A model generated the notes under the pieces. It was not told where the DNA came from. It saw only the letters and a list, made by a program, of their open reading frames with translations, and did not search any database. Below, piece by piece: positions 1 to 64,000 of a stretch of 64,000 bases of DNA. The DNA lies in the NCBI RefSeq assembly GCF_006547065.1, contig NZ_CP041243.1:434001-498000 (forward strand). Reading direction: 5' to 3'. Position 1 is the stretch's first letter. Each line of letters starts with the position of its first letter. This stretch comes from Brevundimonas sp. M20. GTDB taxonomy: Bacteria; Pseudomonadota; Alphaproteobacteria; Caulobacterales; Caulobacteraceae. The translations under genes were made by a program, and so were the position numbers.

Positions 1-820
1 CGATCAGGCCGCTGCACACGGTTGATTCCGTCTCACGGATCACGTCCCAGAAGCGTCGTGTGTCGAACGCCTCGAACAGGGCGACCGAACCGCCGCAGGC
101 GACCGCCGCGGTGATCGCCGCGATGCCGCCGACATGGAACATCGGCAGGTTGACCAGCATCCGGTCGTCGCCGTGCATGTAGCCGTAGGTGACCTTGCCG
201 GTCGTCCACTCCTGCACATAGGAGGTCAGCACCGCCTTCGACGGGCCGGTCGTGCCGGAGGTGAAGATGACCACGGGCACGTCCCATGGATCCGACTCGA
301 CCCGGACATAGGCCGAGGCATCGCCGGTGAGGGCAGAGGCAGGTTCGACCGCGACGTCCAGATTGATCGGGCCGTGTGGTTCGCCGGTCAGGATCAGGCG
401 CTGGACCGATCCCAGCGAAAGGCCTTCCAGTCGTTCGACCAGATCAGGGTGCACGATCAGGATCGTCGCCCCGGTCTTGCGAATCGCGTGCTCCAGCAGC
501 TTGCCGCGGAAGCTGGTGTTGATCGGCGCCAAGGCTGCGCCGGCGAAGTTCGCGCCGAACCACGAGCGAACGAGCGCCGCCGAGTTCGGCGCCCAGGCGG
601 CGACGATGTCGCCCTTTCTCACGCCACGTGACTGCAAGGCGACGGCTGTCTCCAGCGCCCGTTGCCGGGTCTGGCTCCAGCTCCATGTCTCGCCGGTCTC
701 ATATCGGATGAAGACCTTGTCCGGCGTCGCGGCGGCGTATCGATCCAGCAGGCGCGGGATCACGCACTCATCCGCCGTCGGCGGCTTCGGATCGAACCAG
801 GGAAGCTGCAGTCCGCCCAT
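1..820 (-). CDS. Acyl-CoA synthetase (AMP-dependent ligase), C-terminus outside window
   Basis: Begins MGGLQLPWFDPKPPTADE and runs open off the left edge, so only about 273 N-terminal residues are present. The phosphate-binding motif IFTSGTTGPSK identifies the ANL adenylating superfamily, which converts a carboxylic acid, ATP and CoA to acyl-CoA through an acyl-AMP. The A5-A10 motifs, including the catalytic Lys, lie outside the window, so substrate class cannot be judged. The ATG overlaps the TGA of the upstream MFS gene by one base (TGATG), which implies translational coupling. It is probably the CoA-activating partner of whatever the neighbouring transporter moves. Confidence 0.85.
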   Translation of the reverse strand, partial: MGGLQLPWFDPKPPTADECVIPRLLDRYAAATPDKVFIRYETGETWSWSQTRQRALETAVALQSRGVRKGDIVAAWAPNSAALVRSWFGANFAGAALAPINTSFRGKLLEHAIRKTGATILIVHPDLVERLEGLSLGSVQRLILTGEPHGPINLDVAVEPASALTGDASAYVRVESDPWDVPVVIFTSGTTGPSKAVLTSYVQEWTTGKVTYGYMHGDDRMLVNLPMFHVGGIAAITAAVACGGSVALFEAFDTRRFWDVIRETESTVCSGLI

Positions 821-2181
821 CAGTTCTCTCCCTGCCACTCGCGCGCCTCTTCCACGCTGGCGCGGAAGTGGGGCAGCGTCTTGATCAGGATGAGCGAGGC
901 GACGGTGATGCAGATACCGCTGACGATGGACAGCGACAGGCCGATCTTCTGCGAACCGCCCAGCAGAGTGTCGCTGATCGCCGCCACGATGGTCGGGCCG
1001 CCGGCCAGCGAGATCAGGTTGCCGATCAGGAAGTAGATAGCGGTGACCTGCGCCCGGAACTGGTTGGGCGACACCGACTGCAGCGAGGTCGCGGGCAGGC
1101 TGTTCATCACCCCGGCGAAGAAACTGAATACGGCCAGCGAGGCGACGGTCAGGGGCGCGGTCGGCATCAGGGGCGTGGCGATGGCGAAGGGGATGCTGCA
1201 CACCAAACCGATGATGGCGGCGAACAGCGGGGCGTCCTTGCGGCCGCGCGAGGACAGGAAGTCGCTCAGCCAGCCGCCGACCAGCACGCCCGGCGTCGCG
1301 GCCAGCAGCAGGACCGCGCCATAGGTGAAGCCGACCTGCGAGGCCGTCCAGCCATGGGTGCGGATCAGAACCGCCGGAATCCAGGCGAGGTAGGAAATGC
1401 CCGCGATTCCGAAGATCGAGAAGCCGATGATCATGGCGTAGAAGGTCTTCTTGCGCGCCCACAGGAAGCGCATCACGCCGGAGTGGGCGTCGGCCTTCAC
1501 CAGTCCCTGACGAGGCGGCTCGCGGACGATCAGGAACAGGGCGGCGATCAGCAGGCCGGGCAGGCCGACCAGAACAAAGGTCTGTTGCCAGGGAGCCAGT
1601 TCACCGACGAGCGGCAGGGTCAGGGAACCGTGGTGGGCGATGACGTCGATCACCCCGCCGCCGATCATCAGGGCCAGACCGGCGCCGATATACGGCCCCA
1701 TGGAATAGACCGCCAGAGCGCGGGCCCGCATGCGGGGCGGGAAGTAGTCCGAGATCATGGAGTAGGCGGCGGGCGACAGGGCCGCCTCGCCGATGCCGAC
1801 GCCGATCCGCGCCGCGAAAAGGGCCCAGAAACTGTTGGCCAGACCGCAGCACACGGTCATTACGCTCCACACCACAATGCCGATCATGATGATCAGGCGG
1901 CGGCTGCCCCGATCGGCCAGCCGCGCCAACGGCACGCCCAGAAGGGTGTAGAACAGCGAGAACGCCAGGCCTGCCAGCAGGCTGAATTCAGTGTCGCTGA
2001 TGTTCAGGTCCGCGCGGATCGGCTCGACCAGAAGGCTGAGGATCTGCCGATCTATAAAGCTCGAGGTGTAGGCCACCATCAGCGCAGCGACCGCGAACCA
2101 TCCCCATCCGGGATGGGGCCAGATCCGGGCCTTTTGAGCGAAGGCCGTGGCGGGCGTTTCAGGGGACGTCGTACTGGTCAT
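820..2181 (-). CDS. MFS transporter, spinster-like family
   Basis: About 453 residues, the usual MFS length, with about 12 hydrophobic segments. The loop between segments 2 and 3 carries the MFS signature (GVPLARLADRGSRR), and RQILSLLVEPIRADL near the start is typical of the spinster-like subgroup common beside TonB receptors in sphingomonads and Caulobacteraceae. It should act in the inner membrane, probably importing the compound brought in by the divergent TonB receptor. A TTG at 2202 in frame would add seven residues; ATG 2181 is preferred, although neither has a strong ribosome site. The stop overlaps the ligase start. Confidence 0.85.
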   Translation of the reverse strand: MTSTTSPETPATAFAQKARIWPHPGWGWFAVAALMVAYTSSFIDRQILSLLVEPIRADLNISDTEFSLLAGLAFSLFYTLLGVPLARLADRGSRRLIIMIGIVVWSVMTVCCGLANSFWALFAARIGVGIGEAALSPAAYSMISDYFPPRMRARALAVYSMGPYIGAGLALMIGGGVIDVIAHHGSLTLPLVGELAPWQQTFVLVGLPGLLIAALFLIVREPPRQGLVKADAHSGVMRFLWARKKTFYAMIIGFSIFGIAGISYLAWIPAVLIRTHGWTASQVGFTYGAVLLLAATPGVLVGGWLSDFLSSRGRKDAPLFAAIIGLVCSIPFAIATPLMPTAPLTVASLAVFSFFAGVMNSLPATSLQSVSPNQFRAQVTAIYFLIGNLISLAGGPTIVAAISDTLLGGSQKIGLSLSIVSGICITVASLILIKTLPHFRASVEEAREWQGEN

Positions 2182-2555
2182 CGGCGAGGTCCGGTCAAGC
2201 AATCAATCTAAAGGTGAAAGTGACTAGGCGCAGCCTGATCGCCGGCGCGGGACGGGATATCGCGCCTCGTCACGGCCCGCGAAAGCGGTCCGGTCTGATC
2301 GCCATGACGTAAGGCCGATGTCTCCATGGGCTCGCCTCAACTCCCTGTTCTCGCGCCGGTTTTCCGGTCTGCGTGGCCTTACGCACTGACTTGTCGCCGG
2401 CTCCCGGGAGCTATGGCGAAGCGAGCGTCGCGACCGTCACACACTCAAGCATGGAAGTTGGTCTGATTACAAAAGCTATTTGACAGTCTGAATACGCAAG
2501 TTACACCTAGCACTGAAGCACCTCGGCTAAACGAGGGCTCATGGGAGGATAGGGC
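2182..2555. promoter_or_regulatory. Divergent promoter region between MFS and TonB receptor genes
   Basis: 374 bases without a convincing gene. It contains an 8-bp inverted repeat (GTAAGGCC near 2309, GGCCTTAC near 2375), a weak GACAAGTCAG match near 2385-2394 on the reverse strand, and a clear copy of the island's shared 20-bp element at 2485-2504. A TTGACA hexamer at 2480-2485 abuts that element. The region probably drives both the transporter-ligase unit and the receptor. Confidence 0.6.
2485..2504 (+). promoter_or_regulatory. Shared island element, copy 1 (before TonB receptor 1)
   Basis: Reads AGTCTGAATACGCAAGTTAC, ending 51 bases before the GTG start of the receptor. It matches the RRTCYN5YGCAAGTNAS form seen at 19874, 20843, 24380 and 28596, and overlaps a TTGACA-like -35. 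Operator role is inferred. Confidence 0.6.
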
Positions 2556-4889
2556 GTGACCATTCGAGGTTCGATCAGCGTATCCGCATTGCTTCTGGCG
2601 GCTTCTCTCGGCGCGACGCCGGTGTGGGCCCAGACGGCACCGCAAACACCGCCGCAAGACAACGCGACCCAGCTGGACGAGGTGATCGTCACCGCGACCA
2701 AGCGGGAAGAGCGGCTCATTGACGTCCCGGTCGCCGTGACGGCCATCGGGTCGGAACAGCTCCAGAATTCGGGCGTGTCCGACATTCGTGAGCTGACGGG
2801 CCTGGCGCCCAGCGTCCAGTTCCAGACCCCGGGTGGCGGCGCCGACTCGTCGATCCGCATCCGTGGCATCGGCACCACCTCCACCAACCCAGGGCTCGAG
2901 TCCTCGGTCGGCGTGGTGATCGACGGCGTGACCCGCGCCCGCACCGGCGTGGCCCTGTCCGAGCTGGGTGATCTTCAACGTATCGAAGTCCTGCGCGGCC
3001 CGCAGGGCACCCTGTTCGGCCGTAACACCTCGTCGGGTCTGATCAACGTCGTCACCCGTGACCCGAGTTTCGCCGGCGTCGAGGGACGGCTGGAAGGCAC
3101 CTACGGCAACTACTCGGACATGCGTCTGGCCGGGGCCATCAACATTCCGCTGTCGGACAACGCCGCCTTCCGTCTGGAAGCCAGTTCCGAGACCCGCGAC
3201 GGCTTCTACCAGGACGCCAACAGCGCCGAGACCCTGGACAATCTGGATCGCCAGTTCGTCCGCGCCAAACTGCGTTGGGAGCCGAGCGACACACTGACGT
3301 GGCGCTTCAGCGCCGACTACACCAACCGTGATGAGAACTGCTGCGTGGCCGTTCTCGCCATCGCCGGCCCGACCTATGGTCTGGTCAACACCTTGGCGGG
3401 CGCGCGTGGCGACGTGGGCTACACCAGCACCGACCCGTTCGACCGCGAGGCCTCCAAGTCCAGCGGTCGCCAGAACCAGGAAGACATCGTCGACTGGGGC
3501 GTTTCGGCCCAGGCCGACTGGGAGCTTGGTTTCGGCACCCTGACCTCGATCACGGCGTATCGCAGCTGGGAAGCCTATCGCTCGCAGGACTTTGATCACT
3601 CGGGCGCTGACCTGGGCTTCTTCGCCCCGGACGGCCTGCACCAGAGTTTTGACGTCTTCACCCAGGAAGTCCGCCTGCAAGGCACGGCGGGCATGGTCGA
3701 CTGGCTGGTCGGCGCCTACTACTCGGACGAGGACGTGATGAACGACTCCGCGTACCGGATGGGCGCGGACTACCCGCTGATCTACGGCGGCGCCGCAACC
3801 TTCCAGGCGACGACCCTGGCGGCCTTTACCCCGGGCGACGGCGCCCGTGGCATCGGCAACCAGAACGGCCGCGACATGTCGGTCTTCACCCACAACATCT
3901 TCAACATCACCGACCAGCTGAGCATCACGGCGGGTCTGCGCTACACCAACAACAAGAAGTCGATCGATTTCAGGGGCGAGAACTTCAACCCGGCGTGCGA
4001 CAGCGCCGTGGCGACGGGGGATGCGCCGGGGATCACCCGCTTCTGCGCCCCGTTCTGGGATACCCGCTTCAACACGGCCGGAGACTCGGACTCGCGAACC
4101 GAGGATGCCGTCACCGGCACCTTCAACGTGTCGTATGAGTTCCTGCCGACCCTGACGAGCTACCTCTCGTACTCGCGCGGATACAAGTCGGGCGGCTACA
4201 ACTTCGACCGGGCCGGCTTCACCACTCCGGCCACGCCGAACGCCGCTGATCTGGCCTTCTCGGACGAGACGGTGGACGCCTATGAGTTCGGTCTGAAGGG
4301 CGAGTTCTTCGACCGCACCCTGACGGCCAATCTCGCGATCTTCCATCAGAAGTTCTCGGGCTTCCAGCTGATCGAGTACACGGGCGTCAACTTCGTGGTT
4401 CGCAGCCTCGAGGAAGCGATCTCGGAGGGCGCGGAGCTGGAGATCACCTGGCGTCCGATGCCGGGCCTGACCCTGACCAACGGCCTCAGCTACACCGACG
4501 CCTACTATCCGACGAGCGCCGGCAACTCGGCCTACTCGGGTCGGGAGATGGAGCAGTCGCCGGACTGGGTGAACGTCACCTCGGTCACCTATGAGTTCCC
4601 GATCGGCGAGCAGCTGACCGGCGTGGCCTATATCGACAACCGTTACAGCTCCGAGTTCTACACCGGCGGCTTCGATCCGAACCGGATCCAGCCCTCGTTC
4701 TCGGTCGCCAACGCCCGCCTCTCCCTGCGGGGACCGGACGAGACCTGGGCGGTCGACATCTGGGCGCGGAACCTGTTCGACAAGGACTACTATCGCCGCG
4801 TGATCCCGGCCACGTTCCAGGCCGGATCCTACTCGGCCTTCCTCGGCGACCCCCGTACCTACGGGATCACCCTGCGGCGCACCTTCTGA
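2556..4889 (+). CDS. TonB-dependent receptor 1
   Basis: 777 residues from a GTG start preceded by GGGAGGA at 2543-2549. A signal peptide ends at VWAQ (about residue 26), followed by a TonB-box-like segment (DEVIVTATKREE), a plug domain (residues about 45-160, with VLRGPQGTLFGRN) and a 22-strand barrel ending in aromatic RRTF, as expected for an outer-membrane receptor. This is the generic receptor type expanded in Caulobacterales and sphingomonads; no siderophore genes lie nearby, so an organic catabolic substrate is more likely than iron. The upstream region carries the island's shared 20-bp element. Confidence 0.93.
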   Translation: MTIRGSISVSALLLAASLGATPVWAQTAPQTPPQDNATQLDEVIVTATKREERLIDVPVAVTAIGSEQLQNSGVSDIRELTGLAPSVQFQTPGGGADSSIRIRGIGTTSTNPGLESSVGVVIDGVTRARTGVALSELGDLQRIEVLRGPQGTLFGRNTSSGLINVVTRDPSFAGVEGRLEGTYGNYSDMRLAGAINIPLSDNAAFRLEASSETRDGFYQDANSAETLDNLDRQFVRAKLRWEPSDTLTWRFSADYTNRDENCCVAVLAIAGPTYGLVNTLAGARGDVGYTSTDPFDREASKSSGRQNQEDIVDWGVSAQADWELGFGTLTSITAYRSWEAYRSQDFDHSGADLGFFAPDGLHQSFDVFTQEVRLQGTAGMVDWLVGAYYSDEDVMNDSAYRMGADYPLIYGGAATFQATTLAAFTPGDGARGIGNQNGRDMSVFTHNIFNITDQLSITAGLRYTNNKKSIDFRGENFNPACDSAVATGDAPGITRFCAPFWDTRFNTAGDSDSRTEDAVTGTFNVSYEFLPTLTSYLSYSRGYKSGGYNFDRAGFTTPATPNAADLAFSDETVDAYEFGLKGEFFDRTLTANLAIFHQKFSGFQLIEYTGVNFVVRSLEEAISEGAELEITWRPMPGLTLTNGLSYTDAYYPTSAGNSAYSGREMEQSPDWVNVTSVTYEFPIGEQLTGVAYIDNRYSSEFYTGGFDPNRIQPSFSVANARLSLRGPDETWAVDIWARNLFDKDYYRRVIPATFQAGSYSAFLGDPRTYGITLRRTF

Positions 4890-4916
4890 CGGACGCTGCG
4901 TTTTCCTGAACCTTGG

Positions 4917-4955
4917 GGCCCCGGCGCGATCCTGACGCCGGGGCCTTCTTCTTGT
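4917..4955 (+). terminator. Intrinsic terminator of TonB receptor 1
   Basis: A perfect 10-bp stem (GGCCCCGGCG at 4917-4926, CGCCGGGGCC at 4936-4945) with a 9-base loop, followed by TTCTTCTTGTC. It lies 28 bases after the receptor stop. Confidence 0.75.
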
Positions 4956-4970
4956 CTGTTGCAAAGAAGC

Positions 4971-5121
4971 CCTCCCAATCGACGGGGGAGGGCTGGTTGG
5001 GGGTGAGTTCAGGCTGTTTGAGGCGGTGCGGGGGAGGTGGTGTCAGCGCCTTGTGCGCCACGCTTTCAAGACCTGGCGCCCACCCCCATCCCCGGCCCTT
5101 CCCCGTCGAGGGGGAAGGGAG
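4971..5121. repeat. Composite palindromic repeat (REPIN-like), type A
   Basis: Two GC-rich imperfect palindromes face each other: CCTCCCAATCGACGGGGGAG at 4971-4990 with its G-rich tail, and CACCCCCATCCCCGG to GGGGAAGGGAG at 5081-5121. About 74 bases lie between them. The whole unit of about 151 bp recurs, in the opposite orientation, inside the E2 gene at 60005-60158. Here it sits between convergent genes. Confidence 0.75.
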
Positions 5122-5131
5122 AGGGTTTTGG

Positions 5132-6319
5132 CTAGAACCCCATCTGCTTCGCCGCCAGGTCGCGCAGGATCTCCTCGGAGCCGCCGCCGATGACGAAGAT
5201 GCGGGCCTCGCGGTAGATGCGCTCGACGCGGTTGTCGCCGGTGTAGGCGCGGCCGCCGAGGACCTGCAGGCTTTCGCGGGCGCAGTGCTCCAGCGTGGTG
5301 GTGGCCTGCACCTTCAGCAGGGCCAGATCGGCGACCGGGGTCTCGCCGCGCTGGAAGCGCCAGACGAGAATGTCGAGGAAGGCGTAGGCGGCCTTGAGGC
5401 GCTGGATCATCTCCACGATCTTGTGGCGCATCGACTGGTGGTCGATCAGCCGCTTGCCGAAGGTCTGGCGCTCGCGGGCGAACGAGATCGCCTCCGCGAT
5501 GCAGGTTCGGGCCATGGCGAGGGTGGCGGAAATGCCGCTGAAGCGCTCGATGTTGAACTGGCCGGCGAGGCCCGCGAAGCCGCGGTTCTCGACCCCGATC
5601 AGGTTGCTGACGGGAACCTCGACATTGTCGAACTTCAGCCAGCCGTTGTTGCGATTGTACCATTCAAGGCCGGGCACCGGGCCGCGGGTCAGGCCTGCCC
5701 GATCGGTCTCGATCAGCAGCATGGACAGACCGCCCATGCCGGGGCCGCCGGTGCGCACGGCGGTGAGCAGGAAGTCGGCCTTCATGGCGCCCGAGATCAG
5801 GGTCTTGCCGCCGTTGACGACGAAGACGTCGCCCTTGCGCTCGGCGGTGGTGGTGAAGGCCGAGACATCGGAGCCGCCGCCCGGTTCGGTGACGGCAAAG
5901 GCGATCTTCTTCCGGCCCGCCAGCACCGGCTTGGCGACGCGCTCCAGCATCTCCGGCGTGCCGCCCGAGATGATCGGGGGCAGGGCGATCCACGGGGTGG
6001 CGAGGTCGGCGAAGACCACGCCGGAGCCGAGTCGGAAGAACTCCTCGGCGAAGATGATGCGATCCCACAGGTCGATGTCCTCGCCCGTACCGCCGAGGTC
6101 TTCGCGGAAGCCCATGCCGAGAATCCCGGCCTTGGCCGCCTCGACATAGAGGCTGTCGGGGAAGTCGGAGGCGGCGTCCCAGTCCTTCAGGTTCGGGGCG
6201 ATGTGGGTGTCCACGAAGGTCCGAAGCTGGGTCCGCCAGCCGTCATGCCGCGCCGTGAGGAAGGGGCTGGGCGGGCGCAGGCCGTCGAAGTCGAGCGCCG
6301 TAGCGGTGTGGTCTGCCAT
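5132..6319 (-). CDS. Acyl-CoA dehydrogenase family protein
   Basis: 395 residues, the standard length, with FAVTEPGGGSDVSAF (FAD/substrate loop), RQTFGKRLIDHQ and GGRAYTGDNRVERIYREAR. It should oxidise an acyl-CoA to the 2-enoyl-CoA with FAD, passing electrons to ETF. The usual medium-chain-type Glu of a YEGT motif is replaced (VIGGGSEEI at 377-384), but Glu258 in NIERF sits where isovaleryl-CoA-type dehydrogenases keep their base, so the enzyme is probably active. The start has GGGAGG 9-10 bases upstream. It is divergent from carotenoid oxygenase 1, sharing an inverted-repeat promoter. Confidence 0.9.
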   Translation of the reverse strand: MADHTATALDFDGLRPPSPFLTARHDGWRTQLRTFVDTHIAPNLKDWDAASDFPDSLYVEAAKAGILGMGFREDLGGTGEDIDLWDRIIFAEEFFRLGSGVVFADLATPWIALPPIISGGTPEMLERVAKPVLAGRKKIAFAVTEPGGGSDVSAFTTTAERKGDVFVVNGGKTLISGAMKADFLLTAVRTGGPGMGGLSMLLIETDRAGLTRGPVPGLEWYNRNNGWLKFDNVEVPVSNLIGVENRGFAGLAGQFNIERFSGISATLAMARTCIAEAISFARERQTFGKRLIDHQSMRHKIVEMIQRLKAAYAFLDILVWRFQRGETPVADLALLKVQATTTLEHCARESLQVLGGRAYTGDNRVERIYREARIFVIGGGSEEILRDLAAKQMGF

Positions 6320-6354
6320 CGATAATCCTCCCGTTTCGCGCCGTGTTCGGCGTC

Positions 6355-6416
6355 GCTTTCGATTTGATACTAAAAGCCCTCGCCAAGGACGACAAGAATG
6401 GTATTCTAACGAAAGC
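6355..6416. promoter_or_regulatory. Inverted repeat in the acyl-CoA dehydrogenase / carotenoid oxygenase 1 promoter region
   Basis: GCTTTCGATTTGATACT at 6355-6371 and the reverse complement of 6400-6416 (GCTTTCGTTAGAATACC) match at 12 of 17 positions, separated by 28 bases. The stretch is AT-rich against its surroundings and lies between two divergent genes, as an operator or paired promoters would. The island's 20-bp element is absent here, so this unit may be controlled differently. Confidence 0.5.
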
Positions 6417-6453
6417 CACTATTTCCGGGCCTCTGGTCCGCAAGGAGTTTTCG

Positions 6454-7968
6454 ATGGGTTTCGAACCGACCGGCGCCGCGCGTGATGTCCAGCTGGGCAA
6501 GGTCTCGCAGGAGCCGTTCAAGGTCACGCTGAAGCCGAACGAGCATCCCTACATGACCGGCGCCTGGACGCCGCAGCATGAGGAGTTCACGGCCGAGGAC
6601 ATGCCGGTGATCGGGACCATCCCGACCGACATCGACGGCGTCTATGTGCGCAACACCGAGAACCCGGTGCATGAGCCGATCGGCCGTTATCACCCGTTCG
6701 ACGGTGACGGCATGATCCACACGATCAGCTTCCGGGACGGCAAGGCCGCCTATCGCAACCGTTTCGTCCGCACCAAGGGCTTCCTGGCGGAGCAGGCGGC
6801 GGGGCATGCGATCTGGGCCGGACTGGCCGAGCATCCGTCGTTGTCGCAACAGCCGGGCTGGGGCGCGCACGGCGGGCTGAAGGATTCGTCCTCGACGGAT
6901 GTGATCGTCCACGCGGGGGCCATCCTGTCGACCTTCTACCAGTGCGGTGAGGGCTATCGCCTCGACCCCTACACCATGGAGCAGCTGGAGAGCGCCGATT
7001 GGGTCCCACCGGAAGGGATTTCGGCCCACCCGAAGGTCGATGAGAAGACCGGCGACCTGCTGTTCTTCAACTACTCCAAGGCCGCGCCGCACATGCATTA
7101 TGGTGTGGTCGGGCCGGACAACAGGCTGAAGCATTTCACGCCGATCCCGCTGCCGGGCGCGCGCCTGCCGCACGACATGGCGTTCACGACCAATTATTCG
7201 ATCCTGAATGACTTCCCGCTGTTCTGGGAAGAAGACCTGCTGCCCAAAGGCATCCATGCGGCGCGCTTCCATCCGGAGATGAAGTCGCGGTTCGGGATCA
7301 TTCCGCGCTACGGCAAGGCCGAGGATGTGCGCTGGTTCGAGGCCGATGCGACCTACGTCCTGCACTTCCTCAATGCATGGGAGGAGGGCGACGAGATCGT
7401 CATGGACGGCTACTTCCAGGACAACCCGGTGCCCCAGACCAGCCCGGACGCTTGGCCGGGGCATGAGCGGATCATGACCTTCCTCGACCAGAACATGCTC
7501 CAGCCCAAGCTGCACCGCTGGCGCTTCAACCTGAAGACCGGCGAGACGACCGAGCAGCGGCTGGATGATCGGGTGCTGGAGTTCGGCATCATCAACAACC
7601 AGTACGGCGGGGTGAAGTACCGCTACGCCTACAGCGCCGTGTCCAAGCCCGGCTGGTTCCTGTTCACAGGTCTGGTCAAGCACGACATGGATACGGGCGA
7701 GAGCTGGGCCGTCGACTTCGGCCCGGAACGCTACGGCTCCGAGCCCGGGTTCGCCCCGCGCATCGGCGCGACGAGCGAGGATGACGGCTATCTGATCACC
7801 TATGTCACAGACATGATCGAGAACCGGTCGGAATGCGTGATCTATGATGCGCAGAAGCCCGGCGACGGGCCGGTGGCGCGGATCATCCTGCCGGGCCGTC
7901 TGTCCAGCGGCACCCACGCCACCTGGGCGCAGGGCGAAACCATCCGCGCCTCGCAGGCGGCGGCGTAA
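6454..7968 (+). CDS. Carotenoid oxygenase / lignostilbene dioxygenase family protein 1
   Basis: 504 residues from ATG 6454, chosen over the in-frame ATG at 6343 because AAGGAG sits 6 bases upstream. This family uses an Fe(II) held by four His to cleave an alkene into two carbonyl products. Candidate ligands are His153 (STDVIVHAG), His192 (ISAHPKVD), His240 (LPHDMAFT) and His488 (GTHATW); the family strings RYHPFDGDGMIH and YRNRFVRT are present. Members act on stilbenes, phenylpropenes or (apo)carotenoids, and substrate cannot be told from sequence. The SCP2-type thiolase starts 12 bases after its stop, suggesting one transcript. Confidence 0.88.
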   Translation: MGFEPTGAARDVQLGKVSQEPFKVTLKPNEHPYMTGAWTPQHEEFTAEDMPVIGTIPTDIDGVYVRNTENPVHEPIGRYHPFDGDGMIHTISFRDGKAAYRNRFVRTKGFLAEQAAGHAIWAGLAEHPSLSQQPGWGAHGGLKDSSSTDVIVHAGAILSTFYQCGEGYRLDPYTMEQLESADWVPPEGISAHPKVDEKTGDLLFFNYSKAAPHMHYGVVGPDNRLKHFTPIPLPGARLPHDMAFTTNYSILNDFPLFWEEDLLPKGIHAARFHPEMKSRFGIIPRYGKAEDVRWFEADATYVLHFLNAWEEGDEIVMDGYFQDNPVPQTSPDAWPGHERIMTFLDQNMLQPKLHRWRFNLKTGETTEQRLDDRVLEFGIINNQYGGVKYRYAYSAVSKPGWFLFTGLVKHDMDTGESWAVDFGPERYGSEPGFAPRIGATSEDDGYLITYVTDMIENRSECVIYDAQKPGDGPVARIILPGRLSSGTHATWAQGETIRASQAAA

Positions 7969-7980
7969 GGGACAGGACAA

Positions 7981-9198
7981 ATGACCTACATCCTCGGCGG
8001 CTGGCAGTCGGACTTCGCGCGCAACTACGCCCGTGAGGGGCTGGAGATCGGCGACGGCTTCGCGGAGGCCGTTCACGGCGCGCTGGATCAGACGGGGCTG
8101 GAACCGGAAGACATCGACGTAGGCCACGTCGGCAACTTCGTCGGCGACCTGTTCACCGGTCAGGGGATGTTGGGCGGTTTCTTCGCCATGGCGGACGACC
8201 GGTTCACCGGCATGCCCGCCTCGCGCCATGAGGCGGCCTGCGCCTCGGGCAGTCTGGCGATCATGGCGGCGACGGCGGACATCGAGTCCGGCCGCTACGG
8301 GACCTCGCTGGTGCTGGGTCTGGAGATGATGCGCAACGTCCCCGGCGTGACGGCCGCCGAGCATCTGGGCGCCGCCGCATGGGCCGGGCACGAATATCTG
8401 GACGCCACCTATCCCTGGCCGCGCGCCTTCTCGGACCTGACCGAGGAGTACGACCGCCGCTACGGCATCAGTGAGCAGCATCTGCGCCGGATCGCGCAGA
8501 TCAATTTCGCCAACGCCAAGCGCAATCCGAACGCCCAGACCCGGAACTACCAGTTCACCGAGGCCAGCTTCTCGAACGACGACGAGGCCAATCCGGTGAT
8601 CGAGGGGCGGGTGCGCAAGACCGACTGCGGGCAGGTGACGGACGGGGCATCGGCCATCGTTCTGGCCTCGCCGGAGCGGGCGGCCGAGTATGCGCGCAAG
8701 CGGGGGATTCCGCTGGAAAGCCTGCCGCGCATCAAGGGCTGGGGCCATCGCTGCGCGCCCCTCGACTATGGCCGGAAAATCCGGGCCAGCGAGGGGCAGG
8801 CCTATGTCTTCCCGCAGGTGAAGCGGGCCATCGACGATGCCCGCGCGCGCGCCGGTGTGACGCTGGAGCAGATCCACGCTGTCGAGACCCACGACTGCTT
8901 CTCGATGACTGAATACATGGCCATCGACCATCTGGGCCTGACGGCGCCGGGCGAGAGCTGGAAGGCGATCGAGGCGGGCGACATCGAGATGGGCGGCAAG
9001 CTGCCGATCAATCCGTCGGGCGGCCTGATCGGCTGTGGTCATCCGGTGGGCGCGACGGGCGTGCGGATGGCGCTGGACGCGTTCAAGCAGACGACGGGCA
9101 CGGCGGGCGAGATGCAGGTCGAGGGCGCGCGCAACGTCCAGACCCTGAATATCGGCGGCTCGACCACGACGACGGTGAGCCTCGTCATCGGGGTGTGA
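7981..9198 (+). CDS. Thiolase A, SCP2-thiolase-like
   Basis: 405 residues. The nucleophile is Cys87 in EAACASG; His304 lies in ETHDCFS, the form used by SCP-x/SCP2 thiolases in place of NEAFA, and His354 in GCGHPVGATG. The C-terminal second Cys of classical thiolases is replaced by a QTLNIGGS segment, as is usual for this subfamily. Relatives cleave branched or side-chain beta-ketoacyl-CoAs, and some act as retro-aldolases with a partner. Co-transcribed with carotenoid oxygenase 1, it may process the CoA ester of the cleaved fragment. A DUF35-type partner was not seen. Confidence 0.85.
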   Translation: MTYILGGWQSDFARNYAREGLEIGDGFAEAVHGALDQTGLEPEDIDVGHVGNFVGDLFTGQGMLGGFFAMADDRFTGMPASRHEAACASGSLAIMAATADIESGRYGTSLVLGLEMMRNVPGVTAAEHLGAAAWAGHEYLDATYPWPRAFSDLTEEYDRRYGISEQHLRRIAQINFANAKRNPNAQTRNYQFTEASFSNDDEANPVIEGRVRKTDCGQVTDGASAIVLASPERAAEYARKRGIPLESLPRIKGWGHRCAPLDYGRKIRASEGQAYVFPQVKRAIDDARARAGVTLEQIHAVETHDCFSMTEYMAIDHLGLTAPGESWKAIEAGDIEMGGKLPINPSGGLIGCGHPVGATGVRMALDAFKQTTGTAGEMQVEGARNVQTLNIGGSTTTTVSLVIGV

Positions 9199-9247
9199 GT
9201 CCGGCGGGCGGATAGACGTCGGAGACGGTGGAGACGCGTGAAATACA

Positions 9248-9283
9248 CCGTCTATGCCGTCTATCCCGTCTATGTCGTCTACG
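9248..9283. repeat. 9-base tandem repeat, four copies
   Basis: CCGTCTATG, CCGTCTATC, CCGTCTATG, TCGTCTACG run head to tail just after thiolase A. The upstream GGATAGACG can pair with them, so a transcript could fold here. Function unknown. Confidence 0.6.
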
Positions 9284-9361
9284 CGGTCTGCCGATCCCAA
9301 ACCCTGTAGTGGCGGGCATTTGAACGATTCAGGGCGTTGGACGGTCCGTAATATCATCCGG

Positions 9362-9376
9362 GTGATAGTCTATCAC
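9362..9376. promoter_or_regulatory. Perfect 15-base palindrome GTGATAGTCTATCAC
   Basis: A 7-bp perfect dyad around a central T, framed by a wider 10-bp inverted repeat. It looks like a repressor operator, yet both flanking genes end here, so no annotated start is nearby. It may be the trace of a lost regulator gene or part of an RNA. Confidence 0.4.
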
Positions 9377-9663
9377 TTGAGGGGGCGGCCCGGGGACCGG
9401 TTCAAATGCAGTCTGGCACGCGCCTGCGTCAAAAATGGTCGTGTGCGATCAGCTCCCGGCTTTCGTCATCCTCCGGCAAGCCGCGCAGCGGCGCAGACCG
9501 GGGAGCCTAGCGGCGCGCGTTAGCGCGACCCGAAGGGCGGCGCGAAGCAACCAAGCTGTCGGGAGCGCCGGCGCTAATCATCGACATCTTGTGTTTCGCC
9601 GCCTTCGCGGCACCGCTGGGTCCCGACTTTCGTCGGGATGACGATAGCGGGGAGGGGGTGCGG

Positions 9664-10131
9664 CTATCGCGCCGCCCGGATCGACACCCCCACCGTCCCT
9701 TGCGCGATCACCAGCCCGTCCGCCGTCGAAACCGTCGCCTCGACGACGGCCTTGCGGGCGTCGCGGAAGACGATGCGGCCGACGGTCTCCAGCCGGGCGC
9801 AGTCCAGCGGCGCTGCGTTGAGGAAACGCATCGACAGGTCGGTGGTCAGCAGGCTCTGTCCTGGCTCCAGAATGGTCATCACTGCGCTGCCGCCCGCCAC
9901 GTCCACCAGCGCCGCCGAGACCCCGCCGTGGACCAGCTCCATGAAGTTGGCGTGGCCGGGGTCCAGATCGCAGACGATGCGGACGGACCCTTCATCGAAC
10001 TCGACCGGCCGGGCGGCCAGGCGCTGGGGGAAGCCGCCGACGCTGTCGGCCCGCTGCGCCCAGCGGCGCAGAAGCTCCAGCCCCGTCGCGGTCGGGTCGA
10101 GGTCGAAGTCGACGGGCGCGATGGCGTTCAC
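9664..10131 (-). CDS. PaaI-type hotdog-fold thioesterase
   Basis: 155 residues from a GTG start whose GTGA overlaps the stop of the upstream flavoprotein gene. The motif HANFMELVHGGVSAALVD is the hotdog active-site region (HGG then Asp) of PaaI/YbgC-like acyl-CoA thioesterases, which hydrolyse acyl- or aryl-CoA to free CoA. As the last gene of the eight-gene overlapping unit it probably rescues CoA from dead-end intermediates. An in-frame ATG at 10287 lies inside the upstream gene and is not credible. Confidence 0.82.
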   Translation of the reverse strand: MNAIAPVDFDLDPTATGLELLRRWAQRADSVGGFPQRLAARPVEFDEGSVRIVCDLDPGHANFMELVHGGVSAALVDVAGGSAVMTILEPGQSLLTTDLSMRFLNAAPLDCARLETVGRIVFRDARKAVVEATVSTADGLVIAQGTVGVSIRAAR

Positions 10132-11081
10132 GCCGCCGCGCCCCGGACCGTCCGTCCTCCGGTCCTCGACTGGAAACGGGCGACGGCGGCGTCGTATTCG
10201 CCCGCCAGCCGGTCGACGATGTCGGCGACCGGCTCGACGGCCCGGACGGACTCCAGCCCCTGACCAGCGGCCCAGATGTCGCGCCAACGCTTGGTCGATC
10301 CGCCCGAGGTGTAGTTGCGATCCGGGGCGGCGCCGAGGTTGTCGGGGTCCTGACCGGCGGCGATCAGGCTGGGGCGCAGCCAGGACGCCGGGGTGCCGGT
10401 GACGGAGGCCGAAACGACCAGATCGTCCGGTCCGGAGTCCACCACCATCTGCTTGTACTCGGGCTGGGCCATGCTCTCGGCCGAGGCCAGGAAGCGGGTG
10501 CCCATGTAGACGAAGTCGGCGCCCGCGGCGACCGCGCCCGCCACGCCCGCGCCGTCGCCGACGCCGCCGCCGACCGCGATATAGCCGTCGAAGAAGTCGC
10601 GCACCGCCGAGATGAAGGCGAAGGGCGACAGGTGGCCGGTGTGGCCCCCGGCGCCCGCGCTGACGCAGGCCAGACCATCGACGCCGGCCTCAGCGGCCTT
10701 CTTCGCCAGCTTCATCGAGACGACGTCGGCGAAGACCAGACCGCCGTAGGACTTCACCGTCTCCATGACCGGCTTGGGCGAGCCCAGCGCCGTGATGACC
10801 ACGGGCGGCTTGTACTCGGCGATCAGCCGCAGGTCCTCGGGCAGGCGGGTGTTGGTCGAGTGGGTGATCATGTTGGCGATCCACGGGGCGTCGCCCGGCT
10901 TCAGCGCGTCGGTGATCGTGCCCATCCATGTGTCGAGGTCCTCGACCGTGCGGCAATTCGGCGTGGGGAAGGCGCCGCCGATCCCCGCCTTGCAGGCGGC
11001 GATGACCAGTTCCGGCCCGCTGATCAGGAACATGGGCGCCGCGAACACGGGCAGGCGCAGGGTATCGAAGGGGGAGGTCAT
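10128..11081 (-). CDS. Nitronate monooxygenase-family FMN protein
   Basis: 317 residues, a TIM barrel with the family strings APMFLISGPELVIAAC at the N-terminus, SAGAGGHTGHLSPF (the His after GG is the usual catalytic base) and FVYMGTRFLAS (phosphate binding). Characterised members oxidise alkyl nitronates or reduce quinones; many in catabolic clusters have unproven roles, some as enoyl reductases. Embedded between ligase and thioesterase genes with 4-base overlaps on both sides, it is more likely a flavin reductase or oxidase of a pathway intermediate than a nitronate detoxifier. Confidence 0.82.
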   Translation of the reverse strand: MTSPFDTLRLPVFAAPMFLISGPELVIAACKAGIGGAFPTPNCRTVEDLDTWMGTITDALKPGDAPWIANMITHSTNTRLPEDLRLIAEYKPPVVITALGSPKPVMETVKSYGGLVFADVVSMKLAKKAAEAGVDGLACVSAGAGGHTGHLSPFAFISAVRDFFDGYIAVGGGVGDGAGVAGAVAAGADFVYMGTRFLASAESMAQPEYKQMVVDSGPDDLVVSASVTGTPASWLRPSLIAAGQDPDNLGAAPDRNYTSGGSTKRWRDIWAAGQGLESVRAVEPVADIVDRLAGEYDAAVARFQSRTGGRTVRGAAA

Positions 11082-12796
11082 GCGGAGGGGGTCTCGTTGG
11101 CGACGGACTGGCGAAGCTCCCGTTTCAGGATCTTGCCGACAGGGTTTCGGGGGAGGGCCTCGATGACGTCGAGGCGTTCGATCTGCTTGTAGACGGCGAC
11201 GTGACGGTCACCGGTCAGGAAGGCGTTGATCTCGGCCATGCTTGCGCTTTGGCCGGGACGGAAAACGACGAAGGCCGAGAGGCGCTCGCCCAGATTGGGA
11301 TCGGGGGCGCCGACGACGGCGGCCTCGGCGACGGCCGGGTGGGCCATCAGATGGTTCTCGATCTCCTCGGAGGAGATGTTCATGCCGCCGCGGATGATGA
11401 TGTCCTTCAGGCGGCCGACGAATTTCAGATACTGGAGCCGGTCGCCGGCCAGTTCGAACAGGTCGCCGGTGCGGAACCAGCCGTCGGCGTCGAAGGCGCG
11501 TTCGTTGATCTCGGGCGCGCGCCAGTAGCCGGAGAAGATGGTCGCGCCCTTGACCCGCAGCTCGCCCGGCTGACCGGCGGTGGTGATCTCCTCATCGGTC
11601 TCGGGATCGACCAGACGGGTGAAAATGCGGTCGTGCAGGACGCAGGCCCATTTGAACCCCTCGCCCAGACGCGGGAACAGGCTGGCGCGGTCGGCGGCTT
11701 CGGGCAAATCCTTCAGCGCGGAGGGGAAGGACGCCCCCTCGTTCGAGCCGAAATAGTTGACGATCTGGACGCCGTATTTCTCGTGGAAGCCGCGCACCAT
11801 CCATTCCGACAGGGGCGCCGAGCCCGAGCCGATGGACTTCAGCCGCCTGAAGTCGATGCCCTCCAGCATGGCCTCATTCTGGAGGAGCAGATTCAGCACG
11901 GCGGGCGGGGCGACGGTGTAGTCGATCTTCTCGTCCCGCATCTGCCTGAGCAGGACCTGCAGGTCGAACGGATGGTGCTGGATCAGGGCGCCGCCGAGCA
12001 GCAGCCAGCCGATGAAGGCGGTGGAAATGCCGCCCATATTGACCATCGGGAAGGGGTTCAGCAGGCGGGCGCCGGGCTCCAGATCGGCGGCGTCGATGAC
12101 GCCATGGCCCATGATGAGCCATTCGTTGTGACTGCGCGGCACGCCCTTGGGCTGGGCCTCGGTGCCGGAGGTCCAGCAGATGGTGACGATGTCATCGGCG
12201 GTGATGCGCGCATCCTTCGCCGCCTTCTGCGCCGCCTTGTGCAGGGCGGGCGTGACGCCGTCCATGAGGGGCTCAAGGTCCAGACCGCCGTCCGGGCAGG
12301 TGGCGCCCAGGACGAAGACGTGGCGCAGGGTCGGGCAGGTCGCCTTCAGCCCGACGATCATCTCGCCGTGCATCTGCTTGCCGATGCGGTCGTTGGTGAT
12401 GGCGGCGACCGCATCGGTGCGGTCGATGATGTAGGACAGCTCATGCTCGCGGTACTGGACCGGGGCGGGGCTGACGATCACGCCCAGCCGCAGGCAGGCC
12501 AGATAGCTGATGGTCAGCTCGGCGATGTTCGGCAGCTGGACCACGACCACGTCGTCCTTGCCGATGCCGTGGGCGGTCAGGACGGCGCAGAGGCGGTCGA
12601 CGGCGTCGGCGGTCTGACGCCAGGTCAGACGCTCGGCGGTCCCGCCGACGATGTCAGGGGCGTTGAACGGATCGACCAGGGCCTCGGCGTCTGGATGGGC
12701 CTTCACATGCTTCAGGAACAGGTCGTCCAGGGTGACGTCGCCCCACCAGCCCCTGGCCTTCATCTCACGGATGCGGTGCTCGGGAATGACGATCAT
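11078..12796 (-). CDS. Acyl-CoA synthetase B
   Basis: 572 residues with all ANL motifs: ICWTSGTEAQPKG (P-loop), NYFGSNEG (A5), DGWFRTGDL (A7), VGRLKDIIIRGGMNI (A8) and LPRNPVGKILKRELR, which supplies the catalytic Lys. It activates a carboxylic acid to its CoA thioester; a medium-length or aromatic acid is likely but unproven. It lies between another ligase and the flavoprotein with ATGA overlaps at both ends. Two different ligases in one operon suggest that both fragments of a cleaved substrate are activated. Confidence 0.88.
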   Translation of the reverse strand: MIVIPEHRIREMKARGWWGDVTLDDLFLKHVKAHPDAEALVDPFNAPDIVGGTAERLTWRQTADAVDRLCAVLTAHGIGKDDVVVVQLPNIAELTISYLACLRLGVIVSPAPVQYREHELSYIIDRTDAVAAITNDRIGKQMHGEMIVGLKATCPTLRHVFVLGATCPDGGLDLEPLMDGVTPALHKAAQKAAKDARITADDIVTICWTSGTEAQPKGVPRSHNEWLIMGHGVIDAADLEPGARLLNPFPMVNMGGISTAFIGWLLLGGALIQHHPFDLQVLLRQMRDEKIDYTVAPPAVLNLLLQNEAMLEGIDFRRLKSIGSGSAPLSEWMVRGFHEKYGVQIVNYFGSNEGASFPSALKDLPEAADRASLFPRLGEGFKWACVLHDRIFTRLVDPETDEEITTAGQPGELRVKGATIFSGYWRAPEINERAFDADGWFRTGDLFELAGDRLQYLKFVGRLKDIIIRGGMNISSEEIENHLMAHPAVAEAAVVGAPDPNLGERLSAFVVFRPGQSASMAEINAFLTGDRHVAVYKQIERLDVIEALPRNPVGKILKRELRQSVANETPSA

Positions 12797-14283
12797 GGGC
12801 GGGCCTCCTCGGCGGTGTTGGCGTCGGGATAGAGCAGGCTGCGGACCTCGCCGCGCACGACCTTGCCGACCGGGTTGCGGGGCAGGGCGGGCATGAGGTG
12901 CAGGCGTTTGGGGGTACGGACGGGGCCGATGGCGTCGCGGACGAAGGCGCGGATGGCGTCGTCGTCCACGAAACGGGCGTCGACGGCCACGGCGGCCTCC
13001 AGACGCTCGCCCCAGACGTCGTCGGGCAGGCCGAAGGCGCAGGCTTCGCGCACGGCGGGGTGGGCGTTCAGCGCCGCCTCGACCTCGCCCGGATAGACGT
13101 TGTAGCCGCCGGTGATGATCAGCTCCTTTGAACGACCGATCAGGGTCAGGCGGCCGTCGGCGTCGATGCGGCCGATGTCGCCGGTCTTCAGCCAGCCCTC
13201 GTGACGCGAGGCGGCGGTCAGGTCGGGGGCGTCCAGATATTCGGTGCGGGCCAGATCGCCGCCGACCACCACCTCGCCCTCTCCGCGCGGGACGACGTGC
13301 CCCTCGCGGGTCAGCAGGCCGACGGGCGTGCCGGGGAAGGGGCGACCGACGCTGGATCGCAGGGCGGGATCGGCGGTCTCGGCGGCGGTCAGGCCGGTGA
13401 TGGCCATGGGGGCCTCGGTCTGGCCGTAGAGGCTGGAGAGGACGGGGCCGAAGCGGCAGACGGCCTGCGCGACGCGGCCCGGCGACATGGGGGCGGCGGA
13501 CCAGGTGAGGTGGCGCAAGCGCGGGAAGTCATCGGGGCCGAAGTCCGTCTCGCCCATAAGCAGGGCGATCAGGGTCGGGGGCATGAAGACGACGCTGACC
13601 CGATGCTTCAGCTCGGACAGGATGGCGGCGCGGTCGGGTGTGGCCAGCAGGACGTGGGCCCCGCCCGCCGCCAGCCCCGGCAGCACATAGTGGGCCGCGC
13701 CGTGGGTCAGGGGGGCGACGGCCAGGTTCACGTCATCGGCGGTGAAGCCGTAAAACTGTCGGAGCGAGCGCAGGGCGGCGGCGCCGCTGGCCTGAGACTG
13801 GATCACGCCCTTGGGCACGCCGGTCGAGCCGCCGGTGAATTTCAGGGCGAAGGGCGCGGCGGGGTCGTCGAAGATGGCGGGCGGGGCGACGTCGGGCAGG
13901 CTGTCCAGCCAGGCCTCCAGCGGCAGGGGGCGACGCGTGGCACCCAGCACGCCGATAGAGCCTGCGTCGTGCAGGGTCAGCGCCAGCCCGGCGCGACGCT
14001 GGAAGTCCCCGTTCAGCCCGGCGCCGTTGCGTGGATTGAGCGGCGTCCAGACCGCATTGGCGCGCAGGATGGCGAGGTAGGCGACGACATGCCGCCAACT
14101 GTTCGCCGCGCACAGGCCGATGCGGTCGCCGGGCTGGATCCCGCGGGCCGTCAGGTCGGCGGCGGCGCGCTCGACGAGGGCGATCAGCGCGCCGTGGGTC
14201 AGGGTCACGTCGCCGTCGTACAGGGCTGCCCGGTCGGCCTTGGCGGCGGCGTTTTCGTAAAGGGCGCGGATCGGGTGGGTCAT
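12793..14283 (-). CDS. Acyl-CoA synthetase C
   Basis: 496 residues from ATG 14283, which overlaps the upstream thiolase stop (ATGA); the in-frame ATG at 14292 would only add MGR. ANL motifs are KFTGGSTGVPKGV (P-loop), SLYGQTEAPM (A5), EGWLKTGDIG (A7), IGRSKELIITGGYNVYPGEVE (A8, the form of medium-chain/aromatic ligases) and LPRNPVGKVVRGEVR with the Lys. It is a shorter ligase than its neighbour and belongs to a different subgroup, consistent with a different acid substrate. Confidence 0.88.
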   Translation of the reverse strand: MTHPIRALYENAAAKADRAALYDGDVTLTHGALIALVERAAADLTARGIQPGDRIGLCAANSWRHVVAYLAILRANAVWTPLNPRNGAGLNGDFQRRAGLALTLHDAGSIGVLGATRRPLPLEAWLDSLPDVAPPAIFDDPAAPFALKFTGGSTGVPKGVIQSQASGAAALRSLRQFYGFTADDVNLAVAPLTHGAAHYVLPGLAAGGAHVLLATPDRAAILSELKHRVSVVFMPPTLIALLMGETDFGPDDFPRLRHLTWSAAPMSPGRVAQAVCRFGPVLSSLYGQTEAPMAITGLTAAETADPALRSSVGRPFPGTPVGLLTREGHVVPRGEGEVVVGGDLARTEYLDAPDLTAASRHEGWLKTGDIGRIDADGRLTLIGRSKELIITGGYNVYPGEVEAALNAHPAVREACAFGLPDDVWGERLEAAVAVDARFVDDDAIRAFVRDAIGPVRTPKRLHLMPALPRNPVGKVVRGEVRSLLYPDANTAEEARP

Positions 14284-15521
14284 GCGGCCCACCGTTCCAG
14301 AACGGTGACGACGGTGGCCGCTTCCTCGACGCCGAGGAAGCCGCCGCCGTTCTCGGCCACGGCGATGCGGGCCTGTTCGACCTGACGCGGGCCGGCCTCG
14401 TCGCGCAGCTGGGTGGTCAGTTCGAACAGCTGGGCGAGGCCCGTGGCGCCGACCGGATGACCCTTGGCGACGAGGCCGCCGGAGGGGTTCACGGGGGTCC
14501 GGCCGCCCAGCGCGAAATCGCCCGTCGCCACCCGGGCGCCGACCGTGCCGGGCTCGGCGAGGCCGAGGTTCTCGATCTGCTGAAGCTCGGCGTAGCTGGT
14601 GGCGTCATGGACCTCGACGACGTCGATGTCGGCGGGTCCGATTTCGGCCTGCTCACAGGCCTGTGTCGCGGCCCGGCGGCCGATGTGGTTCGCGAGGTCG
14701 TCGGGTGCGCGGACGCCGGCGCTGACCAGAGCGCAGCCCCGGACACGGACGGCGCGCCCGGCGGCGCCCAAGCGCTTCAGGCCTCTGGCCGAGCAGACGA
14801 TGGCGGCGGCGGCGCCGTCGCTGACCGGGGCGCACATGGCGCGGGTGAAGGGGAAGACGATGGGCTTGTCGGCCAGCACCTGAGAGGCGGTCATGGCGGT
14901 GCGATACTGGCTGCGCGGATTGTGCGCGGCTGCGGTGTGGTTCTTGGCGGCCAGCAGGGCGAGGTCGAGCGGGGTCGAGCCGAAGCGGGCCAGGTGGGCG
15001 CGGGCCTGGGCCGCGTACAGGTCCATGAACAGGCTGCGCCCATCTGTCGGCGCCTCGCCGCCCATGGCGCGGATGTAGTCCAGAACGGCCTCGCGGTCGT
15101 GAATGTCGGTTCCGCCCGCGAAGGCGGCGGCGACCCGGTCGGGGCGGTCGGGGAAGACCATCTTCTCGACGCCGACGACGAGGCCGACATCGCCTGCTCC
15201 GGCGCGCAGCCAGTGGATGGCTTGCAGCAGGGCGGTGGAGCCGGAGGCGCAGGCGTTCTCGACATTGACGACGGGGATGCCCGTCAGACCGAGCGGACGC
15301 AGGGCGATCTGGCCGCGCACGGTGTTCTGTCCCTCCAGCATCGGCTGCCGGGTGTTGGAGAACCACGCGGCCTCAATGTCAGCGACGGCCGCGCCCGCGT
15401 CCGACAGGGCGGCGGTGACGGCCTCGGCGGTCAGCGTCTTGACGCTGTCGCCCGGCCGCTTGCCGAAGGCGGTCATGGAGACTCCGGCGAGGAAGACGTC
15501 CTGTGTCGGGGGGGCGCTCAT
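14280..15521 (-). CDS. Thiolase B, SCP2-thiolase-like
   Basis: 413 residues from ATG 15521, which overlaps the PaaN-like gene stop; the longer frame to 15653 is not used. Cys91 in NACASGS is the nucleophile, VEVHDATSYAEL replaces NEAFA, and GGLVAKGHPVGATG carries the second His. The C-terminus AENGGGFLGVEEAA lacks the classical second Cys, as in lipid-transfer-protein thiolases. It should cleave a beta-ketoacyl-CoA or, as in the Ltp2 type, catalyse a retro-aldol step. It is one of three different thiolases in the island, which suggests successive cleavages. Confidence 0.85.
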   Translation of the reverse strand: MSAPPTQDVFLAGVSMTAFGKRPGDSVKTLTAEAVTAALSDAGAAVADIEAAWFSNTRQPMLEGQNTVRGQIALRPLGLTGIPVVNVENACASGSTALLQAIHWLRAGAGDVGLVVGVEKMVFPDRPDRVAAAFAGGTDIHDREAVLDYIRAMGGEAPTDGRSLFMDLYAAQARAHLARFGSTPLDLALLAAKNHTAAAHNPRSQYRTAMTASQVLADKPIVFPFTRAMCAPVSDGAAAAIVCSARGLKRLGAAGRAVRVRGCALVSAGVRAPDDLANHIGRRAATQACEQAEIGPADIDVVEVHDATSYAELQQIENLGLAEPGTVGARVATGDFALGGRTPVNPSGGLVAKGHPVGATGLAQLFELTTQLRDEAGPRQVEQARIAVAENGGGFLGVEEAATVVTVLERWAA

Positions 15522-17200
15522 GCCAGCGGCCGCCGTCGCTGGACGATGCGGAAGCGCGAGGCGACGAAGGCCAGATCGGCCAGGCAGGCGTTGCCCGCCG
15601 GATTCAGGCCGGTGACGTGATAGTCGCTGTAGGCGGCGGCGAAATTGATCCACATCGCGCCGGTCAGGTTGATCGACAGGTTGGCGCCGGCGGTTTCGTA
15701 GGCCGGAATGGCACGGTCGATAAAGGCCTCGTCGGTCGAGTAGAGGTAGGAGCTGATCGAGCCCTTCGTCTTCGCCAACCAGGTCGCCTCCATCACCGCC
15801 TCTTCGGCGGGACGGGAGACGAGGAACAGGACAGGGCCGAAGCGTTCCTCCGCATAGATTTCGGGATCGCTGTCGCCCTCGATGGCGATAACCAGCGGGG
15901 TCAGGGTGCGGGCGTTCGGGAATTCCGGATGCGGATAGGGCGCGGCCTCGCGCAGGATGCGGGCGCCGGGCGTGGCGACGGCGGCGCGGCGGGCCTCGGC
16001 CACGACGTCAAGGCTGACCTGCCCCTGAATGGCGCCCATAACCCCGGCGGCTTGAGCCGGGTCGGCGGCGAGGGCGTCGATCTGGTCCACGATGGCCGTG
16101 GACATCGTCTCGAACAGGTCCGGCGCGATGTAGATGACCTGGGGGCTGGTGCACATCTGGGCCGAGAACAGGCTGGACGAGCGGGCGATGGCGCGAGCCA
16201 CGGGGTCCACGTCCGTCACGCTGTCGATGACGACGGTGTTCACGCCCGCCGTCTCGGTGAACAGCAGCTTGCCCGTCACTGTCCGCTCCAGATGGCCACC
16301 GTATCGGGGGCTGCCGGTGAAGTCGATGATCTGGACGTCCGGGTGATCGACGAACCGGCCCGCGACGGGCGCCGCCAACGTATCGACCGCCAGCGTCACG
16401 AGGTTCGGGTCGAAGCCGAAATCAGCCAGCACCTGACGGCAGGTCTCGACCCCGATGGCCATGGGCAGGATGGCGATGGGGTGCGGCTTCACGATCACCG
16501 GATTGCCGGTGGCGAGGCTGGCGAAGATGGCAGGCCAGGCGTTCCAGGTCGGGAAGGAGGCGCAGCAGATCACCAGCCCGACGCCGCGCGGAACCAGCGT
16601 GTAGGTCTTCTTCAGGGCGACCTGATCGGCGCCGAAGGGGCGGTGGTAGTCGGCCTCCGGCGTGACATCGCGCATGGCCTTGGCGGCGTAGGCGAGGGCC
16701 TCGACGCCGCGATCCAGCGCATTGGGGCCGGAGCCGCTGAAAGCCTGTACATAGCTTTGACCCGCCACATGCATGACGGCGTGGGCCATCTCGAAATTGC
16801 GGTCGTAGAGGCGCCGGGCCATCTCAAGGCAGAGGGCGAGGCGCAGTTCCGGATCGGCGTCCCGCCAGCCGGTCATGGCCTGTACGGCGGCGGCGGCGAG
16901 GGCGTCCGGATCGCTGACCGGATATCGGATGCCGAGCGGCTGTTGCGTGAAGGGGGAGACTTCTTCCCCCACCGTCTCGCCGGTCGCGCCGGGCTGGTTC
17001 AGGTCAAAGGTGGTGTTCAGCCGCGCCTCGAAGGCGGCCTTGCCCGCCCCCGGCTTGTCCGGGCCGTGGATCCTGGTCGAGGGCGAGTCGCTGAACGGAC
17101 TCCACGCCTTGCGGGTGCGGACGGCCTCGATGGCGGCGTCCAGCGTCGCGGCATGGCGCGCGATCAGGTCTGCATGACGATCAGGCGAGGCCCCGTCCAT
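15518..17200 (-). CDS. PaaN-type aldehyde dehydrogenase
   Basis: 560 residues, starting MDGASPDRHADL two bases after the upstream thiolase stop. The catalytic residues are Glu316 (FTETAGVN) and Cys350 (FSAQMCTSPQ); GNPVIVKPHP with Lys238 contacts the cofactor and is the wording of the PaaN branch. The N-terminus (AWSPFSDSPSTRIHG) and length also fit PaaN. PaaN relatives oxidise a CoA-linked or ring-opening semialdehyde in phenylacetate-like pathways, but no other paa gene is present. Here it most likely oxidises the aldehyde released by the carotenoid-oxygenase enzymes. Confidence 0.85.
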   Translation of the reverse strand: MDGASPDRHADLIARHAATLDAAIEAVRTRKAWSPFSDSPSTRIHGPDKPGAGKAAFEARLNTTFDLNQPGATGETVGEEVSPFTQQPLGIRYPVSDPDALAAAAVQAMTGWRDADPELRLALCLEMARRLYDRNFEMAHAVMHVAGQSYVQAFSGSGPNALDRGVEALAYAAKAMRDVTPEADYHRPFGADQVALKKTYTLVPRGVGLVICCASFPTWNAWPAIFASLATGNPVIVKPHPIAILPMAIGVETCRQVLADFGFDPNLVTLAVDTLAAPVAGRFVDHPDVQIIDFTGSPRYGGHLERTVTGKLLFTETAGVNTVVIDSVTDVDPVARAIARSSSLFSAQMCTSPQVIYIAPDLFETMSTAIVDQIDALAADPAQAAGVMGAIQGQVSLDVVAEARRAAVATPGARILREAAPYPHPEFPNARTLTPLVIAIEGDSDPEIYAEERFGPVLFLVSRPAEEAVMEATWLAKTKGSISSYLYSTDEAFIDRAIPAYETAGANLSINLTGAMWINFAAAYSDYHVTGLNPAGNACLADLAFVASRFRIVQRRRPLA

Positions 17201-17202
17201 GG

Positions 17203-18351
17203 TCAGCCGATCCGTTCGACGATCATGGCGGCGCCGACGCCCTGCGCTCCCGCGGCGACGACCAGACCATATCGGCCTTCGGCGGCGTCGAGCGCGTCGA
17301 GCAGGGTCGACAGCAGGATGGCGCCGGTCGCGCCCATCGGGTGTCCCTTGGCCAGATGGCCGCCGCCGACATTGACCTTGTCGGCGTCCACGTCCCGCTC
17401 GCGCAGGAATTTCACGATGGTGACGGCGAAGGCCTCCATGAACTCGATCCGGTCCATGTCGGACAGGCTGAGCCCGGCCTTGGCGAGCGCGCGGTCCATG
17501 GCGGTGAATCCGGCGGTCAGCGAAGCCTCGGGATCGCCACCGGCCTCGGCATAGGCGACGATCTTCGCGCGGGCGCCGTCGGCGGCGGCGCTGACCAGAG
17601 CCAGTCCGGCGCCGTCGCACATGGGCGGAGCGTGGGCGACGGTGTGGCGGTGGTCGATCTTCCGGCCGTTCAACGCCTCGGCGTACTGCTCGCCCAGCGG
17701 CGCGAAGGCGGCGGGCATGGCCGCGAGGCTTTCGGCGGTGGTCGAGGCGCGCGCGGGTTCCTCGGTGTTCAGGCCGTTCAGCGGGATGCGCGACTTCGTC
17801 AGGGCCGTGCCCTCGGCGGCGGCGGTGCGTTGCTGCGAGCGCAGGGCCGCATCGTCCATCTCCTGACGGGTGACGCCGATGTCCTCGGCCAGACGGTCGG
17901 CGGCGACCACGACCGGGATGTAGCGGGTGCGCGGCGGGAAGCTGGCGTCCTCATAGTAGTCGGCCTTGTCGCCCATGAAGGGCACGCGGCTCATCATCTC
18001 GACCCCGCCCGCAAGCGCGGTTTTCGCATCCCCGGCGGCGATCATGTTGGCCGCCTGTCCGATCGCGGTCAGGCCCGAGACGCAGTAGTTGTTCAGGCTG
18101 AAGGCGTAAGCCTCGTCCGGCAATCCGGCGTGCATCTTGGTGACGAGGGCGACATTGGCTCCCTGCGCGCCGACCTGCCCCACCGCGCCGAGGATCAGGG
18201 CGCCCACCTTGTGGGCGGCGCCGTCGTTTCGCTGGTCCAGTGCGTCGATCAGGCCGGAGACCAGTTCGTGTGGCTTGAGCGCGGCGAGGCCGCCGTCCGG
18301 GCGGGCCTTGGCGCGGGGCGTGCGGACGGCGTCGACGATGTAAGCGGTCAT
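17203..18351 (-). CDS. Thiolase C, acetyl-CoA acetyltransferase-like with changed active site
   Basis: 382 residues, start ATG 18351 with a GAAGGA site. The N-half is a normal thiolase: DAVRTPRAKARPDG and nucleophile Cys90 in NNYCVSGLTA; His337 lies in LAKGHPMGATGA. Two catalytic positions differ. The NEAFA Asn is Met305 (EFMEAFA), and the second Cys of the CxGGGxG motif is Ala367 (GLVVAAGAQGVGAAMIVE aligns without gaps). Those residues form an oxyanion hole and the acid/base of the Claisen step, so standard thiolase activity is doubtful; hydrolase, retro-aldol or partner roles are possible. It sits 11 bases after carotenoid oxygenase 2. Confidence 0.85.
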   Translation of the reverse strand: MTAYIVDAVRTPRAKARPDGGLAALKPHELVSGLIDALDQRNDGAAHKVGALILGAVGQVGAQGANVALVTKMHAGLPDEAYAFSLNNYCVSGLTAIGQAANMIAAGDAKTALAGGVEMMSRVPFMGDKADYYEDASFPPRTRYIPVVVAADRLAEDIGVTRQEMDDAALRSQQRTAAAEGTALTKSRIPLNGLNTEEPARASTTAESLAAMPAAFAPLGEQYAEALNGRKIDHRHTVAHAPPMCDGAGLALVSAAADGARAKIVAYAEAGGDPEASLTAGFTAMDRALAKAGLSLSDMDRIEFMEAFAVTIVKFLRERDVDADKVNVGGGHLAKGHPMGATGAILLSTLLDALDAAEGRYGLVVAAGAQGVGAAMIVERIG

Positions 18352-18362
18352 ACTTTTGTCCT

Positions 18363-19832
18363 TCAGGCGACGATCTGGTCGCCGGGCGCCCATGTGCCGT
18401 GGAAGCCGGCGGGGACGCGGGCGGGCAGGGGGATGCGGGCGACGGGGCCGGCCTCAAAGTCCTTGGCCGCGATGACCTGGACCTCGGACTGGCCGGTGGC
18501 CTCGTCGGTGGTGAAGACGATGACGTAGCCGTCGTCCTCATCGACCGCGCCGATGCGGGGGGCGAAGGCGGGCTCGGAGCCGCCGACGCCGAGGGCGAAG
18601 TCATGCGTCTTCGCCGCGCCGGTATTGAGGTCATACTTGATCAGGCCCGAGAAGCGCTGAAGCTCCTGCGGGGCCATGGCGACGTGATAGGACCAGTTGG
18701 CCTTGCGGCCGGTGTAGTCGAGATTGACGACCGGGAACTCGCCGACGCGGTCGTCGAGCTGGCGCTTCTTCACCTGGCCGGTGACCATGTTCATCCGCCA
18801 CTCGACCGGCACGGCGTTCAGGGCCAGCACGTTCACCATCGAGGCATAGGGGCCGTAAGCCGGGTTTGGCGGGAAGCCGTTCGGCGTCATCATGCAGGCG
18901 GTCATGACCACCTCGTCGCCGTCCTCCCAGCAGTTGGCGACGTGATAGATGTAGCAGGTGTCGGTCTCGAACCAGCGGACCTGATCGCCTGTCCCGGTCT
19001 TCGGCACGACGCCGAAGCGAGCGGGCTGGTCGGCGACCTTGATCTGCCACATCGCGTTGCGCAGCCCGGCGTCGGTGAATACCACGGGCAGGTCGTGCAG
19101 GATGATGTAGTTCTCGGTCAGCCCCATGTCGTGCGGCAGGCGCGGTCCGGGCAGATCGACCTTCTGGAAATTCGTCAGCTGATTGTCGGCGCTGACGACG
19201 CCGAAGCTCATCCACGGCTCGTAGAGCGAATAGTCGAAGAAGCAGAACTCGCCCGTCTTCGGATCGACCTTGCCGTGGGCCGAGACGTGGCGCGGCAGGG
19301 CGCCGCCGAAGGTCTCGTTGCCGATGGTTTCCAGCGTGCGGGCGTTCACCCGCACCGGCTTGCCCGAGATGTACCACAGGGCCATCAGCGAACCGTTGTG
19401 GAAGACCAGATCGGTGTTGGCGGTGTCCTTGTAGACGAGGTCGCCGCGACCCGAGGCCGGGTTGCTCCGGGCCGAGGGGGCCAGGACGCCGCCCGCCTGG
19501 ATAGCGAAGCCGGCCTGTTCGGCGCGATAGTCGTCCGTGCCGACGTAGCGGTTGCGGTACTCGGCCTTGCCGTTCTCGAAGTGGATGGCGTGAACCATGC
19601 CGTCGCCGTCGAACCAGTGGTGCAGGCCCGCGGGAGCCTGGGCCGGGTTTGGGCCGTTGCGGACGAAGGCGCCGTACAGATCCTTCGGAAGCTCGCCGAT
19701 GACGGGCAGGTCGAGCGCCGTCGTCTCCTTCGCCACGGGCTCATAGAGGCCCTGCAGATAGGGGTTCATCTCGTTCAAAGGGGTCAGTTCGCCGGTCTCG
19801 ATCCGGCGCGACGCGGCGGCGTCATCGGCCAT
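18363..19832 (-). CDS. Carotenoid oxygenase / lignostilbene dioxygenase family protein 2
   Basis: 490 residues from ATG 19832, with AAGGAG 8 bases upstream. Candidate Fe(II) ligands are His145 (TANTDLVFHNG), His186 (VSAHGKVDPKTG), His234 (LPHDMGLTENY) and His479 (GFHGTW). It is closer than protein 1 to the standard bacterial lignostilbene/stilbene dioxygenase wording (HHWFDGDGMVH, EYRNRYVGT). It probably cleaves a C=C bond of the pathway substrate to two aldehydes or ketones; the PaaN-type dehydrogenase is two genes downstream. A copy of the island's 20-bp element lies 41 bases before its start. Confidence 0.9.
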   Translation of the reverse strand: MADDAAASRRIETGELTPLNEMNPYLQGLYEPVAKETTALDLPVIGELPKDLYGAFVRNGPNPAQAPAGLHHWFDGDGMVHAIHFENGKAEYRNRYVGTDDYRAEQAGFAIQAGGVLAPSARSNPASGRGDLVYKDTANTDLVFHNGSLMALWYISGKPVRVNARTLETIGNETFGGALPRHVSAHGKVDPKTGEFCFFDYSLYEPWMSFGVVSADNQLTNFQKVDLPGPRLPHDMGLTENYIILHDLPVVFTDAGLRNAMWQIKVADQPARFGVVPKTGTGDQVRWFETDTCYIYHVANCWEDGDEVVMTACMMTPNGFPPNPAYGPYASMVNVLALNAVPVEWRMNMVTGQVKKRQLDDRVGEFPVVNLDYTGRKANWSYHVAMAPQELQRFSGLIKYDLNTGAAKTHDFALGVGGSEPAFAPRIGAVDEDDGYVIVFTTDEATGQSEVQVIAAKDFEAGPVARIPLPARVPAGFHGTWAPGDQIVA

Positions 19833-19873
19833 GGTGCGGCTCCTTGGGTCTTGAATTGCAATCTGCCGAAATC

Positions 19874-19893
19874 GGTCCATCTCTGCAAGTTAC
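19874..19893 (-). promoter_or_regulatory. Shared island element, copy 2 (before carotenoid oxygenase 2)
   Basis: Plus strand reads GGTCCATCTCTGCAAGTTAC, 17 of 20 identical to copy 3. It overlaps the last codon and stop of the upstream SDR, so the long operon below can be controlled separately from that gene. Orientation relative to its gene is opposite to copies 1 and 4. Confidence 0.6.
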
Positions 19894-20804
19894 TGCAGTC
19901 GAACAGCGGTCGCGGGGCGGGCTTTCAGGAAGGCTTCGAAAGCCTGATTCCCGTCCGTCGGCAGGGTCCAGTCCTCCAGTGACATCAACGGCCCCATGGC
20001 GGCGGTGAGGTCGTCCGGGGACACCTCGCCGGGCGGCTGGAACTGGACGCCGGGGCCCTCGATCCGCACCGCGCGACGCACCTTTCCGGCGCCCGCGACG
20101 AGGGTTTCGCCGTTCAGCGGACAGGCCTCGCTCATCAGCCAGCTGACGACGGGAGCGACGTATTCGGGCGGCATGGCCGAGCCGACCTCGTCGGTGACAT
20201 AGGCCTCGGTCATCCCGGTCAGGGCGTAGGGGGCGACGGCGTTGGCGTGGACGCCCTTTGCGGCCCCTTCCAGCGCGATCACCCGCATCAGACCGATCAG
20301 CGCGGCCTTGGACGACGAATAGGCCGCCATGCCGTGGACCCCGTGCAGGCCCGCCGCCGACGTGGTGATGACGATCCGCCCGGCGCCCTGATCGCGCATG
20401 CGCCGGTAGATCGGCAGGGTGGCGCTGACGGTGCCGAAATAGTTGATGTCGAAGACCGCGCGCAGCTCGGCCAGCGTCTGCTTGTGCAGGCTCTTCGCCT
20501 CGGGCGCGCCGGCGTTGTTCACCAGCCCGTCGATGCGGCCAAAGGCGGTCAGGGCGGCGTCCAGCAGGCGGTCGCCCGCGTCGTCCTGCTCCACCGCCAG
20601 CGGGCAGGCGACGGCCTCGCCGCCCATCTCCCGGATGCGCTCGACCACAGCCTCGGCCGAGGCCGGCTGGCCCGACGCGCGGGGACGGGTGTTGACCACC
20701 ACCTTCGCGCCCCTGGACGCCAGATCCAGCGCATAGGCCAACCCCAGACCACGCCCCGCGCCCGTGACCACGATGACCCGATCTTTCAATGACCGTTGTT
20801 CCAT
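19890..20804 (-). CDS. SDR family dehydrogenase, peroxisomal hydroxyacyl-CoA dehydrogenase-like
   Basis: 304 residues from ATG 20804 with GGGAGA upstream. Rossmann motif TGAGRGLGLAYAL (TGxxxGxG), NNAGAPE and the catalytic Ser/YSSSKAAL triad are intact, with a C-terminal extension of about 60 residues beyond a minimal SDR. The wording resembles the 17beta-HSD4/MFE-2 dehydrogenase domain, which oxidises (3R)-hydroxyacyl-CoA with NAD. It would fit between a hydratase (not visible in the window) and the thiolases. It is divergent from TonB receptor 2, and its promoter has two ACTTGC half-sites besides the shared element. Confidence 0.88.
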   Translation of the reverse strand: MEQRSLKDRVIVVTGAGRGLGLAYALDLASRGAKVVVNTRPRASGQPASAEAVVERIREMGGEAVACPLAVEQDDAGDRLLDAALTAFGRIDGLVNNAGAPEAKSLHKQTLAELRAVFDINYFGTVSATLPIYRRMRDQGAGRIVITTSAAGLHGVHGMAAYSSSKAALIGLMRVIALEGAAKGVHANAVAPYALTGMTEAYVTDEVGSAMPPEYVAPVVSWLMSEACPLNGETLVAGAGKVRRAVRIEGPGVQFQPPGEVSPDDLTAAMGPLMSLEDWTLPTDGNQAFEAFLKARPATAVRLQ

Positions 20805-20816
20805 CGGCTTCTCCCT

Positions 20817-20862
20817 ACTTGCGTAAAAAGACTTGCAAACTTGGTCCATTGGCGCAAGTTAC
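20817..20862. promoter_or_regulatory. Shared island element, copy 3, with extra half-sites (SDR / TonB receptor 2)
   Basis: The 20-mer at 20843-20862 is GGTCCATTGGCGCAAGTTAC. Two further ACTTGC half-sites lie at 20817-20822 and 20831-20836, inverted to the GCAAGT at 20854-20859. The 31-base spacing of the outer pair nearly equals the 32 bases in front of the MerR gene. The cluster lies between divergent starts at 20804 and 20920 and could control both. Confidence 0.6.
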
Positions 20863-20919
20863 TATTCCTGTCGAGCTTCCGATCAACGAGAAGCCGCTGC
20901 CCTGGGGAGGGAAACGCCA

Positions 20920-23124
20920 ATGAAATCAGTCCACGCCACCACTGCGTCCGTCGTCGCCCTGCTGATGGGCGCCGCGCTGGCCACGCCCGCGCTCGCGCAA
21001 CAGGCCCCGCAGGATGAACCCGGCGCCACCGCGCTGGAGGATGTGGTCGTGACCGCGCAGCGGCGCGAGCAGAGCCTGCAGGAGGTGCCGATCGCCATCA
21101 CCGCCTTCGACGCCGAGACGCTGGAGCGCACGGCGGCGACGGGTATCTCGGACATCGCGGCCAAGGCGCCGGGCGTGACCCTGACGCAGTTCAACATCGG
21201 CGAGCCGCAGCTCTACATCCGGGGTGTCGGCACCTCGAGCGACTCGGCGGCCAGCGACCCCTCCATCGGCTTCTCGATTGATGAAGTGTCCATCGGCCGG
21301 TCGGGCGCCAGCGCCCTGTCCTTCCTCGACATCGAGCGGGTGGAGATCCTGCGCGGGCCGCAGGGGACGCTGTACGGCCGCAACGCCTCGGGCGGGGCGC
21401 TGAATATCTACACGCGCAAGCCGGTGTTCGATAACACGGGCAATATCACCGCCCGCATCGGCAGCTTTGATGAGTACGGGCTGGAAGGCGTGATCAACCG
21501 GCAGGTCGGCGACGACGCCGCCATCCGGTTCGCCGCCCGCTACACCACCAATGACGGCTATGCCGAAAGCCTGCCCAGCGGCGACGGTCTGGAAGGCGGC
21601 ACGTCCTGGGGCGCGCGCCTGTCGTTCCGTCGTGACGCGGGCGACTGGAGCTTCCTGTTCAGCGGCGACTATTCGCAGGACGACATGGACGGCCACGCGC
21701 GGATTCCGGTGACGGCGTCCGGCACGGCCCCGGCCTTCGTGACCCTGATCAACACCCTGCGCGCCGGTCTGGATGTGCGGCAGAGCTTCTCATCGCCGGA
21801 CAATTTCCAGGAGCGGACCAACTACGGCCTGACCGCCCGGATCGAGCACTCGGGCGAGGGGTTCGACTTCGTCTCCCTGACGTCGTTCCGCGACAACGAC
21901 TACAGCTGGCGCGATAATCTGGGCGGCCTGCCCTTCCCGGCCTTCCCTCTGGAAGTCGATGACCGCGCGAGCGAGGACGCCAAGCAGTTCAGTCAGGAGT
22001 TCCGTCTGGTGTCCAAGCCGGACTCGGCGATCAACTGGGTCGCCGGCGTCTATGCCTTCCAGGAAGAGATCGAGCGTACCGAGCGCTTCATCGTGCGCGC
22101 GGCCCTGCCGATCGCGCCGCCGTCGTTCGGTGGCGACACCACCTTCTTCCAGGAGGCGACCAACCGCAGCTTCGCGGTCTTCGGTCAGGCCAACATCCCG
22201 TTCGCGAACATCTGGGAGCTGACGCTGGGCGCCCGCTGGACGCATGACTATCGCGAGATCCATCAGGTCGCGATCGACAACGACGGTGGCGCCAATCCGC
22301 CGGTCGGCATTCCGCTGGGGCCGACGGGCTCGCCCTACAATGTGCGGGGCGACGAAAGCTTCTCGGAGCCGAGCTGGAAGATCGCGCTGGCGGTCGAGCC
22401 GATCGACAACGTCCGCTTCTATGCAAGCTATGACCGCGGCTACAAGGCGGGGTCCTTCCCGTCGACGGCGCAGTCGGGCGCGCAGGCGCTGATGCCGTTG
22501 GCGTCGGAGCTGCTGGACAACTACGAACTGGGCGTGAAGTCGACCCTGTTCGGGCGCTGGCGCTTCAACGCGGCCGCCTTCAAGCTCGAGTATCAGGACC
22601 TGCAGGTCTACGAACTACTGGGTCTGGCGCTGGTCACCTCCAATGCGCAGGCCGAGGTCGAGGGCTTCGAGATCGAGACCGCGCTGGCGATCACGAACAA
22701 CATCACCATCGGCGGATCGTACACCAGCCTTGACGCGCAGTTCACCTCGAACGCCATCTCGGGCGCGCTGGTCCTGCCTTACGACGGCAATACCCTGCCG
22801 CGTTCGCCGGACAGCCAGTACACCCTGTATGTCGACAGCGAGTGGGACGTGGCCGGCGGCGTTCTGGCGGCGCGCGCCGACTACCAGTGGACCGACGACT
22901 TCTACTTCGACCCGTCGAACAATCCGGAAGTTCTGTCGCCCGCGCACGAACTCGTCAGCGCCTTCGTGTCGTGGGAAGCGCCCTCGGGCCTGAAGGTCTC
23001 GCTGTACGGGAAGAACCTGACGGACACCGAGTATCAGACCCACATCATCAAGAATGTGGGCGTCGGCTTCAGCGTCTTCGGCGCGCCGCGGTCGTTCGGC
23101 CTGGCCGTCACGCAGAGCTTCTGA
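20920..23124 (+). CDS. TonB-dependent receptor 2
   Basis: 734 residues from ATG 20920 with GGGAGGGA at 20904-20911; the in-frame ATG at 20833 is upstream of the promoter element and rejected. The signal peptide ends at PALAQQ, followed by a TonB-box-like LEDVVVTAQRREQ, a plug with VEILRGPQGTLYGRNASGG, and a barrel ending in LAVTQSF with terminal Phe. It is a paralogue of receptor 1. Its start is 116 bases from the divergent SDR, and both probably answer to the same regulator, giving uptake and catabolism together. Confidence 0.93.
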   Translation: MKSVHATTASVVALLMGAALATPALAQQAPQDEPGATALEDVVVTAQRREQSLQEVPIAITAFDAETLERTAATGISDIAAKAPGVTLTQFNIGEPQLYIRGVGTSSDSAASDPSIGFSIDEVSIGRSGASALSFLDIERVEILRGPQGTLYGRNASGGALNIYTRKPVFDNTGNITARIGSFDEYGLEGVINRQVGDDAAIRFAARYTTNDGYAESLPSGDGLEGGTSWGARLSFRRDAGDWSFLFSGDYSQDDMDGHARIPVTASGTAPAFVTLINTLRAGLDVRQSFSSPDNFQERTNYGLTARIEHSGEGFDFVSLTSFRDNDYSWRDNLGGLPFPAFPLEVDDRASEDAKQFSQEFRLVSKPDSAINWVAGVYAFQEEIERTERFIVRAALPIAPPSFGGDTTFFQEATNRSFAVFGQANIPFANIWELTLGARWTHDYREIHQVAIDNDGGANPPVGIPLGPTGSPYNVRGDESFSEPSWKIALAVEPIDNVRFYASYDRGYKAGSFPSTAQSGAQALMPLASELLDNYELGVKSTLFGRWRFNAAAFKLEYQDLQVYELLGLALVTSNAQAEVEGFEIETALAITNNITIGGSYTSLDAQFTSNAISGALVLPYDGNTLPRSPDSQYTLYVDSEWDVAGGVLAARADYQWTDDFYFDPSNNPEVLSPAHELVSAFVSWEAPSGLKVSLYGKNLTDTEYQTHIIKNVGVGFSVFGAPRSFGLAVTQSF

Positions 23125-23137
23125 CGAATAAAGAGGA

Positions 23138-24133
23138 TCAGGCGGCGCCGGTGGTTTCCGGCGCCGTCGCCTCGACCTCCCAGCGGATGTTTCGCGGGTC
23201 CAGCAAGCGGCCGGTCTTGAGGTCGCAGACGACCGGATGAATCGCCTCTCCGGTGCGGGTGTCGACCAGTTTCAGCGGCGGCCCGTCCGGGCACAGCCAG
23301 CGTTCGGCCCAACCGTGCATGGCCATGATCATCGGGAACAGGTCCAGTCCGGCCTGCGTCAGCCGGTACTCGAAGCGCGGCGGCGCATTCTGGTAGAGCC
23401 GCTTTTCGAGCACGCCGTGCAGCACCATCCGGTTCAGACGGTCGGCCAGGATGTTGGTCGCCACGCCCAACGCCTCGTGGAACTCATCGAACCGGCGCAG
23501 TCGGAAGAAGGCGGCGGCCAGCACCGCCCAACTCCAGTAGTCGCCCATGATGTCGGTCGAGCGGTCGATGATCGCCCGGTCCGTCTCGATCGGCTGGGTG
23601 CGGCGACGGCGGGAGGTCGGCGGCGCGATCGGCGTCAGACCCTCGCCCGCCTCGCCCCGGACATAGCGGGGATCGACCGGATGGCCGCGCTCATGATCGA
23701 AGATGGCGGGGGTGACGGCCTCGCCGGTGTGGCGATCATAGAAGGCGAGGGCGTAGCGTTCCTGCAGCGGGGAACGCGCCCATTTGCGTTCCCACTGACC
23801 CTGCATGACCGCGACCCCGAACATGTCGAGACCCATCTCGGTCAACCGGTATTCCATCCGGGTCGGGGACTCCTTCGCCGGGCGCTGCTCCAGCAGCCCC
23901 GAGGCGACCAGACGGTTCAGCCGGTCCGTCAGCACGCTGCGCGGCATGCCCAGTCGGTCGCGCCACTGGGAGAAACGGCGCGCCCCGTAGAAGGCTTCAC
24001 GCAGGATGAGTTGCGTCCACGCATCCCCTGTCACCGCGAACGCGCGCGCGACGGGATTGCCCATGATCAGATCGCGGGTGGAGATGTGGTCCACGAGCCC
24101 TCGTTTCAGTCCTGCCCCGGACTGTTCTGGCAT
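23138..24133 (-). CDS. Tandem-duplicated HxlR-family transcription regulator
   Basis: 331 residues with two complete HxlR winged-helix domains, about residues 26-120 and 190-283. Each has the wording GDAW/GDYWSW, RRF..W/EF, ILxDRLNRxVxxGxLEKR and YRLTxxGLDxF. Each is followed by a similar short segment (RHTGEAVTPAIFDHERGHPVDPRYV; DTRTGEAIHPVVCDLKTGRLLDP), where single-domain relatives often have a Cys-rich end. Ordinary HxlR proteins have one domain and dimerise, so this one may bind DNA as an internal pseudo-dimer. The start is uncertain: ATG 24133 has no clear ribosome site, and GTG 24094 has GAGGG close by. Confidence 0.85.
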   Translation of the reverse strand: MPEQSGAGLKRGLVDHISTRDLIMGNPVARAFAVTGDAWTQLILREAFYGARRFSQWRDRLGMPRSVLTDRLNRLVASGLLEQRPAKESPTRMEYRLTEMGLDMFGVAVMQGQWERKWARSPLQERYALAFYDRHTGEAVTPAIFDHERGHPVDPRYVRGEAGEGLTPIAPPTSRRRRTQPIETDRAIIDRSTDIMGDYWSWAVLAAAFFRLRRFDEFHEALGVATNILADRLNRMVLHGVLEKRLYQNAPPRFEYRLTQAGLDLFPMIMAMHGWAERWLCPDGPPLKLVDTRTGEAIHPVVCDLKTGRLLDPRNIRWEVEATAPETTGAA

Positions 24134-24220
24134 AAATTGCACTGTGCCGGGAGCCGCCGTGCATAGCGGCGCTCTCCCTGTCTGGGCTGCGTTTTGCTGC
24201 GCCGCAAGACACAATTGGGA

Positions 24221-24251
24221 AGCCCCCGCCATTGGGGGGATGGCGGGGGCT
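24221..24251. repeat. Perfect 12-bp hairpin
   Basis: AGCCCCCGCCAT at 24221-24232 pairs fully with 24240-24251 across a TGGGGGG loop. There is no T-run, and no gene ends here, so it is more likely a palindromic repeat than a terminator. Confidence 0.65.
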
Positions 24252-24328
24252 CGACGGTCACGCGGTCAGGCTGCGGGGGGGAACGTCGCCGACCGCTGAA
24301 CGTGCTGATCAAACGTGGGGTCGCGCCG

Positions 24329-24355
24329 GGTCCGTCGCAACGGACCGGACTTTTT
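24329..24355 (+). terminator. Terminator-like hairpin upstream of feruloyl-CoA synthase-like gene
   Basis: GGTCCGT (24329-24335), loop CGCA, ACGGACC (24340-24346), then GGAC and TTTTT. It reads on the plus strand where no annotated gene precedes it, so it would end a short unannotated transcript or act as a leader attenuator. Confidence 0.5.
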
Positions 24356-24379
24356 CGTCGCACCCTCTCCGAGGCGATA

Positions 24380-24399
24380 AATCCTGTTTTGCAAGTCAG
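24380..24399 (+). promoter_or_regulatory. Shared island element, copy 4 (before feruloyl-CoA synthase-like gene)
   Basis: AATCCTGTTTTGCAAGTCAG, the most divergent of the five copies, 57 bases before the GTG start. The GCAAGT core and the RRTCY end are kept. Confidence 0.45.
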
Positions 24400-24456
24400 T
24401 CGTCAGGGGTAGGGTGATCCCCAGATCCGGACAACCGGACGGTACGGGAGAGTGGC

Positions 24457-26265
24457 GTGCGGGATATGGTCGAGGACTTTCATCAGGCCCCCTGTCGGCC
24501 CATACGCTTCGGCGATGTCGGGCTGGAGATCGAGCGGCGCGACGACGGAACCCTGATCCTGTCGGCAAAGGCGCCGCTGGAGCCGTATGAGCAGAATCTG
24601 ATGCGCCGCTTCTGGGCGCTGGGCGAGACGCAGGGCGACAAGACCTGGATCGCGGAGAGAGACGGCGACGGCTGGAAACGCCTGACCTATGGCGCGGCCC
24701 GACGTGACGTCTCGGCGGTGGCGAATTGGCTCAGGGCGCGGGGCGTCCCGGCCAGCCGGTCGATCCTCGTCCTGTCGGGCAATACACCGACCCATGCGCT
24801 GTGGATGTTCGGGGCCATGGCGGCGGGCGTGCCGATCTGCTCGGTCAGTGTGAACTACTCGCTGCTCAGCACGGACTTCGAGCGGCTGCGTCATGTGGTC
24901 GATCTGGTGCGTCCGGCCGTGATCTTCGCCGAGACCGCGGAATTCGCCCGCGCGGCGAAGGCTATCGCGCCTGCTGACGCGGTGATCGTCAGCGCCGAGG
25001 CGGATGCCTTCCCGGCTGGGACCGTTGCGATGTCAGGGGTGCTGTCGGAACCGGACGTGGACGGGATCGGGCAGGCGGTCGAGGCGCTCGATCCGACCGC
25101 GCCCGCCCGCTACCTGCTGACCTCCGGCTCGACTGGACGACCCAAGGCCGTGATCCACACCCAGGCCATGATGACCGGCAACACGGCCAGCGGCGCGCAG
25201 GCCATGGGCGACGCCTTCGACTGGGGCGGGACCATGCTGGACTGGCTGCCGTGGAGTCATATCGCGGGCTCGTCCCTGCTGACCAACATCACCTGGCTGG
25301 GCGGGACGCTGCATATCGATGACGGTCGTCCGACCGCGACCGGCTTCGCCGCCACCCTGCGCAATCTGAAGGAGGTGCCGGTCCGCTTCTACGGCACCAT
25401 GCCCAGCGGCTACGCCATGCTGGCCGACGCGCTGGAGGCGGATGAGGAGCTGCGCCGGACCTTCTTCAGCGAACTGCGCGTCATGCTGTTCGGCGGGGCG
25501 GGCCTGCCGCAGCCTTTGCACGATCGGCTGCAACGGCTGGCGGTGGCGACGACGGGTCAGCGGTTCATGTTCGTGTCCGGCTATGGTTCGACGGAGACGG
25601 GCTCCGCCATCAGCTACACCTGGTGGGAAAGCACACGGGTGGGGATCGGGCTGCCGGTGCCGGGCGCGGCGCTGAAGCTGGTCCCGGCGGACGGCGCCTA
25701 TGAGGTGCGGGTCAAGGCGGCCAGCGTAACGCCCGGCTATCACGGCGATGAGGCGCGGACGCGGGAGGCGTTCGACGAGGAGGGCTTCCTCCGGATGGAC
25801 GACCTCGCCGACTTCCACGATCCGGATGAACCGCTGCTGGGTCTGTTTTTCGCCGGGCGTCGGGTGGAGCAGTTCAAGCTGGCCAACGGCACCTTCGTCG
25901 CGGCGGGGCGTCTGCGCACCGACCTGCTGGAGGCCCTGCCGGGGATGTTCCGGGACGTGGTCATCTGCGGCGAGGGACAGGCGGATTTGCGGGTTCTGGC
26001 CTGGGCCGACCCGGAGGCCGCGCGTCGGTTGGGCGATTGGGCGGCGGTGCAGGCCGCCGTGGCCGAGGGCCTGCGCCGCTACAACGCGACCCACACCGGC
26101 CAGAGCGAGCGGCTGGCGGGACTGCTGTTCCTCGAAACGCCGCCGGACGTCGAGGGGCATGAGGTGTCGGACAAGGGCTCGATCAACCGCGCCATGGTCC
26201 TGCGCCGCCGGGCCGGGGATGTGGCGCGGCTGTATGCGGGCGGCGAGGGCGTGATCCTGCCCTGA
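24457..26265 (+). CDS. Feruloyl-CoA synthase-like acyl-CoA synthetase
   Basis: 602 residues from a GTG start with GGGAG about 6 bases upstream; ATG 24466 is the alternative. ANL motifs are YLLTSGSTGRPKAVIHT (P-loop) and SGYGSTETGSA (A5). LDWLPWSHIAGSS and the ending DKGSINRAMVLRRR follow the feruloyl-CoA synthase branch, whose members activate hydroxycinnamates or related aryl acids. Usual RTGDL is RMDDL here, which is also common in that branch. A single-gene unit divergent from the HxlR regulator, it supports an aromatic substrate for the island, although no enoyl-CoA hydratase/vanillin-forming gene is present. Confidence 0.85.
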   Translation: MRDMVEDFHQAPCRPIRFGDVGLEIERRDDGTLILSAKAPLEPYEQNLMRRFWALGETQGDKTWIAERDGDGWKRLTYGAARRDVSAVANWLRARGVPASRSILVLSGNTPTHALWMFGAMAAGVPICSVSVNYSLLSTDFERLRHVVDLVRPAVIFAETAEFARAAKAIAPADAVIVSAEADAFPAGTVAMSGVLSEPDVDGIGQAVEALDPTAPARYLLTSGSTGRPKAVIHTQAMMTGNTASGAQAMGDAFDWGGTMLDWLPWSHIAGSSLLTNITWLGGTLHIDDGRPTATGFAATLRNLKEVPVRFYGTMPSGYAMLADALEADEELRRTFFSELRVMLFGGAGLPQPLHDRLQRLAVATTGQRFMFVSGYGSTETGSAISYTWWESTRVGIGLPVPGAALKLVPADGAYEVRVKAASVTPGYHGDEARTREAFDEEGFLRMDDLADFHDPDEPLLGLFFAGRRVEQFKLANGTFVAAGRLRTDLLEALPGMFRDVVICGEGQADLRVLAWADPEAARRLGDWAAVQAAVAEGLRRYNATHTGQSERLAGLLFLETPPDVEGHEVSDKGSINRAMVLRRRAGDVARLYAGGEGVILP

Positions 26266-26281
26266 GCGCGGGGGAGAGGGC

Positions 26282-27322
26282 TCAGGCCCCCGCCCTGACC
26301 GCCTGCGCCCACGCCAGCCGGGCCAGTTCCGGGAACTCGTCCGCGCGCTTGCGGGCCTTGGGCGAGACGGCGTTGCCTCGGATCACCCGGCCGCGGATGC
26401 CGTGGATGATGGCGGCGAAGCGGAACATGTTGAACGCCACGAAGACGTCGAGGTCGGGCAGGTCGCCACGCCCGGTCCGCTCCGCATAGGCGGCGACATA
26501 GTCGGTCTCCGCCGGGATGCCGAGCGCCTGAAGATCACGGCCCGCCAGACCGCCCAGATGCGTCGGCATCCGGTACATCATCAGATGGTAGGCGAAGTCG
26601 GCCAGCGGATGGCCGAGGGTCGACAGCTCCCAGTCGATGACCGCCGCCACCTGGGGTTGATCCGGGCGCAGGATCAGGTTGTCGATGCGGAAGTCGCCGT
26701 GGATGATCGCGGTCTCATCCGGCAGTTCGCGGGCTGCCAGCCAGTCGGCCAGCCGGTCCATGTTGTCGTCGCGCCCGGCGTCGGCGTCCTCGCGATACTG
26801 GCGGGTCCAAAGGGCGGTCTGGCGCTGGACGAAGCCGCCGCGACGGCCGTAGTCGGACAGGCCCAGCGCATCAATGTCGAGGCTGTGCAGCCGCGCCAAT
26901 GTCGCGTTCATGCCGTCGAAGGTCGCGGCGCGCTCGCCCGGATCGGCGATGTCGGTGGTCGGATCCCAGACGATCCGGCCCTCCACATGGGCCATCAGAT
27001 AGAAGGCCGTGCCGATCACCCCGGGGTCCTCGCAGACGCCGAGGATGCGGGGGACGGGGAAGCCCGCCTCGCCCAGCGCGCCCATGACCCGCGCCTCACG
27101 CAGCACGTCGTGAGCCCCCTTCAGCAACGGCCCCGGCGGCTTGCGGCGCAGGACGAAGCTGTGCTCGCCGACGGTGACGCCATAGGTCGGATTGGACTGG
27201 CCGCCCGAGAACTGGGTGATCGTCAGCGGGCCGGGCGGGACGTCCATCCGCGCCCGCATCCACGCCTCCAGCGCCGCCGCGTCCAGCTCGAACCCGGCGC
27301 GCACGCCTGCATCTTCACTCAC
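26282..27322 (-). CDS. APH-fold kinase, ACAD10/LvaA-like phosphotransferase
   Basis: 346 residues from GTG 27322, eleven bases after the SDR stop; the longer frame to 27565 overlaps that gene and is rejected. Kinase motifs are AIIHGDFRIDNLI (catalytic loop, Asp) and AAVIDWELSTLGHPLADFAYH (metal-binding DxE-like loop); the ATP-site Lys is in FVLRRKPPG. This family is the bacterial relative of the ACAD10/11 kinase domain and of LvaA, which phosphorylates 4-hydroxyacyl-CoA so the hydroxyl can be eliminated or moved. That would handle gamma-hydroxy intermediates here. Aminoglycoside resistance is unlikely in this context. Confidence 0.82.
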   Translation of the reverse strand: MSEDAGVRAGFELDAAALEAWMRARMDVPPGPLTITQFSGGQSNPTYGVTVGEHSFVLRRKPPGPLLKGAHDVLREARVMGALGEAGFPVPRILGVCEDPGVIGTAFYLMAHVEGRIVWDPTTDIADPGERAATFDGMNATLARLHSLDIDALGLSDYGRRGGFVQRQTALWTRQYREDADAGRDDNMDRLADWLAARELPDETAIIHGDFRIDNLILRPDQPQVAAVIDWELSTLGHPLADFAYHLMMYRMPTHLGGLAGRDLQALGIPAETDYVAAYAERTGRGDLPDLDVFVAFNMFRFAAIIHGIRGRVIRGNAVSPKARKRADEFPELARLAWAQAVRAGA

Positions 27323-27333
27323 GGGAACATCAC

Positions 27334-28116
27334 TCAAAGAGATTGGCCGTCGTCGATGACGAAGACCCCGCCGGTGATCGGCGCGGCGTCGTCGGAGCCC
27401 AGCAGGATCAGGGTCGGGTCCAGCCCGTCGCCCGGCATCAGGCGGCGGCGGGGGAAGCCCCTGATCTGCTTCTCGCCGCCGGGGCTGGAGAACCAGTCGG
27501 AATTCATCTCCGTCTCCAGATAGCCGGGGCAGACGGCGTTGACGTTGATCCCCTCGCGCGCCCATTCGCGCGCCAGTCCCTTGGCCAGCGACACGACCGC
27601 CGCCTTGGAGGCGCAGTAGCCGACGAGGCCCGGCAGCTGCAGCCGGGCGCCGATGGAGGCGATCAGGACGACGCGGCCGCGTCCGGCTTCCGCTGCGCCG
27701 TTCGCCCTGAACACCCGGGCCGCCTCGCGCGCGGTCAGGAAGGCGCCGCGCACATTGACGGTGAACATCTGGTCGAACTCGGCCACCGGCGCGTCGAGCG
27801 CGAGGCCCGGCAGGCCGATCCCGGCATTGGCGTAGACGGTGTGCAGCGGGCCCAGCGCCTGTTCGGCGGCGGCGATGCCGGCGATGACGCCGGCCTCGTC
27901 CACGACGTCCATCGCGACGGCGAAGGCTTCGCCGCCGTCGGCCCGGATCGCCTCGACGAGGCTGGCCAGACGGTCGGTGCGGCGGGCGGCGACGGTGACC
28001 TTCGCGCCTTCGCGCGCGGCGACGCGGGCCAGATGCTCGCCGATCCCGGACGAGGCGCCGGTGATCAGGATGTGGCGCCCCTCAAGGCGTCCGGACTGTT
28101 TGCCGTCAGCGGGCAT
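27334..28116 (-). CDS. SDR family oxidoreductase
   Basis: 260 residues, a classical SDR with TGASSGIGEHLA (cofactor glycines), ANAGIG, a catalytic Ser in LIASIGARL and YCASKAAV. NAD(P)H-dependent oxidoreduction of a hydroxyl/ketone, probably a hydroxyacyl-CoA. ATG 28116 overlaps the end of the MerR gene by 11 bases, so the regulator, this enzyme and the kinase form one operon. The pairing with an ACAD10/LvaA-like kinase hints at metabolism of 3- or 4-hydroxyacyl-CoA. Confidence 0.88.
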   Translation of the reverse strand: MPADGKQSGRLEGRHILITGASSGIGEHLARVAAREGAKVTVAARRTDRLASLVEAIRADGGEAFAVAMDVVDEAGVIAGIAAAEQALGPLHTVYANAGIGLPGLALDAPVAEFDQMFTVNVRGAFLTAREAARVFRANGAAEAGRGRVVLIASIGARLQLPGLVGYCASKAAVVSLAKGLAREWAREGINVNAVCPGYLETEMNSDWFSSPGGEKQIRGFPRRRLMPGDGLDPTLILLGSDDAAPITGGVFVIDDGQSL

Positions 28117-28555
28117 GACGCAGCCTCGCCGAACGGTCCACGGTCGCCACCGAGGCGGGAGACGTGCCGGCGCCCAGCCCTTCCAGCCCGTCGGCTTCCA
28201 GCTCGACCAGGGCGGTGCGGAGGTCCTGGATGCGGGCGGCGGCGGCGGCGATCTCGGCGTCCAGGAAGCGGGCCACGCCATCGCCGCCGTCGGTGGCGGT
28301 CAGGGCGGCGTGGATATCCGGCGTCGGCATGCCCAGACGGCGCAGGCGGGCGATCAGGGCCGCTCGCTCGCGCTGGTCCACGTCATAGCAGCGCGCGCCC
28401 GAGGGACGCCGCCCGGCGGTCAGCAGGCCGATGTCCTCATAGTGCCGCAGCGCCCGCAGGGTGGTGCCCGTGCGCGCCGCCAGCTCGCGGATGCTGATCG
28501 CCGGCCGATGCGCCGGACTGGTGGGGGCCCTGTGGTGCAACGGTACGACCGTCAT
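28106..28555 (-). CDS. MerR-family transcription regulator
   Basis: 149 residues from ATG 28555, five bases after GGAGG; upstream GTG 28570 and ATG 28558 are in frame but badly spaced. The N-terminal winged helix (ISIRELAARTGTTLRALRHYEDIGLL) is followed by RRPSGARCYD and a dimerisation helix (about 85-125). There are no metal-binding cysteines in the short C-terminus, so a small organic or CoA ligand is more likely than a metal. It leads the SDR-kinase operon, and its own promoter carries two half-sites of the island element, making it one of two candidate regulators of the regulon. Confidence 0.87.
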   Translation of the reverse strand: MTVVPLHHRAPTSPAHRPAISIRELAARTGTTLRALRHYEDIGLLTAGRRPSGARCYDVDQRERAALIARLRRLGMPTPDIHAALTATDGGDGVARFLDAEIAAAAARIQDLRTALVELEADGLEGLGAGTSPASVATVDRSARLRHAR

Positions 28556-28568
28556 CATTTCCTCCGTC

Positions 28569-28615
28569 ACTTGCGTAACCGAACCTGCCGTTATCAGTCC
28601 GTCTTTGCAAGTGAC
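28569..28615 (-). promoter_or_regulatory. Shared island element, copy 5, with half-site (before MerR gene)
   Basis: AGTCCGTCTTTGCAAGTGAC at 28596-28615 plus an inverted ACTTGCGTAAC at 28569-28579, the latter 13 bases before the MerR start. The pair has a 32-base spacer, like the 31 bases before the SDR at 20804. Position over the leader suggests autorepression. Confidence 0.6.
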
Positions 28616-28743
28616 TTGGGCGCGCGATCTCGCATCTTTCGCGCGGGCGATCGCCGGACGCGCGGAAGCGACCCTGCGGCGCGGGCGAGGACACCAGATT
28701 TTCAGGGAAGGCCCAATCTTCCGGTTTCGGAAGACGGAGAGAA

Positions 28744-28820
28744 TGGCGCACCCGGAGCGATTCGAACGCCCGACCCTCAGATTCGTAGTCTGATGCTCTA
28801 TCCAGCTGAGCTACGGGTGC
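28744..28820 (-). tRNA. tRNA-Arg (anticodon ACG)
   Basis: 77 bases with CCA encoded. On the minus strand the acceptor GCACCCG pairs with CGGGTGC, the D-arm is AGCTCAGCTGGATAGAGC, the anticodon loop is CTACGAA with ACG, and the T-loop is GTTCGAATC. The ACG anticodon (read as ICG) decodes CGU/CGC/CGA. It lies at the edge of the catabolic island. Confidence 0.95.
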
Positions 28821-28986
28821 GGCTGCCTCTCGGCGAGGGCGGGTCTCTACCCCACGTGCGGCGGGGGGGCAAGACCCGATGCCATGCTTTTCTGCACGAA
28901 ATCCACGAGTCCCGCTTCAAGGGGTTTCGTCGCCCCCCGGGAAGCGGCAGGGTGTTTCCCCTCCCCAAGCCTCCCCAGAGCCTGAA

Positions 28987-30750
28987 ATGCGTCAGAGTCC
29001 CTTCCGTCCCTTCCGCACGTTGGCGGCGACCGCCGCGCTTTTCGGGATGGCGGTGGCGGGCTGTACGGGCGGGACGGGGGCGTCACCCGCCACTTCCACC
29101 CCCATTCCGGCGCAGGCCGAGGCTCCGCCCGCGCGCGGCCCGTTCGTGGCCGCCGCCAATCCGCTGGCGGTCGAGGCGGGGATGCGGGTGCTGCGCGACG
29201 GCGGTTCGGCCGTGGATGCGGCCGTGGCCGTGCAGGCGGTGCTGGGGCTGGTGGAGCCGCAATCGTCCGGTCTGGGCGGCGGCGCCTTCATGATGGTCTA
29301 TGACGCCGCCTCGGGCGAGGTGACCAGCTATGACGGCCGCGAGACGGCGCCCGCCGCCGCCACGCCGGAACTCTTCTATGAAGACGGTCGCCCGCTGGAC
29401 TTCGTGTCGGCGGTGCTCAGCGGCCGCTCGACCGGCGCGCCGGGCGCGGTGGCCATGCTGGCCGAGGCGCAGAAGGCGCACGGCCGCCTGCCCTGGAGCG
29501 CCCTGTTCAGCGACGCCGAGCGACTGGCGACCGACGGCTTCGTGGTCAGTCCGCGTCTGGCCGGGATGATTTCCGGGCAGGCGCCGCAGGCTCGCACGCG
29601 CTGGGCGACAGCCTATTTCACCAGGCCGGACGGCACGCGCTATGTCGCCGGAGACGTGCTGAAAAACCCCGCCTACGCCCGCACGGTCGCCGAACTGGCC
29701 GCGCAGGGGGCGGAGGTCTTCTACCACGGTCACATCGCCCGCGAGATCGCCGAAACGGTTGCGCAGGAGCCGCGTCCGGGCGCCCTGACCGCCGCCGACA
29801 TCGGCGCCTATCAGCCGCTCGAGCGGGGCGCCCTGTGCCGCCCGTACCGGATCTATGTGGTCTGCGTGCCGCCTCCGCCTTCGTCCGGCGTAGCCGTGCT
29901 TCAGCTGTTGGCCATGGCCGAGCAAACGCCGGACATCTCGCGGGGACCGGACAGCGTCGCGGCCTGGACCGCCTTCGCCCAGCTGCAACGGCTGATGTAC
30001 GCTGATCGCGATCGCTACGTCGGCGATCCGGCCTTCGTCGGCGTGCCGGTGCAGGGCCTGCTGGACCCGAGCTATGCCGCGTCGCGCGCGGCGCTCGCGC
30101 CCGGCCTGACCGGCGCGGCCCAGCCGGGCACGCCTCCGGGCGGCGTGATGCCGGGACCGGACGCCACGCATGAGCCGTCGGGCACGACCCACATGGTCAT
30201 CGTCGACGCCGCCGGGAACGCCGTCAGCATGACAACGACGGTGGAAAGCATCTTCGGCTCGGGCCGGATGGTCGGGGGCTTCTTCCTGAACAACCAGCTG
30301 ACCGACTTCTCCTTCGCCCCGACGCGGGCGGACGGCGGACCGGCGGCCAATGCGGTGGCGGCGGGCAAGCGACCGCGCTCGTCCATGTCGCCGATCATCG
30401 TGCTGGACCGTCAGGGGCGGCTGGTGGGCGCCTTCGGGTCGCCGGGCGGCCCTTCGATCCTCGCCTATAACACCAAGGCCCTGATCGGGGTGCTGGACTG
30501 GAACATGCCGGTGCAGTCGGCCTTCGCCCTGCCCAATCTGGTGGCGCGTGGGGCCGGCTTCGGCGCGGATACGGACCGCTTCAGCCCCGCCTTGCGCGAG
30601 GGGCTGGCGGCCAACGGCATCACCCTGCGTCCCAACGCCAGCGAGAACTCGGGCTTGCACGGCGGCATATGGCGTCAGCGCGCGGACGGACAATGGGGCT
30701 GGGACGGCGGCGCGGACGACCGCCGCGAGGGCGTGGCGCGGACGGAGTAG
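28987..30750 (+). CDS. ggt: Gamma-glutamyltransferase, lipoprotein form
   Basis: 587 residues from ATG 28987. The N-terminus has a lipoprotein signal (MAVAGC, Cys about residue 26), so the enzyme is probably anchored in the envelope. GGT precursors self-cleave before a Thr: Thr400 in GTTHMVIVDAAGNAVSM aligns with that nucleophile. NPLAVEAGMRVLRDGGSAVDAAVA, SSGLGGGAFM and LNNQLTDFSF are standard family strings. It hydrolyses or transfers the gamma-glutamyl group of glutathione and peptides in the periplasm. It appears monocistronic, and the ribosome site is weak (AGAGCC). Confidence 0.93.
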   Translation: MRQSPFRPFRTLAATAALFGMAVAGCTGGTGASPATSTPIPAQAEAPPARGPFVAAANPLAVEAGMRVLRDGGSAVDAAVAVQAVLGLVEPQSSGLGGGAFMMVYDAASGEVTSYDGRETAPAAATPELFYEDGRPLDFVSAVLSGRSTGAPGAVAMLAEAQKAHGRLPWSALFSDAERLATDGFVVSPRLAGMISGQAPQARTRWATAYFTRPDGTRYVAGDVLKNPAYARTVAELAAQGAEVFYHGHIAREIAETVAQEPRPGALTAADIGAYQPLERGALCRPYRIYVVCVPPPPSSGVAVLQLLAMAEQTPDISRGPDSVAAWTAFAQLQRLMYADRDRYVGDPAFVGVPVQGLLDPSYAASRAALAPGLTGAAQPGTPPGGVMPGPDATHEPSGTTHMVIVDAAGNAVSMTTTVESIFGSGRMVGGFFLNNQLTDFSFAPTRADGGPAANAVAAGKRPRSSMSPIIVLDRQGRLVGAFGSPGGPSILAYNTKALIGVLDWNMPVQSAFALPNLVARGAGFGADTDRFSPALREGLAANGITLRPNASENSGLHGGIWRQRADGQWGWDGGADDRREGVARTE

Positions 30751-30752
30751 GA

Positions 30753-30821
30753 AACAGTGGTCAGGCAGCAGGCAGCAGGGTTGATCAGACGGCTGCCTGA
30801 TCCCTGCTCACTGCTGCCTCA
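30753..30821. repeat. Inverted repeat between convergent genes, overlapping a stop codon
   Basis: AGGCAGCAGGCAGCAGGG near 30763-30780 is mirrored by CCCTGCTCACTGCTGCCT near 30802-30819. The right arm runs into the TGA of the LpxR-like gene (30819-30821). It could serve as a bidirectional terminator for both genes. Confidence 0.6.
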
Positions 30822-31700
30822 TTCCGGCTTGATGCTGATCTGGAAGGCGATCATGCCTTCGTCGACCTTGGCGTCGATGTCCTGGTCGAGGCGCAGGCCC
30901 CGGCTCTCGATCTCGCGATACACCAGACCGATCGAACCCTGAACGGGGCCCCGGCGGATGGCCACGCCGATAGAGGCGTCGCCCATGAAATCGCCGGCGT
31001 CGTGGCTGACGCCGGACCGTGCATAGTCTCCGTCGCGGGTGCGGGCGAAATTATAGCCTACCGCCCGGCCCGAGCCGGCGATGTAGAGATACCAGCGCTG
31101 ACGCTCGCCGAAGGCTTCCTGTCCCTCGGGCACCAGGGCCTCCAGATCGTCGCCGATGTCGCGGCCGATGCGCAGGGTGGCGCCGGCCTCGGTCGAGCCG
31201 CCCCGGCTGCCGACGCCCACGCCGATGTGCGGGGTCAGGGTGACGCTCAGCCCCGAAGGGGTGCGCCCCAGATTCTCGGTCCAGCCGCGGGTGTAGCTGA
31301 CCTCATAGTGTTCGGCGTCGAAGGCGGCGACGTCCAGCGGTCCGGGCGGCAGCGGCGCGCCGTCGATCCGACGGATGCGGCCCTCGGTGCGCAGGCGCAG
31401 ACGATCATTGTAGGCCCCGCCCTCGAACCAGACATCCCGGTTGCTGACCGCCCACGAGTTCGCACGGTCCTGCGGATCGTAGGCGTCGGCGTTGGGCGTG
31501 TCCTCGAAATCCACCGCTTCGGCGAAGCGGGCGTCACGGTCCATCCGGGTGAGCAGATCCGAGACGGTGGCCGGGCGCTCGCGGGTCACGGTCCACGGGT
31601 CAGGCATCGCGACCTGGCCTGAACGCTCTTCGCCCGCGACGGCGGAAGCCGCACAGGACCCGAACACCAGAACTCCGGCCAAGATCGCCGTACCACGCAT
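30819..31700 (-). CDS. Outer-membrane protein, probable LpxR (DUF2219)-like
   Basis: 293 residues from ATG 31700 with GAGGGGA upstream; the longer frame to 31760 is not used. It has a signal peptide (ASAVAGEE) and alternating beta strands ending in FQISIKPE. The C-terminal half (TPHIGVGVGS, RIGRDIGDDL, WYLYIAGSGRAVGYN, DFMGDASIGVAIRRGPVQG) resembles LpxR-family barrels, which remove the 3'-acyloxyacyl chain of lipid A. The family's N-terminal NxxF/D-rich catalytic region is hard to recognise, so enzymatic activity is uncertain. It may be a structural relative only. Confidence 0.6.
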   Translation of the reverse strand: MRGTAILAGVLVFGSCAASAVAGEERSGQVAMPDPWTVTRERPATVSDLLTRMDRDARFAEAVDFEDTPNADAYDPQDRANSWAVSNRDVWFEGGAYNDRLRLRTEGRIRRIDGAPLPPGPLDVAAFDAEHYEVSYTRGWTENLGRTPSGLSVTLTPHIGVGVGSRGGSTEAGATLRIGRDIGDDLEALVPEGQEAFGERQRWYLYIAGSGRAVGYNFARTRDGDYARSGVSHDAGDFMGDASIGVAIRRGPVQGSIGLVYREIESRGLRLDQDIDAKVDEGMIAFQISIKPE

Positions 31701-31855
31701 CAACGGTCCCCTCAGTCCGTTAACAGATTCAACCCTGCACCAACGGGGCTGGTCCGCCAACAGACATTTTCACGACACTTCCTTGCCCTGATTACGATCC
31801 ATCGGGGCTTCGGGTTCCGTATGGCCAAGCTGGGAGCAGGGCCTTGCGCCGCGCG

Positions 31856-31890
31856 CAAACGAAAGGGGCGGAAGCCGAAGCCTCCGCCCC
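31856..31890 (-). terminator. Intrinsic terminator of nrdA
   Basis: On the minus strand an 11-bp stem (GGGGCGGAGGC / GCTTCCGCCCC, one G-U pair) closes on a TTCG tetraloop and is followed by TTTCGTTT. It lies 26 bases after the nrdA stop. Confidence 0.85.
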
Positions 31891-31915
31891 TCGCGATGTC
31901 AGATCAGGCGACGCC

Positions 31916-33799
31916 CTACTGGCAGGCCAGGCACTCGTCGTAGTCTGTGCGGGCCGCCGAGAAGAGGTCGGGCTGGTTCGGATCGACCTCGGCCTCGGCT
32001 TTGTCTTCCGAACCGGCGAAGGCGGCCCGCTGCACCGACTTGGAGCGCAGGTAGTAGAGCGACTTCACGCCGGTCTCCCACGCGCGCCAGTGCAGCATGT
32101 GCAGGTCCCACTTATCCACGTCGCCGGGGATGAACAGGTTGATCGACTGGGCCTGGCAGATTTCCGGGGCGCGGTCGGCGGACAGTTCGACGACCCAGCG
32201 CTGGTCCAGTTCGAAGGCGGTCTTGAAGATGCCCTTCTCGTCCTCGGTCAGCTGATCGAGGTGCTGGACCGAACCCTCGTGCTCGAGGATCGAGTTCCAC
32301 ACCGCCTCGGTGTCGAGGCCCTTCTCGGCCAGCAGCTTCTTCAGATAGGGGTTCTTCACCGCGAAGGAGCCTGACAGGGTCTTGTGGGTGTAGATGTTGG
32401 CCGGGATCGGCTCGATACCCGCCGAGGTGCCGCCGCAGATGATCGAGATCGAGGCGGTCGGGGCGATGGCCATCTTGTGGCTGAAGCGCTCCATCACGCC
32501 CATCTCGGCGGCGTCCTCGCACGGGCCCTTCTCCTCGGCCAGCAGACGGCTGGCCTTGTCGGCCTCGCGACGCAGATGCTTGAACAGGCGCATGTTCCAC
32601 GACTTGGCCATCGCGCTTTCGAAGGCCACGCCCTGCGATTGCAGGAAGGAATGGAAGCCCATCAGGCCCAGACCGACCGAACGTTCGCGCTTGGCCGAAT
32701 AGACGGCGGCGGCCATGGCGGGCGGGGCGCGGCGGATGAAGTCTTCCAGGACATTGTCGAGGAAGCGCATCACGTCCTCGATGAATTTCGGCTCCTCGCG
32801 CCATTCCAGGAAGGTCTCGGCGTTGACCGACGACAGGCAGCAGACCGCGGTGCGGTCGACGCCCAGGTGGTCGCGGCCGGTGTGCAGCATGATCTCGGCG
32901 CACAGGTTCGACTGCTTGACCTTCAGGCCCAGCGCCTTCTGGTGCGGCGCCAGCTGACGGTTCACCGTGTCGGAGAAGATCAGATAGGGCTCGCCGGTCT
33001 GCATGCGGATCTCGAGGATCTTCTGCCACAGGTTCCGGGCGTCCACGGTCTTCATGACCTCGCCGTTCTTGGGCGAGAGCAGATCGAAGGTCTTGCCGTC
33101 GCGCACCGCTTCCATGAAGGCGTCGGTGATCGAGATGCCGTGGTGCAGGTTCAGGGACTTGCGGTTGAAGTCGCCCGACGGTTTGCGGATTTCGAGGAAC
33201 TCCTCGATCTCCGGGTGGTGGATGTCCAGATAGACGGCGGCCGAGCCGCGACGCAGCGAACCCTGCGAGATCGCCAGCGTCAGCGAATCCATCACGCGGA
33301 TGAAGGGGATGATGCCCGAGGTCTGGCCCGCGCCCTTGACCTTCTCGCCGATGGAGCGGACGCCGCCCCAGTAGGTGCCGATGCCGCCGCCGTTCGAGGC
33401 CAGGGCGACGTTCTCGTTCCAAACGTTCTGGATGCCGTCCAGCGAGTCGCCGACCGCGTTCAGGAAGCAGGAGATCGGCAGGCCGCGATCCGCGCCGCCG
33501 TTCGACAGCACCGGGGTGGCCGGCATGAACCACAGCTTCGACATATAGTCGTAGATGCGCTGGGCGTGTTCCGCGTCGTCCGAGAAGGCGGTCGAGACGC
33601 GGGCGAACATGTCCTGGTAGCTCTCACCGGCCAGCAGGTAGCGGTCCTCGAGGGTCTTCTTGCCGAAGTCCGTGAGCAGATCATCCCGCGAACGGTCAAT
33701 CTGGATCGAGGGGACGAGCGACAGATGGGGGCGAGCCTCGCCCTCTGCGCCCGCAACCGTCTGGAATTCCACCGTCTTCAACGCTTCGCCGCCAGCCAT
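31916..33799 (-). CDS. nrdA: Class I ribonucleotide reductase alpha subunit, no ATP-cone
   Basis: 627 residues from ATG 33799. It reduces ribonucleoside diphosphates with the NrdB radical. Redox Cys111 is in GLPISCFLN; the radical site is NLCAEIMLHT; the partner Cys is in TAVCCLSSVN; the C-terminal shuttle pair is Cys623/Cys626 (ECLACQ). Catalytic sequence begins by residue about 30 (PSIQIDRSRDDLLTDFGKKT), so the N-terminal ATP-cone that gives dATP inhibition in E. coli NrdA is missing. The gene is 6.7 kb from nrdB and has NrdR-box-like palindromes upstream. Confidence 0.95.
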   Translation of the reverse strand: MAGGEALKTVEFQTVAGAEGEARPHLSLVPSIQIDRSRDDLLTDFGKKTLEDRYLLAGESYQDMFARVSTAFSDDAEHAQRIYDYMSKLWFMPATPVLSNGGADRGLPISCFLNAVGDSLDGIQNVWNENVALASNGGGIGTYWGGVRSIGEKVKGAGQTSGIIPFIRVMDSLTLAISQGSLRRGSAAVYLDIHHPEIEEFLEIRKPSGDFNRKSLNLHHGISITDAFMEAVRDGKTFDLLSPKNGEVMKTVDARNLWQKILEIRMQTGEPYLIFSDTVNRQLAPHQKALGLKVKQSNLCAEIMLHTGRDHLGVDRTAVCCLSSVNAETFLEWREEPKFIEDVMRFLDNVLEDFIRRAPPAMAAAVYSAKRERSVGLGLMGFHSFLQSQGVAFESAMAKSWNMRLFKHLRREADKASRLLAEEKGPCEDAAEMGVMERFSHKMAIAPTASISIICGGTSAGIEPIPANIYTHKTLSGSFAVKNPYLKKLLAEKGLDTEAVWNSILEHEGSVQHLDQLTEDEKGIFKTAFELDQRWVVELSADRAPEICQAQSINLFIPGDVDKWDLHMLHWRAWETGVKSLYYLRSKSVQRAAFAGSEDKAEAEVDPNQPDLFSAARTDYDECLACQ

Positions 33800-33849
33800 T
33801 TGATCGCCGCCCTGAACAAAAAATCTTCGAGGTATCCCCGCGCTCTCAA

Positions 33850-33897
33850 CCACAAGACCTAGTGGGTGAAGCGCGCCCCGAGCCAACATATGGGGCG
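33850..33897 (-). promoter_or_regulatory. Putative tandem NrdR boxes before nrdA
   Basis: CCACAAGACCTAGTGG (33850-33865) is a 16-base palindrome with six of eight pairs, close to the NrdR-box form. A weaker match centred on CATATG (33882-33897) lies 32 bases away centre to centre, the three-turn spacing expected for paired NrdR boxes. nrdR itself is not in the window. Confidence 0.6.
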
Positions 33898-34051
33898 CAG
33901 ATGGCTAACCAACCGTCAACGGGCTTGACGATCACTTTCTGGGCGAATCGCGTTCAAGACGGGGGATGAGCCTGTGGACAGGCCGTAACGCGGGCATGAC
34001 ACGGTTGCGCCTTATTTGATCACGAACGCGTGAGGGGAACGTCTCACAGAC

Positions 34052-34807
34052 GTGACCGTTAGCTTGGCCATGACCGGGGAACAGCAAGTCGTATTCTGGC
34101 GCCGCGCACTGCGCATCGCCCGAACCGAAATCGCCGCGCTGAGCGCGCTGCTGGTCATCGCCCTGGGGGTGATGGCCTTCGTGGAATTGGCTGACGACAT
34201 GACCGAGGCGGACGGCCAGATGTTCGACCTGCAGGTCCTGCACTGGCTGCAGCCCGTGGCCGGAGAGCCGCGCGGGCCGTGGTGGCTGCACGAGGCGGCG
34301 GCGGACCTGACATCGCTGGGCGGGATTTCGGTCCTGACCCTGTTCGCGGTGATCGCCTTCAGCTTCCTGCTGATCCAGAGGAAGCGTTTGTCCGCCCTGC
34401 TGTTGGTGGTCGGCCTGCTGGGCGGCGTCTGTCTGAGCGAAGGCCTGAAGGCCCTGTTCGAGCGCGAGCGTCCGCCGTTGGCCTATCAGGCGGTCGAGAC
34501 CCTGAACGCCAGCTTCCCCTCGGGCCACGCCCTGCTGTCGACGGTCTTCTATCTGACGGTGGGGGTCATGCTGACCCGCGCCTTCCCGCAAAAGCGGTTC
34601 AAGGCCTTCATTCTGGGGTGTGCGATCACCATTGCGATGCTGATCGGCCTGACCCGCGTCTATCTGGGCGCACACTGGGCCTCGGACGTCATCGCCGGCT
34701 GGTGCGCGGGCGCCGCCTGGGCCATGGCCCTGTGGCTGGTCGCCTACGCCGTCGAACGCCGCCAGAGCGCGGCGCACGCGCGGCTGCAGGACGAAGAGGC
34801 GGGGTAG
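34052..34807 (+). CDS. PAP2-family membrane phosphatase
   Basis: 251 residues with about six transmembrane segments. The three PAP2 signatures are present in order: KALFERERPP (KxxxxxxRP), FPSGHALL (PSGH) and TRVYLGAHWASDV (xRxxxxxHxxxD). Members dephosphorylate phosphatidic acid, undecaprenyl diphosphate or phosphatidylglycerophosphate at the periplasmic face. The start is uncertain: GTG 34052 has GAGGGG 14 bases upstream, ATG 34070 has no site. It is divergent from nrdA. Confidence 0.9.
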   Translation: MTVSLAMTGEQQVVFWRRALRIARTEIAALSALLVIALGVMAFVELADDMTEADGQMFDLQVLHWLQPVAGEPRGPWWLHEAAADLTSLGGISVLTLFAVIAFSFLLIQRKRLSALLLVVGLLGGVCLSEGLKALFERERPPLAYQAVETLNASFPSGHALLSTVFYLTVGVMLTRAFPQKRFKAFILGCAITIAMLIGLTRVYLGAHWASDVIAGWCAGAAWAMALWLVAYAVERRQSAAHARLQDEEAG

Positions 34808-34865
34808 AAATACTGGCTCGCCCAGAAGCTGTGTGCGAAGCTCCCCAAATACTCGGGGGAGTTAA

Positions 34866-36431
34866 ATGGCAAGAAGCTTCACAGCGGCATTGATGAGGGC
34901 AGGACGGGCCGCCGAACGGGCCCATCGGGCGAATGTCCGGGCCCATGCTGCACATGGCCGGGCGATGGAAAGGCAAGCGCGGGCCGACGCCAAGGAGGCT
35001 CGGAAAGCCTACCTTGAAGATCGAGCGTATGAGGCCGAAGACCTCAACGAGGATCTTGATGCGCTGAACGACGAGTTGAACGGGTTGCTCCGTGATGGCC
35101 TTCAAAGTTGTCCGGCCATCGATATTTCCCGTCTTAAGAGGACATTCCAGCTATCCGAGTTGCCGCCGGCGCTTAGAGCGCTGCAGAGGCCGGACCCTGA
35201 ACGCTTCACGCCCAAGGCGCTTACTTGGATCGACAAGCTGGTTCCGGGTGCAACGAAGCGGTTCGAGCTCGATGTAGCTAAGGGGCAGCGCCAGCTCGCA
35301 GTCGCCTTGGCCGAATACGAAAGCCTAGTTTCAAAGCGAAGCAACGCCGTCGAAGCGCTTCAGGCATCTGTGGAGCAGCACAATTCTGAGATCGACGCGT
35401 TTCAAGAGGGAGTCGATAGCGGGGATATCGACGCGATTACGGCTTACTTCGACCTCGTCCTTGCTAACTCAACCTATCCAGACTCTTTCCCCGTGTCTCA
35501 CCGGGTCGGGTACATTCCAGAATCCAAGCAACTGATTGTGGACTTCCAGCTGCCGACGATGCTGGAGGCTATCCCCTCCGTTGAGCGCTACACCTTCGTC
35601 CGATCAACGGACCAAATCCGGGAGAAGGCAAGGAGCGAGCGTTCAAGGAAAGAGCAATACCTCACAGTCATTTCCCAGATCGCGCTGAGGACCGTTCACG
35701 AAGTGCTAGTCGCTTTGGAACCGTCTCCTTTGGACATCGTGGCATTCAATGGGTTTGTGGTCGCTATCGATCCCGCCACGGGCCGGGAAGTCCGTCCCTA
35801 TGTTATTTCTCTGCGAACAACTCGCGAGGCTTTCACGGGGGTTGAGTTGCGCGCGGTTGATCCGGTGGCGTGTTTGAAAAGGCTGAACGCGACCGTGTCA
35901 CGCAGTCCCGCGGAGCTTCTCGCGATTAAGCCTGTTGTGGATATCAACATGGCCGATCCTCGGTTTGTTGAAGAGCAAGATGTGCTGTCCGCATTGGATA
36001 CCCGCCCGAACTTGATGGAGCTAACGCCGGGCGAGTTTGAATCCCTGATCACGAATCTCTTTCAGAGTATGGGTTTGGAAACAAAGCTGACCCAAGCGTC
36101 GCGAGACGGCGGTGTTGATTGCGTGGCCTTTGATCCTCGCCCCGTACTTGGCGGTAAGGTCGTTGTGCAGGCCAAACGTTACAAGAACACGGTTGGTGTC
36201 AGCGCGGTCAGAGACCTTTTCGGAACAATGCACAATGAGGGCGCCTCGAAGGGGATTCTCGTCACCACAAGCGGTTACGGTAAGGCAGCTTTCACCTTTG
36301 CGGATGGAAAGCCGATCGAACTCCTGTCGGGAAGCAACCTGCTCTATCTCCTAAAGGAGCACGCAGGTGTTGATGCCAAGATCGAGGCGCCCGCTGATTG
36401 GAAGGACCCGGTCGTGGACGTGTCGTCTTAG
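34866..36431 (+). CDS. Mrr-type restriction endonuclease domain protein
   Basis: 521 residues, ATG 34866 after CGGGGGAG. The N-terminus (1-75) is a highly charged helix/coiled coil, the middle (about 80-370) is unrecognised, and the C-terminus is an Mrr-cat nuclease: LTPGEFESLITNLFQSMG, then SRDGGVDCVAFDP and VVVQAKRYK (PD-(D/E)xK core Asp, Gln-x-Lys) and GILVTTSGYGKAA. Mrr-like nucleases cut modified or foreign DNA. Codon use is visibly less GC-rich than its neighbours (hand-counted 60-base lines at 52-63%, against 72% in a bkd line), suggesting transfer. No methylase is adjacent. Its stop overlaps the convergent gene by four bases. Confidence 0.85.
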   Translation: MARSFTAALMRAGRAAERAHRANVRAHAAHGRAMERQARADAKEARKAYLEDRAYEAEDLNEDLDALNDELNGLLRDGLQSCPAIDISRLKRTFQLSELPPALRALQRPDPERFTPKALTWIDKLVPGATKRFELDVAKGQRQLAVALAEYESLVSKRSNAVEALQASVEQHNSEIDAFQEGVDSGDIDAITAYFDLVLANSTYPDSFPVSHRVGYIPESKQLIVDFQLPTMLEAIPSVERYTFVRSTDQIREKARSERSRKEQYLTVISQIALRTVHEVLVALEPSPLDIVAFNGFVVAIDPATGREVRPYVISLRTTREAFTGVELRAVDPVACLKRLNATVSRSPAELLAIKPVVDINMADPRFVEEQDVLSALDTRPNLMELTPGEFESLITNLFQSMGLETKLTQASRDGGVDCVAFDPRPVLGGKVVVQAKRYKNTVGVSAVRDLFGTMHNEGASKGILVTTSGYGKAAFTFADGKPIELLSGSNLLYLLKEHAGVDAKIEAPADWKDPVVDVSS

Positions 36432-37189
36432 ACTTCGAACACCCTATACGGCTGGTCGCCCAAGGTCCGCAGCACGGGCAGGGCCACGTTGTAGACCGGC
36501 ACGCCCTTGTTCGTCCGGCCTTCGGGGGCCCCGCGGTGGGCGTGACCGTGTACGACCAGGCTGACGTTGTCATAGCGGTCGATGGTCTCGCCGAGGCGCG
36601 ATGAGCCGAGGAAGGCGTGGATCTCCGGCGGCTCGCCCACCACGGTGTCGACCACCGGCGAGTAGTGCAGCAGCACGACCGACCGCTCGGTCCGCAGCAT
36701 GCGGATGGAGTTCTCAATCTGGTTGGCGTCCTCGACCGCCTCCTGCACGAAGGTCTTGATGGTCGCTTCGCCGAACGAACTGAGCATGTAGCGGCCGAAG
36801 CCGCCGACGAAGCCCTTGCCGCCCGCGAAGCCGACGCCATCGATCTCGTAGGCTTGCCCGGTCAGCATCTGGACGCCTGCATCGCACAGCATCTTCGTCA
36901 CGTGCTCGGGCTGGCCGCACTCATGCTCGTGATTACCCAGCACCCCGACCATGGGGATCTTGCAGGATCGGAGGTCCTCCAGAAGAATCTCGACCTCGCG
37001 CGTCTTGCCGAAATTCACGAGGTCGCCGCACAGGCACAGGACGTCCGCGTCGTCGCTGACCCGTTCGAACAGTTCGCGGTACGGCCGGTCGTGGTTTTCG
37101 CCGACGTGCAGATCGCCGACGGCGGCCACGCGCAGTTTCTTCTTCGGACCGGCGTCGAGGCCGGGCTGCGGGGTTTGCGGGTCGTTCAT
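36428..37189 (-). CDS. Metallophosphoesterase
   Basis: 253 residues with all calcineurin-like motifs: VAAVGDLHVG (GDxH), CLCGDLVNFG (GDxx), GVLGNHEHE (GNHE), VVLLHYSP and VVHGHAHRG (GHxH). These bind two metal ions and hydrolyse a phosphomono- or diester. The substrate is not evident. It follows the nucleotidyltransferase by 57 bases on the same strand, so the two may add and remove a nucleotide from a common target. Confidence 0.88.
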   Translation of the reverse strand: MNDPQTPQPGLDAGPKKKLRVAAVGDLHVGENHDRPYRELFERVSDDADVLCLCGDLVNFGKTREVEILLEDLRSCKIPMVGVLGNHEHECGQPEHVTKMLCDAGVQMLTGQAYEIDGVGFAGGKGFVGGFGRYMLSSFGEATIKTFVQEAVEDANQIENSIRMLRTERSVVLLHYSPVVDTVVGEPPEIHAFLGSSRLGETIDRYDNVSLVVHGHAHRGAPEGRTNKGVPVYNVALPVLRTLGDQPYRVFEV

Positions 37190-37246
37190 GCCACGCCCCC
37201 GCGCTCAAGCAGCGAGCGACCGCGTCGCGAGCGATAGCGCCCTTCT

Positions 37247-38026
37247 TCAATGTATGGGGTCATGACGCTCCTCCAGCCCCTTGCCCACCACGTCGCCGAA
37301 GCCCCATTCGCTGATGTCGGCGATATAGTCACGGGGGCTGAACAGGCGGCCGCGGCAGACCTTGACGCGCGGGGCGGGCAGATCGACCTGGGCGCGCAGG
37401 CGCTCGTTCAGCTCGACGATCAGCCAGCCGGGCACCCGGTCCCGCTCCGTGGGGTAGGCGAAGCGGAAGTTCAGCAGATGGGCGAACAGGACTTCCCAAT
37501 AGAGGTCCATCTGGTCGAGCAGGCCCTTCCAGTTGATGGCGTCCGACTGCTTGAGAATGACGTGGTTCACATCCGCGCCGTCATAGCGGTAGCGGTCCTG
37601 GATGAAGACCTTGGACAGGATCAGGGCGGTCGGCGGGGTGATGCCGACTTCGTGGCCATAGACCTGGATCGTGTCGCCGCCGAACCAGCTGTCGTTCACG
37701 GCGATGGTGCCGTTCGACATGGCGAAGATCACGTCGAAGAAATGCTTCTCGTCCTTCCAGACCTTGGCGATCCAGCGTTCGTCCTCGACGTCGGTGCGGT
37801 AACCGCGCGCCTGGAAGAAGGAGAGAATGCGGGGGTAGTCGCCGGGCTTGCAGAAGACGTCCAGATCCTTGGTCGGACGACTGATGCCCGTATAGGCGGT
37901 CACGGCGTAGGTGCCCGACAGCAGGAAGGGAATGCCGCTTTCCTTCAGCAGCCGCAGGGATTCCTCATAGAAGGCGAGGGCGTCCTCCGGCGGATGGAAG
38001 CTCGGTGCGGCGATCAGGTCTGACAT
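37247..38026 (-). CDS. Nucleotidyltransferase-fold protein
   Basis: 259 residues from ATG 38026 with GGAGGA five bases upstream. The fold signature is GIPFLLSGTYAVTAYTGI then SRPTKDLDVFC (the Asp pair that holds metal) and HFFDVIFAM (third acidic residue). It resembles nucleotidyltransferase proteins of the MNT/AbiEii-like superfamily that transfer NMP to a protein, RNA or small molecule. No HEPN partner is seen; the neighbour is a metallophosphoesterase. The target is unknown. Confidence 0.75.
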   Translation of the reverse strand: MSDLIAAPSFHPPEDALAFYEESLRLLKESGIPFLLSGTYAVTAYTGISRPTKDLDVFCKPGDYPRILSFFQARGYRTDVEDERWIAKVWKDEKHFFDVIFAMSNGTIAVNDSWFGGDTIQVYGHEVGITPPTALILSKVFIQDRYRYDGADVNHVILKQSDAINWKGLLDQMDLYWEVLFAHLLNFRFAYPTERDRVPGWLIVELNERLRAQVDLPAPRVKVCRGRLFSPRDYIADISEWGFGDVVGKGLEERHDPIH

Positions 38027-38187
38027 GGCGTTCCTCCGCGGCGCGGCAGGAAGGCGGCGCGGGTCAAAAAACGGTCGTCCCTCACTCACGGTTCCGTACA
38101 GGAGCCGACACCCGCGTTAGGTGAAATTCCTCATTCGACCTCAAGCAAGTTTGTTTACGGATCGAACCGTAACGGTAGTGCGACGGG

Positions 38188-40356
38188 ATGGAGACGGGAG
38201 GCCTCCAGTTGCAGGGACGTTGGCGTCTGTTCAGGCATGAAGCGGGTCGGGTCGCCGGTCCGGCGCCCTGGGCCTATGTCCTGCTCTTCGCCGCCTCCCA
38301 GACCATCGGCCACTGGAGCACCGCCAATTTCGGCGCGGTCACGGTCTGGCTCTCGAACGGCATCATGGTGGCGGCCCTGCTGCAACTGCACCGCCGTCCG
38401 GCGATGCTGGTGATCACCGCCTGTTTCGCCATCAACCTGTTCTCCAATGTCCTGCGGGGCGACCCGGGCGTGCTGCTGTGGGTCAATGCGCTGATGAACA
38501 TGGCGCTGGCCTGGCTGGTGGCCATCCAGACCCGCCGGTTCTGCGGAGCCGCGCTGGACATGCGCCGTCCGCGCCGCCTGATGCGCTTCGCCCTTATCGC
38601 CGTTGTCTCGGTCGCCGTCGTCGCCGCGGCGGGAGTCACCGTGCTGTGGGGGATGCGTCATCCGCCGCTGTCGCTGCTGTTCTTCACCTTCCGGTCGCTG
38701 GCCGGCGTCGAGCTGATGGGCCTGTTGCTGGTCACGCCGGTGCTGCTGCTTTTCGCCCGGGCGCACCGGTTCAGGGCCGTCGCCCCTCCCTCGCGGTTCG
38801 AAGCCGTCGCCCTGATGGGCGGGATGATGGTGGTGACCTTCGCCGTCTTCCTTCAGGACCAGGCGCCGCTGCAGTTCCTGACCTTCCTGCCGATGCTGGC
38901 GATCACCCTGCGCCTGTCGCCGACCCTGGCCGGGAGCGCCCTGCTGATCCAGGCCGCGATCAGCGGCGTGGCGACCCTGACCGGGAACGGGCCCGTCAGT
39001 CTTTATCAGCCCGTGCCGGTCGAGGGCCTTGAGGCTGTTCCGACCATCGTGCGGCAATTGGGCATCTACCACGTCTATATGCTGGCGATGGTCGCGACCG
39101 TTCTGCCGCTGTCGACGGTGATGAGCGAGCGGCGTCGGCTGGAAGCGCGGCTGCGCGCCCGCACCCTGGCCGCGCAGGAGGCCCGCCGCCGGGCCGAGGA
39201 CGCCTCGGCCGCCCGCTCGCGCTTCCTGGCGGTGATGAGCCACGAGATGCGCACGCCGCTGAACGGGGTCGCCGGTTTCGCCGACCTGCTGTCCACCCGC
39301 GCCGACCTGCATCCCGATGCGCGGGGGCAGGTGGATCAGATCCGCGAGGCCGGGGCCGGCCTGCTGATGCTGGTCGAGGACATTCTGGACTTTGCCCATG
39401 GCGACGACGCCCTGTCGCCCGAGGCGCTTGATCTGGCCGCCGTGGCGCGGGAGGCGACGACCCCCAGCCGCGCCGCCGCCGATGCGCGGGGCCTGTCGCT
39501 GACGGTGGAGGACCACCTGCCGCCGGGCGCCCGCTTCGCCTGTGACCGCCGCGTCTTGCGCCAGACCCTGCATCCCCTGATCGCCAATGCGGTGAAATTC
39601 ACCGAGACGGGCGACGTGACCGTGCGGCTGGATCATCATTCCGGCGGCGTGGTCATCCGCGTCACCGACACCGGCATCGGCATTCCCGACGCCGCCATGC
39701 CCGCCCTGTTCGAGGCGTTCGAACAGGTCGACGCCACCATCGGACGCCGTCACTCCGGCACGGGTCTGGGACTGGCGCTGGTGGCCCGCCATGTCGCCCG
39801 TATGGGCGGCCGGATCGAGGTCGAGAGCGAAGTGGGCGCCGGCTCGACCTTCATCCTGCATCTGCCGCTGGCGCGTCTGGAGGATGCCGCGCCGGCCGCT
39901 GTCGTGGACTTCCCCGAGCCCGTCCCGGCCGCGGCCGATGCGCCGGGGGATGAGCGCGCGCCCCGCATTCTGGTCGTGGACGATCATCCGGTGAACCGCG
40001 AGGTCGCCCGCATCATGCTGCAGGCCTGTGGCTGCGAGGTCGTGGAAGCCTGCGACGGCGTCGAGGCGGTCGAGGCCGTCCAGGCGAACATCTTCGATCT
40101 GGTGCTCATGGATGTGCGGATGCCGCGCATGGACGGGCTGGAGGCCACGCGTCGTATCCGGACCCTGCCGCAGGGCTGCGGACTGGCCGTCGTCGCCATG
40201 ACCGCGGACGCCATGCCCGAGGATGTGGTCCGCTGTCTCGCCTCGGGCATGAACGCCCACATGGCCAAGCCGGTCAGTCAGGCGGGCCTGTTCGACGCCG
40301 TCAGTCGCGCCCTGTCCGGCGACCTGCCGGAAGCCCGGGTCGGCCGCGCGGCCTGA
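38188..40356 (+). CDS. MASE1 hybrid sensor histidine kinase
   Basis: 722 residues. Residues about 25-320 are a MASE1-like integral-membrane sensor with about eight hydrophobic segments. Then a short coiled coil ([13 protein letters not shown]), HisKA with His352 ([12 protein letters not shown]), a HATPase with N/G boxes ([33 protein letters not shown]) and a receiver with Asp642 ([13 protein letters not shown]). Receiver-bearing kinases usually pass phosphate to an Hpt protein, and none is adjacent. The signal is unknown. It lies directly upstream of nrdB, but 212 bases and putative NrdR boxes separate them. Confidence 0.93.
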
Positions 40357-40445
40357 TCGAGCGCTCCATGCTCAAGTCCTTGGCGGGCCGGCGCAAGTCC
40401 GCCCCGAACCATCCCCCGCTTCGTCCCCAGACGCGTATGGTTAAG

Positions 40446-40491
40446 CTACTACATCTAGGGGTCCTGAAAAAAGTGATCGCTAAATAGCCGC
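40446..40491 (+). promoter_or_regulatory. Putative tandem NrdR boxes before nrdB
   Basis: CTACTACATCTAGGGG (40446-40461) matches the NrdR-box core ACTATATCTAG at 10 of 11 positions. A second AT-rich palindrome GCTAAATAGC (40479-40488) follows with centres about 30 bases apart. Similar paired palindromes precede nrdA. Confidence 0.55.
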
Positions 40492-40568
40492 ATTTCGGCT
40501 TGGCACCGGGGCCGCTCGCCCGCATGGTGAAAATCCATTTTCACGGATTCGCCGTCAGAGCTCCCACG

Positions 40569-41618
40569 ATGAACGCGCACGTCTCGCCCACAGGTCTGAT
40601 CACGCCCGGCCTGCTGACCCCGTCGGCCGCCTACAAGCCGTTCCGCTATCCGTGGGCGTTCGACATGTGGAAGAAGCAGCAGCAGGTCCACTGGATGCCC
40701 GAAGAGGTGCCGCTGGGCGAGGACGTCAAGGACTGGGCCGCCAATCTGGAGGACAGCGAGCGCAACCTGTTGACCCAGATCTTCCGCTTCTTCACCCAGG
40801 CGGACATCGAGGTCCAGGACAACTACATGGAACGCTACGGTCGGGTGTTCAAACCGACCGAGGTCAAGATGATGCTGGCGTCGTTCGCCAACATGGAGAC
40901 CATCCACATCGCGGCCTACGCCCTGCTGCTCGAGACCATCGGCATGCCCGAGGCCGAGTTCGGCGCCTTCATGGAATATGAGGCCCTGCGCGACAAGCAC
41001 GACTACATGGGCCAGTTCGGGGTGGATTCGGACGCCGACATCTGCCGGACGCTGGCCATGTTCGGCGGCTTCGCCGAGGGGCTTCAGCTGTTCGCCTCGT
41101 TCGCGATGCTGATGAACTTCCCGCGTCAGAACAAGATGAAGGGCATGGGCCAGATCGTGTCCTGGTCGGTGCGGGACGAGAGCCTGCATTGCGAGGGCAT
41201 CATCAAGCTGTACCACGCCTTCAACAAGGAGACCGGCGCGGTCACCAAGTCGGTCGCGGACGACATCGTCGAGTGCTGCCGCACCGTCGTGAACATGGAA
41301 GACAAGTTCATCGACCTGGCCTTCGAGATGGGGCCGGTGAAGGGCATGACGCCGGACGACATCAAGAAATACATCCGCTTCATCGCCGACTGGCGCCTGC
41401 GCCAGCTGCAGCTGCCGGAACTGTACGGCGGTTCGAACGAGAACCCGCTGCCGTGGCTGCAGTCCCTGCTGTCGGGCGTCGAGCACGCCAACTTCTTTGA
41501 AGCCCGCGCCACCGAATACTCCAAGGCCGCGACCAAGGGTTCGTGGCACGGCGCCGACGGCGTCTGGGGCTCGTTCGACGCCCTGATGAAGAAGCGCACG
41601 GAAGACGCGGGGGCCTGA
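40569..41618 (+). CDS. nrdB: Class I ribonucleotide reductase beta subunit
   Basis: 349 residues from ATG 40569; in-frame ATGs at 40500 and 40524 are possible but lie closer to the putative NrdR boxes. Di-metal ligands are visible in EVQDNYMERY, ANMETIHIAAY (Glu and His, with the following Tyr in the place of the E. coli radical Tyr122), GMPEAEFGAFMEYE and DESLHCEGI. It generates the radical for NrdA. It carries no ATP-cone, so neither subunit has the usual overall-activity switch. A hairpin spans its stop codon. Confidence 0.95.
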   Translation: MNAHVSPTGLITPGLLTPSAAYKPFRYPWAFDMWKKQQQVHWMPEEVPLGEDVKDWAANLEDSERNLLTQIFRFFTQADIEVQDNYMERYGRVFKPTEVKMMLASFANMETIHIAAYALLLETIGMPEAEFGAFMEYEALRDKHDYMGQFGVDSDADICRTLAMFGGFAEGLQLFASFAMLMNFPRQNKMKGMGQIVSWSVRDESLHCEGIIKLYHAFNKETGAVTKSVADDIVECCRTVVNMEDKFIDLAFEMGPVKGMTPDDIKKYIRFIADWRLRQLQLPELYGGSNENPLPWLQSLLSGVEHANFFEARATEYSKAATKGSWHGADGVWGSFDALMKKRTEDAGA

Positions 41619-41626
41619 GCCCCCGC
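41607..41626 (+). terminator. Hairpin spanning the nrdB stop codon
   Basis: GCGGGGGC (41607-41614), loop CTGA containing the TGA stop, GCCCCCGC (41619-41626). The stem is perfect, but there is no T-run, so it may terminate weakly or stabilise the 3' end. Confidence 0.55.
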
Positions 41627-41634
41627 CTACTGAC

Positions 41635-42417
41635 TTATTCGGCCGCCGTGGCCGGTAACTCGGTGCTGCACGAATAGGCGGCGCAGTAGGCGTTGCGCAT
41701 ATGCGCGGCCAGACGCTCGTTCGCGGCGAAGAACTCGGGGCTGGTCGCCTCGATCTGCCAGATCGTGGGCAGCATGATGTAGGCGTCCGGGCGCGACAGG
41801 CGGGCGCGATCGTCCGGCTGGATGGTCTGTACGACGGCCAGAGGCATGGTCGCCCGGCGTTGCGCGCCTTCCGCCTCGAAGGCGCGAGTGACCATCCCGC
41901 TGACGACGTTCATCCGATCCACCTCGACCGTACGGGCGGCGCGATAGGCGGCGGACTCCCCTTCGGCCGCGCCGATGTAGGACAGCTGACGGCGCAGGGA
42001 CGCCACGTCGGCGTCGCGCACCGGTTCACCGGCGTAGGGCTGGGGCGCGGCGGGCGGGTCGAAGCTGATCACGAAGGTGATGGGGGCCGGCGCCGGGCGA
42101 CCGTCATAGGTCTGGGGCGTGACCGTGTATTTCGCCAGCAGGCGCGACACGCTCTTTTCGAAATTCAGACCTTCCGGCGCGACCGCCACCTGACGGCACC
42201 GCTGAAGCGTGCCGGAGATGGTGTATTCACAGCGCATCTTCACCTTGCCGGGGATGCGCGCCATCCGGGCGAAGACGGGATAGGCCTCGTTGATGTCCGA
42301 CACCGAGGGACGGGCGGCGAATTTGGCCGGGACCACTTCGGGACCCTTTTCGCACGATGCGAGCGTCAGGGTTCCGACGACGGCCGCCGCGGCCATCGCA
42401 AGTCTTCGATTCAACAT
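41635..42417 (-). CDS. Lipoprotein with TonB C-terminal-like domain
   Basis: 260 residues from ATG 42417 with GGGGGA upstream. A lipobox LTLASC gives lipidated Cys22. Residues about 55-125 (GKVKMRCEYTISGTLQRCR, LNFEKSVSRLLAKYTVTP, PAPITFVISFDPP) follow the TonB_C beta-alpha-beta pattern. The rest is helical and ends with MRNAYCAAYSCSTE. There is no TonB transmembrane anchor or Pro-rich spacer, so it is not a classical energy transducer. A secreted paralogue lies at 43591-44418 with the matching tail YCARYEC. Function unknown. Confidence 0.75.
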   Translation of the reverse strand: MLNRRLAMAAAAVVGTLTLASCEKGPEVVPAKFAARPSVSDINEAYPVFARMARIPGKVKMRCEYTISGTLQRCRQVAVAPEGLNFEKSVSRLLAKYTVTPQTYDGRPAPAPITFVISFDPPAAPQPYAGEPVRDADVASLRRQLSYIGAAEGESAAYRAARTVEVDRMNVVSGMVTRAFEAEGAQRRATMPLAVVQTIQPDDRARLSRPDAYIMLPTIWQIEATSPEFFAANERLAAHMRNAYCAAYSCSTELPATAAE

Positions 42418-42553
42418 GGCTTTCCCCCTGATACGCCCCGATCCCTCCAGACCGGATGACGTGTGACTTATCGCGTGTGTAGCGCGTGAATGGCAACGTC
42501 TTCGTGTCGCAGAAAGTGACCCCATTCCGGCGTCCGACGCGTTAGAACGGGGC

Positions 42554-43594
42554 ATGAGCGCTCGTCCTGTCTCAAATGTCGCCGTCGTCGGCTTCGGCTA
42601 CGCCGGCCGGACCTTTCATGCGCCGCTGATCGCCGCCTGCGGGGACCTGCGGCTGCACACCATCGTCACCAGCAAGCCGGACGAGGCGCGCGCGCTCTGG
42701 CTGGACGCCCGGGCTGAGGCGGACTTCGAGGCGGTGCTGGCCGATCCGGAGATTGATCTGGTCGTGCTGGCCACGCCCAACGACCTGCACGCCCCACAGG
42801 CCCGCGCCGCGCTGGAGGCGGGCAAGGCGGTGGTGATCGACAAGCCCTTCGCCCTGTCGCTGGAGGAGGCGCGGGGCGTGGCCGATCTGGCGCGCGACCG
42901 GGGGCTGCTCCTGTCGATCTTCCATAACCGCCGCTGGGACGCGGACTTCCTGGGCCTGCAACAGCAGATCGCCTCGGGGGCGCTGGGCGACATCCGCACC
43001 TTCGAAAGCCATTTCGACCGCTTCCGGCCCAAGGTCCGCGATCGCTGGCGGGAACGCGACGGACCGGGCGGCGGCATCTGGAACGATCTGGGGCCGCACC
43101 TGATCGATCAGGCTCTGGTCCTGTTCGGCATGCCGTCGGGCGTCACCTGCGAACTGGCGGTGCTGCGCGAGGGTGGTCAGGCGACCGACTGGGCCCATGC
43201 GGTTCTGCGCTACGCCGACAAGCGGGTGATCCTGCACGCTGACATGACCACCCCCGCCCCGGACATTCGCTTCGCCGTGCATGGCGCGACTGCCAGCTGG
43301 CTGAAGGGCGGTCTTGATGTGCAGGAAGACCAGCTGAAGGCGGGCGAGCGCGCCGGCGGTCCCGGCTGGGCCGTTGATCCGCGTCCGGCCACGGTGGTCG
43401 ATGGGGAGACGGGGGCTCGAACCGAGGTCGCCTGCCCACCCGGTGACTATCCGGCCTATTACGCCGCCGTCGCGGCGGCGCTGGCCGGGCGCGGAGACAA
43501 CCCCGTGCCGCCGGAACAGGCGCTGGCGGTCATGGCGGTGCTGGAAGCCGGACTCGAGAGCGACCGGCTAAGGGCCGAGGTGGCGGTGGGTTAG
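42554..43594 (+). CDS. Gfo/Idh/MocA family oxidoreductase
   Basis: 346 residues. An N-terminal Rossmann domain (VAVVGFGYAGRTFH) is followed by the family's VIDKPFALSLEEA (catalytic Lys in EKP/DKP), then an alpha/beta domain with GGGIWNDLGPHLIDQALVLFG. Members oxidise or epimerise sugars, inositols or related polyols with NAD(P). The wording is close to the YdgJ/YvaA-type subgroup. It is divergent from the TonB-C-like lipoprotein gene (136-base gap), and its stop overlaps the convergent paralogue by four bases. Confidence 0.9.
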   Translation: MSARPVSNVAVVGFGYAGRTFHAPLIAACGDLRLHTIVTSKPDEARALWLDARAEADFEAVLADPEIDLVVLATPNDLHAPQARAALEAGKAVVIDKPFALSLEEARGVADLARDRGLLLSIFHNRRWDADFLGLQQQIASGALGDIRTFESHFDRFRPKVRDRWRERDGPGGGIWNDLGPHLIDQALVLFGMPSGVTCELAVLREGGQATDWAHAVLRYADKRVILHADMTTPAPDIRFAVHGATASWLKGGLDVQEDQLKAGERAGGPGWAVDPRPATVVDGETGARTEVACPPGDYPAYYAAVAAALAGRGDNPVPPEQALAVMAVLEAGLESDRLRAEVAVG

Positions 43595-44418
43595 TTGCGC
43601 AGGCCGCCGCGAACGGCGTCCCGTGGCGGCGGGCCGATGGCCGGGCATTCGTATCGCGCGCAATAGAGGGTCTTCAGCCGCAGGGACTGTTCGGCGTCCA
43701 GAGCCATGGCCCGGTCTCCGGCCCGTGTCATCGTCTCTTCGGACGGCGGCGGCCCTGACGGAGGCAGGCCATTCGCGAATGCGGTCAGTTGGGACGGGTT
43801 GAGCAGGCGCGCCATGCCGAGCGCGGCGGCGGCCTTCTGCCGGTCGGCGAATTCCGCATCAACCTGACGAACGATGGCGCGGACCGCGTCCTCACGGTCG
43901 GTGTCGACGTCGAGGTGTCGCAGCTCTTCCTCGAAGTCCGCGGCCATGTCCGGCTCAAGCTGCGCCACCACGGCGGCGGCGTTGCGGATGTGCTCGGCCG
44001 CGGGCTCCGCGCCGGTCCATGGCAGGATCGGTTTGGGCTCTGGCGGCAGGAAGCGGATATTGAACTGAACCCGGGCGCCGACCTCGGCGCCGTTCACCGT
44101 GCGGGGACTGATCCGGAACTCCGGGATCAGGGACAGGGCCGCCCGGTCAAATCCCACGCCGGCGGGAGCGGCCCGAAGGACCGTGCATCCGGTCAGGTTT
44201 CCATCGGATCGGGCCAGACAGCTCAGGGTCACGATCCCGGGCAGACCGGCCATGCTCGCAAAGGCCGGGTGCGCCTCGGCCATGGTTTCGGCGTCGGGGA
44301 TGGAGGCCCAGCTGGGGTTGGTGATCATCGCCGGGCGTTGCGGGGCGTTCTGGGCCGAGGCGGCCCCGGCCAGCAAGAGCGCGCAAACGGTCAGAGCCGC
44401 CGTCCGGCTATGCGTCAT
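43591..44418 (-). CDS. Secreted protein with TonB C-terminal-like domain
   Basis: 275 residues from ATG 44418, six bases after GAGGGG; ATG 44424 overlaps the site. A signal peptide ends at AASAQN. Residues about 55-130 (GIVTLSCLARSDGNLTGCTVL, VGFDRAALSLIPEFRISP, GARVQFNIRFLPPEP) match the TonB_C pattern; the rest is helical and ends LKTLYCARYECPAIG. It is a paralogue of the lipoprotein at 41635-42417, without the lipid anchor. Both share paired cysteines in the beta domain and in the tail, which may form disulfides. Function unknown. Confidence 0.75.
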   Translation of the reverse strand: MTHSRTAALTVCALLLAGAASAQNAPQRPAMITNPSWASIPDAETMAEAHPAFASMAGLPGIVTLSCLARSDGNLTGCTVLRAAPAGVGFDRAALSLIPEFRISPRTVNGAEVGARVQFNIRFLPPEPKPILPWTGAEPAAEHIRNAAAVVAQLEPDMAADFEEELRHLDVDTDREDAVRAIVRQVDAEFADRQKAAAALGMARLLNPSQLTAFANGLPPSGPPPSEETMTRAGDRAMALDAEQSLRLKTLYCARYECPAIGPPPRDAVRGGLRN

Positions 44419-44428
44419 CGTCATCCCC

Positions 44429-46006
44429 TCAGCTTCCCGGCTGGATATACGGGATTCGACCAAAGAAGCGACGCTCATCCCCGCGCGGATCGTTCTCCAT
44501 CCGGGAGGCGCGGTCCAGCACCATGGTTTCGCGATGAGCCAGCGAATAGGGCGTCCAGCGCGGCAGGCCGGGATGGTTCGGGTCGCCTGTGCGGGCGAAG
44601 GCCAGCAGGGCGTCGGTCATCCGGTCCGACATGGCCTGTCCGTCAAGGCCGGCGGCGCCCGACCCTTCGGCCTCGACATTGTCCAGCATCAGGGGGATGT
44701 CGGAGGTGTGGTAGGCGCCCGTTCGCCCGTTGGTCCTGAGGCTGGGGAAGTCCAGCTGGTAGACCCAGGCGGGCGAACCCTGCGCCGCGCGCATCTCCGC
44801 CTCGATCACCGCCGCCCGCCAGGACCGGGCCGCGGTGGTGGCGCGGATCAGGACCTGATCGGGGGTCAGTTCCGGATGCTCGGCGCGATACCAAGCGACT
44901 ACCTCGTCCGGGGCGATGTCGATGCGCATCTGCGACGGGGTCAGTTTCGCGGGCAGGGTCTCCCACGTCAGACCGGCATTGGCCGGATCGTCGCCGAGGA
45001 AGGCCAGCGTCTCCTCACGGCAGTTGCCGATCATCATCGGGATGTGGGCCGATTGCGCCGGGGCGTCGGGGAAGAAGGGGTGGCGCGTCAGGCTGCGCCC
45101 ATCCAGAACCGGCCCGAAATACAGAGAGCCGCCCAGGATGGGATCGGTCGCGCCGGCGGCCTCCAGCAGGCGGGCGACGGGCAGGGCGCGGACCTCGTCG
45201 GCGCGTTCCGCCGTCAGGCCAAGCGCCTCCAGCCAGACCTGTCCGCGCCGCGTGGCGTTCAACGGGCCGGAGGCGGTGACCTGCTGGCCGCTCATCGTCA
45301 CGGCGCGGTGGAACAGGCCCGCGGCGGCGGGCATGGCCATCAGGGTGGCGATCTTGGCCCCGCCGCCCGACTGGCCGACGACGGTGACGCAGGCGGGGTC
45401 GCCGCCGAAGGCGGTGATGTTGTCCCGCACCCACTCCAGCGCCAGCACCAGATCAAGCTGACCGAGATTGCCGCTGTCCTCGAAGCCCGGCGCGATCCTG
45501 GCCAGTGGCGCATAGCCCAACGGCCCCAGCCGGTGGTTCACGGTGACGACGACCGCATCCCCTCGCGCCGCCAACCGCGCGCCATGGGTCAGGGGGCTGG
45601 AGCCCGAGCCGGTCGAATAGGCGCCGCCGTGGATGTAGACGATCACCGGACGGCGGGCCTGATCCAGCGCCGGCGTCCAGAGGTTCAGGCGCAGGCAATC
45701 CTCGGACTGGTTGGGCTCACGACCCCGCTGGGGCGAGGCGGGACCGAAGCGGGTGAAGTCAGGCCGACCGGTCCACGGCGCGGGCGGCCCGGGCCGCTCG
45801 AACCGGCGCGCCCGGCCATAGGGAACGCCCTTCGCCGACAGCACCCTCCCGTCCGGGGTGGTGCGGACTGATCCGTACCGGGTTTCGGCGACGACGCGCT
45901 GTCTGTCCCGCCCGAACGCCGGAGCGGCGCCCAGGGGCGTCGTCAGGGTCAGGGCCGCGCTCGCGGCCAGCCCCAGTCCTCGACGGGTCAGTCGGTGATC
46001 GTCCAA
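44429..46006 (-). CDS. Carboxylesterase type B
   Basis: 525 residues. The N-terminus (LTRRGLGLAASAALTL) looks like a twin-arginine signal, so folded export is likely. Family strings: SEDCLRLNLWTP, VIVYIHGGAYSTGSG (oxyanion hole), VTVVGQSGGGAKIA (nucleophile Ser) and TGAYHTSDIPLML (catalytic His). It hydrolyses carboxylic esters in the periplasm; the substrate is not evident. It starts a minus-strand pair with the TonB-C-like gene ten bases downstream, which suggests co-transcription. Confidence 0.9.
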   Translation of the reverse strand: MDDHRLTRRGLGLAASAALTLTTPLGAAPAFGRDRQRVVAETRYGSVRTTPDGRVLSAKGVPYGRARRFERPGPPAPWTGRPDFTRFGPASPQRGREPNQSEDCLRLNLWTPALDQARRPVIVYIHGGAYSTGSGSSPLTHGARLAARGDAVVVTVNHRLGPLGYAPLARIAPGFEDSGNLGQLDLVLALEWVRDNITAFGGDPACVTVVGQSGGGAKIATLMAMPAAAGLFHRAVTMSGQQVTASGPLNATRRGQVWLEALGLTAERADEVRALPVARLLEAAGATDPILGGSLYFGPVLDGRSLTRHPFFPDAPAQSAHIPMMIGNCREETLAFLGDDPANAGLTWETLPAKLTPSQMRIDIAPDEVVAWYRAEHPELTPDQVLIRATTAARSWRAAVIEAEMRAAQGSPAWVYQLDFPSLRTNGRTGAYHTSDIPLMLDNVEAEGSGAAGLDGQAMSDRMTDALLAFARTGDPNHPGLPRWTPYSLAHRETMVLDRASRMENDPRGDERRFFGRIPYIQPGS

Positions 46007-46032
46007 TGCGTCCCCCGGCGCTTGAACCCGCC

Positions 46033-46512
46033 TCAGCGCGGCGAGGGCGGGGTGCAGCGGCGGCTGGCCACACAGGCGGCGACCTCGGCCTCATGGGCGG
46101 CGCGATCACGCTCGTACTGCTCCCGCGCGGCGTTGGCGGCGGCCACGTCGGACTCCCACTGAACGCGGGCGGTGTTGGCCCGCGAGGACTCTTCCTGCCA
46201 GCGCTGGTTCTCGGTGTTGAAGCGCGCCTGATCGGCGGCCTCTGTCGCCTCGGCCTCGGCGTTCCGGGCCGCGATGCCTTCGTTCAGCTTGGCGGTGGCC
46301 GAAACCTCGGCCGGGTCCTGCGCGGACTCCGGGGCTGAGTGATAGGTTTCACCCCGCTGGCGCAGCCATTCGTCGGAACCCGGCGTGGGCGCGGCCTGCT
46401 GCAGGGAGGCGGAGGGCGCCGTGGGCGTGGCGGTCGGCTTTGCCGTCTGGGCCAGGGCGGGCGTGGCGGCCAGCGTCAGGGCGGCGAGACAGCACAGGGT
46501 CATTCGGGTCAT
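46033..46512 (-). CDS. Small secreted coiled-coil protein
   Basis: 159 residues from ATG 46512 with AGGAG eight bases upstream. The signal peptide ends at PALAQT, followed by a Thr/Pro/Ala-rich stretch and one long charged helix (residues about 65-145, rich in Ala, Glu, Arg), then CVASRRCTPPSPR with two cysteines. No recognised domain. It lies 26 bases upstream of the carboxylesterase, on the same strand. Confidence 0.7.
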   Translation of the reverse strand: MTRMTLCCLAALTLAATPALAQTAKPTATPTAPSASLQQAAPTPGSDEWLRQRGETYHSAPESAQDPAEVSATAKLNEGIAARNAEAEATEAADQARFNTENQRWQEESSRANTARVQWESDVAAANAAREQYERDRAAHEAEVAACVASRRCTPPSPR

Positions 46513-46611
46513 GTCGGGTCTCCTGAACAGAAGCGTCATTGACAAGCTGGACCGTTTCGAGGCGCTCCGCGAGCCTAAACGCCGGCCGGGCGATTTGGCT
46601 CACGCCTTGGC

Positions 46612-48072
46612 TCAGTGAGGGAAGCGCAGCTCGAAGGTGGTGCCGGTGGGGCCGGTCTCGATCAGGGTCAGGCTGCCGCCGTTGTTGACCGCCAGTTCGC
46701 GGGAGATGGTCAGGCCCAGCCCGCTGCCGCCCGAGGCCCGTCCGCTGACGAAGGCCTCGAACAGACGCTCCGAGATGCGCGGCGGAATGCCGGGGCCGTC
46801 GTCGGTGATCAGGATCACGCAGTCGCCGTCCTCAGTGGAGCCCGACACCCGCACGGAGCCCCGCCTGTCGGGGCGGGTGGCGTCGCTCTCGATGGCCTGC
46901 CGGGCGTTGCGCAGCAGGTTGACCAGAATGCGATACAGCTGATCCGGGTCGGCGTGGACGTTAAAGCGGGCGGGCAGGGCCTTCACCAGCTTCACGCCGT
47001 CGGGCGAGAGGCCCGCGTCCTCCGCCGCCAGCGTCAGGGTGGTCGACAGGGGCGCGCGCACCTTCTGCGGCGGCGGCTCCTCGCTGCGGCCGTACTCCAG
47101 CACATTGCGTGACAGGGCGGCGGCGCGGCTCAACGCCCGCTCCAGCCGGGGCAGGGCCTTCGCGACGGCGGGGTCCGGCGAATCGGCCAGCCGCTCCGAC
47201 GCCATCTGGGCCGAGGTCAGCATGTTGCGCAGGTCGTGATTGATCTTGGCCACCGCCTCGCCCAGCGCCACCAGTCGGGCGCGCGAGCGCAGGGACTGGC
47301 GCACCTCCTCCTGCATCCGGGCCAGTTCGCGCTCGACGCGGCCGATCTCGTCCTGCCGCTTGCTGGGCGGATCGCCCTCGGCCTCGGGATCATGGGCGAA
47401 GCGCTCGATGGAGCGGGTCACGCGCCGCAGGGGCTGCAGCACCAGGAAGGCCAGGCCGGCGTAGAGCAGTCCCCCCGCGACCAGCGACACGAACAGGGAG
47501 GTCAGCAGGCTGTTGCGCAGGAAGGTCTTCAGCTCCGACTTCAGCGGCTGGGCGGGCGCCAGAATCTCGATGAAGTCGCCGGAGCGGTAACGGGGTCTCG
47601 CCTGCACCCGGATCGAGCGGTCGGGGTGGCCGAACAGGGTCTGCCACGGGTCCCACAGCCGGGCCAGCGGCCGCCGCTGGCGCAGGTCGATCAGGTCCGG
47701 GGTGCGGGGCAGATTGGGCGCCTGTAGCAACAGGCGGCGCACGCCCTGATCGCCGACGACCACGGCCTGCACGCCCCCGATGGCCAGCAGTTGCTCGGCG
47801 GTGTCGTCCTCGACCGCCGAATAGGGGAGGGCCTCGACGCCGACAGAGGCCAGTTCGGCCGATTGCAGGCGATCCAGCAGCCAGCGCTCATGGAAGCTGG
47901 CCGCGCTGGGTGCGACGATCAGCACCTCGACCGAGGCCGCGAACAGGAAGGTCAGGCCGAGCAGGCGCCAGGACAGGGCGTCGGGCGCATGAAAACGCAC
48001 GCGCTCGCGCCAGTCGGCGGGAATGCGCAGGCCCTTGCGGACTTCGCTCAGAAAGGCGCGCAGCGGCGTCAT
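46612..48072 (-). CDS. Sensor histidine kinase with HAMP domain
   Basis: 486 residues. One membrane segment near residues 38-57, a periplasmic sensor (about 60-185), a second segment (about 190-212), HAMP ([17 protein letters not shown]), then His279 in [11 protein letters not shown] and a HATPase with [22 protein letters not shown] and [10 protein letters not shown]. The H-box with Asn before HDLRN puts it in the HPK4/NtrB-like group. No response regulator gene is adjacent, so it is an orphan. Input unknown. Confidence 0.92.
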
Positions 48073-48112
48073 TCTCCCCCTAACGCAAGGCTGGCCGGAA
48101 GGGCTGCTTCTC

Positions 48113-48835
48113 TCACGTCGCGGCCTTTCGGCCCAGAGCCGCCTGTATGCCCTTCATCGCGAAGGGAAGCACCACCGCCAGAATGAAGACGCCCGTCATC
48201 GGGGCCCAGAACTGGCCGAACAGGGCCTGGAAGTCGGGATCGGGGTTCTCGGCCAACAGGGTGTTCAGCCGCGCGCCGATCCAGCAGTAGATCGTATGGG
48301 CCGGCAGCAGGCCGATCACCGTGGCGATGGTGTAGGGCGTCAGGCGCACGGTCATCATGCCGGCGGCGATATTGATCATGTGGAACGGCACCACGACCGC
48401 AAGGCGGCTGGCCAGCACGTACCAGAAAGTATCCTTGTCGATGGCGACGCAGACCTTCTGCATCAGACCCTGATTCCGCTCGGCCCGCTCCCGCAGGCTG
48501 CGCCCCAGCGCCGAGGTCGCCACGCCATAGACGATCAGGGCCCCGACGGTGGCGGCGATGGAGGTCGAAATCCCGCCCACCCACGGGCCGAAGAGATAGC
48601 CCGCCGTGATGGTCACGAAGAAGACGCCGGGCACCACGCTGGCTGTCAGGATGGCGAAGACGGCCATCAGGATCAGCAGGCTCACTATATAGTGTTGGGC
48701 CGTGAAGGCGCGGAACCCGGCTCCGTGGTCGCGGATGGTGTCCAGCGACAGATAGCGGTTCCAGCCCATGCCGAAGATCAGGGCGATGACGGCCGCGAGG
48801 GCGATCAGGGGCAGAAAACGCTTCAGACGGGCCAT
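48113..48835 (-). CDS. TVP38/TMEM64 (VTT-domain) membrane protein
   Basis: 240 residues with about six hydrophobic segments and the VTT/SNARE-associated wording [22 protein letters not shown] and [19 protein letters not shown]. Relatives are DedA-like inner-membrane proteins linked to lipid carrier recycling; no specific role is evident. Its stop lies 41 bases from the next gene on the same strand, so it may share a transcript with the histidine kinase downstream. Confidence 0.85.
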
Positions 48836-48967
48836 ATTCTCTCCGTACAGGGGGGATCAGAAGGGCGCTACGGCGTTGACTCCGTCGGATCGTCCCCGTA
48901 TACGCCCGCCCTTCCTGCGGCGGACGCGTTTCGTCGTACTCGTATTCATTTATCTCAGGAGCCGACC

Positions 48968-49102
48968 GTGAAGCGGACCTATCAGCCGTCGCGACTCGTG
49001 CGCAAGCGCCGTCACGGCTTCCGTTCGCGGATGGCCACCAAGAACGGTCAGAAGATTGTTCAGCGCCGCCGCGCCAAGGGCCGCAAGCGCCTGACGGCCT
49101 AA
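48968..49102 (+). CDS. rpmH: 50S ribosomal protein L34
   Basis: 44 residues from a GTG start with AGGAG six bases upstream. The sequence [20 protein letters not shown] and the ending [12 protein letters not shown] are diagnostic. First of the conserved rpmH-rnpA-yidC-engB cluster. An upstream in-frame extension is not real. Confidence 0.98.
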
Positions 49103-49126
49103 GTCGTCAGCGCTCTGCGCGAGCGC

Positions 49127-49528
49127 ATGGGCGATAAAATGAAAATTTGTCGCCTGACTTCGCGGCCCCAGTTTCTGGCGGCCGCGAAAGGCGTTTCAGA
49201 GGCCCGTGGCGCCGTGGTCGTCCAGCGACTGGATCGCGCGGACGGCGACGCCTCGATCCGCCTGGGCTTCACGGCCACGCGAAAGGTCGGCGGGGCCGTG
49301 ATCCGCAACCGCGCCAAACGCCGTCTGCGCGAGGCCGCCCGCGCGCTTGCGCCGCAGTTCGGCGTGGCCGGCAGCGACTATGTGTTCATCGCCCGCATGG
49401 GCACGGTCGACCGTGACTGGGACCGTTTGCTTGACGATGTGAAATCGGCGCTTACAAGGCTGGCGACCCCGAGGTCGGCGCCCAAGTCCGCGCCCCCGAC
49501 GCCCCCGCCAGCCGGCCAGGATTCCTGA
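49127..49528 (+). CDS. rnpA: Ribonuclease P protein component
   Basis: 133 residues. The RNR helix [14 protein letters not shown] and the early [13 protein letters not shown] identify the protein that helps the RNase P RNA mature tRNA 5' ends. The start may be ATG 49139 (MKICRL), which fits the family better, but neither has a clear ribosome site; coupling to rpmH 24 bases upstream is likely. The Pro/Ala tail is longer than usual. Confidence 0.95.
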
Positions 49529-49533
49529 CTTCC

Positions 49534-51360
49534 ATGCCCCCTCAGAACAACAGCCGCAACACGATCATCTTCTTCGTGCTCGCGGCGATCATGGTGACCC
49601 TCTATTCGGTCTTCGTCGTCGGTCCGCAGCGCAAGGCTGAAGAGACCAGGCGCGCCGCCGCGGTCGCCGAGAAGGCCGCCAACGCCGCGACCCCGGCGGG
49701 CGCCGCTGCGGGCTCGACCCCGGGCACGGTCTTCATCGCTGATCGTCGTCAGGCGCTGGCGACCTCGGTCCGCGTGCCGATCCGCACGCCGCAGCTGACG
49801 GGCTCGCTGTCGCTGACCGGCGGCCGCATCGACGACCTGTTCCTGACCAGCTACCGCGAGACCCTCGACAAGGACTCGCCCCCGGTCGAGCTGTTCCGTC
49901 CGCAGGGCATGCGCGACGCCTATCAGGCCCTGTTCTTCTGGAACGGCGCGAACGTTCGTGGCGGCGTGCCCGGCCCGAACACCGTCTGGCGTCTGACGCA
50001 GGGTTCGGTGCTGACCCCGACCACCCCGGTCACCCTGACCTGGGACAACAGCCAGGGCCTGCGCTTCACCCGCCGCATCTCGGTTGATGACCAGTATATG
50101 TTCCAGGTGACCGACACGGTCGCCAACTTCAGCGGCCAGCCGATCGTCATCGCCCCGGTCTCGCGCGTCGAGCGTCAGGGTGTGCCGCAGGTGGCCCGCA
50201 ACCACATCGTCCACGAGGGCGCCTTGGGCGTGTTCGGCGGCGGTGACCAGAAATACGCCAGCCGTCCGCTGAAGTACGCCGACTGGGTCAAGAAGCCGGT
50301 CCAGACCTATCAGTCGACCGGCGGCTGGGCCGCGATCACCGACAAATTCTGGATGGCCGCCCTGATCCCGGATCAGGCCGAGCAGATCGAGGCCGAGTAC
50401 CGCGTCCGCGACGTCAACGGCCTGAAGGTCCACGAGGTTAACGTCCAGGGCGCGCCGGTGACCATCGCCGCCAACGGCAACATCACCGAGACCCGCCGTC
50501 TGTTCGCGGGCGCCAAGCGCAATGAAATCCTGTCGGGCTACGAGAAGTCGCTGAACCTGCCGCGCTTCATCTACGCCATCGACTGGGGCTTCCTGTTCTT
50601 CCTGACCCGCCCGATCTTCCTGGTGATCGAGTTCTTCTACGGTGTCATCGGCAACTTCGGCCTGGCCATCCTGGCCCTGACCCTGACCGTGCGTCTCATC
50701 ATGTTCCCGCTGGCGAACAAGAGCTACGAGAGCATGTCGAAGATGCGGACCCTCCAGCCCAAGATGGAGGAGATCAAGAAGAAGCACCCGGACGACGCGC
50801 CCAAGCAGCAACAGGAGCTGATGGCCCTGTACCAGAAGGAGAAGATCAATCCTCTGGCCGGCTGTCTGCCGCTGCTGCTCCAGATCCCGGTCTTCTACGC
50901 CGTGTACAAGATGCTGTCGGTCACCATCGAGATGCGGCACGCGCCCTTCTTCGGCTGGCTGCAGGACCTGTCGGCGACCGATCACACCACCATCTGGAAC
51001 CTGTTCGGCCTGATCCCCTGGGATCCGTCGACCGCGCCCTTCATCGGCAACCTGCTGGTCAGCCACGTCGGCGGCGGCTTCAGCCTGGGCCTGAGCGTGC
51101 TGGCCATCATCTACGGCGCCACCATGTGGCTGCAGATGGCCATGAGCCCGCCCGCTCCGGACCCCGTCCAGCGCCGCATCTTCCAGTTCATGCCGGTGGT
51201 GTTCACCTTCATCATGGTCAACTTCCCGGCGGGCCTGCTGCTCTACTGGGGCTGGTCGAACGTGCTCACCATCCTGCAGCAGTACATCATCATGCACCGC
51301 CTGAAGGCCGAGAACCCGATCGACACCTTCCTGGCCCGGTTCAAGAAGGCGAAGGCCTAG
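49534..51360 (+). CDS. yidC: Membrane protein insertase YidC
   Basis: 608 residues, the long Gram-negative form. One N-terminal membrane segment (10-29), a large periplasmic domain (about 70-355), then five membrane segments with [42 protein letters not shown] (conserved Arg in TVRL) and [14 protein letters not shown]. It inserts inner-membrane proteins alone or with SecYEG. Begins five bases after rnpA. Confidence 0.97.
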
Positions 51361-52002
51361 GTGGACGATTTCTCGCCCGAGGAACTGGAGCAGGCGCGCA
51401 TCCTGTTTGCGCGTCAGGCGACCTTCGTCATGGGCTGCGCCAAGATCGAGCAACTGCCCGATCCGGACCTGCCCGAGATCGCCTTCGCGGGTCGCTCGAA
51501 CGTGGGCAAGTCCAGCCTGATCAACGGGCTGGTCGGCATGCACAAGCTGGCTCGCGCCTCGAACGAGCCGGGCCGGACGCGCGAGGTCAATTTCTTCGAC
51601 CTCGACGGCAAGATGCGTCTGGTCGATCTGCCCGGCTACGGCTGGGCCAAGGCGTCCAAATCGACCGTCAAGAAGTTCCAGGATCTGGGCCGCGACTACC
51701 TGCGTGGCCGGGTGACGCTGAAGCGCGTCTATCTGCTGATCGACAGCCGTCACGGCCTGAAGTCGGTCGACACCGAAGCGCTGGATGCGCTGGATCTGGC
51801 CGCTGTCAGCTACCAGATCGTCCTGACCAAGGCCGACAAGCTGAAGAAGGGCGAGGCCGAAAAGGTTCAGGCCGAAACCCTGAAAGCCATCGCCAAACGC
51901 CCCGCCGCCTTCCCGGCGGTCATCGTGACCTCGGCCGAGAAGGGCGACGGCATGCCCGAACTGCGCGCCGAGATCATGCGCACGACGGGCGTGGTGCTCT
52001 AG
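51361..52002 (+). CDS. engB: Ribosome biogenesis GTPase EngB (YihA/YsxC)
   Basis: 213 residues from a GTG directly after the yidC stop, with no spacer. G1 is GRSNVGKSS (44-52), G3 [11 protein letters not shown]4 [10 protein letters not shown] and G5 TSAEKG. It assists assembly of the large ribosomal subunit and is essential in several bacteria. Last gene of the rpmH cluster; the usual argB neighbour of Caulobacter is replaced here by an epoxide hydrolase. Confidence 0.96.
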
Positions 52003-52043
52003 AACGGGTTGCACGAGATCGCGCCCAGTGATTCGGTGCGACC

Positions 52044-53003
52044 ATGCAAACCCGCCACATCCAGACCGACTCCCTCCGCCAGCAGGTTCTGGAGGCCGGC
52101 TCAGGCCCGCTCGTGCTGTTCATCCATGGCTTCCCCGAGCTGGGGATCAGCTGGCGCGCGCAGGTCGAGGCGCTGGGGCAGGCGGGCTATCACGCCGTCG
52201 CCCCGGACATGCGGGGCTATGGCGGGACGGACAAGCCTGAGCAGCGGGAGGCCTATTCGGTCCTGCATCTGGTCGGGGACATGGTCGATCTGGTGCGGGC
52301 GCTGGGGCATTCGACCTGCACCGTCGTCGGCCATGACTGGGGCGCGCCGGTCGCATGGCATTGCGCCCTGATGCGGCCGGACGTCTTCACCGCCGTGGCC
52401 TGCCTGTCGGTGCCGCTCCAGCCGCGCCGGGCCAAGGGACCGCCGACCGTAGCCATGGCCGCCATTTCGAAGCGGGCCGGGCTGGGCGAGCTCTACATCA
52501 ACCAGTTCCAGGCTCCCGGCGCCCATTCCGTGTTCGAGGTCGATGTCGAGGCGGGCTTGCGCAAGGGCTTCTGGGCCTATGACGGCGCCACCCCGCCCGA
52601 GCTCCAGTCCACCGGCTTCATCCAGCCGGGTGAGAATTTCATCTCCACTGTCCCCGAAGATGCGCCCCTGCCGCCGTGGATGAGCGCCGACCATTTCGCA
52701 GAGTATGTCGCGGCGTTCGAGGCGGGCGGCTTCCGCGCTCCGCTGGACTGGTATCGCTGTATCGACCTGAACTGGTCGCTGACGGCCTTCCTGCAGGACG
52801 CGCAGGTGCGCGTGCCGGGCGCCTTCATGGTCGGCGACCGCGACCCGGTGCGGCACTACTCCGGCCAGCACGAGGCGGGGCTGAAGGCGCTGGTTCCGGA
52901 CCTCCGCTCAGAGGTCGTCGTCCCCGGCGCAGGTCACTGGATCCAGCAGGAACGGCCCGAGGTGGTGAATGGGTGGCTGCTGAAGTTTCTGGACGGGCTG
53001 TGA
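52044..53003 (+). CDS. Alpha/beta-fold epoxide hydrolase
   Basis: 319 residues. HGFPELGISW is the oxyanion segment, Asp98 in VVGHDWGAPVAW is the nucleophile of soluble epoxide hydrolases, GDRDP gives the acid and His298 in GAGHWIQQERPE completes the triad. The two cap-domain Tyr that open the epoxide are plausible but not placed. It opens epoxides to diols; the substrate is unknown. A haloalkane dehalogenase is less likely given HGFPE and the Tyr-bearing cap. Confidence 0.9.
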   Translation: MQTRHIQTDSLRQQVLEAGSGPLVLFIHGFPELGISWRAQVEALGQAGYHAVAPDMRGYGGTDKPEQREAYSVLHLVGDMVDLVRALGHSTCTVVGHDWGAPVAWHCALMRPDVFTAVACLSVPLQPRRAKGPPTVAMAAISKRAGLGELYINQFQAPGAHSVFEVDVEAGLRKGFWAYDGATPPELQSTGFIQPGENFISTVPEDAPLPPWMSADHFAEYVAAFEAGGFRAPLDWYRCIDLNWSLTAFLQDAQVRVPGAFMVGDRDPVRHYSGQHEAGLKALVPDLRSEVVVPGAGHWIQQERPEVVNGWLLKFLDGL

Positions 53004-53038
53004 GCCGGTTGACGGACCAATTTGCGGCGCCCGTGGAT

Positions 53039-53063
53039 CGGTACGTCCAATTTTGACGTACCG
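53039..53063. terminator. Hairpin after epoxide hydrolase
   Basis: CGGTACGTC (53039-53047) and GACGTACCG (53055-53063), perfect 9-bp stem with loop CAATTTT. It follows the stop by 36 bases and lies in a convergent interval. Confidence 0.55.
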
Positions 53064-53166
53064 GCGTGCCACACTGTGCCCCGGTCTTTGAAATCGCGAT
53101 CCGAACCGTTCGCTTCCGGTTGAGTGGAGGCCTCAAGCTCTGCCAAGCGCGAAAAAGTGCACCTTT

Positions 53167-53193
53167 GTGCACTCAAAAAATATTTGAGTGCAC
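53167..53193. terminator. Hairpin after the LLM flavoprotein gene (convergent)
   Basis: GTGCACTCAAA and TTTGAGTGCAC, perfect 11-bp stem around AAATA, with a third GTGCAC just upstream at 53158-53163. Strikingly AT-rich in this GC-rich DNA. It is placed ten bases after the flavoprotein stop and could end transcripts in both directions, or be an operator. Confidence 0.55.
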
Positions 53194-53203
53194 CCTGTGC
53201 GGA

Positions 53204-54220
<1,017 letters not shown>

Positions 54221-54258
54221 TCAAGTCCTGTCCGGTTACGGATTGCGACGAAACGGGG

Positions 54259-54368
54259 GTGAAGAGTGAGTGGTGCGTGGTGAGCAGTGCTTATTGGGGC
54301 AGCAGGAGGCGGCGGCTCACGGCGCGGCCAGCATCGCCCGCCTTCTCGACTCACCACTCACTCTTCAC
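54259..54368. repeat. Inverted repeat with perfect 17-base arms
   Basis: GTGAAGAGTGAGTGGTG (54259-54275) and CACCACTCACTCTTCAC (54352-54368) are exact reverse complements separated by 76 bases. It lies between divergent genes. A dispersed intergenic repeat is the likely explanation. Confidence 0.75.
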
Positions 54369-54416
54369 TCGCCACAAACGAGAGGCGCGCATAGGCTCCC
54401 CGGAATGGAGGGCTCC

Positions 54417-55766
54417 ATGACCATTCTTTCGCCGATCCTCGCCGTCGCCGTGGCCGTCGCGCCCGCACAGGTCTCGCCCGACATCACAGGCGCCTGGGAG
54501 GGGCGGTTGTCGGTGGGCGGGCAGTCGATCCGCATCGTCTTCAACGTCGCCGCCGACGGCGCGACCACCATGGACAGCCCCGATCAGGGCGCGCGGGGCA
54601 TTCCCGCGACCTCGGCGGTCGAAGGGCGCACGGTCCGCTTCACCGTCTCCGCCATCAACGGTCGTTTCGAGGGCTTGCTGGCCGAGGACGGGCGCAGTCT
54701 GTCCGGCACGCTGGCGCAGGGCGGCGTGAGCGCGCCCATGCAGTTCCAGCGGGGCGAGATCGCCGCCGGGCCGTCGCGTCCGCAAACGCCGCGGCCGCCG
54801 TTCGCCTATCGCAGCGAAGACGTGGCTTTCGACAACCCGGCCGCGCCGGGCGTGCGGCTGGCCGGAACCCTGACCCTGCCGCAGGGATCGGGGCCGTTCC
54901 CGGCGGCGGTGCTGGTCACCGGTTCGGGCGCGCAGGATCGGGACGAGACCATTCTGGATCACAAGCCCTTCGCCGTCTGGGCCGACGTCCTGACCAGGCG
55001 GGGCGTGGCCGTGCTGCGCTACGATGATCGGGGCGTGGCCGCCTCGACCGGCAGCTTCCTGGGCTCCACCGTCGCCGACTTCGCCGGCGACGCCCGCGCC
55101 GCCGTGGACTACCTGCTGACCCGGCAGGACATCGACCATGGCCGGATCGGGGTGATCGGTCACAGCGAGGGCGGGACCATCGCCCCGATGCTGGTGCAGG
55201 ACGGCGCGCCGCTGGCGTGGATCGTGACGCTGGCGGGCCCGACCGTCTCCGGCGGTGCGATCATCGAGGAACAGGCCCACCTGATCCGCGTCGCCTCCGG
55301 TGCGACACCGGAACAGGATGCCGCTCTGGGCGACCTGCAGGCGTCCCTGATGCGCGCCGTCGCGGACAACGCCGATGATCCGGCGGCGGTCGCGCGCGAG
55401 GTCGAGGCCATTCTGGTTGCGGCGGGCCAGCCACAGGCGCAGGCCGCGTCGACGGCCGCCCAGATGAGCTCGGCCTACTATCGTCAGATGATCGCGCACG
55501 ACCCGTCGGACTCCTTGCGCGCCGTCCGCGTGCCCATGCTGGCCCTGTACGGGAGCAAGGACCTTCAGGTCTCGGCTGATCAGAACGGTCCGGCCCTGCG
55601 TGCGCTCAAGCCGGATGCCGACATCGTCGTCCTGCCCGGCCTGAACCACCTGCTCCAGCCCGCGACGACCGGTCTGATGGCGGAGTACGGGCAGATCGAG
55701 ACCACCCTCGCGCCAGAGGCGATCTCGACCGTGGTCGACTGGGTCGCGGCGCGCAGCGGGCTGTGA
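54417..55766 (+). CDS. Secreted alpha/beta hydrolase
   Basis: 449 residues from ATG 54417 with GGAGG five bases upstream. The signal peptide ends near APAQ, followed by a beta-rich N-terminal domain (residues about 25-120, ITGAWEGRLSVGGQSIRI) and a hydrolase domain with VLVTGSGAQDRDE, LRYDDRGVAAS, IGVIGHSEGGTIAP (nucleophile Ser) and PGLNHLLQ (His). This layout matches the large group of secreted prolyl-oligopeptidase-like esterases of unknown substrate. Its end is six bases from the convergent pirin gene. Confidence 0.88.
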   Translation: MTILSPILAVAVAVAPAQVSPDITGAWEGRLSVGGQSIRIVFNVAADGATTMDSPDQGARGIPATSAVEGRTVRFTVSAINGRFEGLLAEDGRSLSGTLAQGGVSAPMQFQRGEIAAGPSRPQTPRPPFAYRSEDVAFDNPAAPGVRLAGTLTLPQGSGPFPAAVLVTGSGAQDRDETILDHKPFAVWADVLTRRGVAVLRYDDRGVAASTGSFLGSTVADFAGDARAAVDYLLTRQDIDHGRIGVIGHSEGGTIAPMLVQDGAPLAWIVTLAGPTVSGGAIIEEQAHLIRVASGATPEQDAALGDLQASLMRAVADNADDPAAVAREVEAILVAAGQPQAQAASTAAQMSSAYYRQMIAHDPSDSLRAVRVPMLALYGSKDLQVSADQNGPALRALKPDADIVVLPGLNHLLQPATTGLMAEYGQIETTLAPEAISTVVDWVAARSGL

Positions 55767-55772
55767 GCCGCC

Positions 55773-56705
55773 TCAGACGGGGTGGGTCGGTTCCGGCTTC
55801 TCCGGCGCCGGTTCCGGCGTGGCGGGCACGTCGGGCAGGGGGATGAACTCCAGGTCGTCCTCGGCGGGCAGGGCCATGCGTCCGGCCTTCCAGTCCGCCT
55901 TGGCCTGATCGATCCGCTCCTGCGAGGACGAGACGAAATTCCACCAGATCACGCGTGGCCCCACGGGCTCGCCGCCCAGCACCATGACCGACGACGGGCG
56001 GATCGCCTTCACGGTCGGTTCGGCGGTGGGCTCCAGCACGATCATCTGGCCTTCGTGGAAGGTGCGGTCGCCGACCTCGATCTCGCCCTTCACCACATAG
56101 AGGGCGCGTTCGGAATAGCCGCCCGCGCCCTTGCCCGGAGGCGGCGCGGTCCGCACGCCTTCGGCCAGTTCCCAGTGAACGTAGAACAGCGGCGACGACA
56201 CGGGCGCCAAGGCCTTGGCGCCGTAGGCCTCGCCCGCGACCAGACGGGCGAACAGACCCGCGTTCTCATAGGCGGGCTGGCCGTCCTCGCCGAAGTGGTG
56301 GAAGGCGGGGGCGGTTTCTTCCAGTTCCTTGGGCAGGGCGACCCAGGCCTGCATTCCGTGCATCGCCCCGCCCTGGCTCTTCTTCAGCGGATCGGTGCGT
56401 TCGGAGTGGACGATCCCGCTGCCCGCGGTCATCCAGTTCACCTCGCCCGGGCGGATCGCCTCGGTGGCGCCGGTGTTGTCCCGGTGCATGATCTCGCCCT
56501 CGAACAGATAGGTCAGGGTCGACAGGCCGATATGCGGGTGAGGCCGCACATTGATCGCCTCGCTGCCCGGCGCGAACTCCGCCGGCCCCATCTGGTCCAG
56601 GAAGATGAACGGCCCCACCATCCGGCGCGAATGGAAGGGCAGCACGCGGCCGACCTCGAATCCGCCCAGGTCCTTGCGGCGCGCGTCGATCACCAGTTCG
56701 ATCAT
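55773..56705 (-). CDS. Pirin family protein
   Basis: 310 residues, bicupin. The metal site is NVRPHPHIGLSTLTY with two His, then AGSGIVHSER supplying His and Glu. The C-terminal cupin has GYSERALYVVKGEIEVG. Some bacterial pirins have quercetinase activity; others modulate pyruvate dehydrogenase. The end PATPEPAPEKPEPTHPV is a Pro-rich tail. It lies 37 bases downstream of the Lrp regulator on the same strand and may be co-transcribed with it. Confidence 0.9.
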   Translation of the reverse strand: MIELVIDARRKDLGGFEVGRVLPFHSRRMVGPFIFLDQMGPAEFAPGSEAINVRPHPHIGLSTLTYLFEGEIMHRDNTGATEAIRPGEVNWMTAGSGIVHSERTDPLKKSQGGAMHGMQAWVALPKELEETAPAFHHFGEDGQPAYENAGLFARLVAGEAYGAKALAPVSSPLFYVHWELAEGVRTAPPPGKGAGGYSERALYVVKGEIEVGDRTFHEGQMIVLEPTAEPTVKAIRPSSVMVLGGEPVGPRVIWWNFVSSSQERIDQAKADWKAGRMALPAEDDLEFIPLPDVPATPEPAPEKPEPTHPV

Positions 56706-56742
56706 GTCTGTGTCCCCCGGCCCGTCCCTGGGCCGACCGTCA

Positions 56743-57231
56743 CTATCCGACGTGCGGGGTCACGATGCCAAGGGGGAGGGTGGTCACATTCTTCACGCCC
56801 CGGGTGACGATGTGGCTCTCGCAGTCCGACACGATGTTCAGGCTGAGCAGTTTCTCACGCAGGAACTTGTCGAAGGCGTGCATGTCGGAGGTGATGATCC
56901 GCAGCACATAGTCCTCGCGGCCGGTGATGGTGGCGCACTGCACCACCTCGGGCCAGTGAGCGACGGCGGCCTCGAAGGTGTCCAGATTCTCGCTTGAAGG
57001 CAGGCTCAGCTTGACGATGGCGTAGACCTCGAAGTCCAGGCCCAGTTTGTCGGCGTCCAGCAGCGTAACGCGCTTGCGGATGAAGCCGGTATCCTCCAGC
57101 CTCTTGATCCGTCGCCAGCAGGGCGAGGCGCTCAGACCGACACGGTCGGCGACCTCTGCAACCGACAATCCGGCGTCCTGTTGAAGGATGTCCAGAATTC
57201 GGGCGTCGACGGGATCCAGCTCTTCGGCCAA
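56743..57231 (-). CDS. Lrp/AsnC-family regulator, probably of the bkd operon
   Basis: 162 residues from a likely TTG start at 57231 with GGAG seven bases upstream; the frame continues to 57282 without a good site. The N-terminal helix-turn-helix (ILDILQQDAGLSVAEVADRVGLSASPCWRRIKRLE) and the RAM domain (AIVKLSLP, VVQCATITGREDYVLRI) are complete. Lrp-type BkdR proteins sense branched-chain amino acids and activate bkd genes. The divergent placement before the E1alpha gene supports that role. Confidence 0.9.
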   Translation of the reverse strand: MAEELDPVDARILDILQQDAGLSVAEVADRVGLSASPCWRRIKRLEDTGFIRKRVTLLDADKLGLDFEVYAIVKLSLPSSENLDTFEAAVAHWPEVVQCATITGREDYVLRIITSDMHAFDKFLREKLLSLNIVSDCESHIVTRGVKNVTTLPLGIVTPHVG

Positions 57232-57244
57232 TGCGTTTCTCCAC

Positions 57245-57268
57245 TTATTATTATAGCGCAATAAAATA
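57245..57268. promoter_or_regulatory. AT-rich dyad between Lrp regulator and bkd operon
   Basis: TTATAGCGCAATAA (57251-57264) is a dyad (TTAT, ATAA) inside an AT-rich stretch within the 147-base divergent region. Lrp proteins favour such sites, so it is a candidate operator for both sides. Confidence 0.5.
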
Positions 57269-57378
57269 CCCGCGATGTGCACAAGGCAAGGTCAAAATCG
57301 AGCGAGCCTTGGCGCCGACCTCGTGCTAGATCGCTGATTGAGGAAAACGCGCTCGGATCAACCGGACGGCAGGACGGA

Positions 57379-58614
57379 ATGAAGAAGCCCAATACGCCCC
57401 AATTGTCATTGCGCGTGCCCGAGCCCTCGGGCCGGCCGGGCGACGCCCCGGATTTCAGCCACCTGCGGTTCGACGCCGCCGGGGCTGTGGATCGCCCGGA
57501 CGTGGCGTCCACGCCGTATGAGATGCGCGATCACGCCTTCCAGCTGGTCCGCGTGCTGGACGATGACGGCAAGGCGGTCGGGCCCTGGAATCCGAATCTG
57601 GACCCGGAGACCCTGCGTCAGGGCCTGAAGGCCATGATCCTGACCCGCGCCTTCGACGACCGGATGCACCGCGCCCACCGTCAGGGGAAGACCAGCTTCT
57701 ATATGAAGTGCACCGGCGAGGAGGCCATCGCGGTCGCGCAGGGGATGATCCTGCGCCGGGAGGACATGGGCTTCCCGACCTATCGCCAGCAGGGACTGCT
57801 GATCTCGCGCGGCTATCCGCTGGTCGAGATGATGAACCAGATCTATTCGAACGCTTCCGACCCGATCAAGGGCCGCCAGCTGCCGATCATGTACTCGTCG
57901 AAAGAGTACGGCTTCTTCACGATCTCGGGGAACCTGGGCACCCAGGTGCCGCAGGCCGTCGGCTGGGCCATGGCCAGCGCCTACAAGGGCGATGACAAGA
58001 TCGCCATCAGCTGGATCGGTGACGGAGCCACGGCGGAAGGCGATTTCCACAACGCCCTGACCTTCGCCGCCGTCTACCGCGCGCCGGTGATCCTGAACGT
58101 TGTCAACAACCAGTGGGCCATCTCGTCCTTCATGGGCATCGCGGGCGGTCTGGAGACCACCTTCGCGTCCAAGGCCATCGGCTACGGCCTTCCGGCCCTG
58201 CGCGTGGACGGCAACGACTTCCTCGCCGTCTGGGCCGCCACCAAGTGGGCCGAGGAGCGGGCGCGCACCAATCAGGGCGCGACGGTCATCGAGCTGTTCA
58301 CCTACCGGGGCGCGCCCCACTCCACCTCGGACGACCCCAGCCGCTACCGCCCGGGTGACGAGCACGAGAAGTGGCCGCTGGGTGATCCGGTGGACCGCCT
58401 GAAGCAGCACCTGATCGCGCTGGGCGAATGGTCCGAGGCGCAGCAGGAAGAGGCCGAGAAGGATGCGGTTGAACAGGTCCGCGCCGCCGGCAAGGAATCC
58501 GAAGCCATCGGCACGCTCGGCCAGTCGCGTCCCAGCGTGAAGACCATGTTCGAGGAAGTCTTCGCCACCGAGGACTGGCGCCTTGTGGAACAACGTCGCG
58601 AGGTCGGAGTCTGA
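57379..58614 (+). CDS. bkdA1: 2-oxoisovalerate dehydrogenase E1 alpha subunit
   Basis: 411 residues from ATG 57379; the in-frame start at 57277 is inside the promoter. It carries the thiamine diphosphate motif GDGATAEGDFHNALTFA to NNQWAIS, and FPTYRQQGLLISRGYPL and YRGAPHSTSDDPSRYRP, the phosphorylation-loop region of branched-chain E1. With E1beta it decarboxylates 2-oxoisovalerate, 2-oxoisocaproate and 2-oxo-3-methylvalerate and acylates the E2 lipoyl group. First gene of bkdA1-bkdA2-bkdB-(secreted protein)-lpd. Confidence 0.95.
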   Translation: MKKPNTPQLSLRVPEPSGRPGDAPDFSHLRFDAAGAVDRPDVASTPYEMRDHAFQLVRVLDDDGKAVGPWNPNLDPETLRQGLKAMILTRAFDDRMHRAHRQGKTSFYMKCTGEEAIAVAQGMILRREDMGFPTYRQQGLLISRGYPLVEMMNQIYSNASDPIKGRQLPIMYSSKEYGFFTISGNLGTQVPQAVGWAMASAYKGDDKIAISWIGDGATAEGDFHNALTFAAVYRAPVILNVVNNQWAISSFMGIAGGLETTFASKAIGYGLPALRVDGNDFLAVWAATKWAEERARTNQGATVIELFTYRGAPHSTSDDPSRYRPGDEHEKWPLGDPVDRLKQHLIALGEWSEAQQEEAEKDAVEQVRAAGKESEAIGTLGQSRPSVKTMFEEVFATEDWRLVEQRREVGV

Positions 58615-58616
58615 CC

Positions 58617-59741
58617 ATGGCCGAGCAAACCACCTTCACCGAGGTCGACCGCACCGACGGCGTCGAGCCCGACATGGTCACTGCCTCCAACGCCCCGGCC
58701 TCGACGCCTGCGAGCGGCGACGTTGTGCCGATGAACATGATCCAGGCCCTGAACTCGGCCCTGGACGTCAAGATGGCCGAGGACGGCAACGTCCTGTCGT
58801 TCGGCGAGGACGCCGGGTATTTCGGCGGTGTCTTCCGCGTCACCGACCAGCTGCAGCAGAAGCACGGCCTGACCCGCAGCTTCGACGCCCCGATTTCGGA
58901 ATGCGGCATCGTCGCCGCGGCCATCGGCATGGGCGCCTATGGCCTGCGTCCGGTCGTGGAGATCCAGTTCGCCGACTACATCTATCCGGCCTACGACCAG
59001 ATCGTCTCGGAAGCCGCCAAGCTGCGCTACCGCTCGGGCGGGCAGTTCACGTCTCCGATCACCGTCCGCAGCCCCTACGGCGGCGGCATCTTCGGCGGCC
59101 AGACGCACAGCCAGTCGCCGGAAAGCCTGTTCACTCACATCGCCGGCCTGAAGGTCGTGGTGCCGTCCAACCCCTATGACGCCAAGGGCCTGCTGACGGC
59201 CTGCATCGAGGACGACGACCCCACCATCTTCTTCGAGCCCAAGCGCCTCTACAACGGCCCGTTCGACGGCTGGCACGAGAAGCCGGTCTCGCCGTGGAAG
59301 ACGCAGGAGTTCGCCCAGGTCCCGACCGGCAAATACGTCGAGCCGATCGGCAAGGCCCGCGTCATGCGCGAGGGCAATGACGTCACCATCCTGGCCTGGG
59401 GCACCATGGTCTGGGTGTCGCTTGCGGGCGCCGAACACGCGGGCGTGGACGCCGAGGTCATCGATCTGCGCACCCTCGTGCCGCTGGACATCGAGACCAT
59501 CGAGGCCTCGGTGAAGAAGACCGGCCGCTGCGTGATCGTGCACGAGGCGCCCAAGACCTCGGGCTACGGCGCCGAGCTGTCGGCGCTGGTGCAGGAGCGC
59601 TGCTTCTATCATCTGGAAGCCCCCATCGCCCGCGTCTGCGGCTGGGATACGCCTTATCCGCACGCCTTCGAGTGGGAATATTTCCCCGGCCCGCAACGCG
59701 TGGCCGACGCCCTGAAAGCCACCATGAGCGGGGGACGCTGA
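58617..59741 (+). CDS. bkdA2: 2-oxoisovalerate dehydrogenase E1 beta subunit
   Basis: 374 residues, starting two bases after E1alpha. Family strings: NVLSFGEDAGYFGGVFRVTDQLQ, DAPISECGIVAAAIGMGAYGLRPVVEIQFADYIYPA and RSPYGGGIFGGQTHSQSPE. The first 40 residues are an extra Ala/Thr-rich lead compared with standard E1beta. It completes the alpha2beta2 decarboxylase. Confidence 0.95.
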   Translation: MAEQTTFTEVDRTDGVEPDMVTASNAPASTPASGDVVPMNMIQALNSALDVKMAEDGNVLSFGEDAGYFGGVFRVTDQLQQKHGLTRSFDAPISECGIVAAAIGMGAYGLRPVVEIQFADYIYPAYDQIVSEAAKLRYRSGGQFTSPITVRSPYGGGIFGGQTHSQSPESLFTHIAGLKVVVPSNPYDAKGLLTACIEDDDPTIFFEPKRLYNGPFDGWHEKPVSPWKTQEFAQVPTGKYVEPIGKARVMREGNDVTILAWGTMVWVSLAGAEHAGVDAEVIDLRTLVPLDIETIEASVKKTGRCVIVHEAPKTSGYGAELSALVQERCFYHLEAPIARVCGWDTPYPHAFEWEYFPGPQRVADALKATMSGGR

Positions 59742-59742
59742 G

Positions 59743-61455
59743 ATGGGTCGTTTCGTCTTCAAACTGCCCGACGTGGGTGAAGGCACCGCCGAGGCTGAAC
59801 TGGTCGGCTGGCACGTGAAGGTCGGCGACGTGGTCGCCGAGGACCAGATCGTCGCCGACGTCATGACCGACAAGGCCACCGTCGAAATCACCGCCCCGGT
59901 CTCGGGCAAGGTCATCGCCATCCACGGCGAGCCCGGCCAGATGGTCCCCGTGCGCGGTCCGCTGGTGGAGTTCGAGGTCGAGGGCGCGGGCAATACCGAT
60001 TCTTCTCCCTTCCCCCTCGAGGGGGGAAGGGCCGGGGATGGGGGTGGAGCCGCCACGTCTCAGGATGTAGCGCGTGAGGTGGCGTCGAGCCCCTCGGCGC
60101 AAGCCATTCAGCAGTCTGCCACCACCCCCACCCAACCCTCCCCCCTCGAGGGGGAGGGCTTGGCTGGAGCTGCCAACTACGTCTTCAAACTGCCCGACGT
60201 GGGCGAAGGCACGGCCGAGGCCGAACTGGTCGGCTGGCATGTGAAGGTCGGCGACGCCGTGTCCGAGGACCAGATCCTCGCCGACGTCATGACCGACAAG
60301 GCCACGGTCGAGATCACCTCGCCGGTGTCCGGCGTGGTCGTCGCCCTGCACGGCGAGCCCGGTCAGGCCTCCGCCGTCGGCGGTCCGCTGGTCAGCTTCA
60401 AGGTCGAGGGCAAGGGCAACGTTTCGGCCGCTCCGGAAGCCCCGAAACCGGCAGAGAATTCGACGACGGTTTCGGGTGGGAAAGCGGATACGGCGAAGGC
60501 CACTCCGAAGACTTCGACGACGGCTTCCGTGCCGGTCGCCGCCGACAGCAAGCCGCGCACCCTGTCCGACCGCAACCAGCGCCCGCTGGCCTCGCCCGCC
60601 GTGCGCAACCGCGCTCGCGATCTGGGTGTCGAGCTGCAGTTCGTGCCGGGCTCCGGCCCGGCCGGTCGCATCGAACACGCCGACCTCGACGCCTTTGTCG
60701 CCGGCGGCGCGCGGACGTCCACGTCCGCCTCTTCCTCTTCGACCTATGCGAAGGCTGAAGGAACCACCGAGGTCCGCATCATCGGCCTGCGCCGCAAGAT
60801 CGCGGAGAAGATGGCCGAGAGCGTCCGTCGCATCCCGCACATCACCTATGTCGAGGAGATCGACGTCACGGCGCTGGAGGAGCTGCGCGCTCATCTGAAC
60901 GCCGAGGCGAAGAAGACCGGCAAGGCCAAGCTGAACGTCCTGCCGTTCATCGCCCGCGCCATCGTGGTGGCGCTGCGCGACCAGCCGCAGATCAACGCCA
61001 CCTACGACGACGAGGCGGGCATCCTGACCCAGCACGCCGCCGTGCATCTGGGCATCGCCGCCCAGACGCCGAACGGCCTGATGGTGCCGGTGGTTCGCCA
61101 CGCCGAGGCCCGTGACCCCTACGACACCGCCCTTGAGATCGCTCGCGTCTCGGGCGCGGCCAAGGACGGTTCGGCCAAGCGCGAGGAGCTATCCGGCTCG
61201 ACCATCACCATCACCTCGCTGGGCACGCTGGGCGGGGTGGTTCACACCCCGATCATCAACCACCCGGAAGTCGCCATCGTCGGTCCGAACAAGATCATCG
61301 AACGCGTCGTGGTGAAGGACGGCCAGATGGTCGTCCGCAAGATGATGAACCTGTCGTCGTCCTTCGATCACCGCATCGTCGACGGCCATGACGCGGCCGT
61401 CTTCGTGCAACGCATCAAGGGCCTGCTGGAGCATCCCGCGACGCTGTGGATGTAA
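59743..61455 (+). CDS. bkdB: Branched-chain 2-oxoacid dehydrogenase E2 with two lipoyl domains
   Basis: 570 residues, starting one base after E1beta. Domains: lipoyl 1 (1-80, Lys44 in DVMTDKATVE), linker (about 82-145), lipoyl 2 (146-222, Lys186), Ala/Thr/Lys linker, E1/E3-binding domain (about 283-320, ASPAVRNRARDLGVEL), and catalytic domain ending SSSFDHRIVDGHD with His543. It transfers the acyl group from lipoyl to CoA. Branched-chain E2 normally has one lipoyl domain; here the two are almost identical in protein and DNA. The first linker (PFPLEGGRAGDGGG to PTQPSPLEGEGLAG) is encoded by a type A intergenic repeat. Confidence 0.94.
   Translation: MGRFVFKLPDVGEGTAEAELVGWHVKVGDVVAEDQIVADVMTDKATVEITAPVSGKVIAIHGEPGQMVPVRGPLVEFEVEGAGNTDSSPFPLEGGRAGDGGGAATSQDVAREVASSPSAQAIQQSATTPTQPSPLEGEGLAGAANYVFKLPDVGEGTAEAELVGWHVKVGDAVSEDQILADVMTDKATVEITSPVSGVVVALHGEPGQASAVGGPLVSFKVEGKGNVSAAPEAPKPAENSTTVSGGKADTAKATPKTSTTASVPVAADSKPRTLSDRNQRPLASPAVRNRARDLGVELQFVPGSGPAGRIEHADLDAFVAGGARTSTSASSSSTYAKAEGTTEVRIIGLRRKIAEKMAESVRRIPHITYVEEIDVTALEELRAHLNAEAKKTGKAKLNVLPFIARAIVVALRDQPQINATYDDEAGILTQHAAVHLGIAAQTPNGLMVPVVRHAEARDPYDTALEIARVSGAAKDGSAKREELSGSTITITSLGTLGGVVHTPIINHPEVAIVGPNKIIERVVVKDGQMVVRKMMNLSSSFDHRIVDGHDAAVFVQRIKGLLEHPATLWM
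60005..60158 (+). repeat. Type A composite palindromic repeat inside the E2 gene
   Basis: Left arm 60005-60047 (CTCCCTTCCCCCTCGA then AAGGGCCGGGGATGGGGGTG) and right arm 60122-60158 (ACCCCCACCCAACCCTCC, CTCGAGGGGGAGGG) correspond, in reverse order and orientation, to the unit at 4971-5121. The spacer is about 74 bases in both. It is read in frame as part of the protein linker. Confidence 0.75.
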
Positions 61456-61461
61456 CCCCTG

Positions 61462-61597
61462 TCCGCTCATCCCGGCGAAAGTCGGGACCCAGTGCTTTGG
61501 GTGATGGAGCGGAGAGGCGTTTGATGAGGCGGCAAGCCTGAGGCTGCGGCGTCAGGCTGGACAGAACTGGGTCCGGGCTTTCGCCGGGATGAGCGGA
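61462..61597. repeat. Inverted repeat, type B, after the E2 gene
   Basis: TCCGCTCATCCCGGCGAAAG (61462-61481, continuing to CAGT at 61493) is mirrored by ACTGGGTCC to GGGATGAGCGGA (61566-61597). It supplies the ATG at 61589 and part of the ribosome site of the next gene. A related half occurs at 9617-9643. Confidence 0.7.
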
Positions 61598-61606
61598 GGA
61601 GAGAAG

Positions 61607-62014
61607 GTGCGTAAGATCAAAGCTTTGGCTTTTGTCGGCGCCGCTGTGAGCCTGGCTCTCCCGGGCGTGGCCATGGCGCAATGTCTTGAACCCTCGGGTT
61701 CGGTGCGTGATCGAAGCGATTTTGTTGTGCTGGGCGTCGTCACGGAAGCGTCCACCCGCGGTAATTTTTCCGATCTCGAACTGACCTATACGGTGCAGGT
61801 GAGGGAGGTCGTGAAAGGCGCGCCGTCGGCGTCGTTCACCTTCGTCACAGTCGAGCGTGGCGCTCAGCGCGGAGCGCCAGTGCTTGATGAATGTGGAGCC
61901 CGTCCGCACCCGAGGCTTCGACCGGGGCAGGAAGCTTTCTTCTTCATGGGAGGACGGCCAGATGATCTGCACGTCCTCCGGATTGACCGTATCACCGCGC
62001 TGACTACGAATTGA
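61607..62014 (+). CDS. Small secreted protein, possibly NTR/TIMP-like
   Basis: 135 residues from GTG 61607 with GGAGGAGAG upstream; the ATG at 61589 is inside a repeat and lacks a site. The signal peptide ends at VAMAQ. The mature part ([50 protein letters not shown]) has the order of Cys and beta strands seen in small NTR/TIMP-like bacterial proteins, a weak resemblance only. It lies inside the bkd operon, between E2 and E3, where no envelope protein is expected. Function unknown. Confidence 0.65.
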
Positions 62015-62036
62015 TCAGCACGTTTTTGGACCTGCG

Positions 62037-63434
62037 ATGACCCAGACTCTCAAAACCAAAGTCCTCATCATCGGCGCGGGCACCGGCGGCTATGTCGCGG
62101 GCATTCGCTGCGGCCAGCTGGGCCTCGACACCGTGCTGGTGGATGGCGGCAACGGCCTCGGCGGGACCTGCCTGAACGTCGGCTGCATTCCGTCCAAGGC
62201 CATCATCCACGCGGCCAACAAGTTCGAGACGGTGGCCAAGGCCGCTGACGGCGGGACGCTGGGCATCACGGCGGCCAAGCCGGCCATCGACCTGAAGCAG
62301 ACCGTCGAGTGGAAGGACGGCATCGTCAGGAAGCTGAACAACGGCGTCGCGGCCCTGCTGAAGAAGGCCAAGGTCAAGGTCATCAACGGCTGGGCGACCT
62401 TCGCCGACGCCAAGACCTGCACGGTGAAGACCGCCGACGGCGACATCACCATCACCGCCGAGCACGTCATTCTGGCCACCGGCTCCGAGCCGGTCGAACT
62501 GCCCTTCCTGCCCTTCGGCGGCGACGTGATCTCGTCCACCGAGGCCCTGTCGTTGCCGGACGTGCCGAAGAAGCTGGTCGTCGTCGGCGGCGGCTATATC
62601 GGGCTGGAGCTGGGCATCGCCTTCCGCAAGCTGGGGGCCGAAGTCGCCATCGTGGAAATGGCCGACCGCCTGCTGCCGCTGTACGACAAGGCCCTGACCG
62701 AGCCGGTCGCCAAATGGCTGCAGAAGCACGGCGTCGAACTGCACCTCGGCGCCAAGGCGGGTTCGTTCGAGAACGGGGCCCTGAACGTCACCGGCGCCGA
62801 TGGTCAGGCGCTGAAGATCAAGGCCGACAAGGTGCTGGTCACCGTCGGTCGCAAGCCGCGCACCAAGGGCTTCGGGCTGGAGAACATGGGCGTGGCCATG
62901 GCCGGGCCGTTCGTGAAGATCGACGACCGCTGCGCCACCTCGATGAAGAACGTCTGGGCGGTCGGCGACCTGACCGGCGAACCCATGCTGGCCCACAAGG
63001 GCTCGGCGCAGGGCGAGGTCGTCGCCGAGATCATCGCCGGCCATGACCGGAAGTTCGACCCGGTCACCATCGCCGCCGTCTGCTTCACCGAGCCGGAGAT
63101 CGTCTCGGCGGGTCTCGGGCCGCAGGACGTCACGGGCCGCGACGATGTGATCCAGGCCGTCTTCCCCCTGATGGCCATCGGCCGGGCGCTGGCCATCGAA
63201 GCCGGCGAGGACGGCGGTTTCGTCCGTGTTCTGGCGTCCAAGACCGACCATCGCCTGCTGGGCGTGCAAGCCGTCGGGCAGCACGTCTCGGAACTGTCCA
63301 ACAGCTTCGCCCAGATGCTGGAAATGGGCGCTGTGCTTGAGGACGTGGCCGGAACCATCCACGTCCACCCGACGCTCGGCGAGGCTTTCCATGAGGCGTC
63401 CCTGCGGGCGCTGGGGCATGCGATCCACATCTAG
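62037..63434 (+). CDS. lpd: Dihydrolipoyl dehydrogenase (E3)
   Basis: 465 residues. FAD site [15 protein letters not shown], redox disulfide [17 protein letters not shown] site [13 protein letters not shown], second FAD contact [18 protein letters not shown], and the C-terminal His-Glu pair in [15 protein letters not shown]. It reoxidises the dihydrolipoyl groups of E2 with NAD. Placed at the end of the bkd operon, it is probably its dedicated E3. The stop codon is embedded in the following repeat. Confidence 0.96.
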
Positions 63435-63535
63435 GGATTAGGGATTAGGGATTAGGGGAGAGGAGCGGGTTGGCGCCGGCGATCGCTGCAGCGCGCCATC
63501 GACCTGATCCCCAATCCCCAGTCCCTAATCCCTCC
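63432..63535. repeat. GGGATTA tandem / inverted repeat after lpd
   Basis: Three to four copies of TAGGGAT start at the lpd TAG (63432-63434); the far side (63507-63533) has ATCCCCAATCCCCAGTCCCT and TAATCCC in inverse orientation. The arms could form a long stem and act as a terminator between lpd and pstS. Confidence 0.65.
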
Positions 63536-63546
63536 TCGTCGTCGAA

Positions 63547-63586
63547 CCGTCACATCACCACCGGCCTCTCCGTCACAAACCTGTGG
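63547..63586 (+). promoter_or_regulatory. Putative pho box before pstS
   Basis: CCGTCACAAACCTGTGG (63570-63586) resembles the PhoB box CTGTCATAAATCTGTCA form, and a second CCGTCAC lies 23 bases upstream (63547-63553). It ends 40 bases before the pstS start, a plausible activator position. Confidence 0.55.
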
Positions 63587-63626
63587 TCCAAGCCCTGCGA
63601 ACCTAGGCTTTGTCCGGAGACTGACG

Positions 63627-64000
63627 ATGACCCGCGCCCTGCTCGCCGCCGCCTCGGCGGTCGCCCTGCTCGCCCTCGGCGCCTGCGGCGACAACAACAC
63701 CGCCACCCGCTCGGGCATCTGGGCCGCCGGCTCCTCGACGGTCTTCCCCTTCGCCACCCGCGTGGCCGAGAATTTCCAGCGCACCCAGGGCGGCGCCGCG
63801 CCGCGCGTTGAGGCGCTGGGCACCGGCGGCGGCATTCAGGCCTTCTGTCAGGGCGTCGGCCCGACCACCCCGGACATCGCCAACGCCTCGCGCCCGATGA
63901 AGAAGTCGGAGTTCGAGCTGTGCCAGAAGAACGGCGTCACCGACATCGTCGAGATCAAGATCGGCTATGACGGCATCGTCATCGCCACCGCCCGCACCGG
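63627..64000 (+). CDS. pstS: Phosphate ABC transporter substrate-binding protein, C-terminus outside window
   Basis: First 124 residues only. The N-terminus is a lipoprotein or secreted signal (LLALGACGDNN, lipobox Cys20). IWAAGSSTVFPFATRVAENF is the phosphate-binding P-loop-like segment of PstS, and ALGTGGGIQAFCQGVGPTTPDIANASRPMKKSE follows the family pattern (GTGGG, DIANASR). It binds phosphate in the periplasm for the PstCAB importer, presumably encoded beyond the edge. GGAGA lies six bases upstream of the ATG. Confidence 0.92.
   Translation, partial: MTRALLAAASAVALLALGACGDNNTATRSGIWAAGSSTVFPFATRVAENFQRTQGGAAPRVEALGTGGGIQAFCQGVGPTTPDIANASRPMKKSEFELCQKNGVTDIVEIKIGYDGIVIATART

Follow-up and report, generated by a model that had tools for sequence, protein, structure and literature searches.

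An island of Brevundimonas sp. M20 carries a recurrent 20-base element that is probably the operator of tandem HxlR regulators, in which a single chain would hold two unlike half-site readers. The element is confirmed as a real sequence feature of the island. The window, that is, the whole 64,000-nucleotide stretch analysed (contig NZ_CP041243.1, positions 434,001 to 498,000), holds five exact matches, against a mean of 0.01 in 100 dinucleotide-preserving shuffles, none of which held five. Its reading as a predicted operator common to TonB receptors (uptake), carotenoid oxygenases (cleavage), SDR and acyl-CoA-ligase genes is well supported, because the exact pattern occurs in this genome only within the island and recurs in related islands. 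As the probable binder, the tandem HxlR protein encoded at 23138-24094 is strongly favoured over the neighbouring MerR-type protein. The genes concerned are as follows.

820-2202, minus strand: MFS transporter gene
2556-4889, plus strand: TonB-dependent receptor 1 (PF00593, PF07715)
6343-7968 (listed ORF; true start probably inside), plus strand: carotenoid oxygenase 1, RPE65 family (PF03055)
18363-19880 (listed ORF; start probably near 19833), minus strand: carotenoid oxygenase 2 (PF03055)
19890-20804 (ATG start inferred), minus strand: short-chain dehydrogenase (SDR) 1 (PF00106)
20921-23124 (ATG start inferred), plus strand: TonB-dependent receptor 2 (PF00593, PF07715)
23138-24094 (GTG start inferred from homologue lengths), minus strand: tandem HxlR regulator HxlR1, 318 aa, the proposed binder (two PF01638 stretches)
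24457-26265, plus strand: feruloyl-CoA-synthase-like acyl-CoA ligase (PF00501; best NCBIfam match NF009232, below its cut-off)
28106-28570 (listed ORF), minus strand: MerR-type regulator, not the favoured binder (PF13411, PF00376)

The PDB relatives of carotenoid oxygenase 1 by sequence are carotenoid and lignostilbene dioxygenases. NCBIfam equivalogs score far under their cut-offs against both carotenoid oxygenases and do not settle the substrate of the island.

The preliminary description had placed five copies of the element at promoters of this island. All five are present with zero mismatches, and the genes assigned to them hold. A genome-wide search (one contig of 3,315,348 bases) with the exact pattern returns the same five only, with none for the reversed-pattern control, so that the motif is not common outside the island. 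Allowing up to one mismatch gives 19 matches, 10 of them within contig positions 427566-462615 (35 kb) and 9 elsewhere; as the reversed control then gives 26, a single-mismatch match beyond the island is uninformative. A matrix was trained on the sites of relatives; the training set left out the window loci but took in two sites from elsewhere in the M20 genome (locus L093). The scan with this matrix counted up to 10 sites per locus. It finds 11 sites of at least 15.2 bits in the window, the next best reaching 9.5: the five exact copies, two inverted copies, and 2205(+), 2460(+), 6352(-) and 6400(+). Five further matrix sites, two overlapping each other, lie in L093, the 20 kb adjoining the window on its left. 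The 11 sites are listed below, with counterparts in genome G255 and in loci L202 and L221.

2205-2224, plus strand: operator site AATCTAAAGGTGAAAGTGAC upstream of the MFS transporter gene; one mismatch; 15.2 bits; conserved in G255
2460-2479, plus strand: degenerate operator site in the TonB receptor 1 promoter, 25 bp ahead of site 2485; 19.8 bits; identical in G255, similar in L221
2485-2504, plus strand: operator site, TonB receptor 1 promoter; exact; 28.8 bits
6352-6371, minus strand: degenerate operator site between acyl-CoA dehydrogenase and carotenoid oxygenase 1; 16.5 bits; counterparts in G255 and L202
6400-6419, plus strand: degenerate operator site GGTATTCTAACGAAAGCCAC, carotenoid oxygenase 1 promoter; 19.8 bits; conserved in G255
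19874-19893, plus strand: operator site, carotenoid oxygenase 2 promoter, overlapping the SDR gene end; exact; 19.5 bits; counterpart L075:11151 in G255
20814-20833, minus strand: inverted operator site AGTCTTTTTACGCAAGTAGG adjoining the SDR start codon; one mismatch; 23.7 bits; footprint with G255
20843-20862, plus strand: operator site, SDR/TonB receptor 2 divergent promoter; exact; 20.5 bits; footprint with G255
24380-24399, plus strand: operator site between the divergent HxlR1 and acyl-CoA-ligase genes; exact; 25.5 bits; footprint with G255
28566-28585, minus strand: inverted operator site GGTTCGGTTACGCAAGTGAC before the MerR start; one mismatch; 20.7 bits
28596-28615, plus strand: operator site, MerR operon promoter; exact; 26.8 bits

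An extra inverted ACTTGC had been noticed before the SDR and MerR genes. It is present, although the feature is fuller than was claimed: 20814-20833(-) and 28566-28585(-) are near-complete inverted copies of the whole 20 bp. Inverted pairs of this kind, separated by 29-30 bp, do exist in the window and in a few Brevundimonas-type islands. A fixed 50-bp double site was considered and rejected, conservation being weak outside the 20-bp site and the spacing variable elsewhere. Site 24380, in the region between two divergent genes, is also upstream of the gene for the tandem HxlR itself.

The link to tandem HxlR genes comes from loci picked by protein alone. Outside Caulobacteraceae the motif is found in 37 of 44 tandem-HxlR loci, where the matrix finds 97 sites and its reversed control 8. 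Loci matched over about one HxlR domain have sites in only 4 of 20 cases (5 sites against 2 with the reversed matrix), a group that includes L273, whose match spans residues 21-271, which may be tandem and which has no site. The association does not require a carotenoid oxygenase, since tandem loci without such a match still carry sites in 20 of 22 cases; 15 of the 44 have a site in the 350 bp upstream of the tandem gene. A separate alphaproteobacterial sample had a site in all six tandem loci fetched. As genome G163 had entered with its motif already known, the main count of 44 loci was drawn from another protein-chosen set. Nucleotide regions were taken for part of the 90 tandem places. In 299 family genomes there are 61 exact matches outside the M20 genome; 26 have a listed tandem HxlR gene no more than 25 kb away and 35 do not. 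Those standing alone may be chance, since the reversed-pattern control is also frequent across these genomes. Genome G481, whose tandem protein is 58% identical, is without the exact motif and has one matrix site in 20 kb, and four actinobacterial tandem loci have no sites. By our reading, tandem loci with N at position 4 of the domain-2 helix have sites in 36 of 39 cases, those without it in 1 of 5.

The preliminary description had left the choice of binder between the MerR and the tandem HxlR protein. The latter is favoured, as the motif tracks tandem genes. MerR operators typically lie between -35 and -10, with the dyad in a 19-20-bp promoter spacer, and by our reading some sites do fall between plausible -35 and -10 regions; two sites, moreover, precede the MerR gene. 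However, searches spanning up to about 10-30 kb around each tandem gene find no MerR homologue in 80 related loci (tblastn, 1e-6) or in 44 tandem-HxlR loci of other lineages (1e-5), where sites are common. On this gene co-occurrence, binding of the element by MerR is rejected as very improbable. Least credible of all is a core promoter motif in place of an operator. By our reading, the reverse-strand TTGC could serve as a -35, followed downstream in many relatives by a TAGGTT-like -10, but the orientation of the element to genes varies, the exact motif is absent from the rest of the genome and its presence tracks the tandem HxlR gene; the idea is rejected on orientation and island restriction.

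A more serious competitor is the paralogous HxlR2 (contig positions 432270-433244, just left of the window), which might take the lead in regulating some or all of the sites, above all those at the promoters of MFS/TonB receptor 1 and of carotenoid oxygenase 1. It adjoins this module, with sites nearby, and in L221 the same module stands beside an HxlR2-type gene alone and has kept similar sites. Conversely, in L202 the module and its sites stand beside an HxlR1-type gene alone, and the remaining window sites surround HxlR1. A leading role for HxlR2 is thus judged possible, though the less likely arrangement. Of the earlier proposal of one regulon, the operator common to uptake, cleavage and CoA genes is retained, but the targets may be shared with, or split between HxlR1 and, this second tandem HxlR, which has sites of its own close by.

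HxlR1 has the winged helix-turn-helix of its family twice over (PF01638, E=6e-37, two stretches), the gene accounting for two PF01638 places of its genome. Its structure model (pLDDT 90.4, pTM 0.88) has two domains in one chain, confidently packed, and Foldseek matches it to PA1607, YodB, HypR and HxlR. The DNA has two parts as well. In 83 non-redundant sites the N5 of the original pattern is not free, giving roughly WN-RGTCTYKTTAYGCAAGTNAC. The half-sites are unlike: one reads RGTCTY, and its partner, on the opposite strand, reads GTNACTTGC. Among 134 non-redundant sites the halves are RGTCT and, inverted, ACTTGC, and they are not symmetric: pairs 2/16, 4/14 and 5/13 are complementary in fractions of 0.00, 0.13 and 0.22. 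Internal symmetry alone leaves the dyad axis ambiguous (axis 11, 0.40; axis 9, 0.35), and axis 9 was chosen on alignment with single-HxlR palindromes. The operator would then be a 21-bp pseudo-palindrome that takes in the 2 bp preceding each listed site and the first 19 bases of that site.

We infer that the two HxlR winged-helix domains of one polypeptide would pair as a single-chain dimer on one site, domain 1 (recognition helix MPRSVLTDRL) reading RGTCT and domain 2 (VATNILADRL) reading GCAAGTNA. Alternatively, two tandem chains could dimerise HxlR-style, with one domain per chain on each site and the asymmetry arising from promoter overlap. The inverted window pairs, 29 or 30 bp from start to start (20814/20843 and 28566/28596), would suit two chains, but many sites are solitary, the two unlike halves keep a constant spacing across Alpha- and Gammaproteobacteria, and sites lie in either orientation relative to genes, which overlap does not explain; this arrangement is considered unlikely. 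The tandem HxlR would most likely repress the transport, cleavage and CoA-activation genes, and its release by a pathway metabolite would turn the island on.

Single-domain relatives bear on the same model. In 65 of their upstream regions, 8-of-9 palindromes with odd gaps occur in 7-16 regions against 1.2-2.3 expected, and those with even gaps in 1-4 against 1.4-2.2, without enrichment. A palindromic operator appears as a trait of single-domain HxlR members rather than of the HxlR/DUF24 family as such. Of the singles with a domain-2-like recognition helix, 7 of 8 have ACTTGC upstream; of the other 57, 3 do. This [PT]N helix class was set after the upstream sequences had been seen. The domain-1/RGTCT assignment is weaker: no single turned up that has a domain-1-type RS[VL]L helix, and in many tandem loci that bear the motif the residues at that helix position are RA, RQ or RG. 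Beside the five single-domain HxlR genes of the M20 genome no clear palindrome was seen by eye; at one of them a genus-wide alignment has a conserved TTGGCAACCCTCTTGCCAA, unlike the motif. What the sequence statistics support is the sites, their association with tandem HxlR genes and the odd-centred symmetry seen upstream of single-domain relatives; to these the model would add direct binding, the domain-to-half assignment, one chain per site, repression and an inducer.

On balance, we lean towards tandem HxlR proteins being a widespread natural, single-chain, heterodimer-like family freed from palindromic DNA, with two diverged winged helices each on a half-site of its own, AGTCT-N6-GCAAGTNA kept across Alpha- and Gammaproteobacteria and a recognition-helix code (R-S/A/Q/G versus T/P/S-N) common to single-domain relatives. 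If so, binder, operator and regulon could be assigned for many uncharacterised catabolic loci with carotenoid-oxygenase-like enzymes, thiolases, acyl-CoA ligases and TonB receptors, and a natural case would be at hand of a dimeric regulator fused into one chain, its operator released from symmetry. Single-domain relatives would provide built-in controls for the helix-to-half-site code and, were that code shared, operators of unstudied HxlR regulators would become predictable from sequence. No report of tandem or duplicated HxlR domains was found in the open-access papers searched, a scope that does not establish absence from print.

Among known systems, the closest solved structures to either HxlR1 domain are single-domain HxlR proteins of the PA1607/PA1374 type (2f2e, 4gcv), whose relatives have odd-centred palindromes upstream; unlike HxlR1, they have one domain per chain and symmetric candidate operators. 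The redox-sensing DUF24 regulators YodB and HypR share the fold by sequence and structure. However, the only cysteines of HxlR1 are residues 268 and 290 of 318, and none stands at the N-terminal sensing position which, in PMC7835342, is described as conserved in other HxlR/DUF24 members. Bacillus subtilis HxlR (PDB 7bzd, 7bze, 7bzg) likewise has the HxlR/DUF24 winged helix and an AGT-containing half-site (crystal DNA CAGTATCCTCGAGGATACTG); the half AGTATCC of its crystal palindrome resembles AGTCTCG of the tandem operator (PMC7835342). Unlike the tandem proteins, it is described there as a single-domain homodimer on a perfect even-centred palindrome and a formaldehyde-sensing activator needing Cys11 and Lys13. 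The engineered FAsor (HxlR-cpYFP-HxlR) does place two HxlR domains in one chain, but it is an artificial formaldehyde sensor with identical domains (PMC7835342). The immunity repressor of mycobacteriophage TipsytheTRex has another pair of folds and belongs to a phage repressor and stoperator system, yet like the proposed tandem HxlR it brings two DNA-binding domains of one chain to an asymmetric site (PMC9283540).

All five exact copies of the 20-bp element RRTCYN5YGCAAGTNAS that the preliminary description had reported were recovered in the window (2485-2504, 19874-19893, 20843-20862, 24380-24399 and 28596-28615; 0.01 expected), and a scan of the complete-looking genome (3,315,348 bases in one contig) returned these five only, with none for the reversed pattern that served as chance control. 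With at most one mismatch, 10 of the 19 matches in the genome fall within one 35-kb stretch (C1:427566-462615), which starts ~6 kb left of the window, and nine lie in the other 3.28 Mb; at this stringency the same genome holds 26 matches to the reversed control. Related islands keep the sites as well. An alignment with the closest relative island (G255) places conserved blocks before TonB receptor 1, SDR/TonB receptor 2, HxlR/acyl-CoA ligase and carotenoid oxygenase 1.

The refined consensus, WN-RGTCTYKTTAYGCAAGTNAC with little conserved flanks, derives from 83 non-redundant sites of related loci; as these were gathered with the initial pattern at up to one mismatch, its fixed positions are partly circular, which does not apply to the conserved N5 and W positions. 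A scoring matrix built from 75 distinct sites, with no window locus in training but including two same-genome sites from L093 (20 kb to the left of the window), finds 11 sites of 15.2-28.8 bits in the window, the next best scoring 9.5, and five more in L093, two of which overlap each other. The extra inverted ACTTGC elements noted earlier before the SDR and MerR genes are parts of two near-complete inverted copies.

Further copies of the site in the window, and the HxlR paralogue to its left
20814-20833, minus strand: near-complete inverted copy of the site (one-mismatch match)
28566-28585, minus strand: near-complete inverted copy of the site (one-mismatch match)
2205, plus strand: further site at the MFS transporter (matrix)
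2460, plus strand: further site before TonB receptor 1 (matrix)
6352, minus strand: further site before carotenoid oxygenase 1 (matrix)
6400, plus strand: further site before carotenoid oxygenase 1 (matrix)
C1:432270-433244, in L093: HxlR2, paralogous tandem HxlR adjoining the MFS/TonB receptor 1 module, helices ARSTL and ASNIL

A tRNA-Arg (ACG) gene lies at 28744-28820 on the minus strand, ~130 bp beyond the rightmost operator site. Its position may mark the right edge of the island, and the gene is a possible integration site.

Either the MerR protein or the tandem HxlR protein HxlR1 had been proposed as the binder. The HxlR1 gene (23138-24094, its start inferred from homologue lengths) carries two PF01638 stretches. 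Across 299 family genomes, in which 90 tandem HxlR places were listed, 26 of the 61 exact matches outside the own genome lie within 25 kb of such a place, where an estimated ~0.4% of bases would fall; the other 35 do not lie within 25 kb of a listed place, and some of them sit on contig pieces (L138, L139, L143) with island genes but no HxlR gene. Scattered exact matches can be due to chance, because these genomes often match the reversed control too. Others of the 35 include good motif copies (GGTCTTGTTATGCAAGTRAC) at L134 (G221:C3:3504417) and L135 (G077:C25:127026), with neither a tandem HxlR nor a strong island-protein match found within 10 kb.

A cleaner test comes from the named loci, which were picked by protein alone, irrespective of the motif. 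Outside Caulobacteraceae, one or more sites reach 14 bits in 37 of 44 tandem loci (97 sites versus 8 by the reversed matrix; 60 versus 1 at 20 bits), and 15 of the 44 have a site no more than 350 bp upstream of the gene for the tandem protein. Loci matched over about one domain have sites in 4 of 20 cases (5 versus 2 by the reversed matrix). Sites are still present in 20 of 22 tandem loci that lack a carotenoid-oxygenase match. All 16 Caulobacteraceae loci have sites, but these loci are near the training set. A separate alphaproteobacterial sample gave a site in six of six fetched tandem loci; the exact motif is absent from the genome of the closest of the six (G481, 58% identity). No MerR homologue was found in the 80 related loci that were fetched or in the 44 tandem loci outside Caulobacteraceae. 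Together, the site counts and this absence indicate from sequence that the tandem HxlR is the regulator travelling with the motif; in the loci examined, the MerR half of the proposal is disfavoured.

HxlR2 is ~35% identical to HxlR1 and has operator-like sites nearby. The MFS/TonB receptor 1 module stands beside an HxlR2-type gene in L221 and an HxlR1-type gene in L202, with similar sites at both loci. The two regulators may share operators, and sequence alone suggests no division of sites between them.

The lopsided tandem operator was compared with 65 distinct regions upstream of single-domain HxlR genes, with expectations from Markov shuffles. At 8 or more of 9 arm matches, palindromes with odd gaps occur in 7-16 of the 65 regions (1.2-2.3 expected), whereas even gaps yield 1-4 regions against an expectation of 1.4-2.2; with the threshold lowered to 7 of 9, odd gaps give 35-39 regions versus 15-19. 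Examples are TCAGTTGCATTTTGCAACTGA (L261), TCGGTTCCGTTTCGGAACCGA (L262) and TTGGTTGCTGCGAGCAACCCA (L265). If its axis is base 9, the tandem operator would share this odd-centred layout. About that axis its halves differ, the fraction of the 134 sites with a complementary pair being 0.00 at base 2, 0.13 at base 4 and 0.22 at base 5, and internal symmetry by itself slightly favours axis 11 (0.40) over axis 9 (0.35); axis 9 was chosen because AGT and GCAA line up with the single-domain palindromes, and because of the Bacillus subtilis HxlR DNA. B. subtilis HxlR was crystallised on CAGTATCCTCGAGGATACTG, in which AGT is about as far from the centre as in the tandem operator (PMC7835342). In the window's genus, one single-domain HxlR gene (loci L154-L183) has a conserved TTGGCAACCCTCTTGCCAA-like palindrome upstream, a candidate autoregulatory site.

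The helices bear on how the half-sites are shared between the domains: domain 2 in the tandem proteins carries the helix xA[T/P/S]NIL and domain 1 mostly [P/A]R[S/A/Q/G]xL. ACTTGC lies upstream of 7 of 8 single-domain genes with a [PT][NA] helix and, among the other 57, upstream of 3 (Fisher p = 1.3e-6, descriptive only, as the helix class was set after seeing the data). In agreement with this, tandem loci that have the N of the domain-2 helix carry sites in 36 of 39 cases, those without it in 1 of 5. If domain 2 reads the ACTTGC half, RGTCT would be left to domain 1, an assignment thinly favoured by two single-domain HxlR with an RRVL helix and CGTCT...AGACG palindromes upstream. Four actinobacterial tandem proteins (L235, L239, L251, L253) lack both helix signatures, and no site occurs at their loci. 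Like other tandem genes, theirs neighbour carotenoid-oxygenase homologues, but the recognition helices are altered; the pairing of genes has persisted and the operator has changed. Among single-domain loci (L280, L290, L260, L262 and others), RHVL occurs with GGTTC/AGTTC, RNVL with GGTTGC, KKVL with GGTTTC and RRVL with CGTCT; within this set, the type of helix seems to match the type of half-site.

The AlphaFold2 model of HxlR1 shows two confident domains (pLDDT 90.4, pTM 0.88), and its best PDB relatives each match one domain. The proposal is that one tandem chain covers one 21-bp site. Sites lie near promoters and start codons in both orientations, a placement that would suit repression; release by a pathway metabolite would be a guess from the catabolic context. 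The N-terminal cysteine that is the sensing residue in other family members (PMC7835342) is missing from the HxlR1 sequence, which makes redox sensing unlikely.

HxlR regulators and their palindromes were already known. No paper on natural tandem HxlR proteins or on this operator was found in the open literature, most subscription journals being outside the search. A repressor that acts as a monomer with two domains, on a DNA site without symmetry, is known from a mycobacteriophage (PMC9283540).
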